From: Diplonema papillatum
Taxonomy: Eukaryota; Euglenozoa; Diplonemea; Diplonemida; Diplonemidae
Direction: 5' to 3'
NCBI GenBank assembly: GCA_030068145.1
Contig: JAPJBO010000715.1
Span: 55,590-119,589 of the forward strand
Length of the DNA: 64,000 bases
The position numbers and the translations under genes were made by a program. Within the stretch, counting starts at the first letter, position 1. The number at the start of each line of letters is the position of its first letter. This document shows positions 1 to 64,000 of the stretch, one piece after another. A model generated the notes under the pieces. That model was not told the DNA's origin and searched no databases. It saw nothing but the letters and a program-made list of their open reading frames with translations.

Positions 1-402
1 TCGAAGCTTTAGTTTGGGAAATCAGCAGCGTGCCGCAGGCCATTGGCTCTGCAGTATCGCGCGTGGGGCCTGACAGGTGTGACAGGTACACTCGTGCTCG
101 AAAGAAAAAGAAAAAGGCCGCTCCTGGTCCAGGAACGTGACGGTCAACCACAGCTTGCAAAGCTTGAGTCGGAGGCAGCACAGTACCACAACCCCGTCCG
201 CTCTGCCCTGCGGCTGACCGTCTCGACGAGCTTGTGTTCAGCGCGAGCGCCAAGCCCCAAGGTGCGCCAAGCCTCGATGCTTTAGTTTGGGAAATCGGTA
301 GCCACTTGCCCCGTACCGGGCCCGTGGCTCTGCAGTACCGCCGAACACGTGAAGCTTGGCTCCCGTGTAGCAGGCTTTCCCTGGTACCTCGTGCTCGGAA
401 AA
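1..402. repeat. Duplicated intergenic segment (two copies)
   Basis: Bases 1-112 and 274-402 share the opening GCTTTAGTTTGGGAAATC, then GGCTCTGCAGTA, and close with a CTCGTGCTCG stretch followed by an A-rich run. A third, more distant relative lies at about 3524-3640 (shared AACGTGAAGCT and TTGGGCTCGGG). No coding signal is convincing. Probably fragments of an old dispersed repeat; the function is unknown. Confidence 0.55.
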
Positions 403-532
403 AAAGAGGGGAGGTGTGTCGCTGCTGACTGGCCAGACCCGTTCTGGGTTCATCGAAACGCCGGGGAGAGGGTGTGGCGCTCCCAGCCACCTGTGCTGCC
501 TTCCATCAGCTTTGCCGAGTTTCTTTGTTGAA

Positions 533-716
533 AGTATGCCAATACTGCAGGGAATAGTTGACTAGACCTCTTGAGTTTGTGCTAACCACGAATTAGGGAG
601 TCGGGAGAACCTACAAAGCCAAAGCAGGACCGACCCCCCCGTTCGCGAGAAAAAGCGAAGAATAAAAACACCTTCTTTTTTTCATCTATCTTTGTCAAGA
701 GCTGCAACTCAACTAT
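533..716 (+). repeat. Interspersed repeat family A, copy 1
   Basis: It starts near AAGTATGCCAATACTGCAGG and runs through GGGAATAGTTGACTAGACC and GGGAGTCGGGAGAACC to AGAGCTGCAACTCAAC. The same sequence recurs at 11186-11466, 20172-20330 and 20321-20450, so this is a multi-copy element. No coding capacity or clear terminal repeats. Copy 1 abuts a family B copy. Confidence 0.8.
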
Positions 717-719
717 TTT

Positions 720-938
720 TGTATAAGCACCCGCTTTGTAGGAAATGCTTGAGGAGACTGCCAGTTGCGATAGACCAAAGGAGGTAAATGTGCTGCAGCC
801 CACACGAAACACAGGTAAATCTGGGTTTAGTGGCGGGCGTAAAGCGTTCAACAAAAAAGACCCACTTTGTAGTTGTATTGTTTTCTCCCCCTCTAGCCTC
901 CTTCGAAATGAGCACAAGGCAGTCCCTCGAGTATTTTC
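720..938 (+). repeat. Interspersed repeat family B, copy 1
   Basis: Begins TGTATAAGCACCCGCTTTGT and ends CCTCGAGTATTTT. Better or poorer copies lie at 10001-10227, 10233-10515, 10519-10830, 12959-13240, 13348-13440, 23179-23368, with a short piece at 1547-1625. Non-coding and non-autonomous in appearance. Shared internal blocks include GCCCACACGAA and AAATCTGGGTTTAGTG. Confidence 0.8.
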
Positions 939-1297
939 TTGCGGCTTGCGGCCTCCCCTTCCGGGCGGTATGGCCAGAGCTTAACTAGTACGCAGAATCA
1001 AAACGAAGCGCCTGTGTTTTCCAGGTATTTGGTCCCACCTGACGATAAGCTTACAGCTCGCTGGCAGAAAAACCTGCCTACCGTTCCTTACACTCCCCTG
1101 CACCCACTTGCCGTTCGAATTCGCCCGAACCAATGCAAAAGGTTGTCCTGGTTCCGGTGCCCATACCTTCTTTCTTTTGTGTTCTATTGCCGCCCACGCG
1201 GCGTTGACGATCGCGAGAATCCATTGCATCGGGTCAATTCGTACCCACCGCGTTTTCATGGTGCCAATTAACAACCTTCTTCTCCCCCCCCCCTTTT

Positions 1298-1484
1298 TGA
1301 CGAGCTACGAACAGCCGCCTGACAAACCAGACTCACACCGCAGTCCTGTCTGCAGACACTCAGGTTCCGCGCTGATGATGGTCCGCCTTATGTGTCCGTG
1401 GCTTAAAGGACCGAAACACGGCGCAGACGGGACCAGTGCGGTGTTGAGCACATATCCATTCCAAGCACGTTCTTGCAATCCCCT
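1298..1484 (+). repeat. Interspersed repeat family C, copy 1 (fullest)
   Basis: It runs from TGACGAGCTACGAACAGCC to CCAAGCACGTTCTTGCAA and is flanked on both sides by C-rich runs. Near-identical copies occur at 16531-16640, 18659-18818 and 19130-19320; two of these lie inside intron 2 of the glyoxalase gene. High identity suggests recent spread. No terminal inverted repeats or coding capacity are seen. Confidence 0.8.
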
Positions 1485-1546
1485 TTTCCCTTCTTTTTCC
1501 TTTCTTTTCTTTTTCGAATGCGGAGTTGAGCACCTGCTATTATTAT

Positions 1547-1625
1547 AGCAGGCTGCCGGTTGCAAAGCACAAAATAGTTTGGTACACTTCAGCATGCCGA
1601 TGACTCCCGACCAGCAGAGAAGGAT
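1547..1625 (+). repeat. Family B fragment
   Basis: The block around CAGCATGCCGATGACTCCC, preceded by GGCTGCCGGTTGC, matches the middle of the family B copy at 10233-10515. It is truncated on both sides. Confidence 0.6.
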
Positions 1626-1775
1626 GCCTGTGGCGGTGAAGTGACGAAGCTCTCGAGTGTGACCGGTGAAACCCCTTGTCTGACAGTCACTACCGAACAA
1701 CTGTGACAGACGTCGTCACGCCGCGCACATGTAGCGTGGCCGCAGGTGAGTACCCGTGCAGGGCGCGGCCGGCAG

Positions 1776-2070
1776 GGTTTGCCCGTTTGACGTGTCAGAC
1801 ACAGCAGTCTTAAACTACCCGTCTTGGGCCAAGTAGTCTAACACGTGTCCGAAGCTTAGAGTGCAAATCCGCAAACGGGTCAGACACAGCGTTTTCATTC
1901 ATTCTACCCGTCTTCGAACACGGACTAAAAGAGTCTAACCGCGTGCGAGGCTAACGATGTCAAACCCGTAGCCACTCGTGTCAGACACAGCGATCTTGTA
2001 CTCCCCGTCGTGACGTCGTGAGAACACAGACCGAAAAGGTCTAACACCTGTGCGAGGCTTCGGGTTGGTG
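1776..2070 (+). repeat. Degenerate tandem array, about 3 units of 86-101 bp
   Basis: GTCAGACACAGC recurs at about 1793, 1879 and 1980. Each copy is followed by a (T/C)ACCCGTC or CCCCGTC block and then by GTCTAAC(A/C)(C/G)(G/C)TG. Units have drifted and no reading frame is maintained. Looks like a decayed minisatellite. Confidence 0.6.
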
Positions 2071-3480
2071 TGAGGCTTGTTCGGGATAATGCTACACGAT
2101 TTTCAATACCGACTTTCCGCGTGAAGGCAATGGCGATCCTTTTGGCCTCGCTTCCATGTGGTTCGAAAATATTACCACCAGCTGGATACCGCTGAATTGT
2201 GGTCACCCTCATGTTCCGCGACGTACAGCGTCGAAAAAGACAGTTCGGCACCAGCTCAGAGAAACGGCTGCCGTTCAGACCCGCTGCTGCTGCTGCCAGT
2301 TGCCTCAAGGCGTCCCGAAAGGCCCAATTACGACATTCTACCATTTCCCAGCTCTTCCCGAGCTTCGACCCGGCGCTTCTCTTTTCAATAGTACCGAAGG
2401 GAACATTTCCGGAACAGCCGTTGCCGTTCCACAGAAGCCAATGAAAAAGTGCAAGAAACCTTTACTCCGAAGAACCCATTCGACGAATATTCCCCGTGAC
2501 CTTGCAGTCTGAAAGAGCGCCGGCGCAGGAATACCTCTACCAGAGACGTTTCGTCGTCATTCGGTCAGCTGGCACTAATCGTCCGTTGCTTCGTCTTTCA
2601 GCGTACGTCCCCTAGCTCCGGAAATGATTCCCTTTTCTTCTCCTTTTCCTCGTCTCTTTTCTTCCCTCCCCCCCTCTCATTTTCTCGTTTCTAAAAGACT
2701 TAGAGTAATCTTGCAGCCTCCCTGGGCACGCCTTTTTTGATGTTATCTGCCCCATGGAGGTTGCCCTCCCGGCGGGGGGTGGCCTGCTGCTGCTGACGGA
2801 ACACCGCCTTCGCTACGCTGACCCCGCAAGATACAGCAACGCACTGTAGTGCTAGCTGCTAGTGGACCGCTCATTCGAAGCTTAGCACGCTACTACTGTC
2901 CTCAGGTACTAGGATGGATACATCGACACAACCACACGGCGGAAATCGTCCGGCCTGATCACAGACATGTCGGCTCGCTTTGGCTGAGATCCACCTCTAA
3001 GCCAGAACCCAGTCTAGAGGAATGCGTGAGTTACTCAGGGCACATCGGATTTATCGGGCCACGACTAGCTTCGGCGAACGGCAACTTCCAAATTCACATC
3101 CAGATCCCGTGTCTCCAACCGGGTCTATACGAGTCCGAATGGACCGGCGGGCGTAACGCACTGAGGAGCCTTGTTGTTCCGAGGGTTTGAGCCTTATGGC
3201 CGTGCCTGTGCTCGGCGTGCAGCTTGCCGCACGACAGCCGTGACTTAAAGGTGAGACGAGAGGCATTCGCTCGCTCTGTCGAACGACGATACCATTAGCG
3301 CAACGGTCAAAAAGCCCAGCCCACACAAAAACACAGCTGAATGCGGTGCCGAGCGAGCGTATGCGCGTGAAGACAAGTTTGTGTAGCTGTTTTGGTTGTT
3401 CTCCTCCTTCTCAGCCTCTGGCGAAATAAGCTTCGCACGGGCAAAAAAGAGTCGTTAGACCGTGTTGACTTCCCTGCTTC
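2071..3480. other. Intergenic stretch without recognisable features
   Basis: Both strands carry only short open frames of unremarkable composition. I find no conserved protein motif, tRNA or strong repeat. A pyrimidine-rich tract lies at about 2630-2690. Confidence 0.5.
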
Positions 3481-4658
3481 GAGTCCACGTACTTAAAAGC
3501 TCTCAGTGCTTGGAGTGTTCCAGGCATGGTTGGGTGGTCTCGGCCATTGTCCCGTAGACCCGCAGCTTTTCATAACCGCTGAAAACGTGAAGCTAGGCTC
3601 AAGTACACTTGGGCTCGGGAAAGGGTCAGTTCCGTAGAAGAAGAACGACACACAGAGCAGTTGGGACACAATGTTGAGCATGCCGCTCCCCCCCCGGCGA
3701 AGCAGACGCACAAAGGGACGGTGCCACGGCATGATTCGGCAGCCGCTGCTCAACGTAGTGCATGCTAATCCATGTGGTTCATGTACTTAAAAGAACTCAA
3801 TGCTCAACGAACATCGACGTGGGCGGCATAGAGAGAAGAACTACTCTACGGCACAATCCACCTTGCAGGCAAAAACACAACAAGAACACAATAAAACAGA
3901 AGTCCTTCGGAGAGAAGAAAAGAGCACGCAAAAGGAACCCTTTTCGAACCGTCATTCCCTGCTTAAGAAAGAACGATGTGGTGAGCAGGGACCAGCTTCA
4001 ACAGACTAGCGTGATTCAGAGGCCTCAACAAGTCTTTGGCAAAACAGACACAGTTTGTACAAACCCCTCCTCAATCAACCCCCGTCTCTTTTTTGTCCGC
4101 CTCTCTTTTTTTGTTGGTTTGTTGGTCTTGCTATCCCCTCCCTCGATACACAGGCTAGCGGATTGTACTTCTCTCGTTATTGTTGTTGTTTTTTTTGTTC
4201 CCCCCTTCCCGCCGCCGCGCATCGTCGTTGCGTTACCTCGGTCTTGCAACACGCCAACTCATTTTTTGCTCAGCACGTGCCGATACACCAGCCAGCTGTT
4301 GAGTATAAGGCCCCGATCCCGCGCTACAAGCAAAGGAGCGCGAAGAAACGCAGCCCGTTTGAGAGAGCGAAAAGAAACCCAACGAAAGGCTTTTTCCCCC
4401 CCCGGAAGGTTTTGTTTTCCCTGCCACAAACAGGTAAACCACCCAAGATACGCACCCTTTTCTCTTCGCTTTCCTGCGGGGGCTTTTTTTTTGCGGCGTC
4501 TTCTTTTTCTTGACCCCCGCAGGCCAGGGATATTTTTGGGAAGTCAAATCGCGAATAGCGTTGGGAACCCGCGCCCAGCTTAGAGTGCTCCACGCGGGAT
4601 CGGAGGGTCGTGATCGCCGGTTGTGGTTGGGGAGCGGGGGAGAGGTTGGAGTTGGACG
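3481..4658. promoter_or_regulatory. Upstream region of the PDZ/multipass membrane gene
   Basis: This interval precedes the ATG at 4659. It contains a short duplicated motif (GTACTTAAAAG, about 3490 and 3784), a distant copy of the segment seen at 1-402, and several long pyrimidine runs (about 4081-4210 and 4391-4510). No TATA box is convincing. Treating it as promoter plus 5' UTR is inference from position only. Confidence 0.35.
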
Positions 4659-7523
4659 ATGGCACAGGGCCGCGTGAGCCCCGTGCCGCAGCGGTCAGAC
4701 GACACCGCGAGCATGAATGGGGTCTTCAGCGCCGGGGAGGTGAAGTCCCGCGGGACGAGTTCGCCGCCGCCCAGCGGGCTCACGCCCCTGATGCCCCCTT
4801 CGCAGGCCTTCGCGCACAACGGGCTGCCTTCTCCCCACCACCACCACCAGCAGGGCGGCCCCAGCGAAGCTGGCGGTTCCCAGGGGACGCAGCCCCAAGC
4901 CTTGGGCAAGGTCGGGTTGTACACCCGGGTTGCCACGCCGCAGAACGTGTCGCCGCCTGTGTCCGCTCCGCCGTCGCCCAGCTCGGTCGCCGAAGACGCG
5001 TGGCAATCGCCGGTGGTCCAGACGCCGACGCCTCCGTTGATTCCCGAAGTAGGGATCATCAAGCACGTCGTCGTCGACCGGAGGAAGTGCACCTCCGCGG
5101 AAGCCGCGAAGCGAGGCTTCGGGTTCCACCTGGAAAAAACGTCGCTGAAGATCACCTCCGTCGACGCCGACAGCAGCGCGGAAATCGCGGGTCTCAAGGA
5201 CTACCTGGGGTACATCCTGACCCACATCGACGGGCTTCGCGTCACGCGGCCGGACGAAGTGCATGTCTGCCTGCTCGACAGGATCGCGGTCACCGTGACC
5301 TTGTTCCGGCCGGTCGGAGCCGGGAACAACGGATTTCCCCCGCTGCTGCAGCCGCCGGGGATGATGGACTTCCGCCCGCAGGCGTCGGACGCGAATATGT
5401 CGCACGGGTTCGGGTCGGCGACGCTGCGGCACTCCGTGTCGTTTCAGGACCAGACGATGTCGTCGGCGCTTTCCCCGAACAGCCTCAGCCCGCTGGTGCG
5501 CGGGCTGCACCAGCGGGAGAACTCGTCGCAGAACCTCGACCAGGCCGCAGCGAGGAACGAGCAGGCGGCGGGGTACCCGGCCTTGGCAGGATATGCCCTC
5601 GGGTCCGAATCCCCGCAGTCCCCCGCCGGCAGCAGCGTCGGGCTCCGCCGCGAAAACAGCGGGGGCCGCGCCAACGGGAAGCCCAACCCGGGCGGCAACC
5701 CCGCCGCGGCGAAGTATGCGGTCGCCAACGGCAACAACACCACCGCCACCACCGCCACGACCCCCAACAACGGCAGCAGCACGACGAACAACGGGAACGG
5801 CGGGAACAACGTGCGGTCCGCGTCGTCGCCGCGGCTGGGGTTCTCGCGGCGGCAGTCGGTCGATGCGCAGAGCGGCGGCGGGCGGCGGGGGTCGCTCGCC
5901 GGGCAGAAGCTGAACGTAGAATTCGTCGACACGCCGTTGGCCTTCGTGTCGGAGGGCAGCATCCAGAAGACCGACTCGAACGACTCAATCAGCAAGTTCG
6001 GCGCGTCCGGGAAGAAGCGGTCGCTCGCGAAGATGCGGTGGGATCGTGCCCTCAGCCACTCCATCGAAAAAGTCGTCGACTCCGACGGCGCCGACGACGT
6101 CGGAAACGCGTCGGCGGTCAGCATGTTCAGCATCCGGACAATCGGCAACGCCGCGTACGAGCTGATCCTGCTCGTCATCTTCACGTTCTTCGTCACGCTC
6201 CTCCTTGCCTTCATGATCATCCTCTGGCTGCGGGTCGCGGAGTGGTACCAAGAGGAGGACGCCTCCGATGGGGTGCACATCGCGACCATAGGCCAGCGTG
6301 CTCGAACCAACTGGGCGGCGTTGGAGCTGTTGACGGTGTCGGTGATGCACTTTGCGACGACGTTTTGCCTCGTTCCGGCGGAAACCTGGCGGTGGGTCGT
6401 GACGCTGAAGACGATCACTGCGCTCACCGGCGTGCTGTGGCTGCACAACGAGAAGGTGCACGGGATGACGTCCGACAACTTTTTGTTCCCGGCGCTGCTC
6501 ATCCTCCTCGCTGGGGTGCTAGCCGACATTTTGTACCTGATCGCGGCCAAGCGGAAGCGGCCGTGGGTTGTCCTGATTTCCGTGCTCTTCCCCATCGGGT
6601 ACGCCCTGTTGACCATCATGCTGATGCTCCACCCGTACTGGACGGCCCCGCCGTGGCTCAAACTCGTCCTGTCCCTCGTCGTGTTCCCGCTGATCACGTC
6701 GGTGACGACGACCATCCTTTCAGTCCTCGGCCGGCACTACGCCGACGCCGACTTGCCGCTGCTCTCCATTGCAACCGTGTGCACTACCTTCGCCGTCTCC
6801 AGCTGCGTGTCTCGTGTGATGATCCTCCGAAGTCCCCGGTGGGTTCAAATCGTCCAAGTCGTCGGACTCGGTATCTATCAGTTCATCCGGAAAGGAGTGT
6901 ACCTCAAGGCGGTCACCGCCCTCGACTCGCACTACTGCCAAAAGTTCCGCGGGATGCCGCACGAGGAGCTAGACGACTGGTACAACGGGGCCGCGTTTCA
7001 AGAGTACATCGGCTGCGAGCATTTCTTCGAGATTGTCATCGAGTTCTCGAGCATCGTTGGCGTCAATTTGATGGCGGCGGTCGCCTGGGGCCCGGCGCGG
7101 AACTTCTTCGACTACTACTCTCCGGACGCGAGCGCGCCGGGGGCTTGGTTCGCGTTCTTAATCGCGCTGCAGTTCGGGATGCAGTACTTCGCCACCGTCA
7201 TCGCCCTCCCGCTCCAGCGGAACCACACCGACTTCAGGCTGCCCTTGCTTGAGTTTTTGGTGAGGCTGGTCGGCAGGCAAAGGTTGCTGGTGCTCGCCGC
7301 CTGCTCGTTCTACTTCATGATGATCCTCTCAGCCAGCGTCGTGAAGACGAGCTCGCGGTACCACGACTGCGACGAGTACGCCGCCGCCAACCACACCATT
7401 TGCTTCGACGGCTTTTCCGACGACGGCGGCGGCGCCATGGTGTTCCCTTCTCAGAACCTGACGTACTGCTGCTCGTCCTGGGAAGGAACGTACCTCGCGG
7501 GCACCTCTTTGTACTTCACGTAA
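4659..7523 (+). CDS. PDZ-like domain, polytopic membrane protein (954 aa)
   Basis: An unbroken frame of 955 codons with no intron. The start is the first in-frame ATG (ACGATGG context). Residues about 150-218 resemble a PDZ domain: a GFGF carboxylate-loop-like motif, then ITSVDADSSAEIAGL and a further beta-alpha pattern ending in VTVTLF. Residues 219-480 are low complexity, with an Asn/Thr/Gly-rich stretch and basic-Ser segments. From about residue 500 I count roughly ten hydrophobic helices (about 500-527, 551-575, 580-600, 607-631, 634-657, 664-690, 698-724, 788-812, 828-852, 875-896). The C-terminal tail has four Cys and two N-glycosylation sequons (NHT, NLT), which suggests that it faces the lumen or exterior. 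I do not recognise the membrane family; a PDZ-anchored transporter or sensor is possible but unproven. Its 3' end is duplicated downstream in decayed form. Confidence 0.85.
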   Translation: MAQGRVSPVPQRSDDTASMNGVFSAGEVKSRGTSSPPPSGLTPLMPPSQAFAHNGLPSPHHHHQQGGPSEAGGSQGTQPQALGKVGLYTRVATPQNVSPPVSAPPSPSSVAEDAWQSPVVQTPTPPLIPEVGIIKHVVVDRRKCTSAEAAKRGFGFHLEKTSLKITSVDADSSAEIAGLKDYLGYILTHIDGLRVTRPDEVHVCLLDRIAVTVTLFRPVGAGNNGFPPLLQPPGMMDFRPQASDANMSHGFGSATLRHSVSFQDQTMSSALSPNSLSPLVRGLHQRENSSQNLDQAAARNEQAAGYPALAGYALGSESPQSPAGSSVGLRRENSGGRANGKPNPGGNPAAAKYAVANGNNTTATTATTPNNGSSTTNNGNGGNNVRSASSPRLGFSRRQSVDAQSGGGRRGSLAGQKLNVEFVDTPLAFVSEGSIQKTDSNDSISKFGASGKKRSLAKMRWDRALSHSIEKVVDSDGADDVGNASAVSMFSIRTIGNAAYELILLVIFTFFVTLLLAFMIILWLRVAEWYQEEDASDGVHIATIGQRARTNWAALELLTVSVMHFATTFCLVPAETWRWVVTLKTITALTGVLWLHNEKVHGMTSDNFLFPALLILLAGVLADILYLIAAKRKRPWVVLISVLFPIGYALLTIMLMLHPYWTAPPWLKLVLSLVVFPLITSVTTTILSVLGRHYADADLPLLSIATVCTTFAVSSCVSRVMILRSPRWVQIVQVVGLGIYQFIRKGVYLKAVTALDSHYCQKFRGMPHEELDDWYNGAAFQEYIGCEHFFEIVIEFSSIVGVNLMAAVAWGPARNFFDYYSPDASAPGAWFAFLIALQFGMQYFATVIALPLQRNHTDFRLPLLEFLVRLVGRQRLLVLAACSFYFMMILSASVVKTSSRYHDCDEYAAANHTICFDGFSDDGGGAMVFPSQNLTYCCSSWEGTYLAGTSLYFT

Positions 7524-7579
7524 ACTCCGCGGCAATCTGTGTTTGCAGGTCGATACGCACACCAATGCCCTCCAGGAAC

Positions 7580-8045
7580 CGCTGTGGGCTTCACGAGTCC
7601 TTCCGCTGCGAGCGCTACTTCGAGATTATCATCGAGTTTTGAAGCATCCTCGGTGTCACAATTTGATACTTCGATTTGTGCAGTCTATCGTCACAGATCG
7701 TTGCTGCATATCAAGTTCAAACTTCGACTACTATTCGCCAGATGCGGGCGCGCGCCGGGGGCTTGATTCGCGTTCTTGGTCGCGCTGCAGTTCGGGATGC
7801 AGTACTGCGCCACCGTCATCGCCCTCCCGCTCCAGCGGAACCACACCGACTTCAGGCTGCCCTAGCTTGAGTTTTTGGTGAGGCTGGTGGGCAGGCAAAG
7901 GTTGCTGGTGCTCGCCGCCTGCTCGTTCTACTTCATGATAATCCTCTCAGCCAGCGTCGTGAAGACGAGCTCGCGGTCCCATGACTGCAACGAGTACGCC
8001 GCCGCCAACCAACACCATTTGCTTCGACGGCGATGCCAGCCGGCT
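7580..8045 (+). pseudogene. Decayed duplicate of the 3' end of the membrane gene
   Basis: It matches the parent at about 6980-7410: the ACTTCGAGATT block, the region of membrane segments 9-10, the GGCAGGCAAAGGTTGCTGG block and GTCGTGAAGACGAGC. It carries an early TGA after the ATCGAGTTT block, a replaced stretch after it, a TAG where the parent reads CCCTTGCTTGAG, and a one-base insertion in the NHT tail. The middle and 3' part is nearly identical to the parent, so the duplication is fairly recent. No intact product is possible. Confidence 0.85.
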
Positions 8046-8227
8046 ACCGAAAACACGTTTTTTGAGTTTTTTATCAGAGGAGGTTTTCGAGCCTCGCCGG
8101 CGGCAGTTTTTGACGGCGGCATGTTTTTCCTCGAACTGGAAAAACACGCAGTCTTTTATCCCGCGATTTCCACGGCCTTTCTTCAAAGGTCCCGCTGCTG
8201 CTAGCGGGCCCAGAGAAGGGAAATAAT

Positions 8228-8455
8228 ACTGCTGCGGCGAATCAGTCCGCTGGGGACGCTGCCTGCCTGGTTTGCGTGCTTGATCGCGCTGCAGGGGTGC
8301 TTCGCAACGCGTTTGTCGCTCGTGCCGCCACCAACCCCACCTTGGCTTCCGGCTGGTTGGCGGCAGAGGTTGCTGGTGCTTGTCAGGTGCCAGTCTTTCT
8401 TGCAGGGCGATACTCCCGTCCGGCGCGTTGTTGTTAAGACGAGCGCAGTATTATG
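8228..8455 (+). pseudogene. Second, more decayed partial copy of the same 3' end
   Basis: Recognisable blocks: GATCGCGCTGCAG, GTTGGCGGCAGAGGTTGCTGG and GTTAAGACGAGC. They appear in parental order (parent 7140-7360) with deletions and substitutions between them. No open frame survives. Confidence 0.65.
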
Positions 8456-8699
8456 ACCGCCCCGCTGCTGCCTTCCCCGATGTCGGCTGTGCCAGCATTC
8501 TCCTTTTGTGAGAGGGCTGCCGTAGACCGTGCCGTGAAGGGTTCCTGTTCACGCGAGCAAATGGCGCACTCGCAGTACCTCACTGAGTGTACAGAGGAGA
8601 TGCGGAAGTGCAGATACGAACAGCACACGTACTGGGGTTGTTTTTCCTAGCGAACCACCGTTGGAAATTTGGCTCGCGTGTCTGATCCCGGGCATGCAT

Positions 8700-8815
8700 A
8701 ACTTCGCCGCAGTTGCCGCACGGCCGGCTACAGTGGAACCACGCCGACTTCACGTTGCCTTTCCTTGCCCTGGCTGGGCCGGGCGGCAGTCGCTCGATGC
8801 CGTTCGGTCCTCTCC
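8700..8815 (+). pseudogene. Third short relic of the membrane gene 3' end
   Basis: The blocks CAGTGGAACCACGCCGACTT and CTGGGCCGGGCGGCAG align with the parent around 7215-7280 (CAGCGGAACCACACCGACTT). It is short and diverged, so the call rests on collinearity with the two better copies just upstream. Confidence 0.5.
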
Positions 8816-8921
8816 GCGGGCGTTCGCAAACCTCGATCGAAATGCACCCCGCGTGCTGTCCATCATAGTCATCGTTTTTCTGAGTTCCCCCCGCTGTCCC
8901 CAGCGGTTCAGCAGCTCGCAC

Positions 8922-8954
8922 CCTCGGCTCAACTGCGGTTGACCGAGGGTGACA
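8922..8954 (+). other. Long hairpin just upstream of the 5.8S-like sequence
   Basis: CACCCTCGG-c-TCAAC pairs with GTTGA-CCGAGGGTG around a TGCG loop, giving about 14 base pairs with one bulge. It sits directly before the 5.8S-like sequence and could be a remnant of ITS1 structure. The function is inferred from position. Confidence 0.5.
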
Positions 8955-8956
8955 TC

Positions 8957-9098
8957 AGTTGCTTATCGGTGGATGGATGTCTTGGCTCTGGAAGCGATGA
9001 AGACCGATCGTCACTTGGGAATTGCAGAAGCATGAGACTCATGACGTCGTCGAACGCATTAGCAGGCATGGGTTCGCCCATGCCCGTCACCAGTTGAG
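8957..9098 (+). rRNA. Divergent 5.8S rRNA-like sequence, isolated
   Basis: The universal 5.8S landmarks occur in order: GGATGTCTTGGCTCT (8975-8989), GCGATGAAGA (8994-9003), GAATTGCAGAA (9019-9029) and CGAACGCA (9051-9058). These are followed by a perfect 8-bp stem closed by a TTCG loop (9065-9084) and a CATGCC...TTGAGT tail like the 5.8S/ITS2 junction of many eukaryotes. The GAATTGCAGAA-to-GAACGCA distance equals the usual one (40 bases). About 11 bases are missing where the usual ACGCAGCGAAATGCG hairpin lies. No 18S end precedes it and no 28S start follows within the window. It is either a transposed rDNA pseudogene or part of an unusually arranged rRNA. Confidence 0.6.
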
Positions 9099-9157
9099 TA
9101 CCGCTTGAAAATCTAATCTCTCTCAGATTCCATTTTTCCGAGCTGCCGGACCGTTAC

Positions 9158-9326
9158 TGAGCCGGTCCATCCCCTCTTGATAGACCGAAGAATACAGCAC
9201 CGGGCAATTCGATGCAGCTCTAGGGACTAGGGATGGACCTGGTAGACCGTGGTGGACCGTGATTCACTGTATAAACAGCGGCAGGCACTTCGATGCAGTT
9301 TCAAGAGATAGGGACGGACCGGCTCA
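9158..9326 (+). mobile_element. MITE family M, copy 1 (169 bp)
   Basis: Terminal inverted repeats TGAGCCGGTCC / GGACCGGCTCA are bounded by a 5-bp target duplication GTTAC (9153-9157 and 9327-9331). The interior contains mirrored TAGACCG and TGCAG blocks. No coding capacity. Copies at 12171-12350 (same orientation) and 21737-21915 (opposite orientation). Confidence 0.85.
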
Positions 9327-9339
9327 GTTACACACAACA

Positions 9340-10000
9340 ACGGGCAACTCGTCCTCCGATTGACAGGTGTCCGGGCTGTTCGCAGTGTAGTCGTTGAACC
9401 TCCGATTCGACGACCTGATTGCTGAAAGGGAAATCTTTCAAAGTCAAGCCCACAATTGGTGGGGCTGCGCACAATGCCTCGGCCCCCCACCCGAGGTAAG
9501 CCTCTCGTATGAGCCCACAATTTCAAGCAACCTTTTCCCTTCTTGGCAGTGATTTGCCAAGAACCAACCAGTGCGCGGCGGGACCTACACTCAGGATCTG
9601 GCGGGTGGTAGCGCCGCCCGTCGTCTTGTTATGCAGGGAAACAGCCGTGGGGTACAATAGTCTGCGTCTGCGTCAACGCAGAGTGCACGGCGTCTATATG
9701 TGGTGGAATGGTGCGTGCGTACACGCCGTACAGGTGAGGTCTGGTGTGTATCCATTTTGGCCTCCATCCCCGCCCCCCGCAACGGATGCGCTTCTGGGCT
9801 GTGCTGCAAAGCATGCACCCGAGCCCTGCCTTCGGCCTGTTGGCTCGGAGGGCGCGCTCCCCGTTCTATCGAGGTCGGGCCTGTTTTCGTATATGGCTGT
9901 GTGCGTCTTCGCAAGCAAATGCGTGTCCCTTTCCTCCCACCCCCCCCACCCCCCCCTTCGGGGAGCTTTCATGTAGCTGACCTTTTTTTTTTTTTTTTTT
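9340..10000. other. Intergenic stretch ending in a poly-T run
   Basis: No gene or repeat recognised in 9340-9950. C-runs lie at about 9940-9957 and an 18-base T run at about 9983-10000 sits directly before a family B copy. The T run could be the tail of an inverted retrotransposed sequence, but nothing else supports that. Confidence 0.4.
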
Positions 10001-10830
10001 TGTATAAGCACCTGCTTTGTAGGAAATGCTTGAGGAGACTGCTGCGAAAGATCAAAGGAGGTAAATGTGCTGTAGCCTGCTGTAGCCCACATGAAATCAG
10101 GTAAATCTGTGTTTAGTGGCGGGCGTAAGCGTTCAACGAAAAAGACCCACTTTGTAGTTGTATTGTTTTCTCCCCCTCTAGCCTCCTTCGAAGTGAGCCC
10201 AAGGCAGCCCCTCGAGTATTTTATATGGCTACTATAAGCACCTGCTTTGTAGAAATACTTGAGGAGGCTGCCAGCTGCGAAATCTCAAAAGAGTGCGGTA
10301 CTCATCAGCATGCCGATGACTCCCCCCATCGCAACAAGAGTCCGAATCTCCAAGGAGGAAAAGGTGCTGTAGCCCACACGAAGCACACAGGTAAAGCTGG
10401 CGTGGTGGCGGGCGTAAGCGTTTGAAAACAAAAGACTTACTTTGTAGTTGTGTGTTGTTGCTCTTCCTTTGGCCTCCTTCCAAATAAGAACAATGCAGCC
10501 TCTCGAGTATTTTGTATTTAAAGTAGGCACCTGCTTTGTAATTAATCCCCGGAGGAGGCCAGGTCGCGAATCTTGCGAGTTTCTTCCGTGCCGAATGTGT
10601 GTCAAAAAGTGACTCCTCCGGTATATTTGCTGACACAGTGCGTTACTCGTTTGCGTGCAAACGGGTCCCTACCTACACATTACGAGCCCGAACGGCCAAA
10701 CCATGAGATGCGCTGCAACCCCACATGAAACACAGATAAATCTGGGTTTAGTGCCAGGTGCGCGCGTTCAACAAAAAGAGTCTCGTTTTGTGATGTATCC
10801 CTTCCGCCAAGTGAGCACCGGGCGGCGCGT
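10001..10830 (+). repeat. Head-to-tail cluster of three family B copies
   Basis: Three consecutive copies begin at 10001, about 10233 and about 10519. Each starts with an (A/G)TA(A/G)GCACCTGCTTTGTA-type block and runs through the AAATCTGGGTTTAGTG-like and CTCGAGTATTTT-like blocks. The third is the most diverged. Direct tandem arrangement suggests unequal exchange or repeated insertion at the same site. Confidence 0.75.
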
Positions 10831-11185
10831 CCAACATCTGTAGCGCAAGCAAGACTGGCAGGTCACGTAAACCTTTTCTCAAGCTGAAGATGGCGAGAAA
10901 GCATCGGCTCCAGACGGCGGTAACTCAACGGTGCCTTTTCAGTTCCAGCACCACGAAACTGGCAAGCACAACGGCCGGCCTCAGAAGGCTCTCTCAAAAA
11001 TGCTGGTCGCAAGGTCCCTGGGCAATGACTAGTCATCATCGGAAGTGAGAGCGGGCTCATAGTGAGTCGAATAGTCGGCAGCCGGCGACTTGGTCACCCG
11101 GCGATAAAAATAAAGGAGGTCTTCATTTTCCCACACTAACTGTTACAGCAAGTGAAAATAAAGCGAAGATTCCTTTATTTGTATT

Positions 11186-11466
11186 AAGTATGCCAATACT
11201 GCAGGGAATAGTTGACTAGACCTCTTGAGTTTGTGCTAACCACGAATTGGGGAGTCGGGAGAACCTACAAAGCCAAAAGCAGGACCGACCCCCCCGTTCG
11301 TGAGAAAAGGCGAAGAATAAACACACCTTCTTATTTGTGTTAGCAATGCATTGTTGGTACTAAAAGTTAGTAGTTGGCAGCGTACTACATGAAACTTACC
11401 AAAGCAGGTGAGTTCCGCTGGTGCGCACAAACAAATCGTTGTCAAGAGCTGCAACCAACTATTCTC
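11186..11466 (+). repeat. Family A copy 2 interrupted by a family E segment
   Basis: Family A sequence (AAGTATGCCAATACTGCAGG to about 11330, resuming at TTGTCAAGAGCTGCAACC) is split by about 100 bases at 11337-11437. The inserted segment recurs independently at 13241-13345 (shared GCATTG(T/C)TGGTA and GCAGG(T/C)GAGTTCCGCT). This shows nested insertion or modular assembly of the elements. Confidence 0.7.
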
Positions 11467-11678
11467 GATTAGTCAGCCTCTACGACCGCTCAGGAACACC
11501 TTCGCAAAGAAGATTTGTACTCACGTACAAAGAGTTCCGCGAAGAGCGCGCGTAACGCCCGATTCATCCCATCGCAGATGAGCGGTCCAGATCAGCTCAC
11601 GCGCCCAGGTGTGGAGTTGACCCCGATAATAAAGGTACACAACGACACTCTTACCTGTATCTACCATCTTTAATAGGT

Positions 11679-11910
11679 AAATTTGTTGCATTGGTGTGAT
11701 TGTCAGGCCTTCGACTACCATGAGCAACGCACTATGCACATTCCGTGTCTACGTCACAGCAGATGGAACGCGTTCGTTGCGCCGCCGCGGAGGCGGCCTA
11801 CGAGTGGATGTCGTTGTGGCCTCCCGGCCGGAGCCATCGTTGGATGACCCTTCGCTCGTTTCCTCGCGTTTGCGTCGGTTCGCGCGCCGGGTGGACGCAG
11901 CCGGGGCTGC
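11679..11910 (-). repeat. Repeat family F, copy 1 (possible retroelement fragment)
   Basis: It shares TGTCAGGCCTTCGACTACC, CAGCAGATGGAACGCGTT and GCGCCGGGTGGACGCAGCC with 22645-22825. On the minus strand both copies encode a related short peptide (VVEGLT-x-T-x-MQQ). In the second copy that peptide runs directly into the RNase H remnant, so family F may be an upstream part of the same retroelement. A stop codon breaks copy 2. Confidence 0.55.
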
Positions 11911-12170
11911 GTTGCACTGGGCGGCGTTCGCCGGGCGGGGGTGCCCCTTTAATAAGAGCACACTGCGCATTCAAAGGATTCCCCATTGCCGAAAGTCGCC
12001 CGGAGACTCAAAACCCCCGGAGGTTCAAGCGAACTTTCACTCCAAAAAAGGCCCATCCAGGTGCGCGGGCTTGATCGTTGTGTGGACACCACGCACGCGA
12101 GCCTTTGCAAACCGGTACCCTGCAAGAGTTCCAGTGCCGGTTTCTGTTTCGGCCGGCCTTTCCCAGTATT

Positions 12171-12350
12171 AGAGCTGGTCCGTCCCCTCTTGATAGACCG
12201 TGATAGACCGAAGAATACAGCACCGGGCAATGCGATGCAGCTCTAGGGACTAGAGATGGACCTGATAGACCGTGGTGGACCGTGATTCACTGTGATAAAC
12301 AGCGGCAGGCACTTCGATGCAGTTTCAAGAGATAGGGACGGACCGGCTCA
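12171..12350 (+). mobile_element. MITE family M, copy 2 (180 bp)
   Basis: Same interior and ends as the copy at 9158-9326 (left end AGAGCTGGTCC, right end GGACCGGCTCA). A clear 5-bp target duplication is missing. Instead the flanks are inverted (GTATTA to the left, TAATAC to the right), extending the terminal palindrome by six bases. This may reflect the insertion site or later rearrangement. Confidence 0.8.
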
Positions 12351-12958
12351 TAATACGGGGGGGGGTCTTCGACAGTTCCCGCGAGAGAGGTAATCGGGAA
12401 AAAGAAAAAAAAAGCGGGAAAACGTCTTCAAAGCTTCCCCCCCCCCACCCGACCCTTTTCGGCTAGCCAAAGAGAGTAAAAGAGTGAAAGAGTACGTACA
12501 GTAGTGAGAAGAGAAGAGAACGAGTGTAAAAGAACGGAGGTAGCACGAACTACCAGACCGGCGGAGGCCACTGCAAAAAGATTTCTTACCTTTTCCGCAT
12601 CCCTCAAAACCAGCACCAATAACAACGACCACCCGACCTGGCAGCGACGGGGGTGGGTGGGATCTGTGTCGTGTTGTCATGCGGCTTTCAACTGAATGAC
12701 CGAGGGGTTGTCGGTACAGGAGTCTATGACCACAAATTAGTGGGCAGCTGCGTGCGTATTCTTGGTCTTTGCTGTTTCGCCAGTGTCCCAAAAGCGACAC
12801 CTTCGTGGATAGTATGCACCCTCGTTCGTGTCCACGCCGAAGCTCGATCCCTGCGCCTGGAGATACTCCCGCAGGCCTACTCGTGCTTTTCTGTTGGGAT
12901 AAAAAATGTCTCTCCGTGGCTGAAATTGCAGGGCGATGGGGTGACGATAAACCGTTTT
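12351..12958. other. Intergenic stretch, no gene recognised
   Basis: G- and C-homopolymers border the MITE (about 12357-12367 and 12436-12448), followed by purine-rich and mixed sequence. Open frames on either strand are short and show no recognisable motif. Confidence 0.4.
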
Positions 12959-13440
12959 TTTTTTCTTTTACATATGCGCCAGCTTGGAAGGCAATGCTCG
13001 GCAATAGCTGCCAGACGAAGAACCGAAGGGATCCCAAGTGCTGTAACTACCGAACCACGTGTTGAACGGACGTGAGGTCGTGCGGGTCTACCCCAACACG
13101 ACAAATCACACAAACACAACAGGTTAAAAGTCCCGAGTGAGAAAACAACACGCGGTTGTAAGCGAAGAACAAATCAGATTGTTTGTATCTATATTTCCTC
13201 CCTTCCGTTCGGAGTCAAAGCAGCTACGTCGAGTATTTTCGTGTTAACAGTGCATTGCTGGTATTAAAACCTAACAGTTGACAGCGCACTACGTGAAGCT
13301 TACTAAAGCAGGCGAGTTCCGCTCGTGCACACACAGAGTAAAAGAAAAGGCACCTGCCTCGTGAACAGTATTCCCATTTCGTAGGTGTTTTGTTGCTTCT
13401 CCGCTAGCCTCGTCGAAATAAGCACCGGGCGGCCTCAGAG
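12959..13440 (+). repeat. Diverged B-E-B repeat block
   Basis: A degenerate family B copy (to about 13240, ending TACGTCGAGTATTTT) is followed by a family E segment (13241-13345) and another family B fragment (13348-13440, GGCACCTGCCTCGTG and TAGCCTCGTCGAAATAAGCACC). The same E segment interrupts family A at 11337-11437. Confidence 0.55.
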
Positions 13441-13694
13441 GCCACTATTACTGGGGCCACACAGCATCCTGATACCACAGTAATGATTGCGGAGATGGAT
13501 GCTGCCCAACGGCCGAGAAGGCTTCCACCGACACTCTCTCCACGTGCAACCACAACATCTTCAACAACGCGTTGCGAGTAGACGAAGTTCCAATTGCCAA
13601 CCGTCGCTTGGAGACTTTGAAACCTTTGGCGGCGTCAAGCGAAGTTCTCAAGCTACCTACCCTCCCCGCGCAATTGAGACAGCAGAAAACGCTT

Positions 13695-13875
13695 GTAATT
13701 GAGACACTTTTGGGGGTGTCTCAATTAGACGCGTTTAGGTTATTGGACATGCACCAAATGGGGTGTCCGGGCTCGCTTTGTTAGGTACAGGTGTCACTGT
13801 GCCACAATAGAAGTACATTAGCGCTTGAAATTGGGACACTTGTGGGAAGATTACGAAAATAGGTGTCTCAATTAC
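13695..13875. mobile_element. 181-bp element with 13-bp terminal inverted repeats
   Basis: GTAATTGAGACAC (13695-13707) and GTGTCTCAATTAC (13863-13875) are perfect inverted ends. Each has an inner partner of opposite sense: GTGTCTCAATTA at 13716-13727 makes a 12-bp stem with an 8-base loop, and AATTGGGACAC sits near 13827-13837. The element is non-coding and no target duplication is evident. Looks like a small foldback or MITE-type element, or a pair of regulatory hairpins. Confidence 0.55.
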
Positions 13876-13967
13876 ACGGAGGGTTAGGTAAGCTTTAAAC
13901 GCGCACCTGCCCTCGTCGGAAAGCTCGAGAGCCGCCAGTTGCGAAAGCAACGAAGGAGAAACGGAAG

Positions 13968-14022
13968 GACTCTGACTCTGACTCTGACTCTGACTCTGAC
14001 TCTGACTCTGACTCTGACTCTG
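13968..14022. repeat. (GACTCT)n hexanucleotide microsatellite, about 9 units
   Basis: A perfect run of GACTCT units. The minus strand would read alternating Gln-Ser, but the surrounding open frame has no other coding evidence. Confidence 0.95.
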
Positions 14023-14142
14023 AGTCCGGTTCTGATCCTGGGCTTGGCACTGCTCTCGGCCTGTCCGACCGTCTAGGCGCGAGGATGGCGCTCTGTCGGG
14101 CGGAAAAGAGGCAAGATGCTGACCACCGCTCCTAATTACGAA

Positions 14143-14190
14143 CTCGCCACTAGCTACCAGCAACGTTTGCAACCGTCGTGAGGGTTGCAC
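14143..14190. repeat. Family D fragment (also at 21035-21075 and 22826-22862)
   Basis: The shared core is GCAACCGTC(G/A)(T/C)GAG preceded by GCTACC(A/T)GCAAC. All three copies are short. The two later ones sit next to retroelement-like sequence, so this may be a shared terminus. Confidence 0.45.
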
Positions 14191-14200
14191 CACGTCGAAA

Positions 14201-15700
14201 GTGAGACAATTTCCGTTTTTTTGTGTCTATACCAACAACCCAAAGGACTGGCTGCGCCTCAGCTGCCTCACCCATTCACTTTGTCGGTACTACTGTTGTG
14301 CTGACGGGACAACATTTCCGGAGCAACGGCCGCACATGAGACAGTCACCTTCCCAGAGAAGCTCCTTCCCTTGTGCATACGCGAGAAAGTGTGAAATGAG
14401 CGAGAACATCATCCGCCAGTTTCCCGCCATCATTGATCGGGTTCTTGTTGCGTTGGCGGTGGTGCGGTTTTTTGACAGAGTGAACCTATGCCTCTCGTCT
14501 CTGGCATGTTTGCTCTTACTCAGTGTTGGCGCCCGGCGTTGTGCAAAATAATGCGTGTCACAGTCGTTGGGAGGTCTTGTTGCGTTACTGGAGGGGTCAT
14601 CGACGAGCTGAGAGTACCATACTATCAGTTGATGCTGGTAGTCTGCTATTGCGTTTATCAGTGCGAGACCCCTTCTCTCCGGAAATGTTCTTCCCCGCGC
14701 TTCGTATCCGTTTATTGGCCCACCCAGTTACATTTAACTCCCGTGGGCCTTGAACAGTGGCGGACCAGAAAAAGAAAAAGAAAACGAAAGCAAAAAAAAA
14801 AAAAGAAGAAACAAACGAAGGAAAGTGTGCATTCTACCGCACCCACGTCTTGCTTCTCCTTTTGCCCAACGTCGTGCTTTGACCCTGCGGACGCCGAGGA
14901 TTGTTGCGTCTCTTGCTAGAAGCTGCTGAAGCGAAGCACCTCAATGAGCTCGCATGCAGCAGAGAGGGGGTTTGCCCGCAACAAACGTGGATTTGGGCAA
15001 GCTGGAAACAGTTTGCGCCCGTAACAGCTGGAACGATGCCGTGCCTGAATACGTATCCTTTGTTCAGTGGGAGTTGAGATTCTCCGTCAAGATGCTAGCC
15101 GCCGCCATAGGGCGGGCTATTGCCAAAAGGAGAGCCAGCGAAACAACGTGTCAACACACGCCTGCCAGGCGGTCTCGTCCGTCAGTCAGAACGCCCCCGG
15201 CTGCGCCACCATCGGTACAACAATCATCTTTGACTGGGCCGCGGCTCGCTCCGCGCCCACGACGCAACGACTTACGCCCGCCGTAGCAGTACGGGACAGT
15301 ACTGGGGCGACCGGATACTCCCCGGAGAGATGGTCCCTGCACTCTAACTCGTCTCTCTGTCTCTCTCTGTCTGAACTTCTTACCTCGGGCTTATTTCGGA
15401 CCGGCCGCGTTGCTGCCCTCAAACCTCGGACTCGTGTGCTTGCTAACAAGAAAGATAAAAGACCACTAAACTGCACTACTTGTGCCACGAAAGATACAAA
15501 TCCCGATACCATGCCGCATAAAGAACATGAGTCTGCAAAACAAAACCGCCCGAACAGTACAGTTTTTCGGGATGCTGTGTGTGCTCCTGCGGTCTTTGTG
15601 TTTTTCGTACTTGACCAACAGGTTCACCCCCCCGCATGCCAAGTCCGCCCTTCGGTATAAGTTCGTCCAGAACTTCACTCACTTCGTTCACGAAGTTCTT
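14201..15700. other. Intergenic stretch, no gene recognised
   Basis: There are several overlapping open frames on both strands, none with a recognisable motif or consistent composition. A purine-rich tract (about 14764-14825) is the only compositional oddity. Confidence 0.4.
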
Positions 15701-15703
15701 GAT

Positions 15704-15705
15704 CC

Positions 15706-15732
<27 letters not shown>
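15704..15732. repeat. Short (CT)n microsatellite
   Basis: An alternating CT run of about 29 bases, about 190 bp before the much longer run at 15925. Confidence 0.95.
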
Positions 15733-15736
<4 letters not shown>

Positions 15737-15921
15737 ATGTCAGCGCGGTAGCGATGACAGCGAGAACACATATAGGTGGGAGGGGAGAGGCCCTGGGACT
15801 GCTAAGGCGTGACAACCCCGCCCCTGTCCCTCCCAGGGAGCCACCCCGAAACTAGCCTGCCCACCTGACGGTGGGGGCCCACCTGACGGTGGAGGCCCAC
15901 ACCCTTTGACTTGTTTTATGT

Positions 15922-16038
<117 letters not shown>

Positions 16039-16090
16039 GACGCACTCAGAGCCTCTCCGGCGTTCAAGCCTCCACCAGTGTGGGGGGCTG

Positions 16091-16151
16091 GGAATGGATC
16101 TACTGGAACAACGGAAGACGAATTCTCCTGCTTTCCCAGTAGATCCATTCC
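16091..16151. other. Perfect 16-bp stem hairpin beside the CT tract
   Basis: GGAATGGATCTACTGG (16091-16106) is exactly complementary to 16136-16151, leaving a 29-base loop. It could be a foldback remnant. No coding or known RNA signature. Confidence 0.7.
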
Positions 16152-16530
16152 GAGCCTCGGCCCCGCGGGGCTGCCGGGCGGCACCAGCCACCCGACTTTG
16201 CGCAGGCCGAGGCAGCATTCCTTGAGGGCCAGTAATTTTCTCGCACGAACTATGTTTTGCATGCCTTTGTACCACAACCTTTTTTCGACGACGGTCCGAA
16301 GCTATGGACCGGAAGGAGACCGAGCGAAAGTATACGAGCGCCGTCATACGACGCACTGGCGAATCCGAGACGACTTCGCAGCACGCAACGCCGCAGTGAT
16401 GATGTGTGTATGCGAAAGAGCACGCTGTCAGGAGCCTAGCGACAAAACAGCAGAGTGGGCAACCTGGTTGTGCTGAAGATGAGTTAAAGTCCAGCACGAT
16501 AAAGTAAAAGCTTCCCCCACCCCCTGCTCA

Positions 16531-16640
16531 GATGATGGTCCGCCTTATGTGTCCGTGGCTTAAAGGACCGAAACACGGCGCAGACGGGACCAGTGCGGTG
16601 TTGAGCACATACCCATTCCAAGCACGTTTTTTGCAAACAC
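16531..16640 (+). repeat. Family C, copy 2 (5'-truncated)
   Basis: It begins at GATGATGGTCCGCC and continues to CCAAGCACGTTTTTTGCAA. The left 80 bases of the family are absent. It ends about 200 bases before the glyoxalase start codon, so it lies in that gene's upstream region. Confidence 0.8.
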
Positions 16641-16843
16641 CCCTCTCACTGTTACACCACAAAGCTGAACCCCACAAGCACAAAAACGTCGAAAGACGCG
16701 TATTTCGTACGCCCTTTAAGGGATCGTCGGAAACACAAAATACGGCAGGTAAAAGGGGGTGGGCAGAAGGTCGAAGTCTGGCCGCGCAACAGGTTCAAGG
16801 CGTTCCCCCGTAAGCGGGGGGACAGAGGTGAGGTGAAGCGGGC

Positions 16844-19800
16844 ATGGCTACCGTACGGCGGATGCAGACACGCTTCGCCGTCACAGCTCCCTCGCAGGAG
16901 CAGCGGGCCCTGAAGAAGTATGTGGACCCCCCGGTGCCGGTGCCGTCGCTGCACACGGTGACGAAGCGCATTCGGGATCCCCGGCTGACCCTGCAGTTTT
17001 ACGGGACCGTGTTCGGCTTCCGTCTTGTGCACCACCACAAAGTCGATCCGCTGGGCTTCTCCCTGCTGTACCTGGGGGCACCGGAAGACCTGCGTTACAA
17101 GCCGGTCAGGACGCAAATCGACGAGAACATCTTCACAGGCGACGGAATTCGAACCAAAAGGCAAGGAGAGAAGTACCCTCGCCCGGGAACGATGGATGCT
17201 CACGACTTCGTCTTCCACTACCACGGTACCTTGCTCGAGTTCATTGCGCTGCACGAAAACGTAGACGACTTTGGGTACGACTTCATTCTTCGTTTTACTG
17301 TCCGCCTGTGAAAAGAGATTGCAAGACCAAGCGCGGATTCACGCACCCGAGCACTTCTCTCCGTCCTCCGTTCTCGCAGTCCAACAGGCGCAAGCACTGT
17401 TCAGCTTCTCCGCTAAATGGCACCTCAACAGTACATTTGTCACTCGAACGAAAGGTGTTGACAGTCACTCTGCAATGCTTCTGAGTTTTGCGCACGTCGG
17501 TGCGTCTAAGAGGAGAGTTGATCTGCACATTGCTTTGGGCCCCTTTGCCGAGATAACATGTAAGGTTGAGCTTATACGTTTCCAACACACTACAAGCTTT
17601 CTATTCGCTGCAAAGCTGCAAGGCTATGATACTAGACGAGAAGCTTTCTACTAGGCAGCTTCTCGTCTAGTAGCTTTCTACTAGGCAGCTTCTCGTCTAG
17701 TAGCTAAGACTACAGGCTGGATAATGGATTACAAGTTTTCTACCAGCTGCAAAGCTACGGCTATGATACTTACCAACAGGCCTGCTACTAGGCTGCTAGG
17801 CTACATGTCGGGACTTCAAGCTTTCTACTGGCTGCCAAACTACTAGACTAAAGCTTGCAGACTAAACGACAAGCTTGCTACTAGCTGCAAGGCTAAACGC
17901 CGGGATACTAGACTACAAGCTTTCTACTGGCCGCTAAGCTACTAGGCACAAGCTTGCTACTAGCTGCAAGGCTACGTGCCGGGATACTAGACCTAGAGAG
18001 TACGTACCCTGCACTCTCCGCCACAGGCATCGATACTGCTCCGGCAACGAGCCGCCGCACCTCGGGTACGGCGGGATTGGCTTCCAGGTGTCGAACCTCG
18101 CCCAGACCTGCCAGCTGCTGCTGCAGCAGAAGAACGTGAAGATCTTGGCCGAGCCGACGCCCAGCGACAACTCGGTGCTGGTGGCGGACCCGGACGGGTA
18201 TGCCGTGCGCATCGTGGAGCGGCACCAGACGATGCTGTACCAGCACACGAAGCGCGAGCTGCCGGCGAGCACCCTGCACACCTGCCGCCTCCGGATCAAG
18301 GACCCCAAGCAGTCCCTCGCCTTCTACCAAGAATTCTTCGGGATGTTCGTCCTGTGTGTGCGGGAGCACCCGGAGCTGCTGCTGACGAGATACTACCTGT
18401 GCACACGCGGTCAGTTCGGACTGGACGTAGGTGGTACGTGGGCCCGCCCGGATAAGCACAGCGACGAGGCGTGGGACCTCGTGCAGTCGGTGCGCGTGAC
18501 CTTCGTCGAGCTCCAGCACCACCACGGCACCGAGAGCATGTCCGACTTCCAGTACCACAGCGGCAACGTGGAACCCCTCGGGTTCGCACACCTCGGCTTC
18601 ATGGTCAAAAAAATTGACGTATGCTCAACCCCCCCCCTCTACATTTTTACGAGAAAAACCAGACTCACACCGCAGTCCTGTCTGCAGACACTCAGGTTCC
18701 GCGCTGATGATGGTCCGCCTTATGTGTCCGTGGCTTAAAGGACCGAAACACGGCGCAGACGGGACCAGTGCGGTGTTGAGCACATACCCATTCCAAGCAC
18801 GTTCTTGCAATCCCCCCATTCCAGTAGGGTACTTCGCGTAACGCGACTTGCTGCCCTCAGCACGCAGGATGACTTCCTCGCACTCTTTTCCTTTTGGTAC
18901 TTCAACCATTGGTGCTGCACACGGCAACCCCATGTCCACTGTGCTCTGCGGAGTTTACTTCGCAGATTGCCACCGTAAAAAGAAGACAAGTCAGTGCTGC
19001 CTAGCGAGTCGCAGTCACCATCAGGGCGAGTGCCCTGAGTTTTTTAGCTGATTGCTCAGACACGGTTGTAGGGGCCTTCTCCCCGTGACGGATTCGCCTG
19101 TGCTCTAGTAGCACGGGTGGTCCTGGCTGTGACGAGCTACGAACAGCCGCCTGACAAACCAGACTCACACCGCAGTCCTGTCTGCAGACACTCAGGTTCC
19201 ACGCTGATGATGGTCCGCCTTATGTGTCCGTGGCTTAAAGGACCGAAACACGGCGCAGACGGGACCAGTGCGGTGTTGAGCACATACCCATTCCAAGCAC
19301 GTTCTTGCAACCCCCCCCCCCCTCTACATTCTTACGAGAGTGCACTAGTAAAAACACTGGTAAGGTAAAAATGACTAGTGCACTAGTGAAAATACCCAGG
19401 ACTTGGGTCCAGATCCGGTGGATTTTGGCTAAATCACTAGTCATTTTTACTAGTGCACTAGTCATTTTACTAGTCAAAATTTCGACTTGTAAAACCCCTA
19501 GTCAAAGTCAAAAAAGTCCTTGACTAGTACACCGTGCACAAAGTCCAAAGTCACCAAGGTAAAGACAGTATTCGACAAACACAACAAAACTCTGCGTTCC
19601 CGCGAAGAAGACTTGATGCTAGCATCGAACATTCATTGAGAGGCAGGATTGATGCTAGCATCGAACATTCATTGAGAGGCAGGATTGTGCCCAAACACTA
19701 CACGGTGTACTCCAGCACCGGGGGTGGGGGAGTTAAACTGTGCATTCCATTTTGGCGTGGCGCCCGCAAATCCAGTGTGAATCCAGCGATCACCTGTTAA

Positions 19801-20171
19801 ATCCAGTGTGAATCCCAACTCCAGCTTATGAGGCTGGACCTCAGTTAAAGCTGGAGTTAAAAAAGCGGGTCACACCTCGCTTTTCGGGTGTGAAGAACTA
19901 CACGCGTTTTTGATTGTGTAGCACACCCGCTTTTCAGGTGTGACTCGGGGACGCCCTATCCAACTCTCAATCTGTCATTCCTTGAGGCTTTTTCTCAAGG
20001 TGGACAGACCAACTACAACTGACTCACACACAGCCTCTGCTCGAACAACTGGTGGAAAACGGCATCTACGTCATCAAAAACAAGGGAGAAGGGGCCTTCC
20101 CGCAAAGTGCGTACATCATGGACCCGGACGGGTACTGGATCGAGGTTTGTGCCGCAATTTATTCTCTTTGA
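16844..20171 (+). CDS. Lactoylglutathione lyase (glyoxalase I), two-domain, 3 exons
   Basis: Exons by reading-frame and motif continuity: 16844-17274, 18027-18618, 20034-20171; introns are GT-AG and the joins keep frame (386 aa). The enzyme isomerises the methylglyoxal-glutathione hemithioacetal to S-lactoylglutathione. Two glyoxalase repeats are visible. By family alignment the metal ligands are His37 and Glu132 (repeat 1, first module), His228 and Glu305 (repeat 2, first module), and His332 and Glu378 (repeat 2, second module, GFAHLGF and DPDGYWIEV). In repeat 1, second module, the ligands are replaced: GYGGIGF has Gly160 for His, and GYAVRIV has Arg205 for Glu. In fused enzymes each site combines first-module ligands of one repeat with second-module ligands of the other. 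One site is therefore complete and one dead, as inferred for plant two-domain enzymes. The 3' end is less sure: GAG|GTTTGT could be another donor leading to an unseen last exon. ATG16844 lacks a signal peptide; cytosolic action is expected. Confidence 0.85.
17590..17998 (+). repeat. Degenerate tandem array in glyoxalase intron 1
   Basis: Repeats of about 40-60 bases are built from CTACTAG, AAGCTT(T/G)CTACT and GCTGCAAGGCTA. A perfect doublet of TAGCTTTCTACTAGGCAGC-type units lies at about 17639-17704. The array fills the second half of the intron up to the acceptor region. Confidence 0.75.
18659..18818 (+). repeat. Family C, copy 3 (glyoxalase intron 2)
   Basis: It starts 40 bases after the donor at 18619. 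It is preceded by a C-run and CTCTACATTTTTACGAG, a sequence that also follows copy 4. The family start is shortened (AAACCAGACTCACACC onward). Right end TTCTTGCAATCCCCCC. Confidence 0.8.
19130..19337 (+). repeat. Family C, copy 4 (glyoxalase intron 2)
   Basis: A full copy, TGACGAGCTACG to TTCTTGCAA, followed by a 14-base C-run and CTCTACATTCTTACGAG. The same C-run plus CTCTACATT(T/C)TTACGAG lies at the left of copy 3, so this C-rich motif is probably an element boundary. Confidence 0.8.
19340..19480. repeat. Imperfect long palindrome rich in ACTAGTGCACTAGT
   Basis: The left arm (about 19340-19393) and right arm (about 19431-19480) both contain GTGCACTAGT and AATGACTAGT or their complements, around a spacer of about 38 bases. 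ACTAGTGCACTAGT is itself a palindrome. In the pre-mRNA this would fold into a strong intronic hairpin. Confidence 0.65.
19613..19684 (+). repeat. Perfect 36-bp direct doublet
   Basis: Two exact adjacent copies of a unit starting TTGATGCTAGCATCGAAC. The GATGCTAGCATC core is palindromic. Located in glyoxalase intron 2. Confidence 0.9.
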
Positions 20172-20450
20172 ACGTATGCTAACCCTGCAGGGAATAGTTG
20201 ACGAGGCCTCTTGAGTTTGTGCTCAGCCACGATTGTGGGAGTCGGGGGGACCGGACATAACCTAAGGACCGACCCCTTTTCGTGAGAAAATGCGAAGAAT
20301 AAAAACACTTTCTGTTTCTTGAAAGTATGAGGGAATAGTTGACTAGACCTCTTGAGTTTGTGCTAACCACGAATTGGGGAGACGGGAGAACCTACAACTT
20401 CTTTTTTCCATCTGTCTTTGTCAAGAGCTGCGACTCAACTATTCTCTGCG
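20172..20450 (+). repeat. Family A copies 3 and 4, head to tail
   Basis: Two consecutive family A copies (about 20172-20330 and 20321-20450) start immediately after the glyoxalase stop codon. The codons just before the stop (TCTCTTTGA) also resemble the sequence preceding other family A copies. The last few residues of that protein, or its apparent stop, may therefore be repeat-derived. Confidence 0.75.
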
Positions 20451-21599
20451 AATGGCACGTTGCTCTATGTGCGAAAGGGCATGTCGGCGGACACCTCGCG
20501 CGGCGTTTCTCTGGGCGTCGAGTGCTTACAACTTTCCCTGCTCGCCTCTGCCCAGAGTCTAAAATCGGTTGCTCGAGACCGGCTGGCGAAAGGCACGCGT
20601 GCGTTCCTCGGTAGACGTTGCGCCCACCAACTCAAAACAAACGCACACAGATCTATCAGAGCTGCATGCGGGATCTCGTGATCCGCGAAGAGGGTTCTAT
20701 CAACCGCTTACGCGAAAGGTGACCACCTAACACGCACGCAACGCGACCTAAACCCCCGAAGAACACCCGTTTGTGGTGTGACGATCGGCCCTCTCTTTGA
20801 AGCCACCCTGACTTCCCCCGGAGGCTTTCCAATTCCCTTAAAGCCAGACCAATTTGCAACGAACCTGGGTTTCCGCTTTCTTCTTGAACGAAGCACCCGC
20901 CTCGTGGGTAAATCCTGTCTGGCCGCACCACCTCGCGAATCGCGATAGTCAGCTCGTCACTTGGTAGCAGCCGGCGCGCCGCTGCGTGGAAACGAAGGAA
21001 GCGTGGCTTCTGGCCCCGATTCTGACTTCGAACTTGTCGCGAGCTACCTGCAACAGTTGCAACCGTCACGAGTTGTAATTTTGCTGCATTAGTGGGCCTT
21101 TGAAGCGTGGATGATGCCTCTCACGCTGCTCCCCAAAGCGCCGCCGCCCGGGTTAAGGGGTTGCGGCATCAAGCGTGGGCCAGGGCCAGGGAGGCTGTTC
21201 GGAGGGGTCACCTCCCTCCGGGCTTCGTTACTTCACTGCCCCCGGCTCTCCCCTTCGTCGTCCCGGGGGAGGGTTCCACGGCCATCCCCCCCCGCGTGGG
21301 GACCCTGAGATTACCCCCTCAGGTGACACCACTTTATCTTTAGCCATACTTCAACCTTCTTCTCGGCGTTCGCTAGGACGTTCCAAAGGTGGCGGCTGCC
21401 GCCGCCGCGTGCGCGGCGGTGCGTCACCCGGTCGTGTCTTGCCCGTGCCTTCCACTTCTCGCCGCTGTGTTGCCACCCCCGTGGGTAGTGGGTCTGGGGT
21501 CGGAAGCTGCCGGTCAGGACACCCGCCTTCTCCCAGTGGCCGCTCTGGTCGCCCCTTCGTTTGTTCGCTATCTTTTTGGGCACGTGCCGTACGGCGGCG
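20451..21599. other. Intergenic, possible retroelement-flanking sequence
   Basis: Long open frames exist on the minus strand (for example 20656-21069), but I see no diagnostic motif. Family D and the GCTGCATTAGTG motif occur at about 21035-21095, and the region from about 21080 is very GC-rich. The part next to 21600 is probably continuous with the LINE remnant. Confidence 0.35.
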
Positions 21600-22663
21600 A
21601 TTTCGAACGCCCGCATCACCGCTTTGAAGGCCTCCCGGTTGTTGATCTGCGGCCTTTTTGTTGAGGCCCTGGAGGATGGGTCCCTCGAGTGGTGAGGTGG
21701 TTGACGCGCATCTCGAGGGCCGGGTGGACGGCTTTCTGAGCCGGTCTGTCCCTGTCTCTTGAAACTGCATCGAAGTGCCTGCCGCTGTTTATCACAGTGA
21801 ATCACGGTCCACCACGGTCTATCAGGTCCGTCCCTAGTCCCTAGAGCTGCATCGAATTGCCCGGTGCTGTATTCTTCGGTCTATCACGGTCTATCAAGAG
21901 GGATGGACCGGTTCACTTTCACGCGCGCAATTTTGCCCAACCTACTCAGCGCGGTCCTCATCGCCCACCCTTTCGCGGTCGCCGAGTCGCTGTAGGCCTG
22001 TGCCGCCTGTCGCTGTGCGGTGTCCATGGCGCGGTTGGACAGTTCGTCCGCATCGTTGTTGAGCTCGCGAGGAATGTGCGTCGGCTCGATCGTCGTCCGT
22101 CGGTCGTGCAGCTTCGCCAACAGGTTCTGCGCCTGGTCGTAGTATATCGTCGGAGTGTTTCGTTGCACCTCTTCGTGCCCTCTATCTGCCCAATGACCAG
22201 TTCGCTGTCGCCCTTGACGACGATGGTGCGGGGTGTCGGCGGCACGGTGTCCCGCATCAATCTCGTCAACACGCTGACGAACCCGACGTATTCCGCCACG
22301 TTGTTCGTCGCTCTCCCGGCGATGGGCTTCTCAACTTCCCACTGCTTGACGCTTTTGTCGTAGAAGACCGCCTCGACGGCTCCCGCGACCGCGCCGTTGG
22401 TCCCGTTCCCCCGACTGCCGTCGTCGAAGAACGCTGCCGTCTCCTCTCCCGGCAGCGTGTCCGTCACGGTCCACCGCTCCTTCGGCTGCCGCTGTGCGAT
22501 GTTCTCCTGCCTCCGTTGTGTGCCGGCCGGCGTGAGCGTCAGGCCGCTGTGCAGCTCAAAATCGACGGCGAGCTCGAAATACGAGATGGAGGCCTCCTTG
22601 CCGGTTTCGGACCACCGCTTCGTCGAGCACCATTCTGCCAGCGCCAGATTTTGCTGCATTAGT
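21600..22663 (-). pseudogene. 5'-truncated LINE-type ORF with RNase H domain, frameshifted
   Basis: Read on the minus strand from 22663. A short segment (SYFELAVDF) resembles the linker before RNase H in some plant and algal L1-like elements. Then come the four RNase H acidic sites in order: FFDDGS (22408-22431), NNVAEY (22288-22305), KGDSELVIGQ (about 22190-22215) and NNDADELSN (22033-22060). A one-base frameshift near 22150-22165 separates the third and fourth motifs, so the copy is dead. No reverse transcriptase lies upstream, which fits 5' truncation. A family M MITE sits inside the remnant; deleting it and one target-site copy keeps the frame open to a stop at about 21620. Confidence 0.75.
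21737..21915 (-). mobile_element. MITE family M, copy 3 (179 bp), inside the LINE remnant
   Basis: Ends TGAGCCGGTC / GGACCGGTTCA, in opposite orientation to the copies at 9158 and 12171. It is flanked by a perfect 5-bp duplication CTTTC (21732-21736 and 21916-21920). The insertion post-dates the LINE, since host sequence is continuous on both sides. Confidence 0.88.
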
Positions 22664-22825
22664 GTGTTTGTCAGGCCTTCGACTACCCTGAGCTACCGCA
22701 CTGTGCACAGTCTACGTTACAGCAGATGGAACGCGTTTGTTGCGCCGCCGCGGGGGCCTACGAGTGGGTTTCGTTGTGCGACTCTCCGCTCGTTTGCGTC
22801 GGTTCGCGCGCCGGGTGGACGCAGC
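22645..22825 (-). repeat. Repeat family F, copy 2, abutting the RNase H remnant
   Basis: Shares long blocks with 11679-11910. On the minus strand VVEGLTNTLMQQ reads directly into the RNase H-containing frame, with a TAG just before it. It may be the 5' part of the truncated retroelement. Confidence 0.55.
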
Positions 22826-23178
22826 CCGCAACAGTTGCAACCGTCACGAGTTCGTTGCACCACGACGTCAGCGCCAACAGGGAACGTGGCGAAAGGCTGG
22901 CAAGAGGCTGGGGTAGTGCAGTGCACACTCAGCACGCCAAGGACTCGCCGCTTACGCAAAAAAACCTCCCAGGGCCGAGGCGAACGTTGTACGGTGACGT
23001 ACAGTACCGAAGCTCGAGTGTCCGGGAATTTCCCTTGTCAATACCACCAGATGACTGTTGCGCAGGGCTTATATTGTTGCTAGCGTCTGGCAAGAGCAAG
23101 CTTGGCACAGCCGGATCTTCAAGGTGATCCGACAGGCATCGCTTCACTTTGTCACACGAAAAGCCACCTACGCAAAAG

Positions 23179-23368
23179 AGAGTCCGAAGAGCCAAAGTCT
23201 TAAAGGAAGAAATGTGCTGGTGCAGCCCACACGAACTCAGGTAATTCTGGGTTTAATGCCGGGTGTGAGCGTTGAACATAAACGTTGGAGTTGCCGTTGT
23301 TTCTTCCCCCTCTCTCTAGCCTCCGTCGCAAGAAGCACCTGGCGGCCCCTCATCCGAGTACTGTTTTT
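23179..23368 (+). repeat. Family B, isolated copy
   Basis: AGCCCACACGAA, TCTGGGTTTAATGCCGGG and CCTCTCTCTAGCCTCC blocks in family order; the left end is poorly conserved. Confidence 0.65.
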
Positions 23369-23840
23369 GCGCAAATGCACGCTGTGCCGCGCATTCGTGC
23401 CTCCCGTCCCTTGGCAGCTGTGTGACGGCGTATTCATGAGCCTTGCCCATCTCACCTACCTTCCGGCAACATGCTCAGCGAAGAGATGGCTGGTCACAAA
23501 TCTGCCCGCTCGGCCGGGCCCCTGCGAAGGTCTTCCAGACACTATCCCAAGAAAGCAGCTTTTCTGGGAGCAGCGGAGGATCGTGCGTTGGGTAACGGCC
23601 GGGTTGGTAAGTCACGTCAAGTGCACTCTCTTGCACTCGCAGGCAAGAAGAAACGCGTTGATTCTGGCAGTCGTACGCGGCTGTCGTATGAGGCCTCCCA
23701 CTCGTGCCACCTTCCAGCTCCTTCCTCGAAGAAAATGTGTGTCTGAGACAGAAAGAAGGGAGTCGAGGTCGTCCCTTCTTTGTTCCTGCCCTCAGAGGCA
23801 GCGTACCTTGAATGACGCTTGGCTGCTTCCAATTACCAGA
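23369..23840. other. Intergenic stretch, no gene recognised
   Basis: Short frames only on both strands; no motif, RNA gene or repeat found. Confidence 0.4.
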
Positions 23841-23842
23841 GA

Positions 23843-24043
23843 GAGACTGCCTTATTCGCGAAGTTGAATAGTGGACTACCGAGACTCTTTCTTGGAGTGA
23901 GGCTGCCTTATTCCCGAAGTTGAACAGAGGACTTGCGAGACGCTTCCTTGGAGTGAAGGTCACCCTGTAGTGTCACTCTGTAGTGCCATCCTGTAGTGGC
24001 TCCCATATGTAGCGCCGCCCTGTAGTGCCGCACTGTACCACAC
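23843..24043 (+). repeat. 56-bp doublet followed by CTGTAGTG array
   Basis: A 56-base unit (GACTGCCTTATTCGCGAAG / GGCTGCCTTATTCCCGAAG) occurs twice at 23845 and 23901. At 23961-24040 a short motif, (C/T)CTGTAGTG(C/T)C, repeats about five times with drift. Confidence 0.7.
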
Positions 24044-24532
24044 TGGTGCTGAATGCTATCTGCGATCTCTTTCTCCGCACCCCCGCGCTCAGCCGCGGTC
24101 GCAACGGCTTGCCATCATCTTGTTGTGCACCGTGCGTCGACTCCGTCGTAAAAACAACATGCATGCTCCACGTTCTTTCATAACTCTTCGATCCGTGTTG
24201 TGAATCAAAAGCCGAAGATGGCTGGACCTGTGGAAGAACGTCACCGTAGTTCCTGAATTCAGGGCGATGGGTTGGATGCAAGATGCCTTGCCGTAAAATT
24301 ACCGACAATCGGGGGTTTGATCGTGGGTGATGCCATTGCACAAGGGCCATCCACGTCCCCACGTGTGCTGGGTTCGAAGAACACGCGCGAGACAATAAAG
24401 GTAAGCGTGGGTCGAGTTTCCATCAGCAAATGCAAGGAAGGTGCAAACAGAACTAAGGACGTTCTGAACGAGGATAGTTTCACGCCGAATAACAAACAGA
24501 CTACAACGCACTCCACAGTGCCCAGTAGGATC
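24044..24532. other. Intergenic stretch, no gene recognised
   Basis: No motif-bearing frame on either strand. Confidence 0.4.
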
Positions 24533-24750
24533 AGTACACTCTTTTTGCTATACTACCAACGAGCCCATTCGACAAGAAGGTGACCCTGCGACTGTAAAGC
24601 CCGAAGTACACTTTTTCTGCTATACTACCAACGTGCCCATTCGACAAGAAGGTGACCCTGCGACTGTAAAGCCCGAAGTACACTTTTTCTGCTATACTAC
24701 CAACGTGCCCATTCGACAAGAAGGTGACCCTGCGACGGTAAAGCCCCGGA
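24533..24750 (+). repeat. Three 72-bp direct repeats upstream of the giant gene
   Basis: Units start near TACACTTTTT(C)TGCTATACTA (repeat phase at 24547, 24619 and 24691) and run through CCCATTCGACAAGAAGGTG to GTAAAGCCCGAAG. They are nearly identical to each other. Each contains TATAC and a T-run. They lie about 580-800 bases before the giant ORF start, so a promoter-proximal or enhancer role is possible but unproven. Confidence 0.85.
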
Positions 24751-24780
24751 AGCAAGCGAGCTTTCGCTCTTAAACGTCAC

Positions 24781-25329
24781 ATTAGTCGCAACCTAGTACC
24801 AAGGTGAAAATGTGCGAACGAATTCCGTCTACACCCCCAACACTACCCCGACACCCACCCAGCCACAACTGTCAGCCGGAGAATATTAAATACCGGACCT
24901 TTGAACCTCGAAAAGCGCTAAAAAGACAGGCGCTTCGTTTTGTTTGTGCGTGCCGGTTGATCGCATTCCCACTTGTATTTACCCTGTGTATATTCAGGTA
25001 AGGAATTCTGATCAACCACCGCTGCCTACGTCTTTGTAGCCTGCACAAAACATTGAAGGGCAGCCCGCAAGATTGTTAGTAATAAAAGAGAAGGGAACCA
25101 TAGTATGTCAAGATCCGCAGGGAAAGAAAACAAAGCTAAGGGTCGCCGGCCATAAGAACGACGTCAATCGTCGACAACAAACCAAGGAAGAAAAACGCCG
25201 CTCGCTGCCAGATGTCGTGAAGCCGGTACATCCTGCGAGGGAATACAAACGGCAAGCGGAAGAGCCTCGACGGCAAAGAAAGAAAGCCGCAAGCGAGTCG
25301 CGCCGCGGCGGCCCCGGTCCCCGCGTCCA
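24781..25329 (+). promoter_or_regulatory. Probable 5' leader of the giant repeat-protein gene
   Basis: It contains a consensus-quality splice donor CAG|GTAAGG at 24995-25003 and a TATTAAATA element at about 24885. A 16-codon ATG frame at 25105-25155 lies in the same phase as the giant ORF but ends in TAA. The giant frame is open from 25156 but has no ATG until 25330. A leader intron from 24998 would explain the donor; the acceptor is not obvious. Confidence 0.4.
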
Positions 25330-28300
25330 ATGGCGGCGGTCAGGAAAAAAGGCGTTGCTCGGCATCCGACGCCGCCGCCGCCGAAAGCACCTCCTGCGCG
25401 GTTTCCGCTGGCGGGGGCTCCCCCTTCGGGCCTTCCGCCGAGCGGTCCTGCTACAGACGCGCCGCTCGCACGTGCTTCGACGCACTCTTCACCGGCGAAT
25501 CCAAGTGCCCCTTCGGCACCCCCGCCGACGGGTGCGCTGCGTGCGAATGCGGCCGCGTCTCCACCGCCAGCAAGCAATGCACGGCTCACCCTCGCGGCGC
25601 CGATGAAGCCGTGTCCTGCGGGCGAATCTCCGGCGAATGCAGGTCTTGCGAGCAAATATCTAAAGAATGCATGCCTTGCCGGCGAATCCCCAGTGAACGC
25701 GTCTCTTGCGAGCGAATCTGCACTGGATGCGCGTCTAGCGAGCGAATCTGCAGTGAATGCACCGCTCACCAGCGAATTTCCACCGAACGCACGCGCAAGC
25801 GAATCTCCACTGAGCGCGTGTCTTGCAAGCGAATCTCTAAAGAATGCATGCCTTGCTGGCGAATACTCAGTGAACGCATCTCTCGCCGGCGAATCTGCGC
25901 TGGATGCACGTCTCGCGAGCGAATCTGCAGTGGAGGCCCCGCTCGCCAGCGGGTTTCCACTGAACGCACGCGCAAGCGAACCTCCGCGGCACGCGTGTCT
26001 TGCGAGCGAATCTCCCGCGCCTGCACGCCTCGCAAACGCAGCACCCGCAGCGAATGCGCGGTCCGCAAGCGCGTTGCCAACTCCGATTGCTCGCACGACA
26101 CCCCCCCGAGCTCAGTGTCCGCCAGCGAGTACTCATCCTGCAGATTCACCCGGGACACACGAACCGGGTGCGGGCACCCCGTCGACGAAGGCGCCTCTTC
26201 CGAGCCGTCAGGCCGTGGACAGACGCGGCGACTCCGGTCGAAGTGCGCCGTGTCGATCGGTCCTGCTATGCGGGCGTGCCGCCCATCCGGCACGGCCGGC
26301 CTGCTGCAAGTCCGGAATCTGCACCATCTCGCCTCCCACCACCACCTGCGGGGCCGCAGCGAGGCTGGCGGCCGAAGGGGCCGCCGCCTCCTCCGCGCGG
26401 ATTTTTCCTGATGCACAGCCTGGGCCCCGTATCTCCCGAGCGGTCGATGCGGCTAGCGGCAGGAGAGGGCGGACGGCGTGCGAAAAGGGCGCCGCCGAGG
26501 CCTTGCAAGCCTGTCCCGCCGACGACGGCCGGTGCACCGCCGGCGGCGAGCCCGGGCTATCGGGCTCCGGCGGGTGGTTCGCCGCCGCCCGTCCGCGTGA
26601 TGAAGGCGCATTCCCTCATCGTGCGCACTCTCACGCGGCGGCTCACTTGGTCACCCGTCCGCGTCATCATGGCGCGTACCCTCATGGTGCACACTCTCAT
26701 GGTGATCACGTTGCACACCCTCATGGTGCACTTTCTCATGGTGATCACGGTGCACACCACCCTCGTGGTGCACTTTCTCATGGTGATCACGGTGCACACC
26801 ACCCTCATGGTGCACTTTCTCATGGTGATCACGTTGCACACCCTCATCGTGCACTTTCTCATGGTGATCACGTTGCACACCCTCATGGTGCACTTTCTCA
26901 TGGTGATCACGGTGCACACCACCCTCATGGTGCACTTTCTCATGGTGATCACGTTGCACACCCTCATCGTGCACTTTCTCATGGTGATCACGTTGCACAC
27001 CCTCATGGTGCACTTTCTCATGGTGATCACGGTGCACACCACCCTCATGGTGCACTTTCTCATGGTGATCACGGTGCACACCACCCTCATGGTGCACACC
27101 ACCCTCATGGTGCACACTCTCACCCGACAGCTGCGCCCATGAGGCACTTAGAAGCGGCCGGTCGAGCGAAAAGTCGGCGGACGGGCGCCGGTGTCGGCGG
27201 AGCGGCGCCGGTTCGCTTGTATGCCCTCGCGTGCCTGCTCGCGTTCGGCGTGGCCCCGTGCCGAGCGACGACGCCGACAGTGACGTTAACAACCCCGATC
27301 CAGCTCACAGCCGCCGTCTCGAGCGGCCCCGCTGAGGTCGTCTCCGGCAGCGCCGCGCTTTTCTCGATTTCGGTCGCCAGCAGCGCGGAGACGGAGCGAG
27401 AAGGGATCGTCCTCATCCCCTCCGCCGCCCTCGAGCCGGCGACGCTCGTCCAGTGGGGGCCCTCCGCCGCTTCTGTCGTCTTCACGTGCCCGCAAGAAGG
27501 CTCGGTGGTGCACCACGTGTGCCGGTTGAACGGCACGTTCGGCGTGAGCGCTCAAGTCTTCTACTTTAAAGCCTTCCCGGTGGAGACCACGGTCGGCCAG
27601 TGGCGGCCCGTCATCGAAATCGGGTCGCGATCCGCGGACACGATTTCCCTCGAAATCGACACGGTTTCCGTCGTCGGCGTGTTGAGAGTGGTGTCTGCGG
27701 TGGTGCACCCTTCGGCGGTCGTGCTGGCGGATCAGGAGGTGAAGGTGCACTTGACAGTGGAGAGCAGCGGCGACGGGTTGGACGGCGGAGAAATCTCGGT
27801 GGACGCGTGGGCGGTCGAAGACGGCGCCCTCGCCGCCGCATCGTCGGACGGCTTTTCCGACGCCGTCCAGTGCTCCGGCAATGGCTCTTCGGTCGTGTGC
27901 GATACGAAGACCCTGCTCTCGTACTCCGCGGGGGGTACCTCGCACGTCTGGCTCGTGTTCACCCCGGCGAATACCACGCACGGAGCCCTAAACGCGACGT
28001 TCACCGTCAGAACCGACCAGTTCCAAGACGCGGAGGTGGTCCCGTTCATCAGCGTCACCGGCACCTTCGGCGGGATGGTGGCCGCCGCCGAGGTGCTGCC
28101 CGTCGAACCACTCCCGGCTCTGCACCCGAGGACGGCGCGCTTCCGGCTCGCTTTTTCAGCGGAGAGCACCGTCGGGTTCAAGGTCACAGCGAGCGCCGCG
28201 TACTTCAACGCCCGCCCGAGACTCGGCACGAGCCGCGTCCTCGCGGAGTCGGCGGCTTGCGACGACTCCGGGGGCGTGTACGCCTGCTCGCTCTCGAGCC

Positions 28301-31300
28301 CCGCCGCCGCCGGCGGCGTGCGCGAGGTGTTCGTGTTCTTCGAACCCGCGGCCCGGCTGGCCGGGCGGGTCGTGGTGCCGTTCACGCTCGCAGCGGACGG
28401 GTATCGCACCGAGACCGTAGCGCCGGCGTTCGTCGTCGTGCCGCAGCTCGGGCTGGCCGCGGTCGCGTCGGCGCCGTATTCGGGGGAGCCCGGCGGCGGC
28501 GAGCTGGCGGCCGCGTTCAACCTGACGGCCACCGCGCACGCGTTTTCGCTCGAAAAGCTCGTCGTCTCGCTCTCCGCGAACCTCGCGCCGCACCCGCTGC
28601 TCTGGGCGCACAACGCCTCGGCGCCGCGCGCGCCGTGCTCCGCGTCGGGCGCGAACGTCTACGTCTGCGACGCAACCTCCAAGTTCCTCGCGGGACCAGA
28701 CGGCCCGTCGTACCAGATCATCACGGTGTACGCACGTGTGCGGGACGACGGCGGCTTGGCCGGGCCGGCGAAGGTGTCGGTCCACGCAGAAGCGCGGACG
28801 TTCGACCCGGCGTCGGCCGCCGCGGAGTTCGTCGCGATCGGCGACTTCTCGCTGCGCGGGGTCGCCATAGAGGGCGTCCCCTCGTCGGCCGGCGCGTTGG
28901 TCCGTGCGCATTACCGCGTGTCTGCCACGATGGCGTCGTCGGGAGGCGAGGTCGTGATACTCTCCGGCTTCACGGACCTCGGCCGCGAAGGCCCGCGCTG
29001 GGGGCTCACCGACGACGTGCACGCCGCCACGCCCTGCGTGTCCAACGGCACGCAAACCGCTGTTTGCGACGTATCCTCCTCCATCCGGTTCTCCCCACTG
29101 GCCGAGGCGCACGTCTACCTGTTCTTCGCCCCGGACGCGCCGGATGCCCTGTCCCCCACGGCACGCCCGTCCGTCGCCTTCGAAGCGTCTTTTTTCCGGT
29201 CGCTCGTCGACCTGCCTTCGATCGAGCTCAACGGCGTCCTCGACATCCAACCGGGGGTCCCGCACGCCGCGCCGGTCGTGGCGTTCCCGGGGGAGTGGGT
29301 CGTCCTGCGGTATTCGATCGCGGCGTCGTCGCGAACCAACGGCGGGGAAACCGTCGTTCTGCGCGGCGGAGGCGCCGCGGCGGAGGTGGTCATGTTCAGC
29401 TTGAATTCGACGGGCGAAGAGGTGGTGCACGATGCGCCAGTGGATGACGCGAGGTGGACAGCGTGTCCAGTAGTTGGACTGAACGCCGTGTGCGACCTGG
29501 CTGCTCAAGGCGTGGTATTCGGGGAGATCGCGAACGGGACCACTTTCGTGCGACTGAGGGTGCTCCCGAGCCGAGAACACCCGGCTGGCGACCTGGGGTT
29601 CTCCGCTGAGGTCACAGCCACCAACTTCACCCCCGCGGCCCACGTCGCTTCGGCGGTTGCCGTCAGCGTCGTCGACGTCGATGCCACCGTGGCCATCCCC
29701 AACTCCCCAGGGGGCTCCGCGCAGCCGAATGAAGAAGTCGCGGTGCAGCTCTTGGTGCGTTCGAGTTTGAACGTGACCGGGCTTTCCATCCTCGTCCCGA
29801 TCGACCCCCTCGCCTCCGGCACCTCCGTTTTTTTCTCCGTATCGCCCGCCGCGTTCCGTCGAAACGCCGAGGCGTGCACGCGCGCATCGGACTTCGAGCT
29901 GTCGTGCGCGTTCGACCGCCTTTCTGTTTGGTCGTCGTCCCCTCGGTCCGTGACGGTGTGGCTCACCCCGGAGCCGGCGACCGTCGGCTCGTGGAACGCG
30001 ACGCTGCGGCTCGTGGGACCTTACGTGAAAGAAGCCGTTTTCACCCCCAACATATCCGTCGAAGCCCTCCTCGTCGCTGAGTCCCGAGACGTGTATCCAT
30101 ACCCGGCGGTGTCTGGCGAGGAAGTCAGAGTTGCGATAGACCTGTCGACCAGCTGGCAGCCGGCGCACGCCGCGTCCGTGTGGGTCCCGATGGAGAAGCT
30201 CGACAGGGAGCGCCCCGTGCGCTGGGCCGCGTCCGACGACCTCGCGCGGGCGTCGTGGTGCGCGAACGACACAAACCCGTGGTACGCCATATGCGAGCTG
30301 TCCGACCAGGCGCTGGTGCCGTCGGCGGTCTCGGTGAGGGGATACCTCTGGTTCACCCCGGCGAACGACACGATCGGGGTCCTGAACATCACGGTGCTGT
30401 TCAGCGCCGGAGGGTTCGGACTCCGGTCGGTACTGCCTTCGATCCTCGTCCACGGTTTGTTCACCGCGACCACGTACGTACCTGACGAAGTTTTCTGGAG
30501 CGGAGAGCCCGTGTGGGTTCGGGTGTCGATAACCGGCACGGGCTGGTCCGTGGGTTCCGAGGAAATCGTGGTCGATTCCTCGAAGGTGGAGCCGGGGTCG
30601 ATGCTCCGGACGCTCGAAAAAGGCGACTACAGCACCGCGGAGCGGTGCTTTCTGCGGGGCGCCGGCACCGTCGTCTGCGCCCTGAACGTCAACGACTCGC
30701 TCGCTGCGGCGTCCGCCGCGGGGCGGGTGGGGCCGGAGGGCGCGCGCGACGTGTGGCTCGAGTTCACGCCCGCGACGACCACCGTCGGGGCGCTGTTCCC
30801 GACCGGCGGGATCACCCTGCGCGCAGCGTATTTCCGGGACCTCGTGGTGCCCCTGGGAGGCATCACCGTGCTCGGGCGGTTGAACCCCTATGCTGACTTC
30901 CGCACCGCGCACGTGTTGCCAGGGCACGTCGTCCCGTCAGGCACGGAAGTGCAGGTCCACTGGGGCGTCGGCTCCACCGGCAGTTCGACGGGCGGCGAGG
31001 CGTTGGCCATCGCGGCTGAAAACGTCGAGCCGGGGAGCGTGCGGGTGGGGTGGACTGCTGTGGCGGCGGGGTCGTGGGAGTGCGGTGGCGACGAGGGCGG
31101 CTGGTACGGGTGCCGCGGCTGCCACTACGTGTGCAACCTCACGCGCGACACGCCGGACCACCTCCCCGTGTTCGCCGCGGGGGTGATCCGGCACGTGTGG
31201 CTGTTTTTCGAGCCGAACAACGCGACCGTCGGCGAGCTCAACGCCACCGTGACGTTCACCGCGGACACCTTCGTCACCTCCACCGACGTCCCGCACGTCG

Positions 31301-34300
31301 TGGTGCAAGGTACCCTCGGCAGCATCCAAACCGCAAGCATCGTGCACCCGTCCCAACCCGTCTACGCACTCACCCCTATTTCCATTGAATACGAGCTCGT
31401 CATCACCGGGCGTCCCCCGGGGGGGTCCATAGAAGCAAGCATCCCGTTGGCCTTCGTGCAGCGCGACGCCCACAACGCGGGTGCCGTCCGCTGGGGGACC
31501 ACCTCCGGCGTCGAAAACGCGGGGTTTTGCGATGAAACGACGCGGAAGGGAGCGCCGGCCGCGGCGTGCGAGTTGGCGGGGGTCTTCGAACAGGGCAGCG
31601 ACGACTACGGGGCGAGGCGGGTGCGGTTTTATTTGTTCTTCACGCCGGCGGCGACGACGCTCGGGCCGCTGGGGGCGGCGGTTACGGTGGGCGGGGAGAA
31701 TTTCGCGGCGGTGGAGGACACGCCCGCAGTGTACGTCCTCGGGTTGTTTAGCTTCGAGACGGCGGCGCCGGCGGCGAGGCCATCGATCCTTACGGGTGCA
31801 GACCAAACCGTCGAAGCCTCGTTCCACCTGTCCGCCTCCGCCAGCCCGGGCCTCGGCGCGACTGTCCTCGTCACGCTCTCGCCGGGGCTCCGCGCGCACG
31901 CGCTGCTCTGGGCCCACAACTCAACCGCTTCGCGGCAGCCGTGCACCGCACCCAGCGGCGGCGGCGACGCCGCCGCCACTTGGGCGTGCGACGCCGCGGG
32001 GCTGATCTCGCCCGGAGACACACCGCAGGTCGTCCGGATCTTCGCGTTAAGCCGGGCGGCGCGAGGCACCGTCGGAAAGGGGTTCGTGTCCGTGCGGCTG
32101 TCGGCTGCGCTGTTCAAGCCGGCGACAGCCGTAGCTCGCGTGGGAATCGTCGGCGAGTTGACTGTCGTGTCCCGGACGGTGGCATACATCGGGGAAGCCG
32201 GCACCGGCGCCACGGTGGCGATTCACTACAGGATCACCGGCAGCGGCATGTCCTACGGCGGGGAACGGGCCGTTGTGAGCATGGATGCCCTCGACAGCGC
32301 GGGAGAGGTGCGCTGGGGGCCCACCTCCGACGTGCACGCCGCCGAGGCCTGCCCGTCGAATCAGACGAACACCGCGACCTGCGACTTGTCGACCGGAGTG
32401 CGGTTTGACCCGCAGCACGCGGCCACGGTGCACCTGTTCTTCACACCCGACCCCGCAAGCTCCCCCCGCGCCGCGTGGGGGGGGCGCGTCTCGTTCGCAG
32501 CCGACTGGTTCCGGACGCTCGCCGACGTGCCGAACGTCGCGACGTTCGGTACTCTCGACATCGAAGCGGCACCCCCCGTCGCTTGGCCGGTGGTGGCTTT
32601 TCCGGGAGAGTCGATCCGGCTTTTTTACACGGTCAGCGCGACGGCGATGACCGACGGCGGCGAGTTTCTGGCCGTCAGCCCCGCGCGGGCGCTGCTGGCC
32701 GGCAGCGTGTCGTTCGCGTCGAACTCGACCGGGCGCGGCGGCGACGACGAGTGGACGGGGTGCCCGGAGGGATTCGACGGCGTTTCCGCCGTCTGCGATT
32801 TGGCAGCCGCCGGCGTACGGTTCGGGGGCGCCGCCGGCGGCAACGCGACGGCCGGCGTCTGGGTGCGGTTTGCCGCGGGGCCCGGGGCTAGCGGGAGCCT
32901 CGGCGTGTCGGTGGTCGTCGGCGCCGACAACTTCACCCACGCGCACCACGCGCCGGGGTTGGCCGTTGCGGGCGTCCCCAGAGTGCTCTCGGCGGCGACC
33001 GTCCCGGCGGCGGCGCCGCCCGGGGCAGAGGTCGCGGTGCTGTTCGAAATCGACGCGGGCGGCAACTTCAGCGACGGCGTGCGGCTGCTGGTGCCGGCGG
33101 CGTCGCTCGCTTCCCCTGTCCGCCTCCGCGCGGCGCAGTCGCCGTTTGATTTGTCGGTCCTCGTTGACAGCGAGCTTGCTCCGAACGACGCGGTTCCATG
33201 TGAACGCGTGTCCGACGCTGAGTACGCCTGTGACGGCGTCGTCGTGACGCAAGGCGTGACGACGGTTGTCCTCTGGCTGACCCCGGATGCGGGCACAATC
33301 GGGACGTGGAACACGACGCTTCGCCTGGTAGGGAGCTGGCTTCGAGAGTTGCAGGTGTACCCGAATGTCACGGTGAGCGCGAGCCTCGAGCTTGAAGCAG
33401 GGGCAGTGGTCCCTTACCCGGCGGTCGCCGGCGAGGAGGTCCGCGTCGCGTTGTCGGTTGCGACGTCAGGGCAGCCGGCAGCGGACGCGGCGCTGTGGGT
33501 CCCGAACGGCGGGGTCGACGTGGCGCGCCCGGTGCGGTGGGGCGTCGATCCGGACGCCGCCGCCGCCGGGTGGTGCGCGAACGAGTCGACCGCTGCGGCG
33601 AATTACCGCGTGTGCGACTTCGCGGCGGCGAACGTCGTCCTGTCCGGCGCTCCTCAGACCGTGTACCTTTGGTTCACCCCGGAGAACACGACGGTCGGGT
33701 TCTTGAACATGACCGTCGTGATCCAAGGGTCGGCTTTCACCCACGCGGCCGCCCTCCCCGCGGTGCTGGTGCACGGCTTATTCACGGCCGGCTCCCACGT
33801 GCCGGATCCCGTCGTCTGGAGCGGCGAGCCTGTGTGGATCCGCCTCCTCGTCACCGGCACCGGCCCGACGGTGGGCGCGGAGACCGTCCGCATCGACTCT
33901 AGCAGGGTCGGCGGCGGCGGCGTGATGCAGCTGACCGCGCCGAAAAACGACTTTTCCGGAGCGACGACATGCACGGAGGACGGCACGTGGACGGTTTGCC
34001 CCCTCGGCGCTGTCTTGCTAGACGGCGTCCTCGAGGCGTGGCTCTACTTCACCCCAGCGGAATCGACGGTCGGCGCGCTGCTGACCGACCCGCTTACCGA
34101 CGGCGTCACCCTGCGGGCCAAGCACTACCAAGACCGGTTAGTCCACTTTGACGTGACGGTGCTCGCAAAGTTCGACCTCCGCGCCGACGGCCGCACCGCC
34201 CGCGTCCTCCCGTCGCACACGGTCGCCGCCGGCCAGGCGGTCCGCGTGCGATGGGGGATCCGCGCAACGGGCGACTCGAAGGGCGGCGAACGCATCGCGT

Positions 34301-37300
34301 TCCCGGCCGACAAGGCCGAAAAAGACACCGTGCGCCTCGGGTGGACGGACGACGCGTCGAGTTCGTGGGGGTGCCCGCTGGATGACGGGTGGTACCCGGG
34401 GGGCTGCCAGGGCTGCCACTACGTGTGCAACGTGACGGAGGCGACGCCCGACGGTCTGGCGGTGTTTTCCGCGGGCGCGGTGCGGTCGGTGTGGCTGTTT
34501 TTCGAGCCGAAGAACGAGACCTCCGGCGAGCTTAATGCGACGGTGCTCTTCACCGCCGACGACTTCGTCGCGAGCTGGGACGCGCCGCACGTCGTCGTGC
34601 TCGGGTCCCTCGGTCTCATCGACCCCGCCGGCATCGTGCACCCCGCCCAGCCCGTCTCCGCCGCCACCCCTCTGCGCCTGCAGTACAACCTCGTCATCTC
34701 CGGCGACCCGGCAACCGGGCTGTTCGTCGATCTCCCAGTGGCGTTCCTCGGCGGCGAGCCGGACGCCCCCCAGCTCCGCTGGGGCGTCGGCGATGACGCG
34801 TCGAAGGCCGCGGCCTGCGAAGCAGCAGTGCGCGGGGGTGAAGACGTCGTGGCGTGTGACGTGCGAACGGCGTACCATGCTGGAGCGCGTGAGTTCAACG
34901 CGCGGCAGGCGACCGTTTTTTTGTTCTTCACCCCGCGCTGGGACGCCGTCGGCGCCGTTAACGCGCCGGTCACGTTTCACGGCGAGTTCTTCGAAACGCG
35001 GGTCGACGTCCCGTTCATCTACGTCTTCGGCCGGCTCAGCATCGAACCCGCGGCAGAGCACCCGGGACCCCTCGCCCTGGGGGATGCCGTGGAGGCAAGC
35101 TTCGAACTGCGTGCTACGGGGCCCGTGGGACGTGGTGAGGCAGTCCTCGTCTCGCTGTCCGCGAACCTCCGGGCGCCCGCGCTGGCCTGGGCGCACAACG
35201 CGACCGCGGCCCGGGCGGCGTGCGCGGCGGTGGACGGCCTGCGGTGGGCGTGCGACGCCGCCGGGAAGCTGCACACCGGCGCCGACGGTGCCGCGCAGAG
35301 CATCCGGGTGTACATATCAAGCAGCGGGTCAACCCCGCTGCAGGCGGCCGGTCCGGCCGCCGTGTCCATCGACGCGTCGGCGACCAACTTCAGACCCGCG
35401 CGAGCGACCGCCCGACTGGCCGTCGTCGGGGAGTTCGCAGTCGAAGCCGTGTCCGTGGTACCCGTCGGCGCTTCGGGATTGGCGGCCGGCGTCACGCTGG
35501 TGCTGCATTACCGCGTGCGCGGCACCGTCCGGTCGTCGGGCGGCGAGCGCGTTGTGGTGAGCATGTCGGCGGTCGAAGACCGTGGCGAAGTCCGCTGGGG
35601 CCCGACAGACGACCCCCACGCCGGCTTCGTTTGCCCGCGCAACGGCAGCAGCAGCGCCGCGGTGTGCGAGTTGGCCGGCGAAATCGAGTTCGGGCCGCGG
35701 CACGACGCGACCGTGTTTCTGTTCGTCGCCCCGGAGCACACCCGTCTCGACGAGGCGAGCTCGGTCTGGGCGGCGGAGGTCTCGTTCGCGGCAGCGTGGT
35801 TCAAAACCCACGTCGACACGCCGTCCGCCGCCGTCACCGGCGCGCTCGACGCCGCAGCGCACCCGCCCGTGACGTGGCCGGTGGTGGCTGCTCCTGGGGA
35901 GTGGATCGTGTTGAAGTTCGAAGTCAGCGCGACGCTTGAAACAAACGGCGGCGAAACCGTCGTTTTCGAGCCGGGCGACGTCGTTGATCCGGGGACTCTC
36001 ACGGCGAGCATGAACGGAAGCGAGCTGACCGGCGACCTGCCTGTGGCCGATGGGCGGTGGATTCCCTGCGTTGGAGACGCCGAGAGCATCGCGTGCAGCC
36101 TCGAGCACTTGGGAGACGGGGTGAACGGCACCACCAGCGTGTGGCTCCGGTTTCGTCCGGCGCCGGGCGTTGGCGGTGATCTGGGCGTCGCCGTGCGGTT
36201 TTGCGCCGCGAATTTCACGTGCTCCCGTGTGACTCCCAAAGTGTCCGTGGCCCGTACCGTCGCAGTGCACGGCTCGACTGTCACGCCTGCTGTGGCGGCC
36301 CCGGGGGAAGAGGTCGCTGTCGTGCTGGAGTGGACGGCGTCGCAGAACTTCACCGCGTTTGACCTCCTCGCGCCTTCGGGGCCCCTCGCATCCGGCACCC
36401 GTCTGTACGCCGCCGCCCTCCCCCCCGGCGCTGCCGCCGACTCCCGCGCGCGGAGTGGCGCGCAGCCGTGCCCTGCTGTGTCGGAAGCCGAGGTGCGATG
36501 CGAGGAGCTGCCAGCGGACGGTGGCACCGGCTCCCTCGCGCTGTGGGCGACGCCGGAGCCGCGAACCGTCGGTTCGTGGAACTTCTCGGTCGCGATCGTC
36601 GGGGAGTTCGTCCGCGCGGCGTTCCACGCGCCGAACGTCACGCTCCGCGCCGTCCTGCAAGCCGACGTGGCGGCCGTCTCTCCTTCGCCAGCGCTGCCCG
36701 GAGAACGCGTTCGCATCGCGCTGGACCTTCGGACCGACTACCAAGAGGCGACCGACGCCGCGGTCTGGGTCCCCGATTCGAAAATCGACGCGACTCAATC
36801 CGTGCGCTGGGGCGATTCGCCGGATTACGACTCGGCGCGCTACTGCGCCAACGGCACAGGAACCGGGTACCGCGTCTGCGAGGTTGCGACGGTGTCAGGC
36901 GACGCCCGGAGAGTGTATCTATGGTTCACGCCGGAGAACACGACGGTGGGGGTGTTGAACATGTCGGTGGTCGTCACGGGGACGGGGTTCGCGGTCGACG
37001 TCGTGGTGCCCGGCGTGGTGGTGCACGGGTTGTTCACGGCGGCGGCGTTCGCACCGGATCCCGTCGCGTGGAGCGGCGAAGCGCAGTGGGTGCGCATCAC
37101 CGTGTCCGCGTCCGGCGCGACCGTCGGCGAAGAACACGTCCGCCTCGCCTCGGACAAAGTGGAGCCCGGCTCCCTCAAGCGGTACCCGCGGCGCGACGTG
37201 TCCGCGGAGCCAGAGCCCTGCTGGGAGGCCGGCGGCGCGTGGGCCGGCGACACAGCCTGCTCGCTCAATCCGAACGGCTCGACGGCAACCGCCGCGTCAA

Positions 37301-40300
37301 CCGGCCGCATCGGGCCCGACGCCGCGGCGGAAATCTGGGTTTTTTTCACGCCCCGCAGGCTCACCGTCGGAGCTCTGTTCCCGGACGCCGGGGCGGACGG
37401 GTTCGTCGTCAGCGCGGCGTATTTCGAGGACCTGGTGGTCCACGTCGACCTGACCGTCCTCGCCCGTCTCGACCTGCGCGCGGCGCACCGGACCGCGCAA
37501 GTGCTGCCAGGGCACGTCGTCCCGGCTGGGGCCGCCGTGAGGAGCCACTGGGGTGTGCGGGCCACGGGCGATTCCGCCGGCGGCGAGGCAATCGCGATCT
37601 CAACCGACAAAGCGGAGCCGGGCTCAGTGCGCTTCGGGTGGTTCGACTCGTATGCAGACGCGGTGGTGTGTCCGGTCGACGAGCACGGGTGGTACGCGGG
37701 GGGTTGCCAGGGGTGCCAGTTCGTCTGCAACCTGACGGCACCGACGCCCGACGGCGGCGCCGTGTTCACCGCGGCCGGCATCCGGCACGTGTGGCTGTTC
37801 TTCGAGCCGAAAAACACGACGGTGGGTGAACTCAACGCCACCGTGACGTTCACCGCCGACAACTTCGTCGGCACGTGGGACACCCCGCATGTCGTCGTCG
37901 TCGGCGATTTCGGCCTCATCGACGCGACTTCTCTAGTACACCCCGCACAGCCCGTTTACGCGGCGACCCCTGTCCGCGTGCAGTACCGAGTGAGTCTCAC
38001 CGGCGATCCTTCCGGCGCCCTCAGCGTCGACGTGCCGATGGCAGCGCTGGGCCCCGAGCCTGACGACTCGCAGCTTCGCTGGGGAACGAGCGGAGACGCA
38101 GCGTCGTCGGCGGCGTGCCCCCCGGAGACGCGGCGGGGGGTTGCCGTCGCGGCCTGCGACCTAGCCGGGCTGTTCGACTCGGGCGGCGGCGGCGGCGGCG
38201 GCGCGGTGGACGTGTTTTTGTTCTTCACGCCGCGCCGGGATGCCGTCGGCGCGCTCGGTGCGGAGGTCACTTTTTCCGGCGACAGGTTCACCCCGGCAGT
38301 CGATGTCCCGGCGATCCACGTCCTCGGCCGCTTCGAGCTGGCGGGTGGGGGGGGCACGCAGCCTGCCGTCGTCGCGCCGGGCGGCGAGCTGGAAGCGGGT
38401 TTCGACCTGCGAGCAACCGGCAGCCCCGCGGGAGACGAGATGGTAGTGGTGTGGCTGTCGGCGGGGCTCCGTCCGCAGGGGTTGATGTGGTCGCATAACG
38501 CGTCGTGGGAGCGCGCGCCGTGCGCCGCGTACCACGGGCGGAGCTGGCTTTGCGACGCCTCCGGCAAGATACTTGCAGGGTCCCCGGGGGCTCCGTCGCA
38601 GCGGATCGTGGTCTTCGCTATCGGAGGCGAAAGCCACGGGCCGGCCGGGCCCGGTTTCGTCTCCATCGAAGTGCGCGCGGCGCAGTTCCAGCCCGCCGCC
38701 GCCGTGCGCGCGGTTGCCATCCTCGGCGAATTCGAGCTAGCAGCCCCTGTCGATATCCAGCACGTTGGCGGCGCGGGCATCGGCGCCGGCGCCGCGGTGG
38801 TTCTGCGGTACAGGTTGCGGGGCAGCGCGGAGTCCTCCGGCGGCGAGCGAATCGTGGTGGGCATGGAGTTCGTCGACGACTCGGCGGCCGTCCGGTGGGG
38901 ACCGACCGCCGACTTGCACGATTCGCGGGTCTGCGCGCGGAATTCGACGGGCGCCGCGGTCTGCGACCTGTCCGGAGAAGTCCAGTTCGGGCCCGATCAC
39001 TCGGCCAGCGTGTTCCTGACGCTCGTCCCCGAGCACACCGGGCCTTCCTCCGCCGAGTGGCGCGGGTCCGTCACCTTCGGCGCCGACTGGTTCCGGTCGC
39101 TGACGGACGCGCCAACGGTGGCTACGTACGGCGTGCTCGATCTGGAAAGCGTCGACCCCATCATTCGCCCGGCCGTGGGGCTCCCCGACGAATGGCTCGC
39201 GATGCGGTATGTCGTGTCGTCCACCACTGAAACCAGCGGGGGCGAGACTGTCGAATTCCGCCCCGCGTCCGCTGTGCTGCGAGGGACGTTCATGTTCACC
39301 GTCAACGACACGGCTCCCGCCGACGAGCACTGGACGGCATGCCTGGATGAGTTTGATCGTGACGTGGTGACGTGCGACCTGGGGTCTGAGGGCGTTCGAT
39401 TCGGCGACTCCCGCAACGGGACCTCACCGGTGTGGCTCCGGTTCAAGCCGGCGCGCGGCGCCGGCGGCGTCCTCGGCGCGGAGGTCGCGTTCGGCGCAGC
39501 GAACTTCACGGCCGCGCTGCACCGCCCGCCGGCGGCGGTCGCGCGCGTGCTCAGCGTCGCGGCGGCCGCGGCGCCCGCCGCCGCCGCCCCGCTGCAGGAA
39601 GTGGAGCTCCGGCTCGACGTCGAAGCCAGCAGCAATACCACCGGCGCACAAGTCCTCGTCTCGGCGTCCGCCCTCGCTTCCGGCAGCGAAGTCCGCGTCG
39701 GGGGTGAGTTCCGTAGCAGCGCCGTGCTGTGCAGCTCCGTGTCCGACGCCCAAGTGGCGTGCCCGATAGGGTTCGTCGGGACCGGGCTGCAAAGACTCGT
39801 GCTTTGGATGACCCCTGAGCCCGACACGGTTGCCGTGTGGAACGCGACGCTGTCGTTCGTCGGTCCGTACCTGCGTGAAACCCACCACACGCCGAACGTG
39901 TCGATCGAAGCCCGCCTCTCCGCCGACGCATCCTCAGTCACACCGCAGCCGGCTCTACCCGGGCAAGAAGTTCGTGTCATCATCGACGCCTCAACCAGCG
40001 GCCAAGAAAGCAAGACCGCGGAGCTGTGGGTTCCTACCGACAAGCTTGACAACGATCGACCTGTTAGATGGGGCACCTCTCCCGACAGGTCTCTTGCGCG
40101 GTACTGCGACAATTCGACTCGCAGTGCGTATCAGGTGTGTTCTATGCGGGATGCCGACGTGGTGTTGTCCGGCGTGGCCGCGAAGCTGTACCTGTGGCTG
40201 ACCCCGGCGAACGACACGATCGGGTACTTGAACATGACGGTCGTCCTGATGGGAGCAGACTTCGCGCACGACACCGCCCTGCCGCCTATCCTGGTGCACG

Positions 40301-43300
40301 GCCTGTTTTCCGCGGTCGCGCACGCTCCCGACACGACGGTTTGGAGCGGCGAGTCGCTGTGGCTCCGGCTGTCGGTTTCGGGCACCGGCTGGTCCGTCGG
40401 CTCCGAGCACACGCGGGTCGCTTCGCGGTTCGTCGAGCCCGGATCCCTGAAGCGCGCGCTCGCCCACCGCGACCTGTCGAACGCTGAAAAGTGTTGGCAG
40501 GCCGCGGGCCCGTGGGTGGGCGACGTCGCCTGCTCGTTGAACCCGAACAATTCCCTGACGACCGCCGCCTCGGTCGGGGTGATTGGCCCCGATGCCGTGG
40601 CCGAGATCTGGTTTTTTTTCACGCCCCGCAAGCTCACCGTCGGACCTCTGTTCCCCGACGCCGCAACGGACGGGTTCGTCCTGAGCGCCGCGTATTTCGA
40701 AGACCTTCTGGTGCACGTCGACCTCAGAGTGCTCGCGAAGCTCGACGTGTATTCGTCGTTTCGGCCGGCGCACGTGCTGCCGGCGCACGTCGTCCCGGCT
40801 GGGACCGCGGTCACGGTGCAGTGGGGGGTCGGTTCAACGGGGGATTCCGCGGGAGGAGAGACGATCGCGCTGCCTGTCGAGAAGGCTGAATACGGCACTG
40901 TCCGGCTAGGTTGGTCCAACCGCGAAGCCGACTCGTGGGAGTGCCCCGTCGACGAAGGCGGGTGGTACGCGGACGGGTGCAGGGGGTGCTTCCACGTGTG
41001 CAACATGTCGGGCCACAGCACCCCCGATGGGCTGCCGGTCTTTTTTGCGGCGGGCGCCCGGCAGGTCTGGCTGTTCTTCGAGCCGACGAACACGACCGTC
41101 GGCGAGCTCAACGCAACCGTACAGTTCTCGGCCAGCGACTTCGTCGCGGCTTGGGACACGCCGTACATCGCGGTCCGAGGGGAGCTCGGATTCATCGAAC
41201 CCACCGCCTTGGTGTACCCAGCTCAGCCTGTTCTCGCGTGGACACCCATCCGGTTAACGTACGCTTTGACGCTCACGGGAAACCCGGTCGACGGGTTATT
41301 TGTGGACGTCCCGGCGGAATACCTCGGAGGGGAACCCAACGACGTTCGGATGCGCTGGAGCGTGGGGGGCGGCGCGGCGGGAGCGGAGCCGTGCGGGGCG
41401 GCGGAGAGGGGAGGCGTGGCCCTCGTCGCGTGCGACGTGCGCTCGGCGTTCGGGCTGGGCGCCGGGGGGGAGTACGGCGCGCGCAGAGTCGCGCTGCGGT
41501 TGTTTTTCACGCCCAACCCGGGCGCCGCAGGGCCTCTCGGCGCGCCGTTCACGTTCCACGGGCCGCACTATGCGACCGTCGCCGACGTCCCGTACGTGCA
41601 CGTCTTCGGGCGGTTCGGCTTGGAACCGTCGGGCGCCCACCAGCTGGCGGCGGACCCCGCTACGGACCTCACCGCAGGGTTCTCGCTCACCGCCACGGGG
41701 CCGCCGGCCGCCGGCGAGACGGTGCTCGTCACCCTGCCCGGCGGCGCCCGCGCGGACAGCGTCGAGTGGACGCACAACGCAACCTCAGCGCGCGAGCCAT
41801 GCGCCAAGGTTGCTGACGGCACGTACGCCTGCGACGCAGCCGGCAAGCTGCGCGGCGCCGCAGCGCAGGTGGTCACTGTGCACGCCGTCGGCGGCGGGTC
41901 CTCTCGCACCGCGGGTGTCGGCGCTCTGCTGATCCGCGTCGCGGCCGAGCAGTTTGCCGCCGTCTTCAGTTCGCAACCGGTCGCGGTGGTTGGCGACTTC
42001 TCCGTCGTGTCGGCGGGCGTGCAGACGGTCGGCGGCGCGGGGCTGGCGGCGGGCGCGACGCTGATGCTGCACTACCGGGTCCGGGGTAGTGTATACTCCC
42101 AGGGTGGGGAGAGGGTGGTTGTGAGAACGCGCGACGTCGACGACTTGGCGGAGGTGCGATGGGGCTTGGCTGGCCGCGTGCACGACGCGGAGCCGTGCGC
42201 CCGTAACGCGAGCGCCGCCGCGGTGTGCTCGATGGCCGGCCGTGTGCACTTCGGCCCCGCGCACGACGCGCACTTGTACGTCTTCCTCACCCCCGAGTTC
42301 TCATCGGCACCGCTCGCTCGCTGGGACGGGTCGGTCTCCATCGAAGCCGACTGGTTCCACTCCTTCGCGCACACGCCGCACCTCGACACCGTCGGCCTTC
42401 TCGACGTGGAAGCTGCGCACCCCACTGCCTGGCCTAGCGTCGCACTTCCCGGTGAGCCCATCGTCCTCGGATACAGCGTTTCCGCTTCGGTGCAGACCCA
42501 GGGTGGTGAGCTCGTGGTAGTTTCGTCGTCCGTGTCGGCGCCGTTGGACGCGGTCTTTTTCAGCGCGAACGCGACCGCCGTGCGCGCAGGAAACGCCGAC
42601 TGGGTGCCGTGCGACCCCCCGGCCGTCGGCGGGGGGCATGTCGCGTGCGACTTGGACACGGACGCGGGCAGGGTGAGCTTCGGCGGCCCGGGCAATGAAA
42701 CCACCCGCGTGTGGCTGCTGCTGCGGCCGCGCGGCGGCGTGGGCGGGGCGCTCGGGCTGGTCGTGGGGTTCAGCGCCGCGAACTTCTCGAGTGCGGTGCA
42801 CGAGCCGGCGGTGGCGGTTGCGCGGGTTGTCGATGTGGCCGGCTCGCAGGTCGTCCCGGCGGTCGCGGCCCCCGACGAGGAGGTTGCCATTCTCCTCGAA
42901 GTCTCGGCGTCGGCGAACTTCACGGGCGCCGGGGTGCTGCTCCCGCGCGCAGCCCTCGCCTCGTATGCGGGCGTCGCCGCCGCGGTAGCGGCAGGCCCGG
43001 CCGCCGGCGCCGCCGCGCTGGCTTCGCTCAAAACGCGTTCCGACCCGTGCGCCGCCGTCTCCGACGGCGAGATCCTCTGCGGCGGGCTCGCGCTCGACGC
43101 CAGCTCGCAGACCGTCGTGCTGTGGGTCACGCCGGAGCCGTCGATCGTGTGGGCCTGGAACGCGACCCTCCGCGTCGTCGGCCCGTACGCCCGCGAAACG
43201 ACCCACGCCGCCAACGTGTCCGTCCGCGCCAGTTTCCAGGCTGATTCGCACGCTGTCTTCCCTTACCCCGCCATATCCGGCGAACAAGTCCGCGTGACCC

Positions 43301-46300
43301 TTCACCTGTCTTCGACCGGACAAGAATCAGGGCAAAGCGCGCAGCTTTGGGTGCCCGCCGACAAGTTAAACGACGGCGCGTCCGTCCGCTGGGGGCTCAC
43401 CGCGGATGCCGGGAGTGCGAACTGGTGCTCGAATGGTACCGACACCGGCGTGGGCGGGCGGTACAGCGTCTGCGATTTCAAGGCGCACGGCGTCGTCCTC
43501 ACAGCTGACGAAAGCGTTGTGTACCTGTGGCTCACACCAGTCAACTCCACCGTGGGGTTCTTGAACATGACTGCCATTTTGCAAGGCGACGGGTTTTCGG
43601 GAGACACGACGGTGCCTCCGATCTTGGTGCACGGCCTGTTTACAGCCACCAGTTACACTCCGAATGCGGTTGTTTGGAGTGGTGAGGATGTGTGGGTGAG
43701 AGTGTCGGTGGCGGGGACAGGGTGGACCGTAGGGTCGGAACGCGTATCCCTGCGGTCATCGTGGGCGACTGCAGGCACCCTGCAACGAACGATGGCGCTC
43801 GGGGACCAATCGGTGGTCGGAGAGTGTTGGACGAGCGGCGTCGATACGGTTTGCCCCCTCAATCCAAACGGTTCGCTGACGGCACCCGCGTCAGTCGGGC
43901 AGCTTGGCCCCGACGTGTCCCGCGAAATCTGGCTCCACTTCACTCCGGCGTCCACTACCGTCGGCCAGCTGTTCCCAAACCCTCTCCTCGACGGGTTCGT
44001 GGTCTCAGCTGCTTACTTCGAAGATCTCAACGTGCACGTGGACCTAACGGTTTTCGCCCGCCTTGACTTGTATGCTGCATTCCGGACGGCGCACGTCCTT
44101 CCTGCTCACACGGTGACTGCAGGCACTCTGGTTCGTGTCCATTACGGCATCGGATCCACCGGCAATTCGCAAGGCAACGAAGCCGTCGCAATACAACGCT
44201 CCAGCGCCGAACCGGGTACCGTCCGGTTTGGGTGGACAGACCACTATGCTGCCACGTGGGGGTGTCCTGTTGACGAGGAAGGCTGGTACGGCTGCCAGGC
44301 GTGCCACTACGTCTGCAACATGACTGAGCCGACTCCCGACGGCCTCCCCGTGTTCCACAGCGCAGGGAACCGCGGAATTTGGCTGTTCTTCGAGCCGAAG
44401 AACACAACTGCGGGTGAACTCAACGCGACCGTGTTTTTCTCCGCCGATAACTTCGTTTCGAACTGGGACGTTCCCCACATAGTTGTCCTCGGTGATTTTG
44501 GCATAGAAGCCTCGTCCAGCTTGGTGCACCCATCTCAGCCTGTGTACGCTTTGACACCGGTGAGAGTGCAATACAACCTTGTTTTATCAGGCATGCCGGA
44601 AGGTGAGTTGTGGGTTGACATACCCTACGAAGCAGTCGGAAGCGAACCGAACACGCAACAACTCCGCTGGGGTGCCCAAGACGACATTTCGGAAGCAACG
44701 ATTTGCCGAGCATCAGTAAGAGGAGGCTTGTCTGTTCAGTCGTGCGATCTTCGGTCGTTGCACGAGCAAGGAGTCGACTCGTATTCCGCATCCCGAGTGG
44801 AAGTCCACTTGTTTTTCACGCCAGCTTGGCGTACTGTCGGAGTCCTAGGGGCGCCTGTCACTTTCCACGGAGACAATTTCAATCGTCTTTCAGAGACGCC
44901 TTACATTTACGTGCTGGGCCGTTTCTCCGTATCTGCATTACCGGCTTCAGTCGTCAGCTCCGGTGACGTGATTGAAGCTCAGTTCACCGTGGCCGCAACA
45001 GGTTCACCTTCCGAGGATGAACGAGTTGTCGTGACGCTGTCGTCGGGCCTTCGACCAAACAGATTGCGATGGAAGCACAATGCAACAGCAGATGCGGTAA
45101 GTTGCAGTGCATTGCAAGGCACGGCGTGGCTTTGCCGAGCAACCGGGTTGTTGCCTTCGGAAACAGAGTCAGCTGTGATGACGATTCTGGTCGAGAGTGA
45201 CAGTACACTTGCAAAAGGCGAGGTTACCGGAGGTGGACCCGCGTCCGTTTCAATCGCAGTTCACGCTAGTCATTTCAAAACAGCAGAGGCCACGTCTACA
45301 CTCGCAGTAATCGGTGAGCTTTCTGTGATATCGTCCACCCAGTCCTACACGTCGAGCATCGGAGCAGGAGGTACTGTGGTGCTGTACTACCGGTTGGCCG
45401 GCACGGTGCTTTCGAATGGAGGAGAACGCGTCGTTGTAGACGCATCTGCAACTACAGACGGCAGCTCGGTTCGCTGGGGAAGCACTGCTGATTCGCATGA
45501 TGCTGTTGCATGTGATGCCAACGTGACTGTGAATGCTATTGTCTGCGACTTGTCAGGAAAGCTGACCTTCGGACCGCGGCATGAGGCGAGCGTCTTCTTG
45601 TTCATCATCCCCGAGTTCGCGTTGTCGAGTACTGCACTGTGGAGGGCGGACATCGTTTTCGCAGCTTCGTGGTTCAGGTCGTTGGTGACCACTCCCGAAG
45701 TGACACTCTCTGGGATCCTTGACGTCGAAGTCTCAACACCCTTGGCACGTCCTGTTATTGCGTTTCCTGATGAAAACATCATGCTCGGCTACCAGGTCAC
45801 CTCTACAGTTCTCACCGATGGTGGGGAGTCTGTTCGTTTGTCTCCTCGTTCATTCTTCTACCCAGGCTCAGTCGTTTTCAGCGTGAACACTACAGACTGG
45901 ACAACACCTGGAGATGCAGATTGGCATGCCTGTGCTGAGGATGCGTTGATGTGGGATAGAGATGAACACGTGCTTTGTGATCTATCGTCAACTGGGTTGC
46001 GATTCGGATACGAAGGCAACGGAACGACGAATGTTTGGTTGAAGTTTCAGTCGAATCCTGGAGCTCACGGGAGAGCAAACCTCGAAGTCGAGTTCGATGC
46101 TTTGAACTTTACTGCAGTGCGGCACTGGCCGAATACTGCTGTCGCTGGCATTGTGACAGTCAAAGACGTCTCCGTGGTTCCGGCTGTTGCGAGGGCTGGT
46201 GAGAGAGTCGGGATCTTCGTCACGTTGGCTTCCACCGGGAACGTCACGAACATGGGGATAAGGATTCCGTTGTCAAGTGTTGCCCCAAGAACTGCTGTTT

Positions 46301-49300
46301 CTGTCGGGTACCACACCACGGGAGACGACGCAGCTGACAACATTTGGGATTGCGGAGAACACACGACGGAGGCTGAAGTGTCTTGCGAAGGGATCAGTCT
46401 GTCGCAAGCGGATACCGTGTTGGCTGTTTGGGTCACCCCGGATCCTGCGACGGTTTGGGAATGGAACGCAACGTTTCGTATCGTCGGTGAATACATGCGG
46501 GAAGCTGTGTTCACGCCGAATGTATCGGTTGGTGCGGTTCTAGAAACAGAGGCCTTGTCAGTAGTTCCTTACCCTGCAGCTTCCGGACAGGAAGTGCGTG
46601 TGGCTGTCGAGATTTCCACTAGCGGTCAACATGCGAAGGGAGCTTCGATCTTCGTTCCGGTAGAGAAACTGGACAGCGAGCGGCCGGTGAGGTGGGGACT
46701 GGTGCCCGATTTGTCGCAGGCACGCTGGTGCGAGAATGCAACCGACACCGTGTATCGGGTCTGTGATCTGTCGCAGGGAGACGTTGTGTTGACCGGCGAA
46801 GTACATACAGTTTACTTGTGGCTGACGCCTGACAACGGCACTGTGGGCTTCTTAAACATGACAGTTGTGGTGAATGCGGATGATTTCACGCATGACACGG
46901 CGCTTCCGGCTATCCTCGTCCACGGGCTTTTCACTGCGAGTGCGTACATTCCGGACCCTATTGTATGGAGCGGGGAGCCTGTCTGGTTGCGCTTGTTGAT
47001 ACGGGGTACAGGCTGGACGGTCGGATCTGAGCAAGTTCGAGTGCCGACTGGTAAGCTGCAACCCGGCTCCTTGAAACGAGCAACAAACCGGAACGATTTC
47101 TCGACCTATGAATCGTGTTGGGCATCGTCAACTGAGTACACGGTGTGTCCATTGAACGTGAATGGGTCGAGAACTGCGCTGACGTCGACTGGTCCACTGG
47201 GGCCGGACGTGGAACGGGAGGTGTGGCTGTATTTCACACCTCATGCGACGACTGTCGGCAGTCTGTTCTCAGAGCTGGCATCGGAGGGCATTGTGCTAGG
47301 AGCTGCTTTCTACAACGACTTGCTGATACATGTTGACCTGACGGTGCTGGGGAAGTTGGATTTGTACGCAGCCTTCCGCACGGCGCATGTCATGCCGGCA
47401 AATGTTGTGCCCAGTGGAACAGCGGTGACTGTTCACTGGGGTGTGGGGTCTACGGGAGATTCTACAGGAGGGGAAGCATTCGCGTTGTCGGTTGAGAAAG
47501 CAGAGCTCGGAACAGTGCGTCTCGGGTGGAGTGATCGGTATGAGGATTCATGGGAGTGTCCGGTTGATGAGGGTGGCTGGTTTGCCGATGGCTGCAGGGG
47601 CTGCTATTTCGTCTGCAATGCAACAGGTGCACCGACACCGGATGGATTGCCTGTCTTCACTTCTGAGGGGACTCGGCACGTGTGGCTGTTCTTCGAGCCG
47701 AAGAACACGACAGCGGGGGAACTAAACGCCACCGTGTTATTCACTGCTGACAACTTCGTTTCGAACTGGGACGCACCTTACATCCTGGTTCTTGGGGAGT
47801 TCGGCTTTGAAGCCTCGTCCAGCTTGGTGCACCCATCTCAGCCTGTGTATGCCTTGACACCGGTGAGAGTGCAATACAACCTTGTTTTATCAGGCATGCC
47901 GGAAGGTGGGTTGTGGGTTGACATACCCTACGAAGCAGTCGGAAGCGAACCGAACACGCAACAACTCCGCTGGGGTGCCCAAGACGACATTTCGCAAGCA
48001 ACGATTTGCCGAGCATCAGTAAGAGGAGGCTTGTCTGTTCAGTCGTGCGATCTTCGGTCGTTGCACGAGCAAGGAGTCGACTCGTATTCCGCATCCCGAG
48101 TGGAAGTCCACTTGTTTTTCACGCCAGCTTGGCGTACTGTCGGAGTCCTAGGGGCGCCTGTCACTTTCCACGGAGACAATTTCAATCGTCTTTCAGAGAC
48201 GCCTTACATTTACGTGCTGGGCCGTTTCGCGGTATCTGCGTTACCTGCCTCCGTCGTCAGCTCCGGTGACGTGATTGAAGCTCAGTTCACCGTGGCCGCA
48301 ACAGGTTCACCTTCCGAGGATGAACGAGTTGTCGTGACGCTGTCGTCGGGCCTTCGACCAAACAGATTGCGATGGAAGCACAATGCAACAGCAGATGCGG
48401 TAAGTTGCAGTGCATTGCAAGGCACGGCGTGGCTTTGCCGAGCAACCGGGTTGTTGCCTTCGGAAACAGAGTCAGCTGTGATGACGATTCTGGTCGAGAG
48501 TGACAGTACACTTGCAAAAGGCGAGGTTACCGGAGGTGGACCCGCGTCCGTTTCAATCGCAGTTCACGCTAGTCATTTCAAAACAGCAGAGGCCACGTCT
48601 ACACTCGCAGTAATCGGTGAGCTTTCTGTGATATCGTCCACCCAGTCCTACACGTCGAGCATCGGAGCAGGAGGTACTGTGGTGCTGTACTACCGGTTGG
48701 CCGGCACGGTGCTTTCGAATGGAGGAGAACGCGTCGTTGTAGACGCATCTGCAACTACAGACGGCAGCTCGGTTCGCTGGGGAAGCACTGCCGACCCGCA
48801 TGTTGCTGTTGCATGTGATGCCAACGTGACTGTGAATGCTATTGTCTGCGACTTGTCAGGAAAGCTGACCTTCGGACCGCGGCATGAGGCGAGCGTCTTC
48901 TTGTTCATCATCCCCGAGTTCGCGTTGTCGAGTACTGCACTGTGGAGGGCGGACATCGTTTTCGCAGCTTCGTGGTTCAGGTCGTTGGTGACCACTCCCG
49001 AAGTGACACTCTCTGGGATCCTTGACGTCGAAGTCTCAACACCCTTGGCACGTCCTGTTATTGCGTTTCCTGATGAAAACATCATGCTCGGCTACCAGGT
49101 CACCTCTACAGGTCTTACCGATGGTGGGGAGTCTGTTCGTTTGTCTCCTCGTTCATTCTTCTACCCAGGCTCAGTCGTTTTCAGCGTGAACACTACAGAC
49201 TGGACAACACCTGGAGATGCAGATTGGCATGCCTGTGCTGAGGATGCGTTGATGTGGGATAGAGATGAACACGTGCTTTGTGATCTATCGTCAACTGGGT

Positions 49301-52300
49301 TGCGATTCGGATACGAAGGCAACGGAACGACGAATGTTTGGTTGAAGTTTCAGTCGAATCCTGGAGCTCACGGGAGAGCAAACCTCGAAGTCGAGTTCGA
49401 TGCTTTGAACTTTACTGCAGTGCGGCACTGGCCGAATACTGCTGTCGCTGGCATTGTGACAGTCAAAGACGTCTCCGTGGTTCCGGCTGTTGCGAGGGCT
49501 GGTGAGAGAGTCGGGATCTTCGTCACGTTGGCTTCCACCGGGAACGTCACGAACATGGGGATAAGGATTCCGTTGTCAAGTGTTGCCCCAAGAACTGCTG
49601 TTTCTGTCGGGTACCACACCACGGGAGACGACGCAGCTGACAACATTTGGGATTGCGGAGAACACACGACGGAGGCTGAAGTGTCTTGCGAAGGGATCAG
49701 TCTGTCGCAAGCGGATACCGTGTTGGCTGTTTGGGTCACCCCGGATCCTGCGACGGTTTGGGAATGGAACGCAACGTTTCGTATCGTCGGTGAATACATG
49801 CGGGAAGCTGTGTTCACGCCGAATGTATCGGTTGGTGCGGTTCTAGAAACAGAGGCCTTGTCAGTAGTTCCTTACCCTGCAGCTTCCGGACAGGAAGTGC
49901 GTGTGGCTGTCGAGATTTCCACTAGCGGTCAACATGCGAAGGGAGCTTCGATCTTCGTTCCGGTAGAGAAACTGGACAGCGAGCGGCCGGTGAGGTGGGG
50001 ACTGGTGCCCGATTTGTCGCAGGCACGCTGGTGCGAGAATGCAACCGACACCGTGTATCGGGTCTGTGATCTGTCGCAGGGAGACGTTGTGTTGACCGGC
50101 GAAGTACATACAGTTTACTTGTGGCTGACGCCTGACAACGGCACTGTGGGCTTCTTAAACATGACAGTTGTGGTGAATGCGGATGATTTCACGCATGACA
50201 CGGCGCTTCCGGCTATCCTCGTCCACGGGCTTTTCACTGCGAGTGCGTACATTCCGGACCCTATTGTATGGAGCGGGGAGCCTGTCTGGTTGCGCTTGTT
50301 GATACGGGGTACAGGCTGGACGGTCGGATCTGAGCAAGTTCGAGTGCCGACTGGTAAGCTGCAACCCGGCTCCTTGAAACGAGCAACAAACCGGAACGAT
50401 TTCTCGACCTATGAATCGTGTTGGGCATCGTCAACTGAGTACACGGTGTGTCCATTGAACGTGAATGGGTCGAGAACTGCGCTGACGTCGACTGGTCCAC
50501 TGGGGCCGGACGTGGAACGGGAGGTGTGGCTGTATTTCACACCTCATGCGACGACTGTCGGCAGTCTGTTCTCAGAGCTGGCATCGGAGGGCATTGTGCT
50601 AGGAGCTGCTTTCTACAACGACTTGCTGATACATGTTGACCTGACGGTGCTGGGGAAGTTGGATTTGTACGCAGCCTTCCGCACGGCGCATGTCATGCCG
50701 GCAAATGTTGTGCCCAGTGGAACAGCGGTGACTGTTCACTGGGGTGTGGGGTCTACGGGAGATTCTACAGGAGGGGAAGCATTCGCGTTGTCGGTTGAGA
50801 AAGCAGAGCTCGGAACAGTGCGTCTCGGGTGGAGTGATCGTTATGAGGATTCATGGGAGTGTCCGGTTGATGAGGGTGGCTGGTTTGCCGATGGCTGCAG
50901 GGGCTGCTATTTCGTCTGCAATGCAACAGGTGCACCGACACCGGATGGATTGCCTGTCTTCACTTCTGAGGGGACTCGGCACGTGTGGCTGTTCTTCGAG
51001 CCGAAGAACACGACAGCGGGGGAACTAAACGCCACCGTGTTATTCACTGCTGACAACTTCGTTTCGAACTGGGACGCACCTTACATCCTGGTTCTTGGGG
51101 AGTTCGGCTTTGAAGCCTCGTCCAGCTTGGTGCACCCATCTCAGCCTGTGTATGCCTTGACACCGGTGAGAGTGCAATACAACCTTGTTTTATCAGGCAT
51201 GCCGGAAGGTGGGTTGTGGGTTGACATACCCTACGAAGCAGTCGGAAGCGAACCGAACACGCAACAACTCCGCTGGGGTGCCCAAGACGACATCTCGCAA
51301 GCAACGATTTGCCGAGCATCAGTAAGAGGAGGCTTGTCTGTTCAGTCGTGCGATCTTCGGTCGTTGCACGAGCAAGGAGTCGACTCGTATTCCGCATCCC
51401 GAGTGGAAGTCCACTTGTTTTTCACGCCAGCTTGGCGTACTGTCGGAGTCCTAGGGGCGCCTGTCACTTTCCACGGAGACAATTTCAATCGTCTTTCAGA
51501 GACGCCTTACATTTACGTGCTGGGCCGTTTCGCGGTATCTGCGTTACCTGCCTCCGTCGTCAGCTCCGGTGACGTGATTGAAGCTCAGTTCACCGTGGCC
51601 GCAACAGGTTCACCTTCCGAGGATGAACGAGTTGTCGTGACGCTGTCGTCGGGCCTTCGACCAAACAGATTGCGATGGAAGCACAATGCAACAGCAGATG
51701 CGGTAAGTTGCAGTGCATTGCAAGGCACGGCGTGGCTTTGCCGAGCAACCGGGTTGTTGCCTTCGGAAACAGAGTCAGCTGTGATGACGATTCTGGTCGA
51801 GAGTGACAGTACACTTGCAAAAGGCGAGGTTACCGGAGGTGGACCCGCGTCCGTTTCAATCGCAGTTCACGCTAGTCATTTCAAAACAGCAGAGGCCACG
51901 TCTACACTCGCAGTAATCGGTGAGCTTTCTGTGATATCGTCCACCCAGTCCTACACGTCGAGCATCGGAGCAGGAGGTACTGTGGTGCTGTACTACCGGT
52001 TGGCCGGCACGGTGCTTTCGAATGGAGGAGAACGCGTCGTTGTAGACGCATCTGCAACTACAGACGGCAGCTCGGTTCGCTGGGGAAGCACTGCCGACCC
52101 GCATGTTGCTGTTGCATGTGATGCCAACGTGACTGTGAATGCTATTGTCTGCGACTTGTCAGGAAAGCTGACCTTCGGACCGCGGCATGAGGCGAGCGTC
52201 TTCTTGTTCATCATCCCCGAGTTCGCGTTGTCGAGTACTGCACTGTGGAGGGCGGACATCGTTTTCGCAGCTTCGTGGTTCAGGTCGTTGGTGACCACTC

Positions 52301-55300
52301 CCGAAGTGACACTCTCTGGGATCCTTGACGTCGAAGTCTCAACACCCTTGGCACGTCCTGTTATTGCGTTTCCTGATGAAAACATCATGCTCGGCTACCA
52401 GGTCACCTCTACAGGTCTTACCGATGGTGGGGAGTCTGTTCGTTTGTCTCCTCGTTCATTCTTCTACCCAGGCTCAGTCGTTTTCAGCGTGAACACTACA
52501 GACTGGACAACACCTGGAGACGAAGATTGGCATGCCTGTGCTGAGGATGCGTTGATGTGGGATAGAGATGAACACGTGCTTTGTGATCTATCGTCAACTG
52601 GGTTGCGATTCGGATACGAAGGCAACGGAACGACGAATGTTTGGTTGAAGTTTCAGTCGAATCCTGGAGCTCACGGGAGAGCAAACCTCGAAGTCGAGTT
52701 CGATGCTTTGAACTTTACTGCAGTGCGGCACTGGCCGAATACTGCTGTCGCTGGCATTGTGACAGTCAAAGACGTCTCCGTGGTTCCGGCTGTTGCGAGG
52801 GCTGGTGAGAGAGTCGGGATCTTCGTCACGTTGGCTTCCACCGGGAACGTCACGAACATGGGGATAAGGATTCCGTTGTCAAGTGTTGCCCCAAGAACTG
52901 CTGTTTCTGTCGGGTACCACACCACGGGAGACGACGCAGCTGACAACATTTGGGATTGCGGAGAACACACGACGGAGGCTGAAGTGTCTTGCGAAGGGAT
53001 CAGTCTGTCGCAAGCGGATACCGTGTTGGCTGTTTGGGTCACCCCGGATCCTGCGACGGTTTGGGAATGGAACGCAACGTTTCGTATCGTCGGTGAATAC
53101 ATGCGGGAAGCTGTGTTCACGCCGAATGTATCGGTTGGTGCAGTTTTGGACACGGAGGCCTTGTCAGTAGTTCCTTACCCTGCAACTTCCGGACAGGAAG
53201 TGCGTGTGGCTGTCGAGATTTCTACTAGCGGTCAACATGCGAAGGGAGCTTCGATCTTCGTTCCGGTAGAGAAACTGGACAGCGAGCGGCCGGTGAGGTG
53301 GGGACTGGTGCCCGATTTGTCGCAGGCTCGCTGGTGCGAGAATGCAACCGACACCGTGTATCGGGTCTGTGATCTGTCGCAGGGAGACGTTGTGTTGACC
53401 GGCGAAGTACATACAGTTTACTTGTGGCTGACGCCTGACAACGGCACTGTGGGCTTCTTAAACATGACAGTTGTGGTGAATGCGGATGATTTCACGCATG
53501 ACACGGCGCTTCCGGCTATCCTCGTCCACGGGCTTTTCACTGCGAGTGCGTACATTCCGGACCCTATTGTATGGAGCGGGGAGCCTGTCTGGTTGCGCTT
53601 GTTGATACGGGGTACAGGCTGGACGGTCGGATCTGAGCAAGTTCGAGTGCCGACTGGTAAGCTGCAACCCGGCTCCTTGAAACGAGCAACAAACCGGAAC
53701 GATTTCTCGACCTATGAATCGTGTTGGGCATCGTCAACTGAGTACACGGTGTGTCCATTGAACGTGAATGGGTCGAGAACTGCGCTGACGTCGACTGGTC
53801 CACTGGGGCCGGACGTGGAACGGGAGGTGTGGCTGTATTTCACACCTCATGCGACGACTGTCGGCAGTCTGTTCTCAGAGCTGGCATCGGAGGGCATTGT
53901 GCTAGGAGCTGCTTTCTACAACGACTTGCTGATACATGTTGACCTGACGGTGTTAGGGAAGCTGGATTTGTACGCAGCCTTCCGCACGGCGCATGTCATG
54001 CCGGCAAATGTTGTGCCCAGTGGAACAGCGGTGACTGTTCACTGGGGTGTGGGGTCTACGGGAGATTCTACAGGAGGGGAAGCATTCGCGTTGTCGGTTG
54101 AGAAAGCAGAACTCGGAACAGTGCGTCTTGGCTGGAGTGATCGGTATGCGGATTCATGGGAGTGTCCGGTTGATGAGGGTGGCTGGTTTGTCGATGGCTG
54201 CAGAGGGTGCTACTTCGTCTGCAATGCAACAGGCGCACCGACACCGGATGGATTGCCTGTCTTCACTTCTGCGGGGACTCGGCACGTGTGGCTGTTCTTC
54301 GAGCCGAAGAACACGACAGCGGGGGAACTGAACGCAACCGTGTTATTCACGGCCGACAACTTCGTTTCGAACTGGGACGCACCATATATTCTAGTTGTTG
54401 CAGATGTGGGTAGAGTAGAGGCGACTTCGCTAGTTCAGCCGTCTCAGCCCGTCCGTGCAGTTACTCCTATAACTGTGCAGTACGAGCTCCATATTACTGG
54501 TGAACCAAAGGGGGAGTTCACTGTAGACATCCCTGCGTCTAAAGTAGGGGGGGAGCCAGACTCGATTCAAGTGCGGTGGGCGACGGTTGACGAGCCAACG
54601 GAGGCAACCAGTTGTCGTGAGACAGTGCGAGAAGGAATGACAGTTGTGTCGTGCGATCTACGGAGTATCTACACCGCAGGAATCGACGACTTTTCCGCCA
54701 AACGGGTGTCGTTATACCTTTTCTTCACGCCGGCTTGGACCACGGTTGGCGCGTTGGAAGCTCCGGTGACTTTCCAAGGGGAGCATTTCATGCGTGCTGT
54801 TGATGTACCGTTTATTAATGTAGTAGGCAGATTCAGCGTCAGGGCGCAGGTCTCAAAGCCAAGAGCCGTAGAAGCCGGAACAACAGTTGAAAGTGTGTTT
54901 GAACTATCGTCTACAGGGTGTCCAACGAACCGCGAGTACTTGATGATAACCCTGTCACCTGGGTTACGGCCCGGTCCGCTGCTGTGGGCACCGAACGAGA
55001 CGGCGGCGGCAGAGAGCTGTGTTGAGTCTGCGGCCGTGCCAGGCGGCTGGCTGTGCGATGCAGATGGAAAGCTATGTCAGGGCCTTGAACGGCCTTGGAA
55101 ACAGGATATGAGGGTGCTGGCGGTCGTTGATAGCGTCAACGGGAAGGCAGGTCCCGGGTTCATCTCCGTGACTGTGCACGCTGAAGGATTCGAGCAGGCG
55201 ACTGCTGTATCCGAGGTCGGCGTGATCGGAGAGGCGCGCGTCGTGCTGCAATCGGTGGAGACTTTCGCGGGTATGGGAGCGGGCGCCGGCGGAACGGTGG

Positions 55301-58300
55301 TGCTGCACTACAGGGTGAAGGGGAGTGTTTCGTCGATCGGAGGAGAGAGGGCGTCAATCAAAATGGATGACGCGGAAGACGCCGGCGAGGTCCGGTGGGG
55401 ACTGACCCGGAGCCCCCATGCAGCTCGGCCTTGCTCGTTCAATACGACGAAGGCGGTGGCGGTGTGCGATTTGTCGTCAGAGGTGGCCTACAGCCCGCGA
55501 CATGAGGTCAGTGTTTTCATTTTCGCGGCGCCTGAATTTACCGCAGCGGCGTCGTCGCACTGGGGTGCGTCGATCGCATTCGAAGCGGACTGGTTCCGGA
55601 CCACAGTGCACACTCCGCACGTCGAGACCACCGGGATTCTCGACGTCGAAACCATCGAAGTTATCGCTAACCCAATCGTTTCGCTGCCAGGGGAGTGGGT
55701 ATCGGTAGGGTACGGAGTCAGCGCCACGGGGACAACGGCAGGGGGCGAATTTGTCCGCGTGTCGGCACCCGGGTTGGAGAGGGTGATGTTTTCCCTGAAC
55801 TCGACCGGTGTGGCGGCGGACTTGCGGGAGGACGATCTCCGTTGGACATCTTGCAACGTCGCTGGCAGCGAGGATGCCGACGATGCGACGTGCAACATCG
55901 GGGCGTCGGAGACGCACTTCGGTGACGGAAGCAACGAGACCACTTTTGTTTGGCTCCGGTTTGTGCCTGTCCAAGGAGCCGGCGGCTTGCTCGACGTCAC
56001 CGTCAGCTTTCACGCGGACAATTACACGTCTGCCGTACACAAGCCGGCCATCGGTGTCGTCCGAACAGTGTCCATTTTAGATTCCGTGGTTGTGCCAACG
56101 ATCGCGGTTCCCCGGCAAGAGGTTGCCGTGTTCCTTACCCTGGCCGCTTCGTCGAACCTGACGAGCGGTGTGCTCGTCGTCCCGACGCCGGTGCTGGCGT
56201 CAGGAACCACAGCGTACTTCGGTCTAGCATCCGCTCACGGTACCCACGAGGACCATCAGCGGGCAAGACAACTCGCCACAAGGTGTGACCCGGTTTCAGA
56301 GCAGGAGGCATTTTGCACAGGCCTGAATCTGCGCTCTGCAGAGACAGACGTTGCGCTGTGGATGACCCCTGAACCGGACACCCTGTGGTCATGGAACGCC
56401 ACGGTACGGATCATCGGCGAATGGGTACGGGAAGTGGTTCACACTCCGAACGTTACGGTACAGGCATTGTTGATCGCGGACAGCGAAACAGTGGTTCCAT
56501 ACCCTGCTCGTGCAGGGGAGGAGGTCAGGATCACAGTCCGTTTGTCCACCAGTGGACAAGATGTGGGAGGCATCGTCATACGAGTGCCTGAACCGAAGCT
56601 AGACGTGACCAGCTCGGTCCGGTGGGCCCACACACCGGATCGATCCACCGCGATCTTCTGCGCGAATGGAACGGGCACCGGGTACCGTGTCTGCGAGCTT
56701 CAAGATTTGGTTCTCTCCGGCGAAGAGCAGCAGGTGTACCTCTGGCTGACGCCGGAGAACCGAACCGTCGGGTTTTTGAACATGACCGTCATCGTGTCGG
56801 GCCCGGACTTCGTGCACGACACAGCGCTGCCTCCCGTGCTGGTCCACGGGCAGTTCTCAGCGACCGCGTACACCCCGGACGCCGTGGTTTGGAGCGGGGA
56901 GTCGTTTTGGGTCAGGCTGTCGATCACCGGGACGGGGTGGACCGTGGGCTCCGAGCACGTGAGGGTCGCGTCGAGTAAGGTGCAGGATGGCTCGTTGAAG
57001 CGAACGGCGGGCAGGGATGATTTCGAGAGGATGGAGCCGTGTTGGGGTGGAGGAGGGGACTGGCAGGGGTTTACCGTGTGCACGGTGAACGTGAACGGCT
57101 CGTTGGATGCGCACTCCGCGTTGGGGCTGATCGGACCGGATGTCGTCGTCGACATGTGGTTGTATTTCACGCCGGCAGTATCCACGGTCGGGCAGCTTTT
57201 TCCCGTCAAAGAGCACGATGGGTTCATCTTGAGCGCAGCATACTTCGACGAGATGCTCGTCAACATGGAATTGACGGTGCTCGGCCGTCTCGACCCATAC
57301 GCGGCGTTCCGGTCGGCGCAGGTTCTCCCTTCCCACATTGTCACATCCGGGACGTTGATCCGAGCGCACTGGGGCATCGGTTCCACCGGCGATTCAAACG
57401 GAGGCGAAGCCATCGCCCTCCCCGCCGACAAAGCCGAACTCGGGACCGTTCGCGTTGGCTGGACCGACAGGCATTCGGACACCTTCGAGTGCCCGGTCGA
57501 CGTGGGCGGTTGGTACGACGGCTGCCAAGGGTGTTTCTTCGTGTGCAACCTCACCGCCGCGCTGCCGACCCCGGACGGCTCGCCGATCTTCCCGGCGACC
57601 GGCGTCCGGCACGTGTGGCTGTTCTTCGAGCCGACGAACACGACCGCCGGCGAGCTCAACGCGACCGTGCGGTTCACCGCCGACGACTTCGTCGCGAACT
57701 GGGACGTGCCGTACGTCGTCGTCATCGGCGAATTCGGCCTTGCGGGCACCACCGCGCTCGTCACCCCCCAGCAGCCGGTCTATGCGCTCACACCGGTACG
57801 GCTTGAATACGAGCTAGCCGTGACGGGCGAGCCTGAGGGCGAGCTGACGGTTGACGTGCCGCTGTCGGCGCTCGGCGGGGAGCCGGGCGCGGCGCGGCTG
57901 CGGTGGGCGGCGGCCGGCGCGGCCGATGACGCCGAGCCCTGCGGTGTGGCTGCCCGTGGCGGCGTTGCCGTCGCGTCGTGCGACCTGCGTGGCGTGTTTT
58001 CCGCCGGAACCGACGCGTTCGGCGCCGCGCGGTCGCGCGTGTTCCTGTTCTTCACGCCGGCGTGGCCGACCGTCGGCGGCCTCGCCGCCGCCGTCACCTT
58101 CTCCGGCGAGCGCTACGCCAGCGTCGTCGACCACCCGCGCATCCACGTCATCGGCAAATTCTCCATCACCGCGTCTGCAACCCCCACCTTCGTGAAGCCA
58201 GGCGAGACCTTCACAGCCGCCTTCACACTGACGGCAACCGGCGCCCCGTACGCCGACGAGCGGGTGGTGGTCACGATGCCGAACAGCCTGCGGCCCCGCG

Positions 58301-61300
58301 CGCTCGCGTGGGCGCACAACGGCACCGCAGAGCCCGAGGCGTGCGTCCCGGTGGCCGACCGGCAGTGGGCCTGCGACGTCTCCGGGAAGCTGCCGAGGGC
58401 GGGCGGCGAAGCGCAGCGCATGCGGTTCTTCGCGGTGGCGGAGGAAGTGTACGGAGAAGCGGGCCCCGCCCGGCTGTCGATCGAGGTGAGCGCGAAGCAG
58501 TTCAAGCCCGCGCGGAGCAGTGTGTCGGTGATGGTGGTCGGCGGCTTCGAGGTGGTTCTCGACGCCTACGACGCACCGCCCGCCGGGGGCCTTGTCGTGC
58601 TGCGGTACAGAGTGCGCGGTACCGTGTCTTCGAGAGGTGGCGAACGACTGACCTTGCAGACAGATTCGGTCGACGACTCGGCGGACATCAGGTGGGGGGT
58701 CACCGACGATGTGCACGCCGCCCACTCGTGTCAAAAGAACGGCACCAACGTCGTGATTTGCTTCCTGGAAGGACACGTCGTCTTCGGACCCATGCAGGAC
58801 ACGCGTCTGCTTGTGTTCGCAGTCCCCGAGCACACCGGCCGGACCGAGTCTCACTGGGGCGCGTCGATCACGTTCGAAGCGATGTGGTTCGCTGCGCACG
58901 TCGACACGCCGTCCGTCACCGTCACCGGCGTTTTAGATATCGAAACCGGCCCATCCGTTGCGTGGCCGGTTGTAGCGTTCCCAGGGGAGCCCATCGTGTT
59001 GAACTTCGCCGTCGCATCGTCGACGCGCACCGATGGGGGTGAAGCCGTGACGGTATGGCCGTCGTCGATATTCACCGATGGGTCAGTTTCGTTCAGCATG
59101 AACCGAACGGGCGAACCCGTGGACGCAGACCGTGAGAGTGATGGCTGGTTGCCGTGCGCACGTGGAGACGCGGGTTCGATGGTGTGCGACCTTGAAAGCC
59201 AAGGGGTGACCTGGGGCGGCGACGGCAACGAGACGACGAGCATCTGGCTGCGGTTGAAACCTGCCGTCGAAGTCGTCGGCAGCCTCGGCGTCAACGTCGC
59301 GGTCCACGCCGCGAATTTCACGGCGGCGTCCATATCCCCCGGCGCCTTCTGCGCCGCGGCCGTGTCCGTCGACCAGTCGATCGTGGTGCCGCCCGTGGCG
59401 GCGGTCGGCGAAGAGGTGGCTGTCCACCTGCAGCTTTCCGCGTCGGCGAATGCCACGGGTGCTAGCATCCTCGTCCCGGTCCAAGCGCTTGCGAGCGCGC
59501 ATGCGCTTTGGGGGCTTGACGGCGGCGCTAAGAGTAGCTGCGTGCGTGCCTCCGATGAGGAGATGCGCTGCGGCGAGTTCACGCTCGGGCGGTCGGCGAG
59601 AGGCGTCGTCCTGTGGCTCACGCCGACGCCCGGGATCCACTGGGTGTGGAACGCGACGGTGCGCGTGGTCGGGCCGTGGCTGAAGGAGACTGTGCACCAG
59701 CCAAACGTGACGGTCCATGCCGCCTTGGCGGTGGAATCGCACGAAGTGGTCCCGTCGCCGGCAGCTCCCAACGAGGAGGTCCGGGTGGCCGTCCGCGTGG
59801 CGACCACCGGCCAGGCGTCGACGACCGCGCAAATCTGGCTGCCCGAGCACAAGCTCGACACGACCCGCGCCGTCCGCTGGGGACCGACGGCCGACCGCAG
59901 CCTCGCGCGGTGGTGCGCGAACGACACGCAAACGGGGTACCGCATCTGTAGTTTGGAGGACGACAACCTCGTTCTCGGCGCGGACAGCGTCTTCGTGTAC
60001 GTGTGGCTCACCCCAGACAACTCGACGGTCGGGTTCTTGAACATGACCATCCTCCTACGAGGCGCGGAATTCGCGCACGACACCGTGTCGCCGCCTATCC
60101 TCGTGCATGGGTTGTTCACAGTCACGGCATACGCACCCGACCCCACGGTCTGGAGCGGCGAATCGTTCTGGGTTCGCATCACGGTTGCCGGCACGGGTTG
60201 GTCCGTCGGTTCCGAGCACGTTCGAGTCCGTTCGTCTCAGCTAGAGGCAGGGTCGTTGAAACGGTCGTTCGCCCGGTTCGACCTGTCCGACGCAATCCCG
60301 TGCTGGCAGGCAGGCGGGGACTGGGAGGAGTTCACGGCGTGCTCCTTGAATCCAAACGGCTCGTACACTACGACTGGGTCCGTTGGGTTGATTGGCCCGG
60401 ACGTCGAGCGAGAGTTCTGGCTATACTTCACTCCCGCGCGGTCGACAGTCGGCGAGCTGTTCGAGAATCCAGCGCGCGACGGGTTCATCCTCAGCGCGGC
60501 GTACTACAACGACCTGCTTGTCACGCTGCCGTTAACCGTGCTCGGCCGCCTCGATCTCTATTCCGCCTTCCGCACGGCACACGTCCTTCCTTCGCATGTC
60601 GTCCCGTCAGGCACCGCCGTGCGAGCGCACTACGGGATCAGCTCGACCGGCGACTCCGAAGGTGGAGAAGCGGTCGCTATTTCCGTCGACAAAACCGAAC
60701 CCGGCACAGTCCGACTTGGCTGGTCGGACCGGTACGCGGATTCCTGGCCGTGCCCGCTGGACGAAGGGTGGTACGTGAACGGGTGCCAAGGGTGCTTCTA
60801 CGTGTGCAACATGACGGGCGCGCCGACGCCGGACGGGCTGGCTGTGTACACGCCGGACGGCATCCGGCACGTGTGGCTGTTTTTCGAGCCGAAGAACACG
60901 ACCGCCGGCGAGCTCAACGCGACGGTGCGGTTCACAGCGAGCAACTTCGTCGACAACTGGGACGTGCCGAGCATCGACGTGCAGGGCTCCTTCGGGCTGC
61001 TGTCTGCGGCGTCGCTCGTCTTCCCGGCGCAGCCTGTGTACGCGTATTCCCCGGTGCGTTTGCAGTACGAGCTGCGGGTGTCCGGCAGGCCCGAAGGGGA
61101 GCTGGCCGTCAGCATCCCCCAATGGGCGCTGGGCAGCGAGCCCGACACTGTGCAATTGCGGTGGGGCCTCACCGCGGACGCGGCGAAGGCGGTGCTGTGC
61201 GAGGGCAAGGATCGCAAGGGAACCGCGGTCGCCGCGTGTGACCTGCGGTCACTGTACGACGCCGGGGCCGAGGAATTCGGCACCCGGCGCGCGTTCGTGC

Positions 61301-64000: not shown

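Follow-up and report, generated by a model that had tools for sequence, protein, structure and literature searches.

Very long chains of small domains arranged in super-repeats are found in titin, a cytosolic protein built from Ig and fn3 domains, and long repeat ectodomains on a multi-pass membrane part are found in polycystin-1 and the adhesion-GPCR-type receptors, which are defined by PKD, REJ, GPS, PLAT or 7tm domains. For the TRP-like membrane proteins of Pfam family PF06011, a giant ectodomain of the kind described here is, to our knowledge, not part of the family. Among protists, the PKZILLA proteins reach about 45,000 aa. These very large proteins of Prymnesium are polyketide synthases, with domains unrelated to those considered here (PMC12300183), and, in the excerpts drawn on, Euglenozoa are listed as one of the phyla in which a considerable fraction of the proteins exceeds 5,000 residues (PMC11573180); since larger protist proteins exist, no size record is claimed in this study. 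For Diplonema papillatum itself, the largest known gene named in the genome paper, as far as the sections used here go, is a 186-kb gene with a kinesin domain, and the terms 'giant', 'adhesion', 'EGF' and 'surface protein' have no occurrence in its main text, supplements aside (PMC10161547). Literature searches on the gene, the family and giant protist proteins returned no description of the gene presented below among the matches listed. Bodonin, a kinetoplastid surface protein named twice in PMC8061765, offered no lead on it.

This study analysed 64,000 nucleotides of DNA from the marine flagellate D. papillatum (the window), which form the terminal 64 kb of contig C715. The window end is the contig end and falls in the middle of a gene, so that the gene is longer than the window. 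With moderate confidence, the window is considered to hold most of one gene for a membrane-anchored surface glycoprotein of ~17,400 residues, for which an adhesion or contact- or force-sensing arm is the likeliest role. The features on which this reading builds are as follows.

25156 to 27138, plus strand: upstream open stretch, probably non-coding in the frame of the giant gene (open frame, tandem repeats, codon log-odds near or below zero)
27139 to 63999, plus strand: first exon of the giant gene, coding part within the window (12,287 codons), running on into contig C1842
27139 to 27267, plus strand: probable signal peptide, consisting of a Met, a basic stretch and a hydrophobic core (LYALACLLAFGV), then APCRA (translation read by eye)
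27328 to 63837, plus strand: repeat domains 1-89 of 103, wholly within the window, domain 90 crossing the window end (iterated HMM)
28474 to 63837, plus strand: eight-domain super-repeat, in-window part from domain 4 on, with a unit of about 1,090 aa or 3.3 kb
44380 to 54400, plus strand: three near-identical 3,303-bp units (44380-47682, 47683-50985 and 50986-54288), the similarity extending to 54400 (self-BLAST, 98-99%)
54050 to 64000, plus strand: perfect (100%) match to reverse-complemented C1842, bases 1-9951, the contig through which the gene continues

The frame scan of the window found frame 1 of the plus strand free of stops at 25156-63999 (12,948 codons), the longest other stop-free frame overlapping it measuring 926 codons; across the stretch joined over contigs from 27142, the giant's frame has 0 stops vs 199-520 in each of the other five frames. 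An earlier note on this DNA had reported an open frame of more than 38 kb with no stop, which was borne out here, the frame being both coding and under purifying selection (see below). The same note had counted at least 12,890 residues from 25330, a figure that needs revision in both directions, as the Met at 27139 is the likelier start, leaving 12,287 residues in the window, and the whole gene is longer. This Met lies 26 residues ahead of what by eye is a typical hydrophobic signal core, in agreement with the secretory-type hydrophobic segment noticed earlier. With codon log-odds trained on the giant gene, four segments covering 25156-27141 scored -0.15, -0.17, 0.02 and -0.57, followed by 0.20 for 27142-27330. 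With training on the unrelated frame at 4614-7520, the same four segments scored -0.28, -0.35, -0.12 and -0.86, followed by 0.09 (27142-27330) and 0.32 (27331-27800); this last value is independent, whereas the giant-trained score of 0.38 for 27331-27800 comes from inside the training stretch. At 26677-27141 the log-odds were higher in another frame (0.22 and 0.36), and two plus-strand frames other than the giant's are open in the 25156-27138 region (396 and 392 codons). The negative or near-zero scores and the rival open frames 5' of 27139 therefore do not support a start at 25330, and the start is probably Met 27139. Judged by codon usage, 25156-27138 is not taken to encode an N-terminal domain; nearly all tandem repeat periods in this stretch are multiples of three, and its score is intermediate because two intergenic control segments scored lower still (-0.41 to -0.53, giant-trained), which together leave some room for such a domain. 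Directly 5' of the likely start codon lies a minisatellite (26678-27097, periods of 39, 81 and 120 bp); tandem repeats at gene 5' ends are described for the D. papillatum genome (PMC10161547).

Beyond the window, contig C1842 takes the giant frame to its stop codon, so that the joined frame measures 17,249 codons between stops and the exon is uninterrupted over about 50 kb. A third contig, C1940, is identical (100%) to at least 9,390 bp of C1842. According to the genome paper, the ~280-Mb genome is apparently haploid, the 142 Mb free of repeats carrying fewer than 600 SNVs (PMC10161547); given this haploidy, the simplest reading is that C715, C1842 and C1940 are overlapping contig ends, and in principle a perfect 10-kb overlap could also stem from a locus that was duplicated recently. 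The assembly searched comprised 271,365,524 bases in 2,910 contigs and thereby differs in contig count from the published one, which has 6,181 contigs of at least 200 bp (PMC10161547). Downstream of the giant exon on C1842, three more exons of 148, 411 and 236 codons were assigned by eye on the same strand. Of the three introns, the last two show clear GT-AG borders on visual inspection, but the first junction, out of the giant exon, is not fixed; introns in D. papillatum are described as mostly GT-AG, alongside spliced-leader trans-splicing (PMC10161547). The earlier description of the gene as intronless thus holds for the exon within the window, which contains no intron, and not for the spliced exons on C1842. 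We infer that the giant exon is spliced into the membrane exons, and the sum over the joined exons from Met 27139 would be about 17,383 residues and 1.84 MDa.

Additional features were observed in the window and across the genome. At 4614-7520 (plus strand), a 969-codon frame, in which visual inspection suggests a PDZ-like stretch as well as several hydrophobic segments, has no Pfam match over the cut-off; at 16832-18738, on the giant's plus strand, there are two exon-like glyoxalase-type frames, one with a match below the cut-off (E=0.033) and one with a match over it (3.5e-7); and at 21958-22692 (minus strand) there is an RNase H-like frame (E=0.00088, below the curated cut-off), perhaps from a retroelement. 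A 20-mer that we take to be the diplonemid spliced leader has 624 exact matches genome-wide, the reversed control having 0. As 110 spliced-leader RNA genes were counted in D. papillatum (PMC10161547), the excess of 624 vs 110 might represent spliced-leader-tagged retrocopies. Two core 20-mers of 18S occur 259 and 165 times, dispersed over many contigs, and nine scanned loci comprised six with partial 18S, two with near-complete or complete 18S and one with none; a scatter of 28S fragments is reported for the genome (PMC10161547).

The main body of the predicted protein is a tandem array in which a single domain occurs 103 times, the final copy being incomplete. An HMM iterated from one seed placed the array at residues 725-14872, with gaps of 1-53 residues. 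The domain is ~130 residues long, mostly with two Cys, and rich in sequons. Mean pairwise identity among the repeat domains is 29%, and identity rises to 0.55 at an offset of 8 domains, 0.51 at 16 and 0.46 at 24, compared with 0.26-0.28 at the other offsets up to 23; for all 94 of domains 2-95, the best match lies at a distance that is a multiple of eight. In total, the array comprises a little under twelve super-repeat units. Exactly two Cys are present in 88 of the 103 domains, four in 13 and three in 2, and the 736 linker residues between domains contain no Cys, in line with the dozens of Cys pairs noticed previously; within the 74 aligned domains (the 89 in the window minus 15 near-identical copies), C71 is invariant and C60 is conserved in at least 90%. 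The many N-glycosylation sequons noticed in the same reading are a genuine excess, with 193 over the 103 domains, where shuffled sequences gave 55.4 +/- 6.6 and the reversed motif gave 60, and with at least one sequon in 90 of 103 domains. A crude propensity profile of the repeat gave short alternating beta-type strands.

Titin offers an analogy, its small domains also forming a very long chain organised in super-repeats. The giant protein differs from cytosolic titin in having a probable signal peptide and membrane exons and in lacking an Ig or fn3 match over the cut-off. The regular eight-domain super-repeat would suit an elastic linker or structural spacer that resembles titin but lies outside the cytosol, for instance at the flagellar pocket or the feeding apparatus, and that has no sensing role. 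Such a spacer is judged unlikely, as the EF-hand (weak), PDZ and TRP-like parts at the other end of the protein suggest signalling, though not decisively.

The repeat was compared with known families at several levels. With the 74 single domains, the HMM search that had been proposed earlier found 12 Pfam families at E <= 1 with one member each (best E 0.044, IG_AIR9) and none over the cut-off; long pieces likewise gave no Pfam match over the cut-off (best E 0.0085, U_exon; IG_AIR9 E=0.13). No Ig-like, fn3, PKD, cadherin or Calx-beta model matched the repeats over its Pfam cut-off. It had been remarked that the domain openings (P-x-A-x-x-GEEVRV) recall bacterial CARDB; this resemblance found no counterpart in hmmscan, as CARDB (PF07705) was absent from the 12 families matching the 74 domains at E <= 1 and from the long pieces, and the likeness to bacterial CARDB or Ig-like adhesion repeats lies in the tandem arrangement of small domains, with nothing over the cut-off in the repeats. 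Among NCBIfam models, none exceeded its cut-off; the best match was a TPR model in one member (E 0.0047), and a MyfA/PsaA fimbrial adhesin model matched weakly in 3 of the 74 domains (best E 0.041). Searches of PDB sequences gave only chance-level matches, the best being phosphoserine aminotransferase at E 0.023 with alignment A1 and one at 0.17 with A3, an eight-row alignment of one of the eight super-repeat positions, with which MyfA also appeared at E=0.76. The two weak MyfA hints point towards an Ig-like fold and are not evidence of homology; taken with the alternating hydrophobic pattern, they make an Ig-like beta-sandwich plausible for the repeat. Pattern scans with A3 of genome_contigs and viral_contigs (29 and 63 pattern matches) yielded no relative, and tblastn of plasmids with three repeat domains yielded no match. 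A search of the D. papillatum genome with an eight-domain query, in which 22 of 22 first-look candidates were scored, returned 18 matches (E <= 0.001), every one of them on C715, C1842 or C1940. Since all own-genome matches fall at the giant locus, the repeat looks like an orphan of the giant gene at the sensitivities used. The suggestion of an unrecognised domain family is therefore upheld by a repeat that has no Pfam or NCBIfam match over the cut-off and no convincing match to a PDB sequence, in other words no strong match to a known family.

The three near-identical units within the array allow the history of the gene to be considered. The number of these 3,303-bp units depends on the assembly, each unit being worth 1,101 residues. 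Their GC3 is 0.57 vs 0.75-0.87 in the other full units; along 44935-54842, GC3 runs at 0.77-0.87 before, 0.57 within and 0.75-0.83 after them, a sharp change inside one exon. An assembly artefact, or a decaying gene swollen by mis-assembled repeats, might be suspected from the presence of these three units and from C1842 beginning inside the last one. This explanation is extremely unlikely, because the other units match the eight-domain query at 37-58% identity and hence are not assembly duplicates, and because the frame carries the mark of purifying selection; the doubt is confined to how many near-identical units there are. In domain pairs at 58-93% identity, pN was below pS in 67 of 67 pairs (44 with dS unsaturated), the pairs not being independent of each other, and dN/dS among the three near-identical units was 0.16, 0.14 and 0.11; in these substitution patterns, purifying selection on the giant frame is shown. 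The differences between near-identical units come in patches, and gene conversion may therefore play a part. Growth of the giant gene would have proceeded by tandem duplication of eight-domain blocks. The recent amplification of 3.3-kb units could also be read as the source of strain specificity in a mating or self-recognition receptor, by analogy with the Tetrahymena mating-type proteins MTA and MTB as presented in the excerpted source (PMC10901506). That role is very unlikely for D. papillatum, in which sex was never observed according to the genome paper, though its genes imply the potential (PMC10161547).

From the N-terminus, the modules of the giant would follow the order signal peptide, 103 repeats, TIG, EGF block, TIG, DUF7630, multi-pass TRP-like part, putative EF-hand and PDZ. 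The TIG before the EGF block reached 31.1 bits in Pfam (cut-off 20.9), with no single stretch counting alone, and the one after it 55.0 bits (cut-off 20.9). The EGF block between them has 875 residues, 14.1% of them Cys, and EGF profiles over the cut-off (EGF_Teneurin, 65 bits vs 24.3; EGF_2, 54.8 vs 22.1). Within the spliced exons, DUF7630 scored 30.9 bits (cut-off 27), and eight hydrophobic peaks were counted in the last exons, three of them marginal (1.62-1.67, threshold 1.6). EF-hand_1 was below its cut-off (18.7 bits vs 25.4, E=0.0012), its loop DADGDGSVTWIE being canonical-looking by eye, and PDZ_2 in the last exon scored 52.3 bits vs a cut-off of 27. The TRP family PF06011 was also below its cut-off on the giant (12.8 bits vs 28.5, E=0.054). 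As an analogy, polycystin-1 and the adhesion-GPCR-type receptors likewise combine a multi-pass membrane part with a long ectodomain made of repeats. Their PKD, REJ, GPS, PLAT and 7tm domains were not among the Pfam matches of the giant, for which window positions 44242-63999 were scanned as single domains only.

The C-terminal module is shared with other proteins of D. papillatum. The 411-residue exon had 18 matches in the own genome, two of them being the giant gene itself (C1842 and C1940) and 16 lying on 13 other contigs, of which C1257 and C1328, with similar scores, may represent the same locus. All 10 paralogue loci examined, chosen beforehand by a match to one exon of the C-terminal module, were hit by the module as a whole, and the Cys-rich G[FY]WR part was present at 3 of those 10 (C663, C845 and C194) and also at C1257, within 1.5-kb flanks or fetched stretches; an EF-hand loop was seen by eye in several paralogues. 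PF06011 matched five of six paralogue frames at E <= 0.1, one of them over the cut-off (31.8 vs 28.5 bits), the sixth (L031) having no match (four loci outside this Pfam scan, L026, L028, L032 and L033, were covered by the comparison with the module), and a PF06011 scan of the own genome found 8 places, 5 over the cut-off and none at the giant locus, vs 0 of 14 control genomes. Because the PF06011 match is below the cut-off in the giant and over it only in homologues, the membrane module of the giant is, on profile evidence, related to TRP-like proteins through its paralogues, and ion-channel activity would be no more than a conjecture. In all of the large Diplonema proteins matched (C663, C1257/C1328, C194, C845 and others), the same multi-pass module is present. 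In C663, a single frame encodes an ectodomain, which Pfam assigns to F5/8-type C and which looks TIG-like by eye, followed by DUF7630 and the TRP-like part. In C1257 (13431-38834; C1328 too), a second giant frame spans 8,468 codons; EGF-like stretches were seen in it by eye, and it includes the Cys-rich part as well as the beginning of the membrane module. In the long stretches read of these two, 3,333 codons of C663 and 8,468 of C1257, the repeat HMM found no copy at E <= 0.01. The upstream frame at 4614-7520 is no evident relative of the membrane module, as window positions 1-25000 gave no match to it at E <= 0.01.

These paralogues bear on whether the membrane exons belong to the giant gene. 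The signal peptide, sequons and Cys pairs would fit secretion alone, and the giant exon has its own stop codon on C1842 with a first splice junction that is not fixed, so that the 103-domain chain could be a secreted or shed matrix or coat glycoprotein forming a cell coat, with the membrane exons as a separate downstream gene. That arrangement appears rather improbable, even more so than the spacer considered above, given that the downstream exons are on the same strand, that clear GT-AG borders can be seen by eye at 2 of 3 introns, and that C663 holds an ectodomain, DUF7630 and the TRP-like part in one frame, which supports the spliced exons belonging to the giant gene. Of the earlier proposal of a megadalton surface or matrix glycoprotein, the surface part is supported by the probable signal peptide, paired Cys, sequons, EGF and TIG domains and membrane exons, and a purely secreted matrix is less likely.

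Combined, the order of modules in the giant exon, the restriction of the repeat to this locus and the continuation over perfectly overlapping contigs are established at the level of sequence, and they frame the preferred reading of a membrane-anchored surface protein. The signal peptide, sequons and Cys pairs place the chain outside the cytosol, and the membrane exons with the EF-hand/PDZ tail suggest that its foot is embedded in the membrane and that a signalling end lies on the inner side. After entry into the ER via the signal peptide, each repeat would fold as a small beta-sandwich, typically with one disulphide, and would be glycosylated. An Ig-sized domain spans ~4 nm, so the ~100 small domains would form a rod of about 0.4 um that has its base in the TIG and EGF domains and is anchored by the TRP-like multi-pass module, with the EF-hand and PDZ in the cytosol. 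The rod would bind prey, substrate or another cell, and the pull or binding would be passed to the membrane module. In this connection, D. papillatum has been proposed to feed on living eukaryotes (PMC10161547). As a more far-reaching and tentative possibility, which we put forward with some doubt, the protein may represent a new receptor class for touching or holding prey, in which a 1.84-MDa chain with an orphan 103-domain rod is mechanically coupled to a TRP-like/EF-hand/PDZ membrane module, and which would be the largest member seen of a diplonemid giant-receptor family with a common anchor and differing ectodomains.

Overall, the giant belongs to a known kind, the giant multi-domain surface proteins, and what is new is the combination of an orphan repeat, an eight-domain super-repeat, an exon of ~50 kb and a TRP-like anchor common to a family of large proteins. 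We know of no molecule that has been assigned to how D. papillatum touches its food. With gene replacement reported in this organism (PMC10161547), the giant protein is a directly testable candidate for food contact. Additionally, the repeat offers a new domain family to solve, and the gene would be a clean case of giant-protein growth by block duplication.
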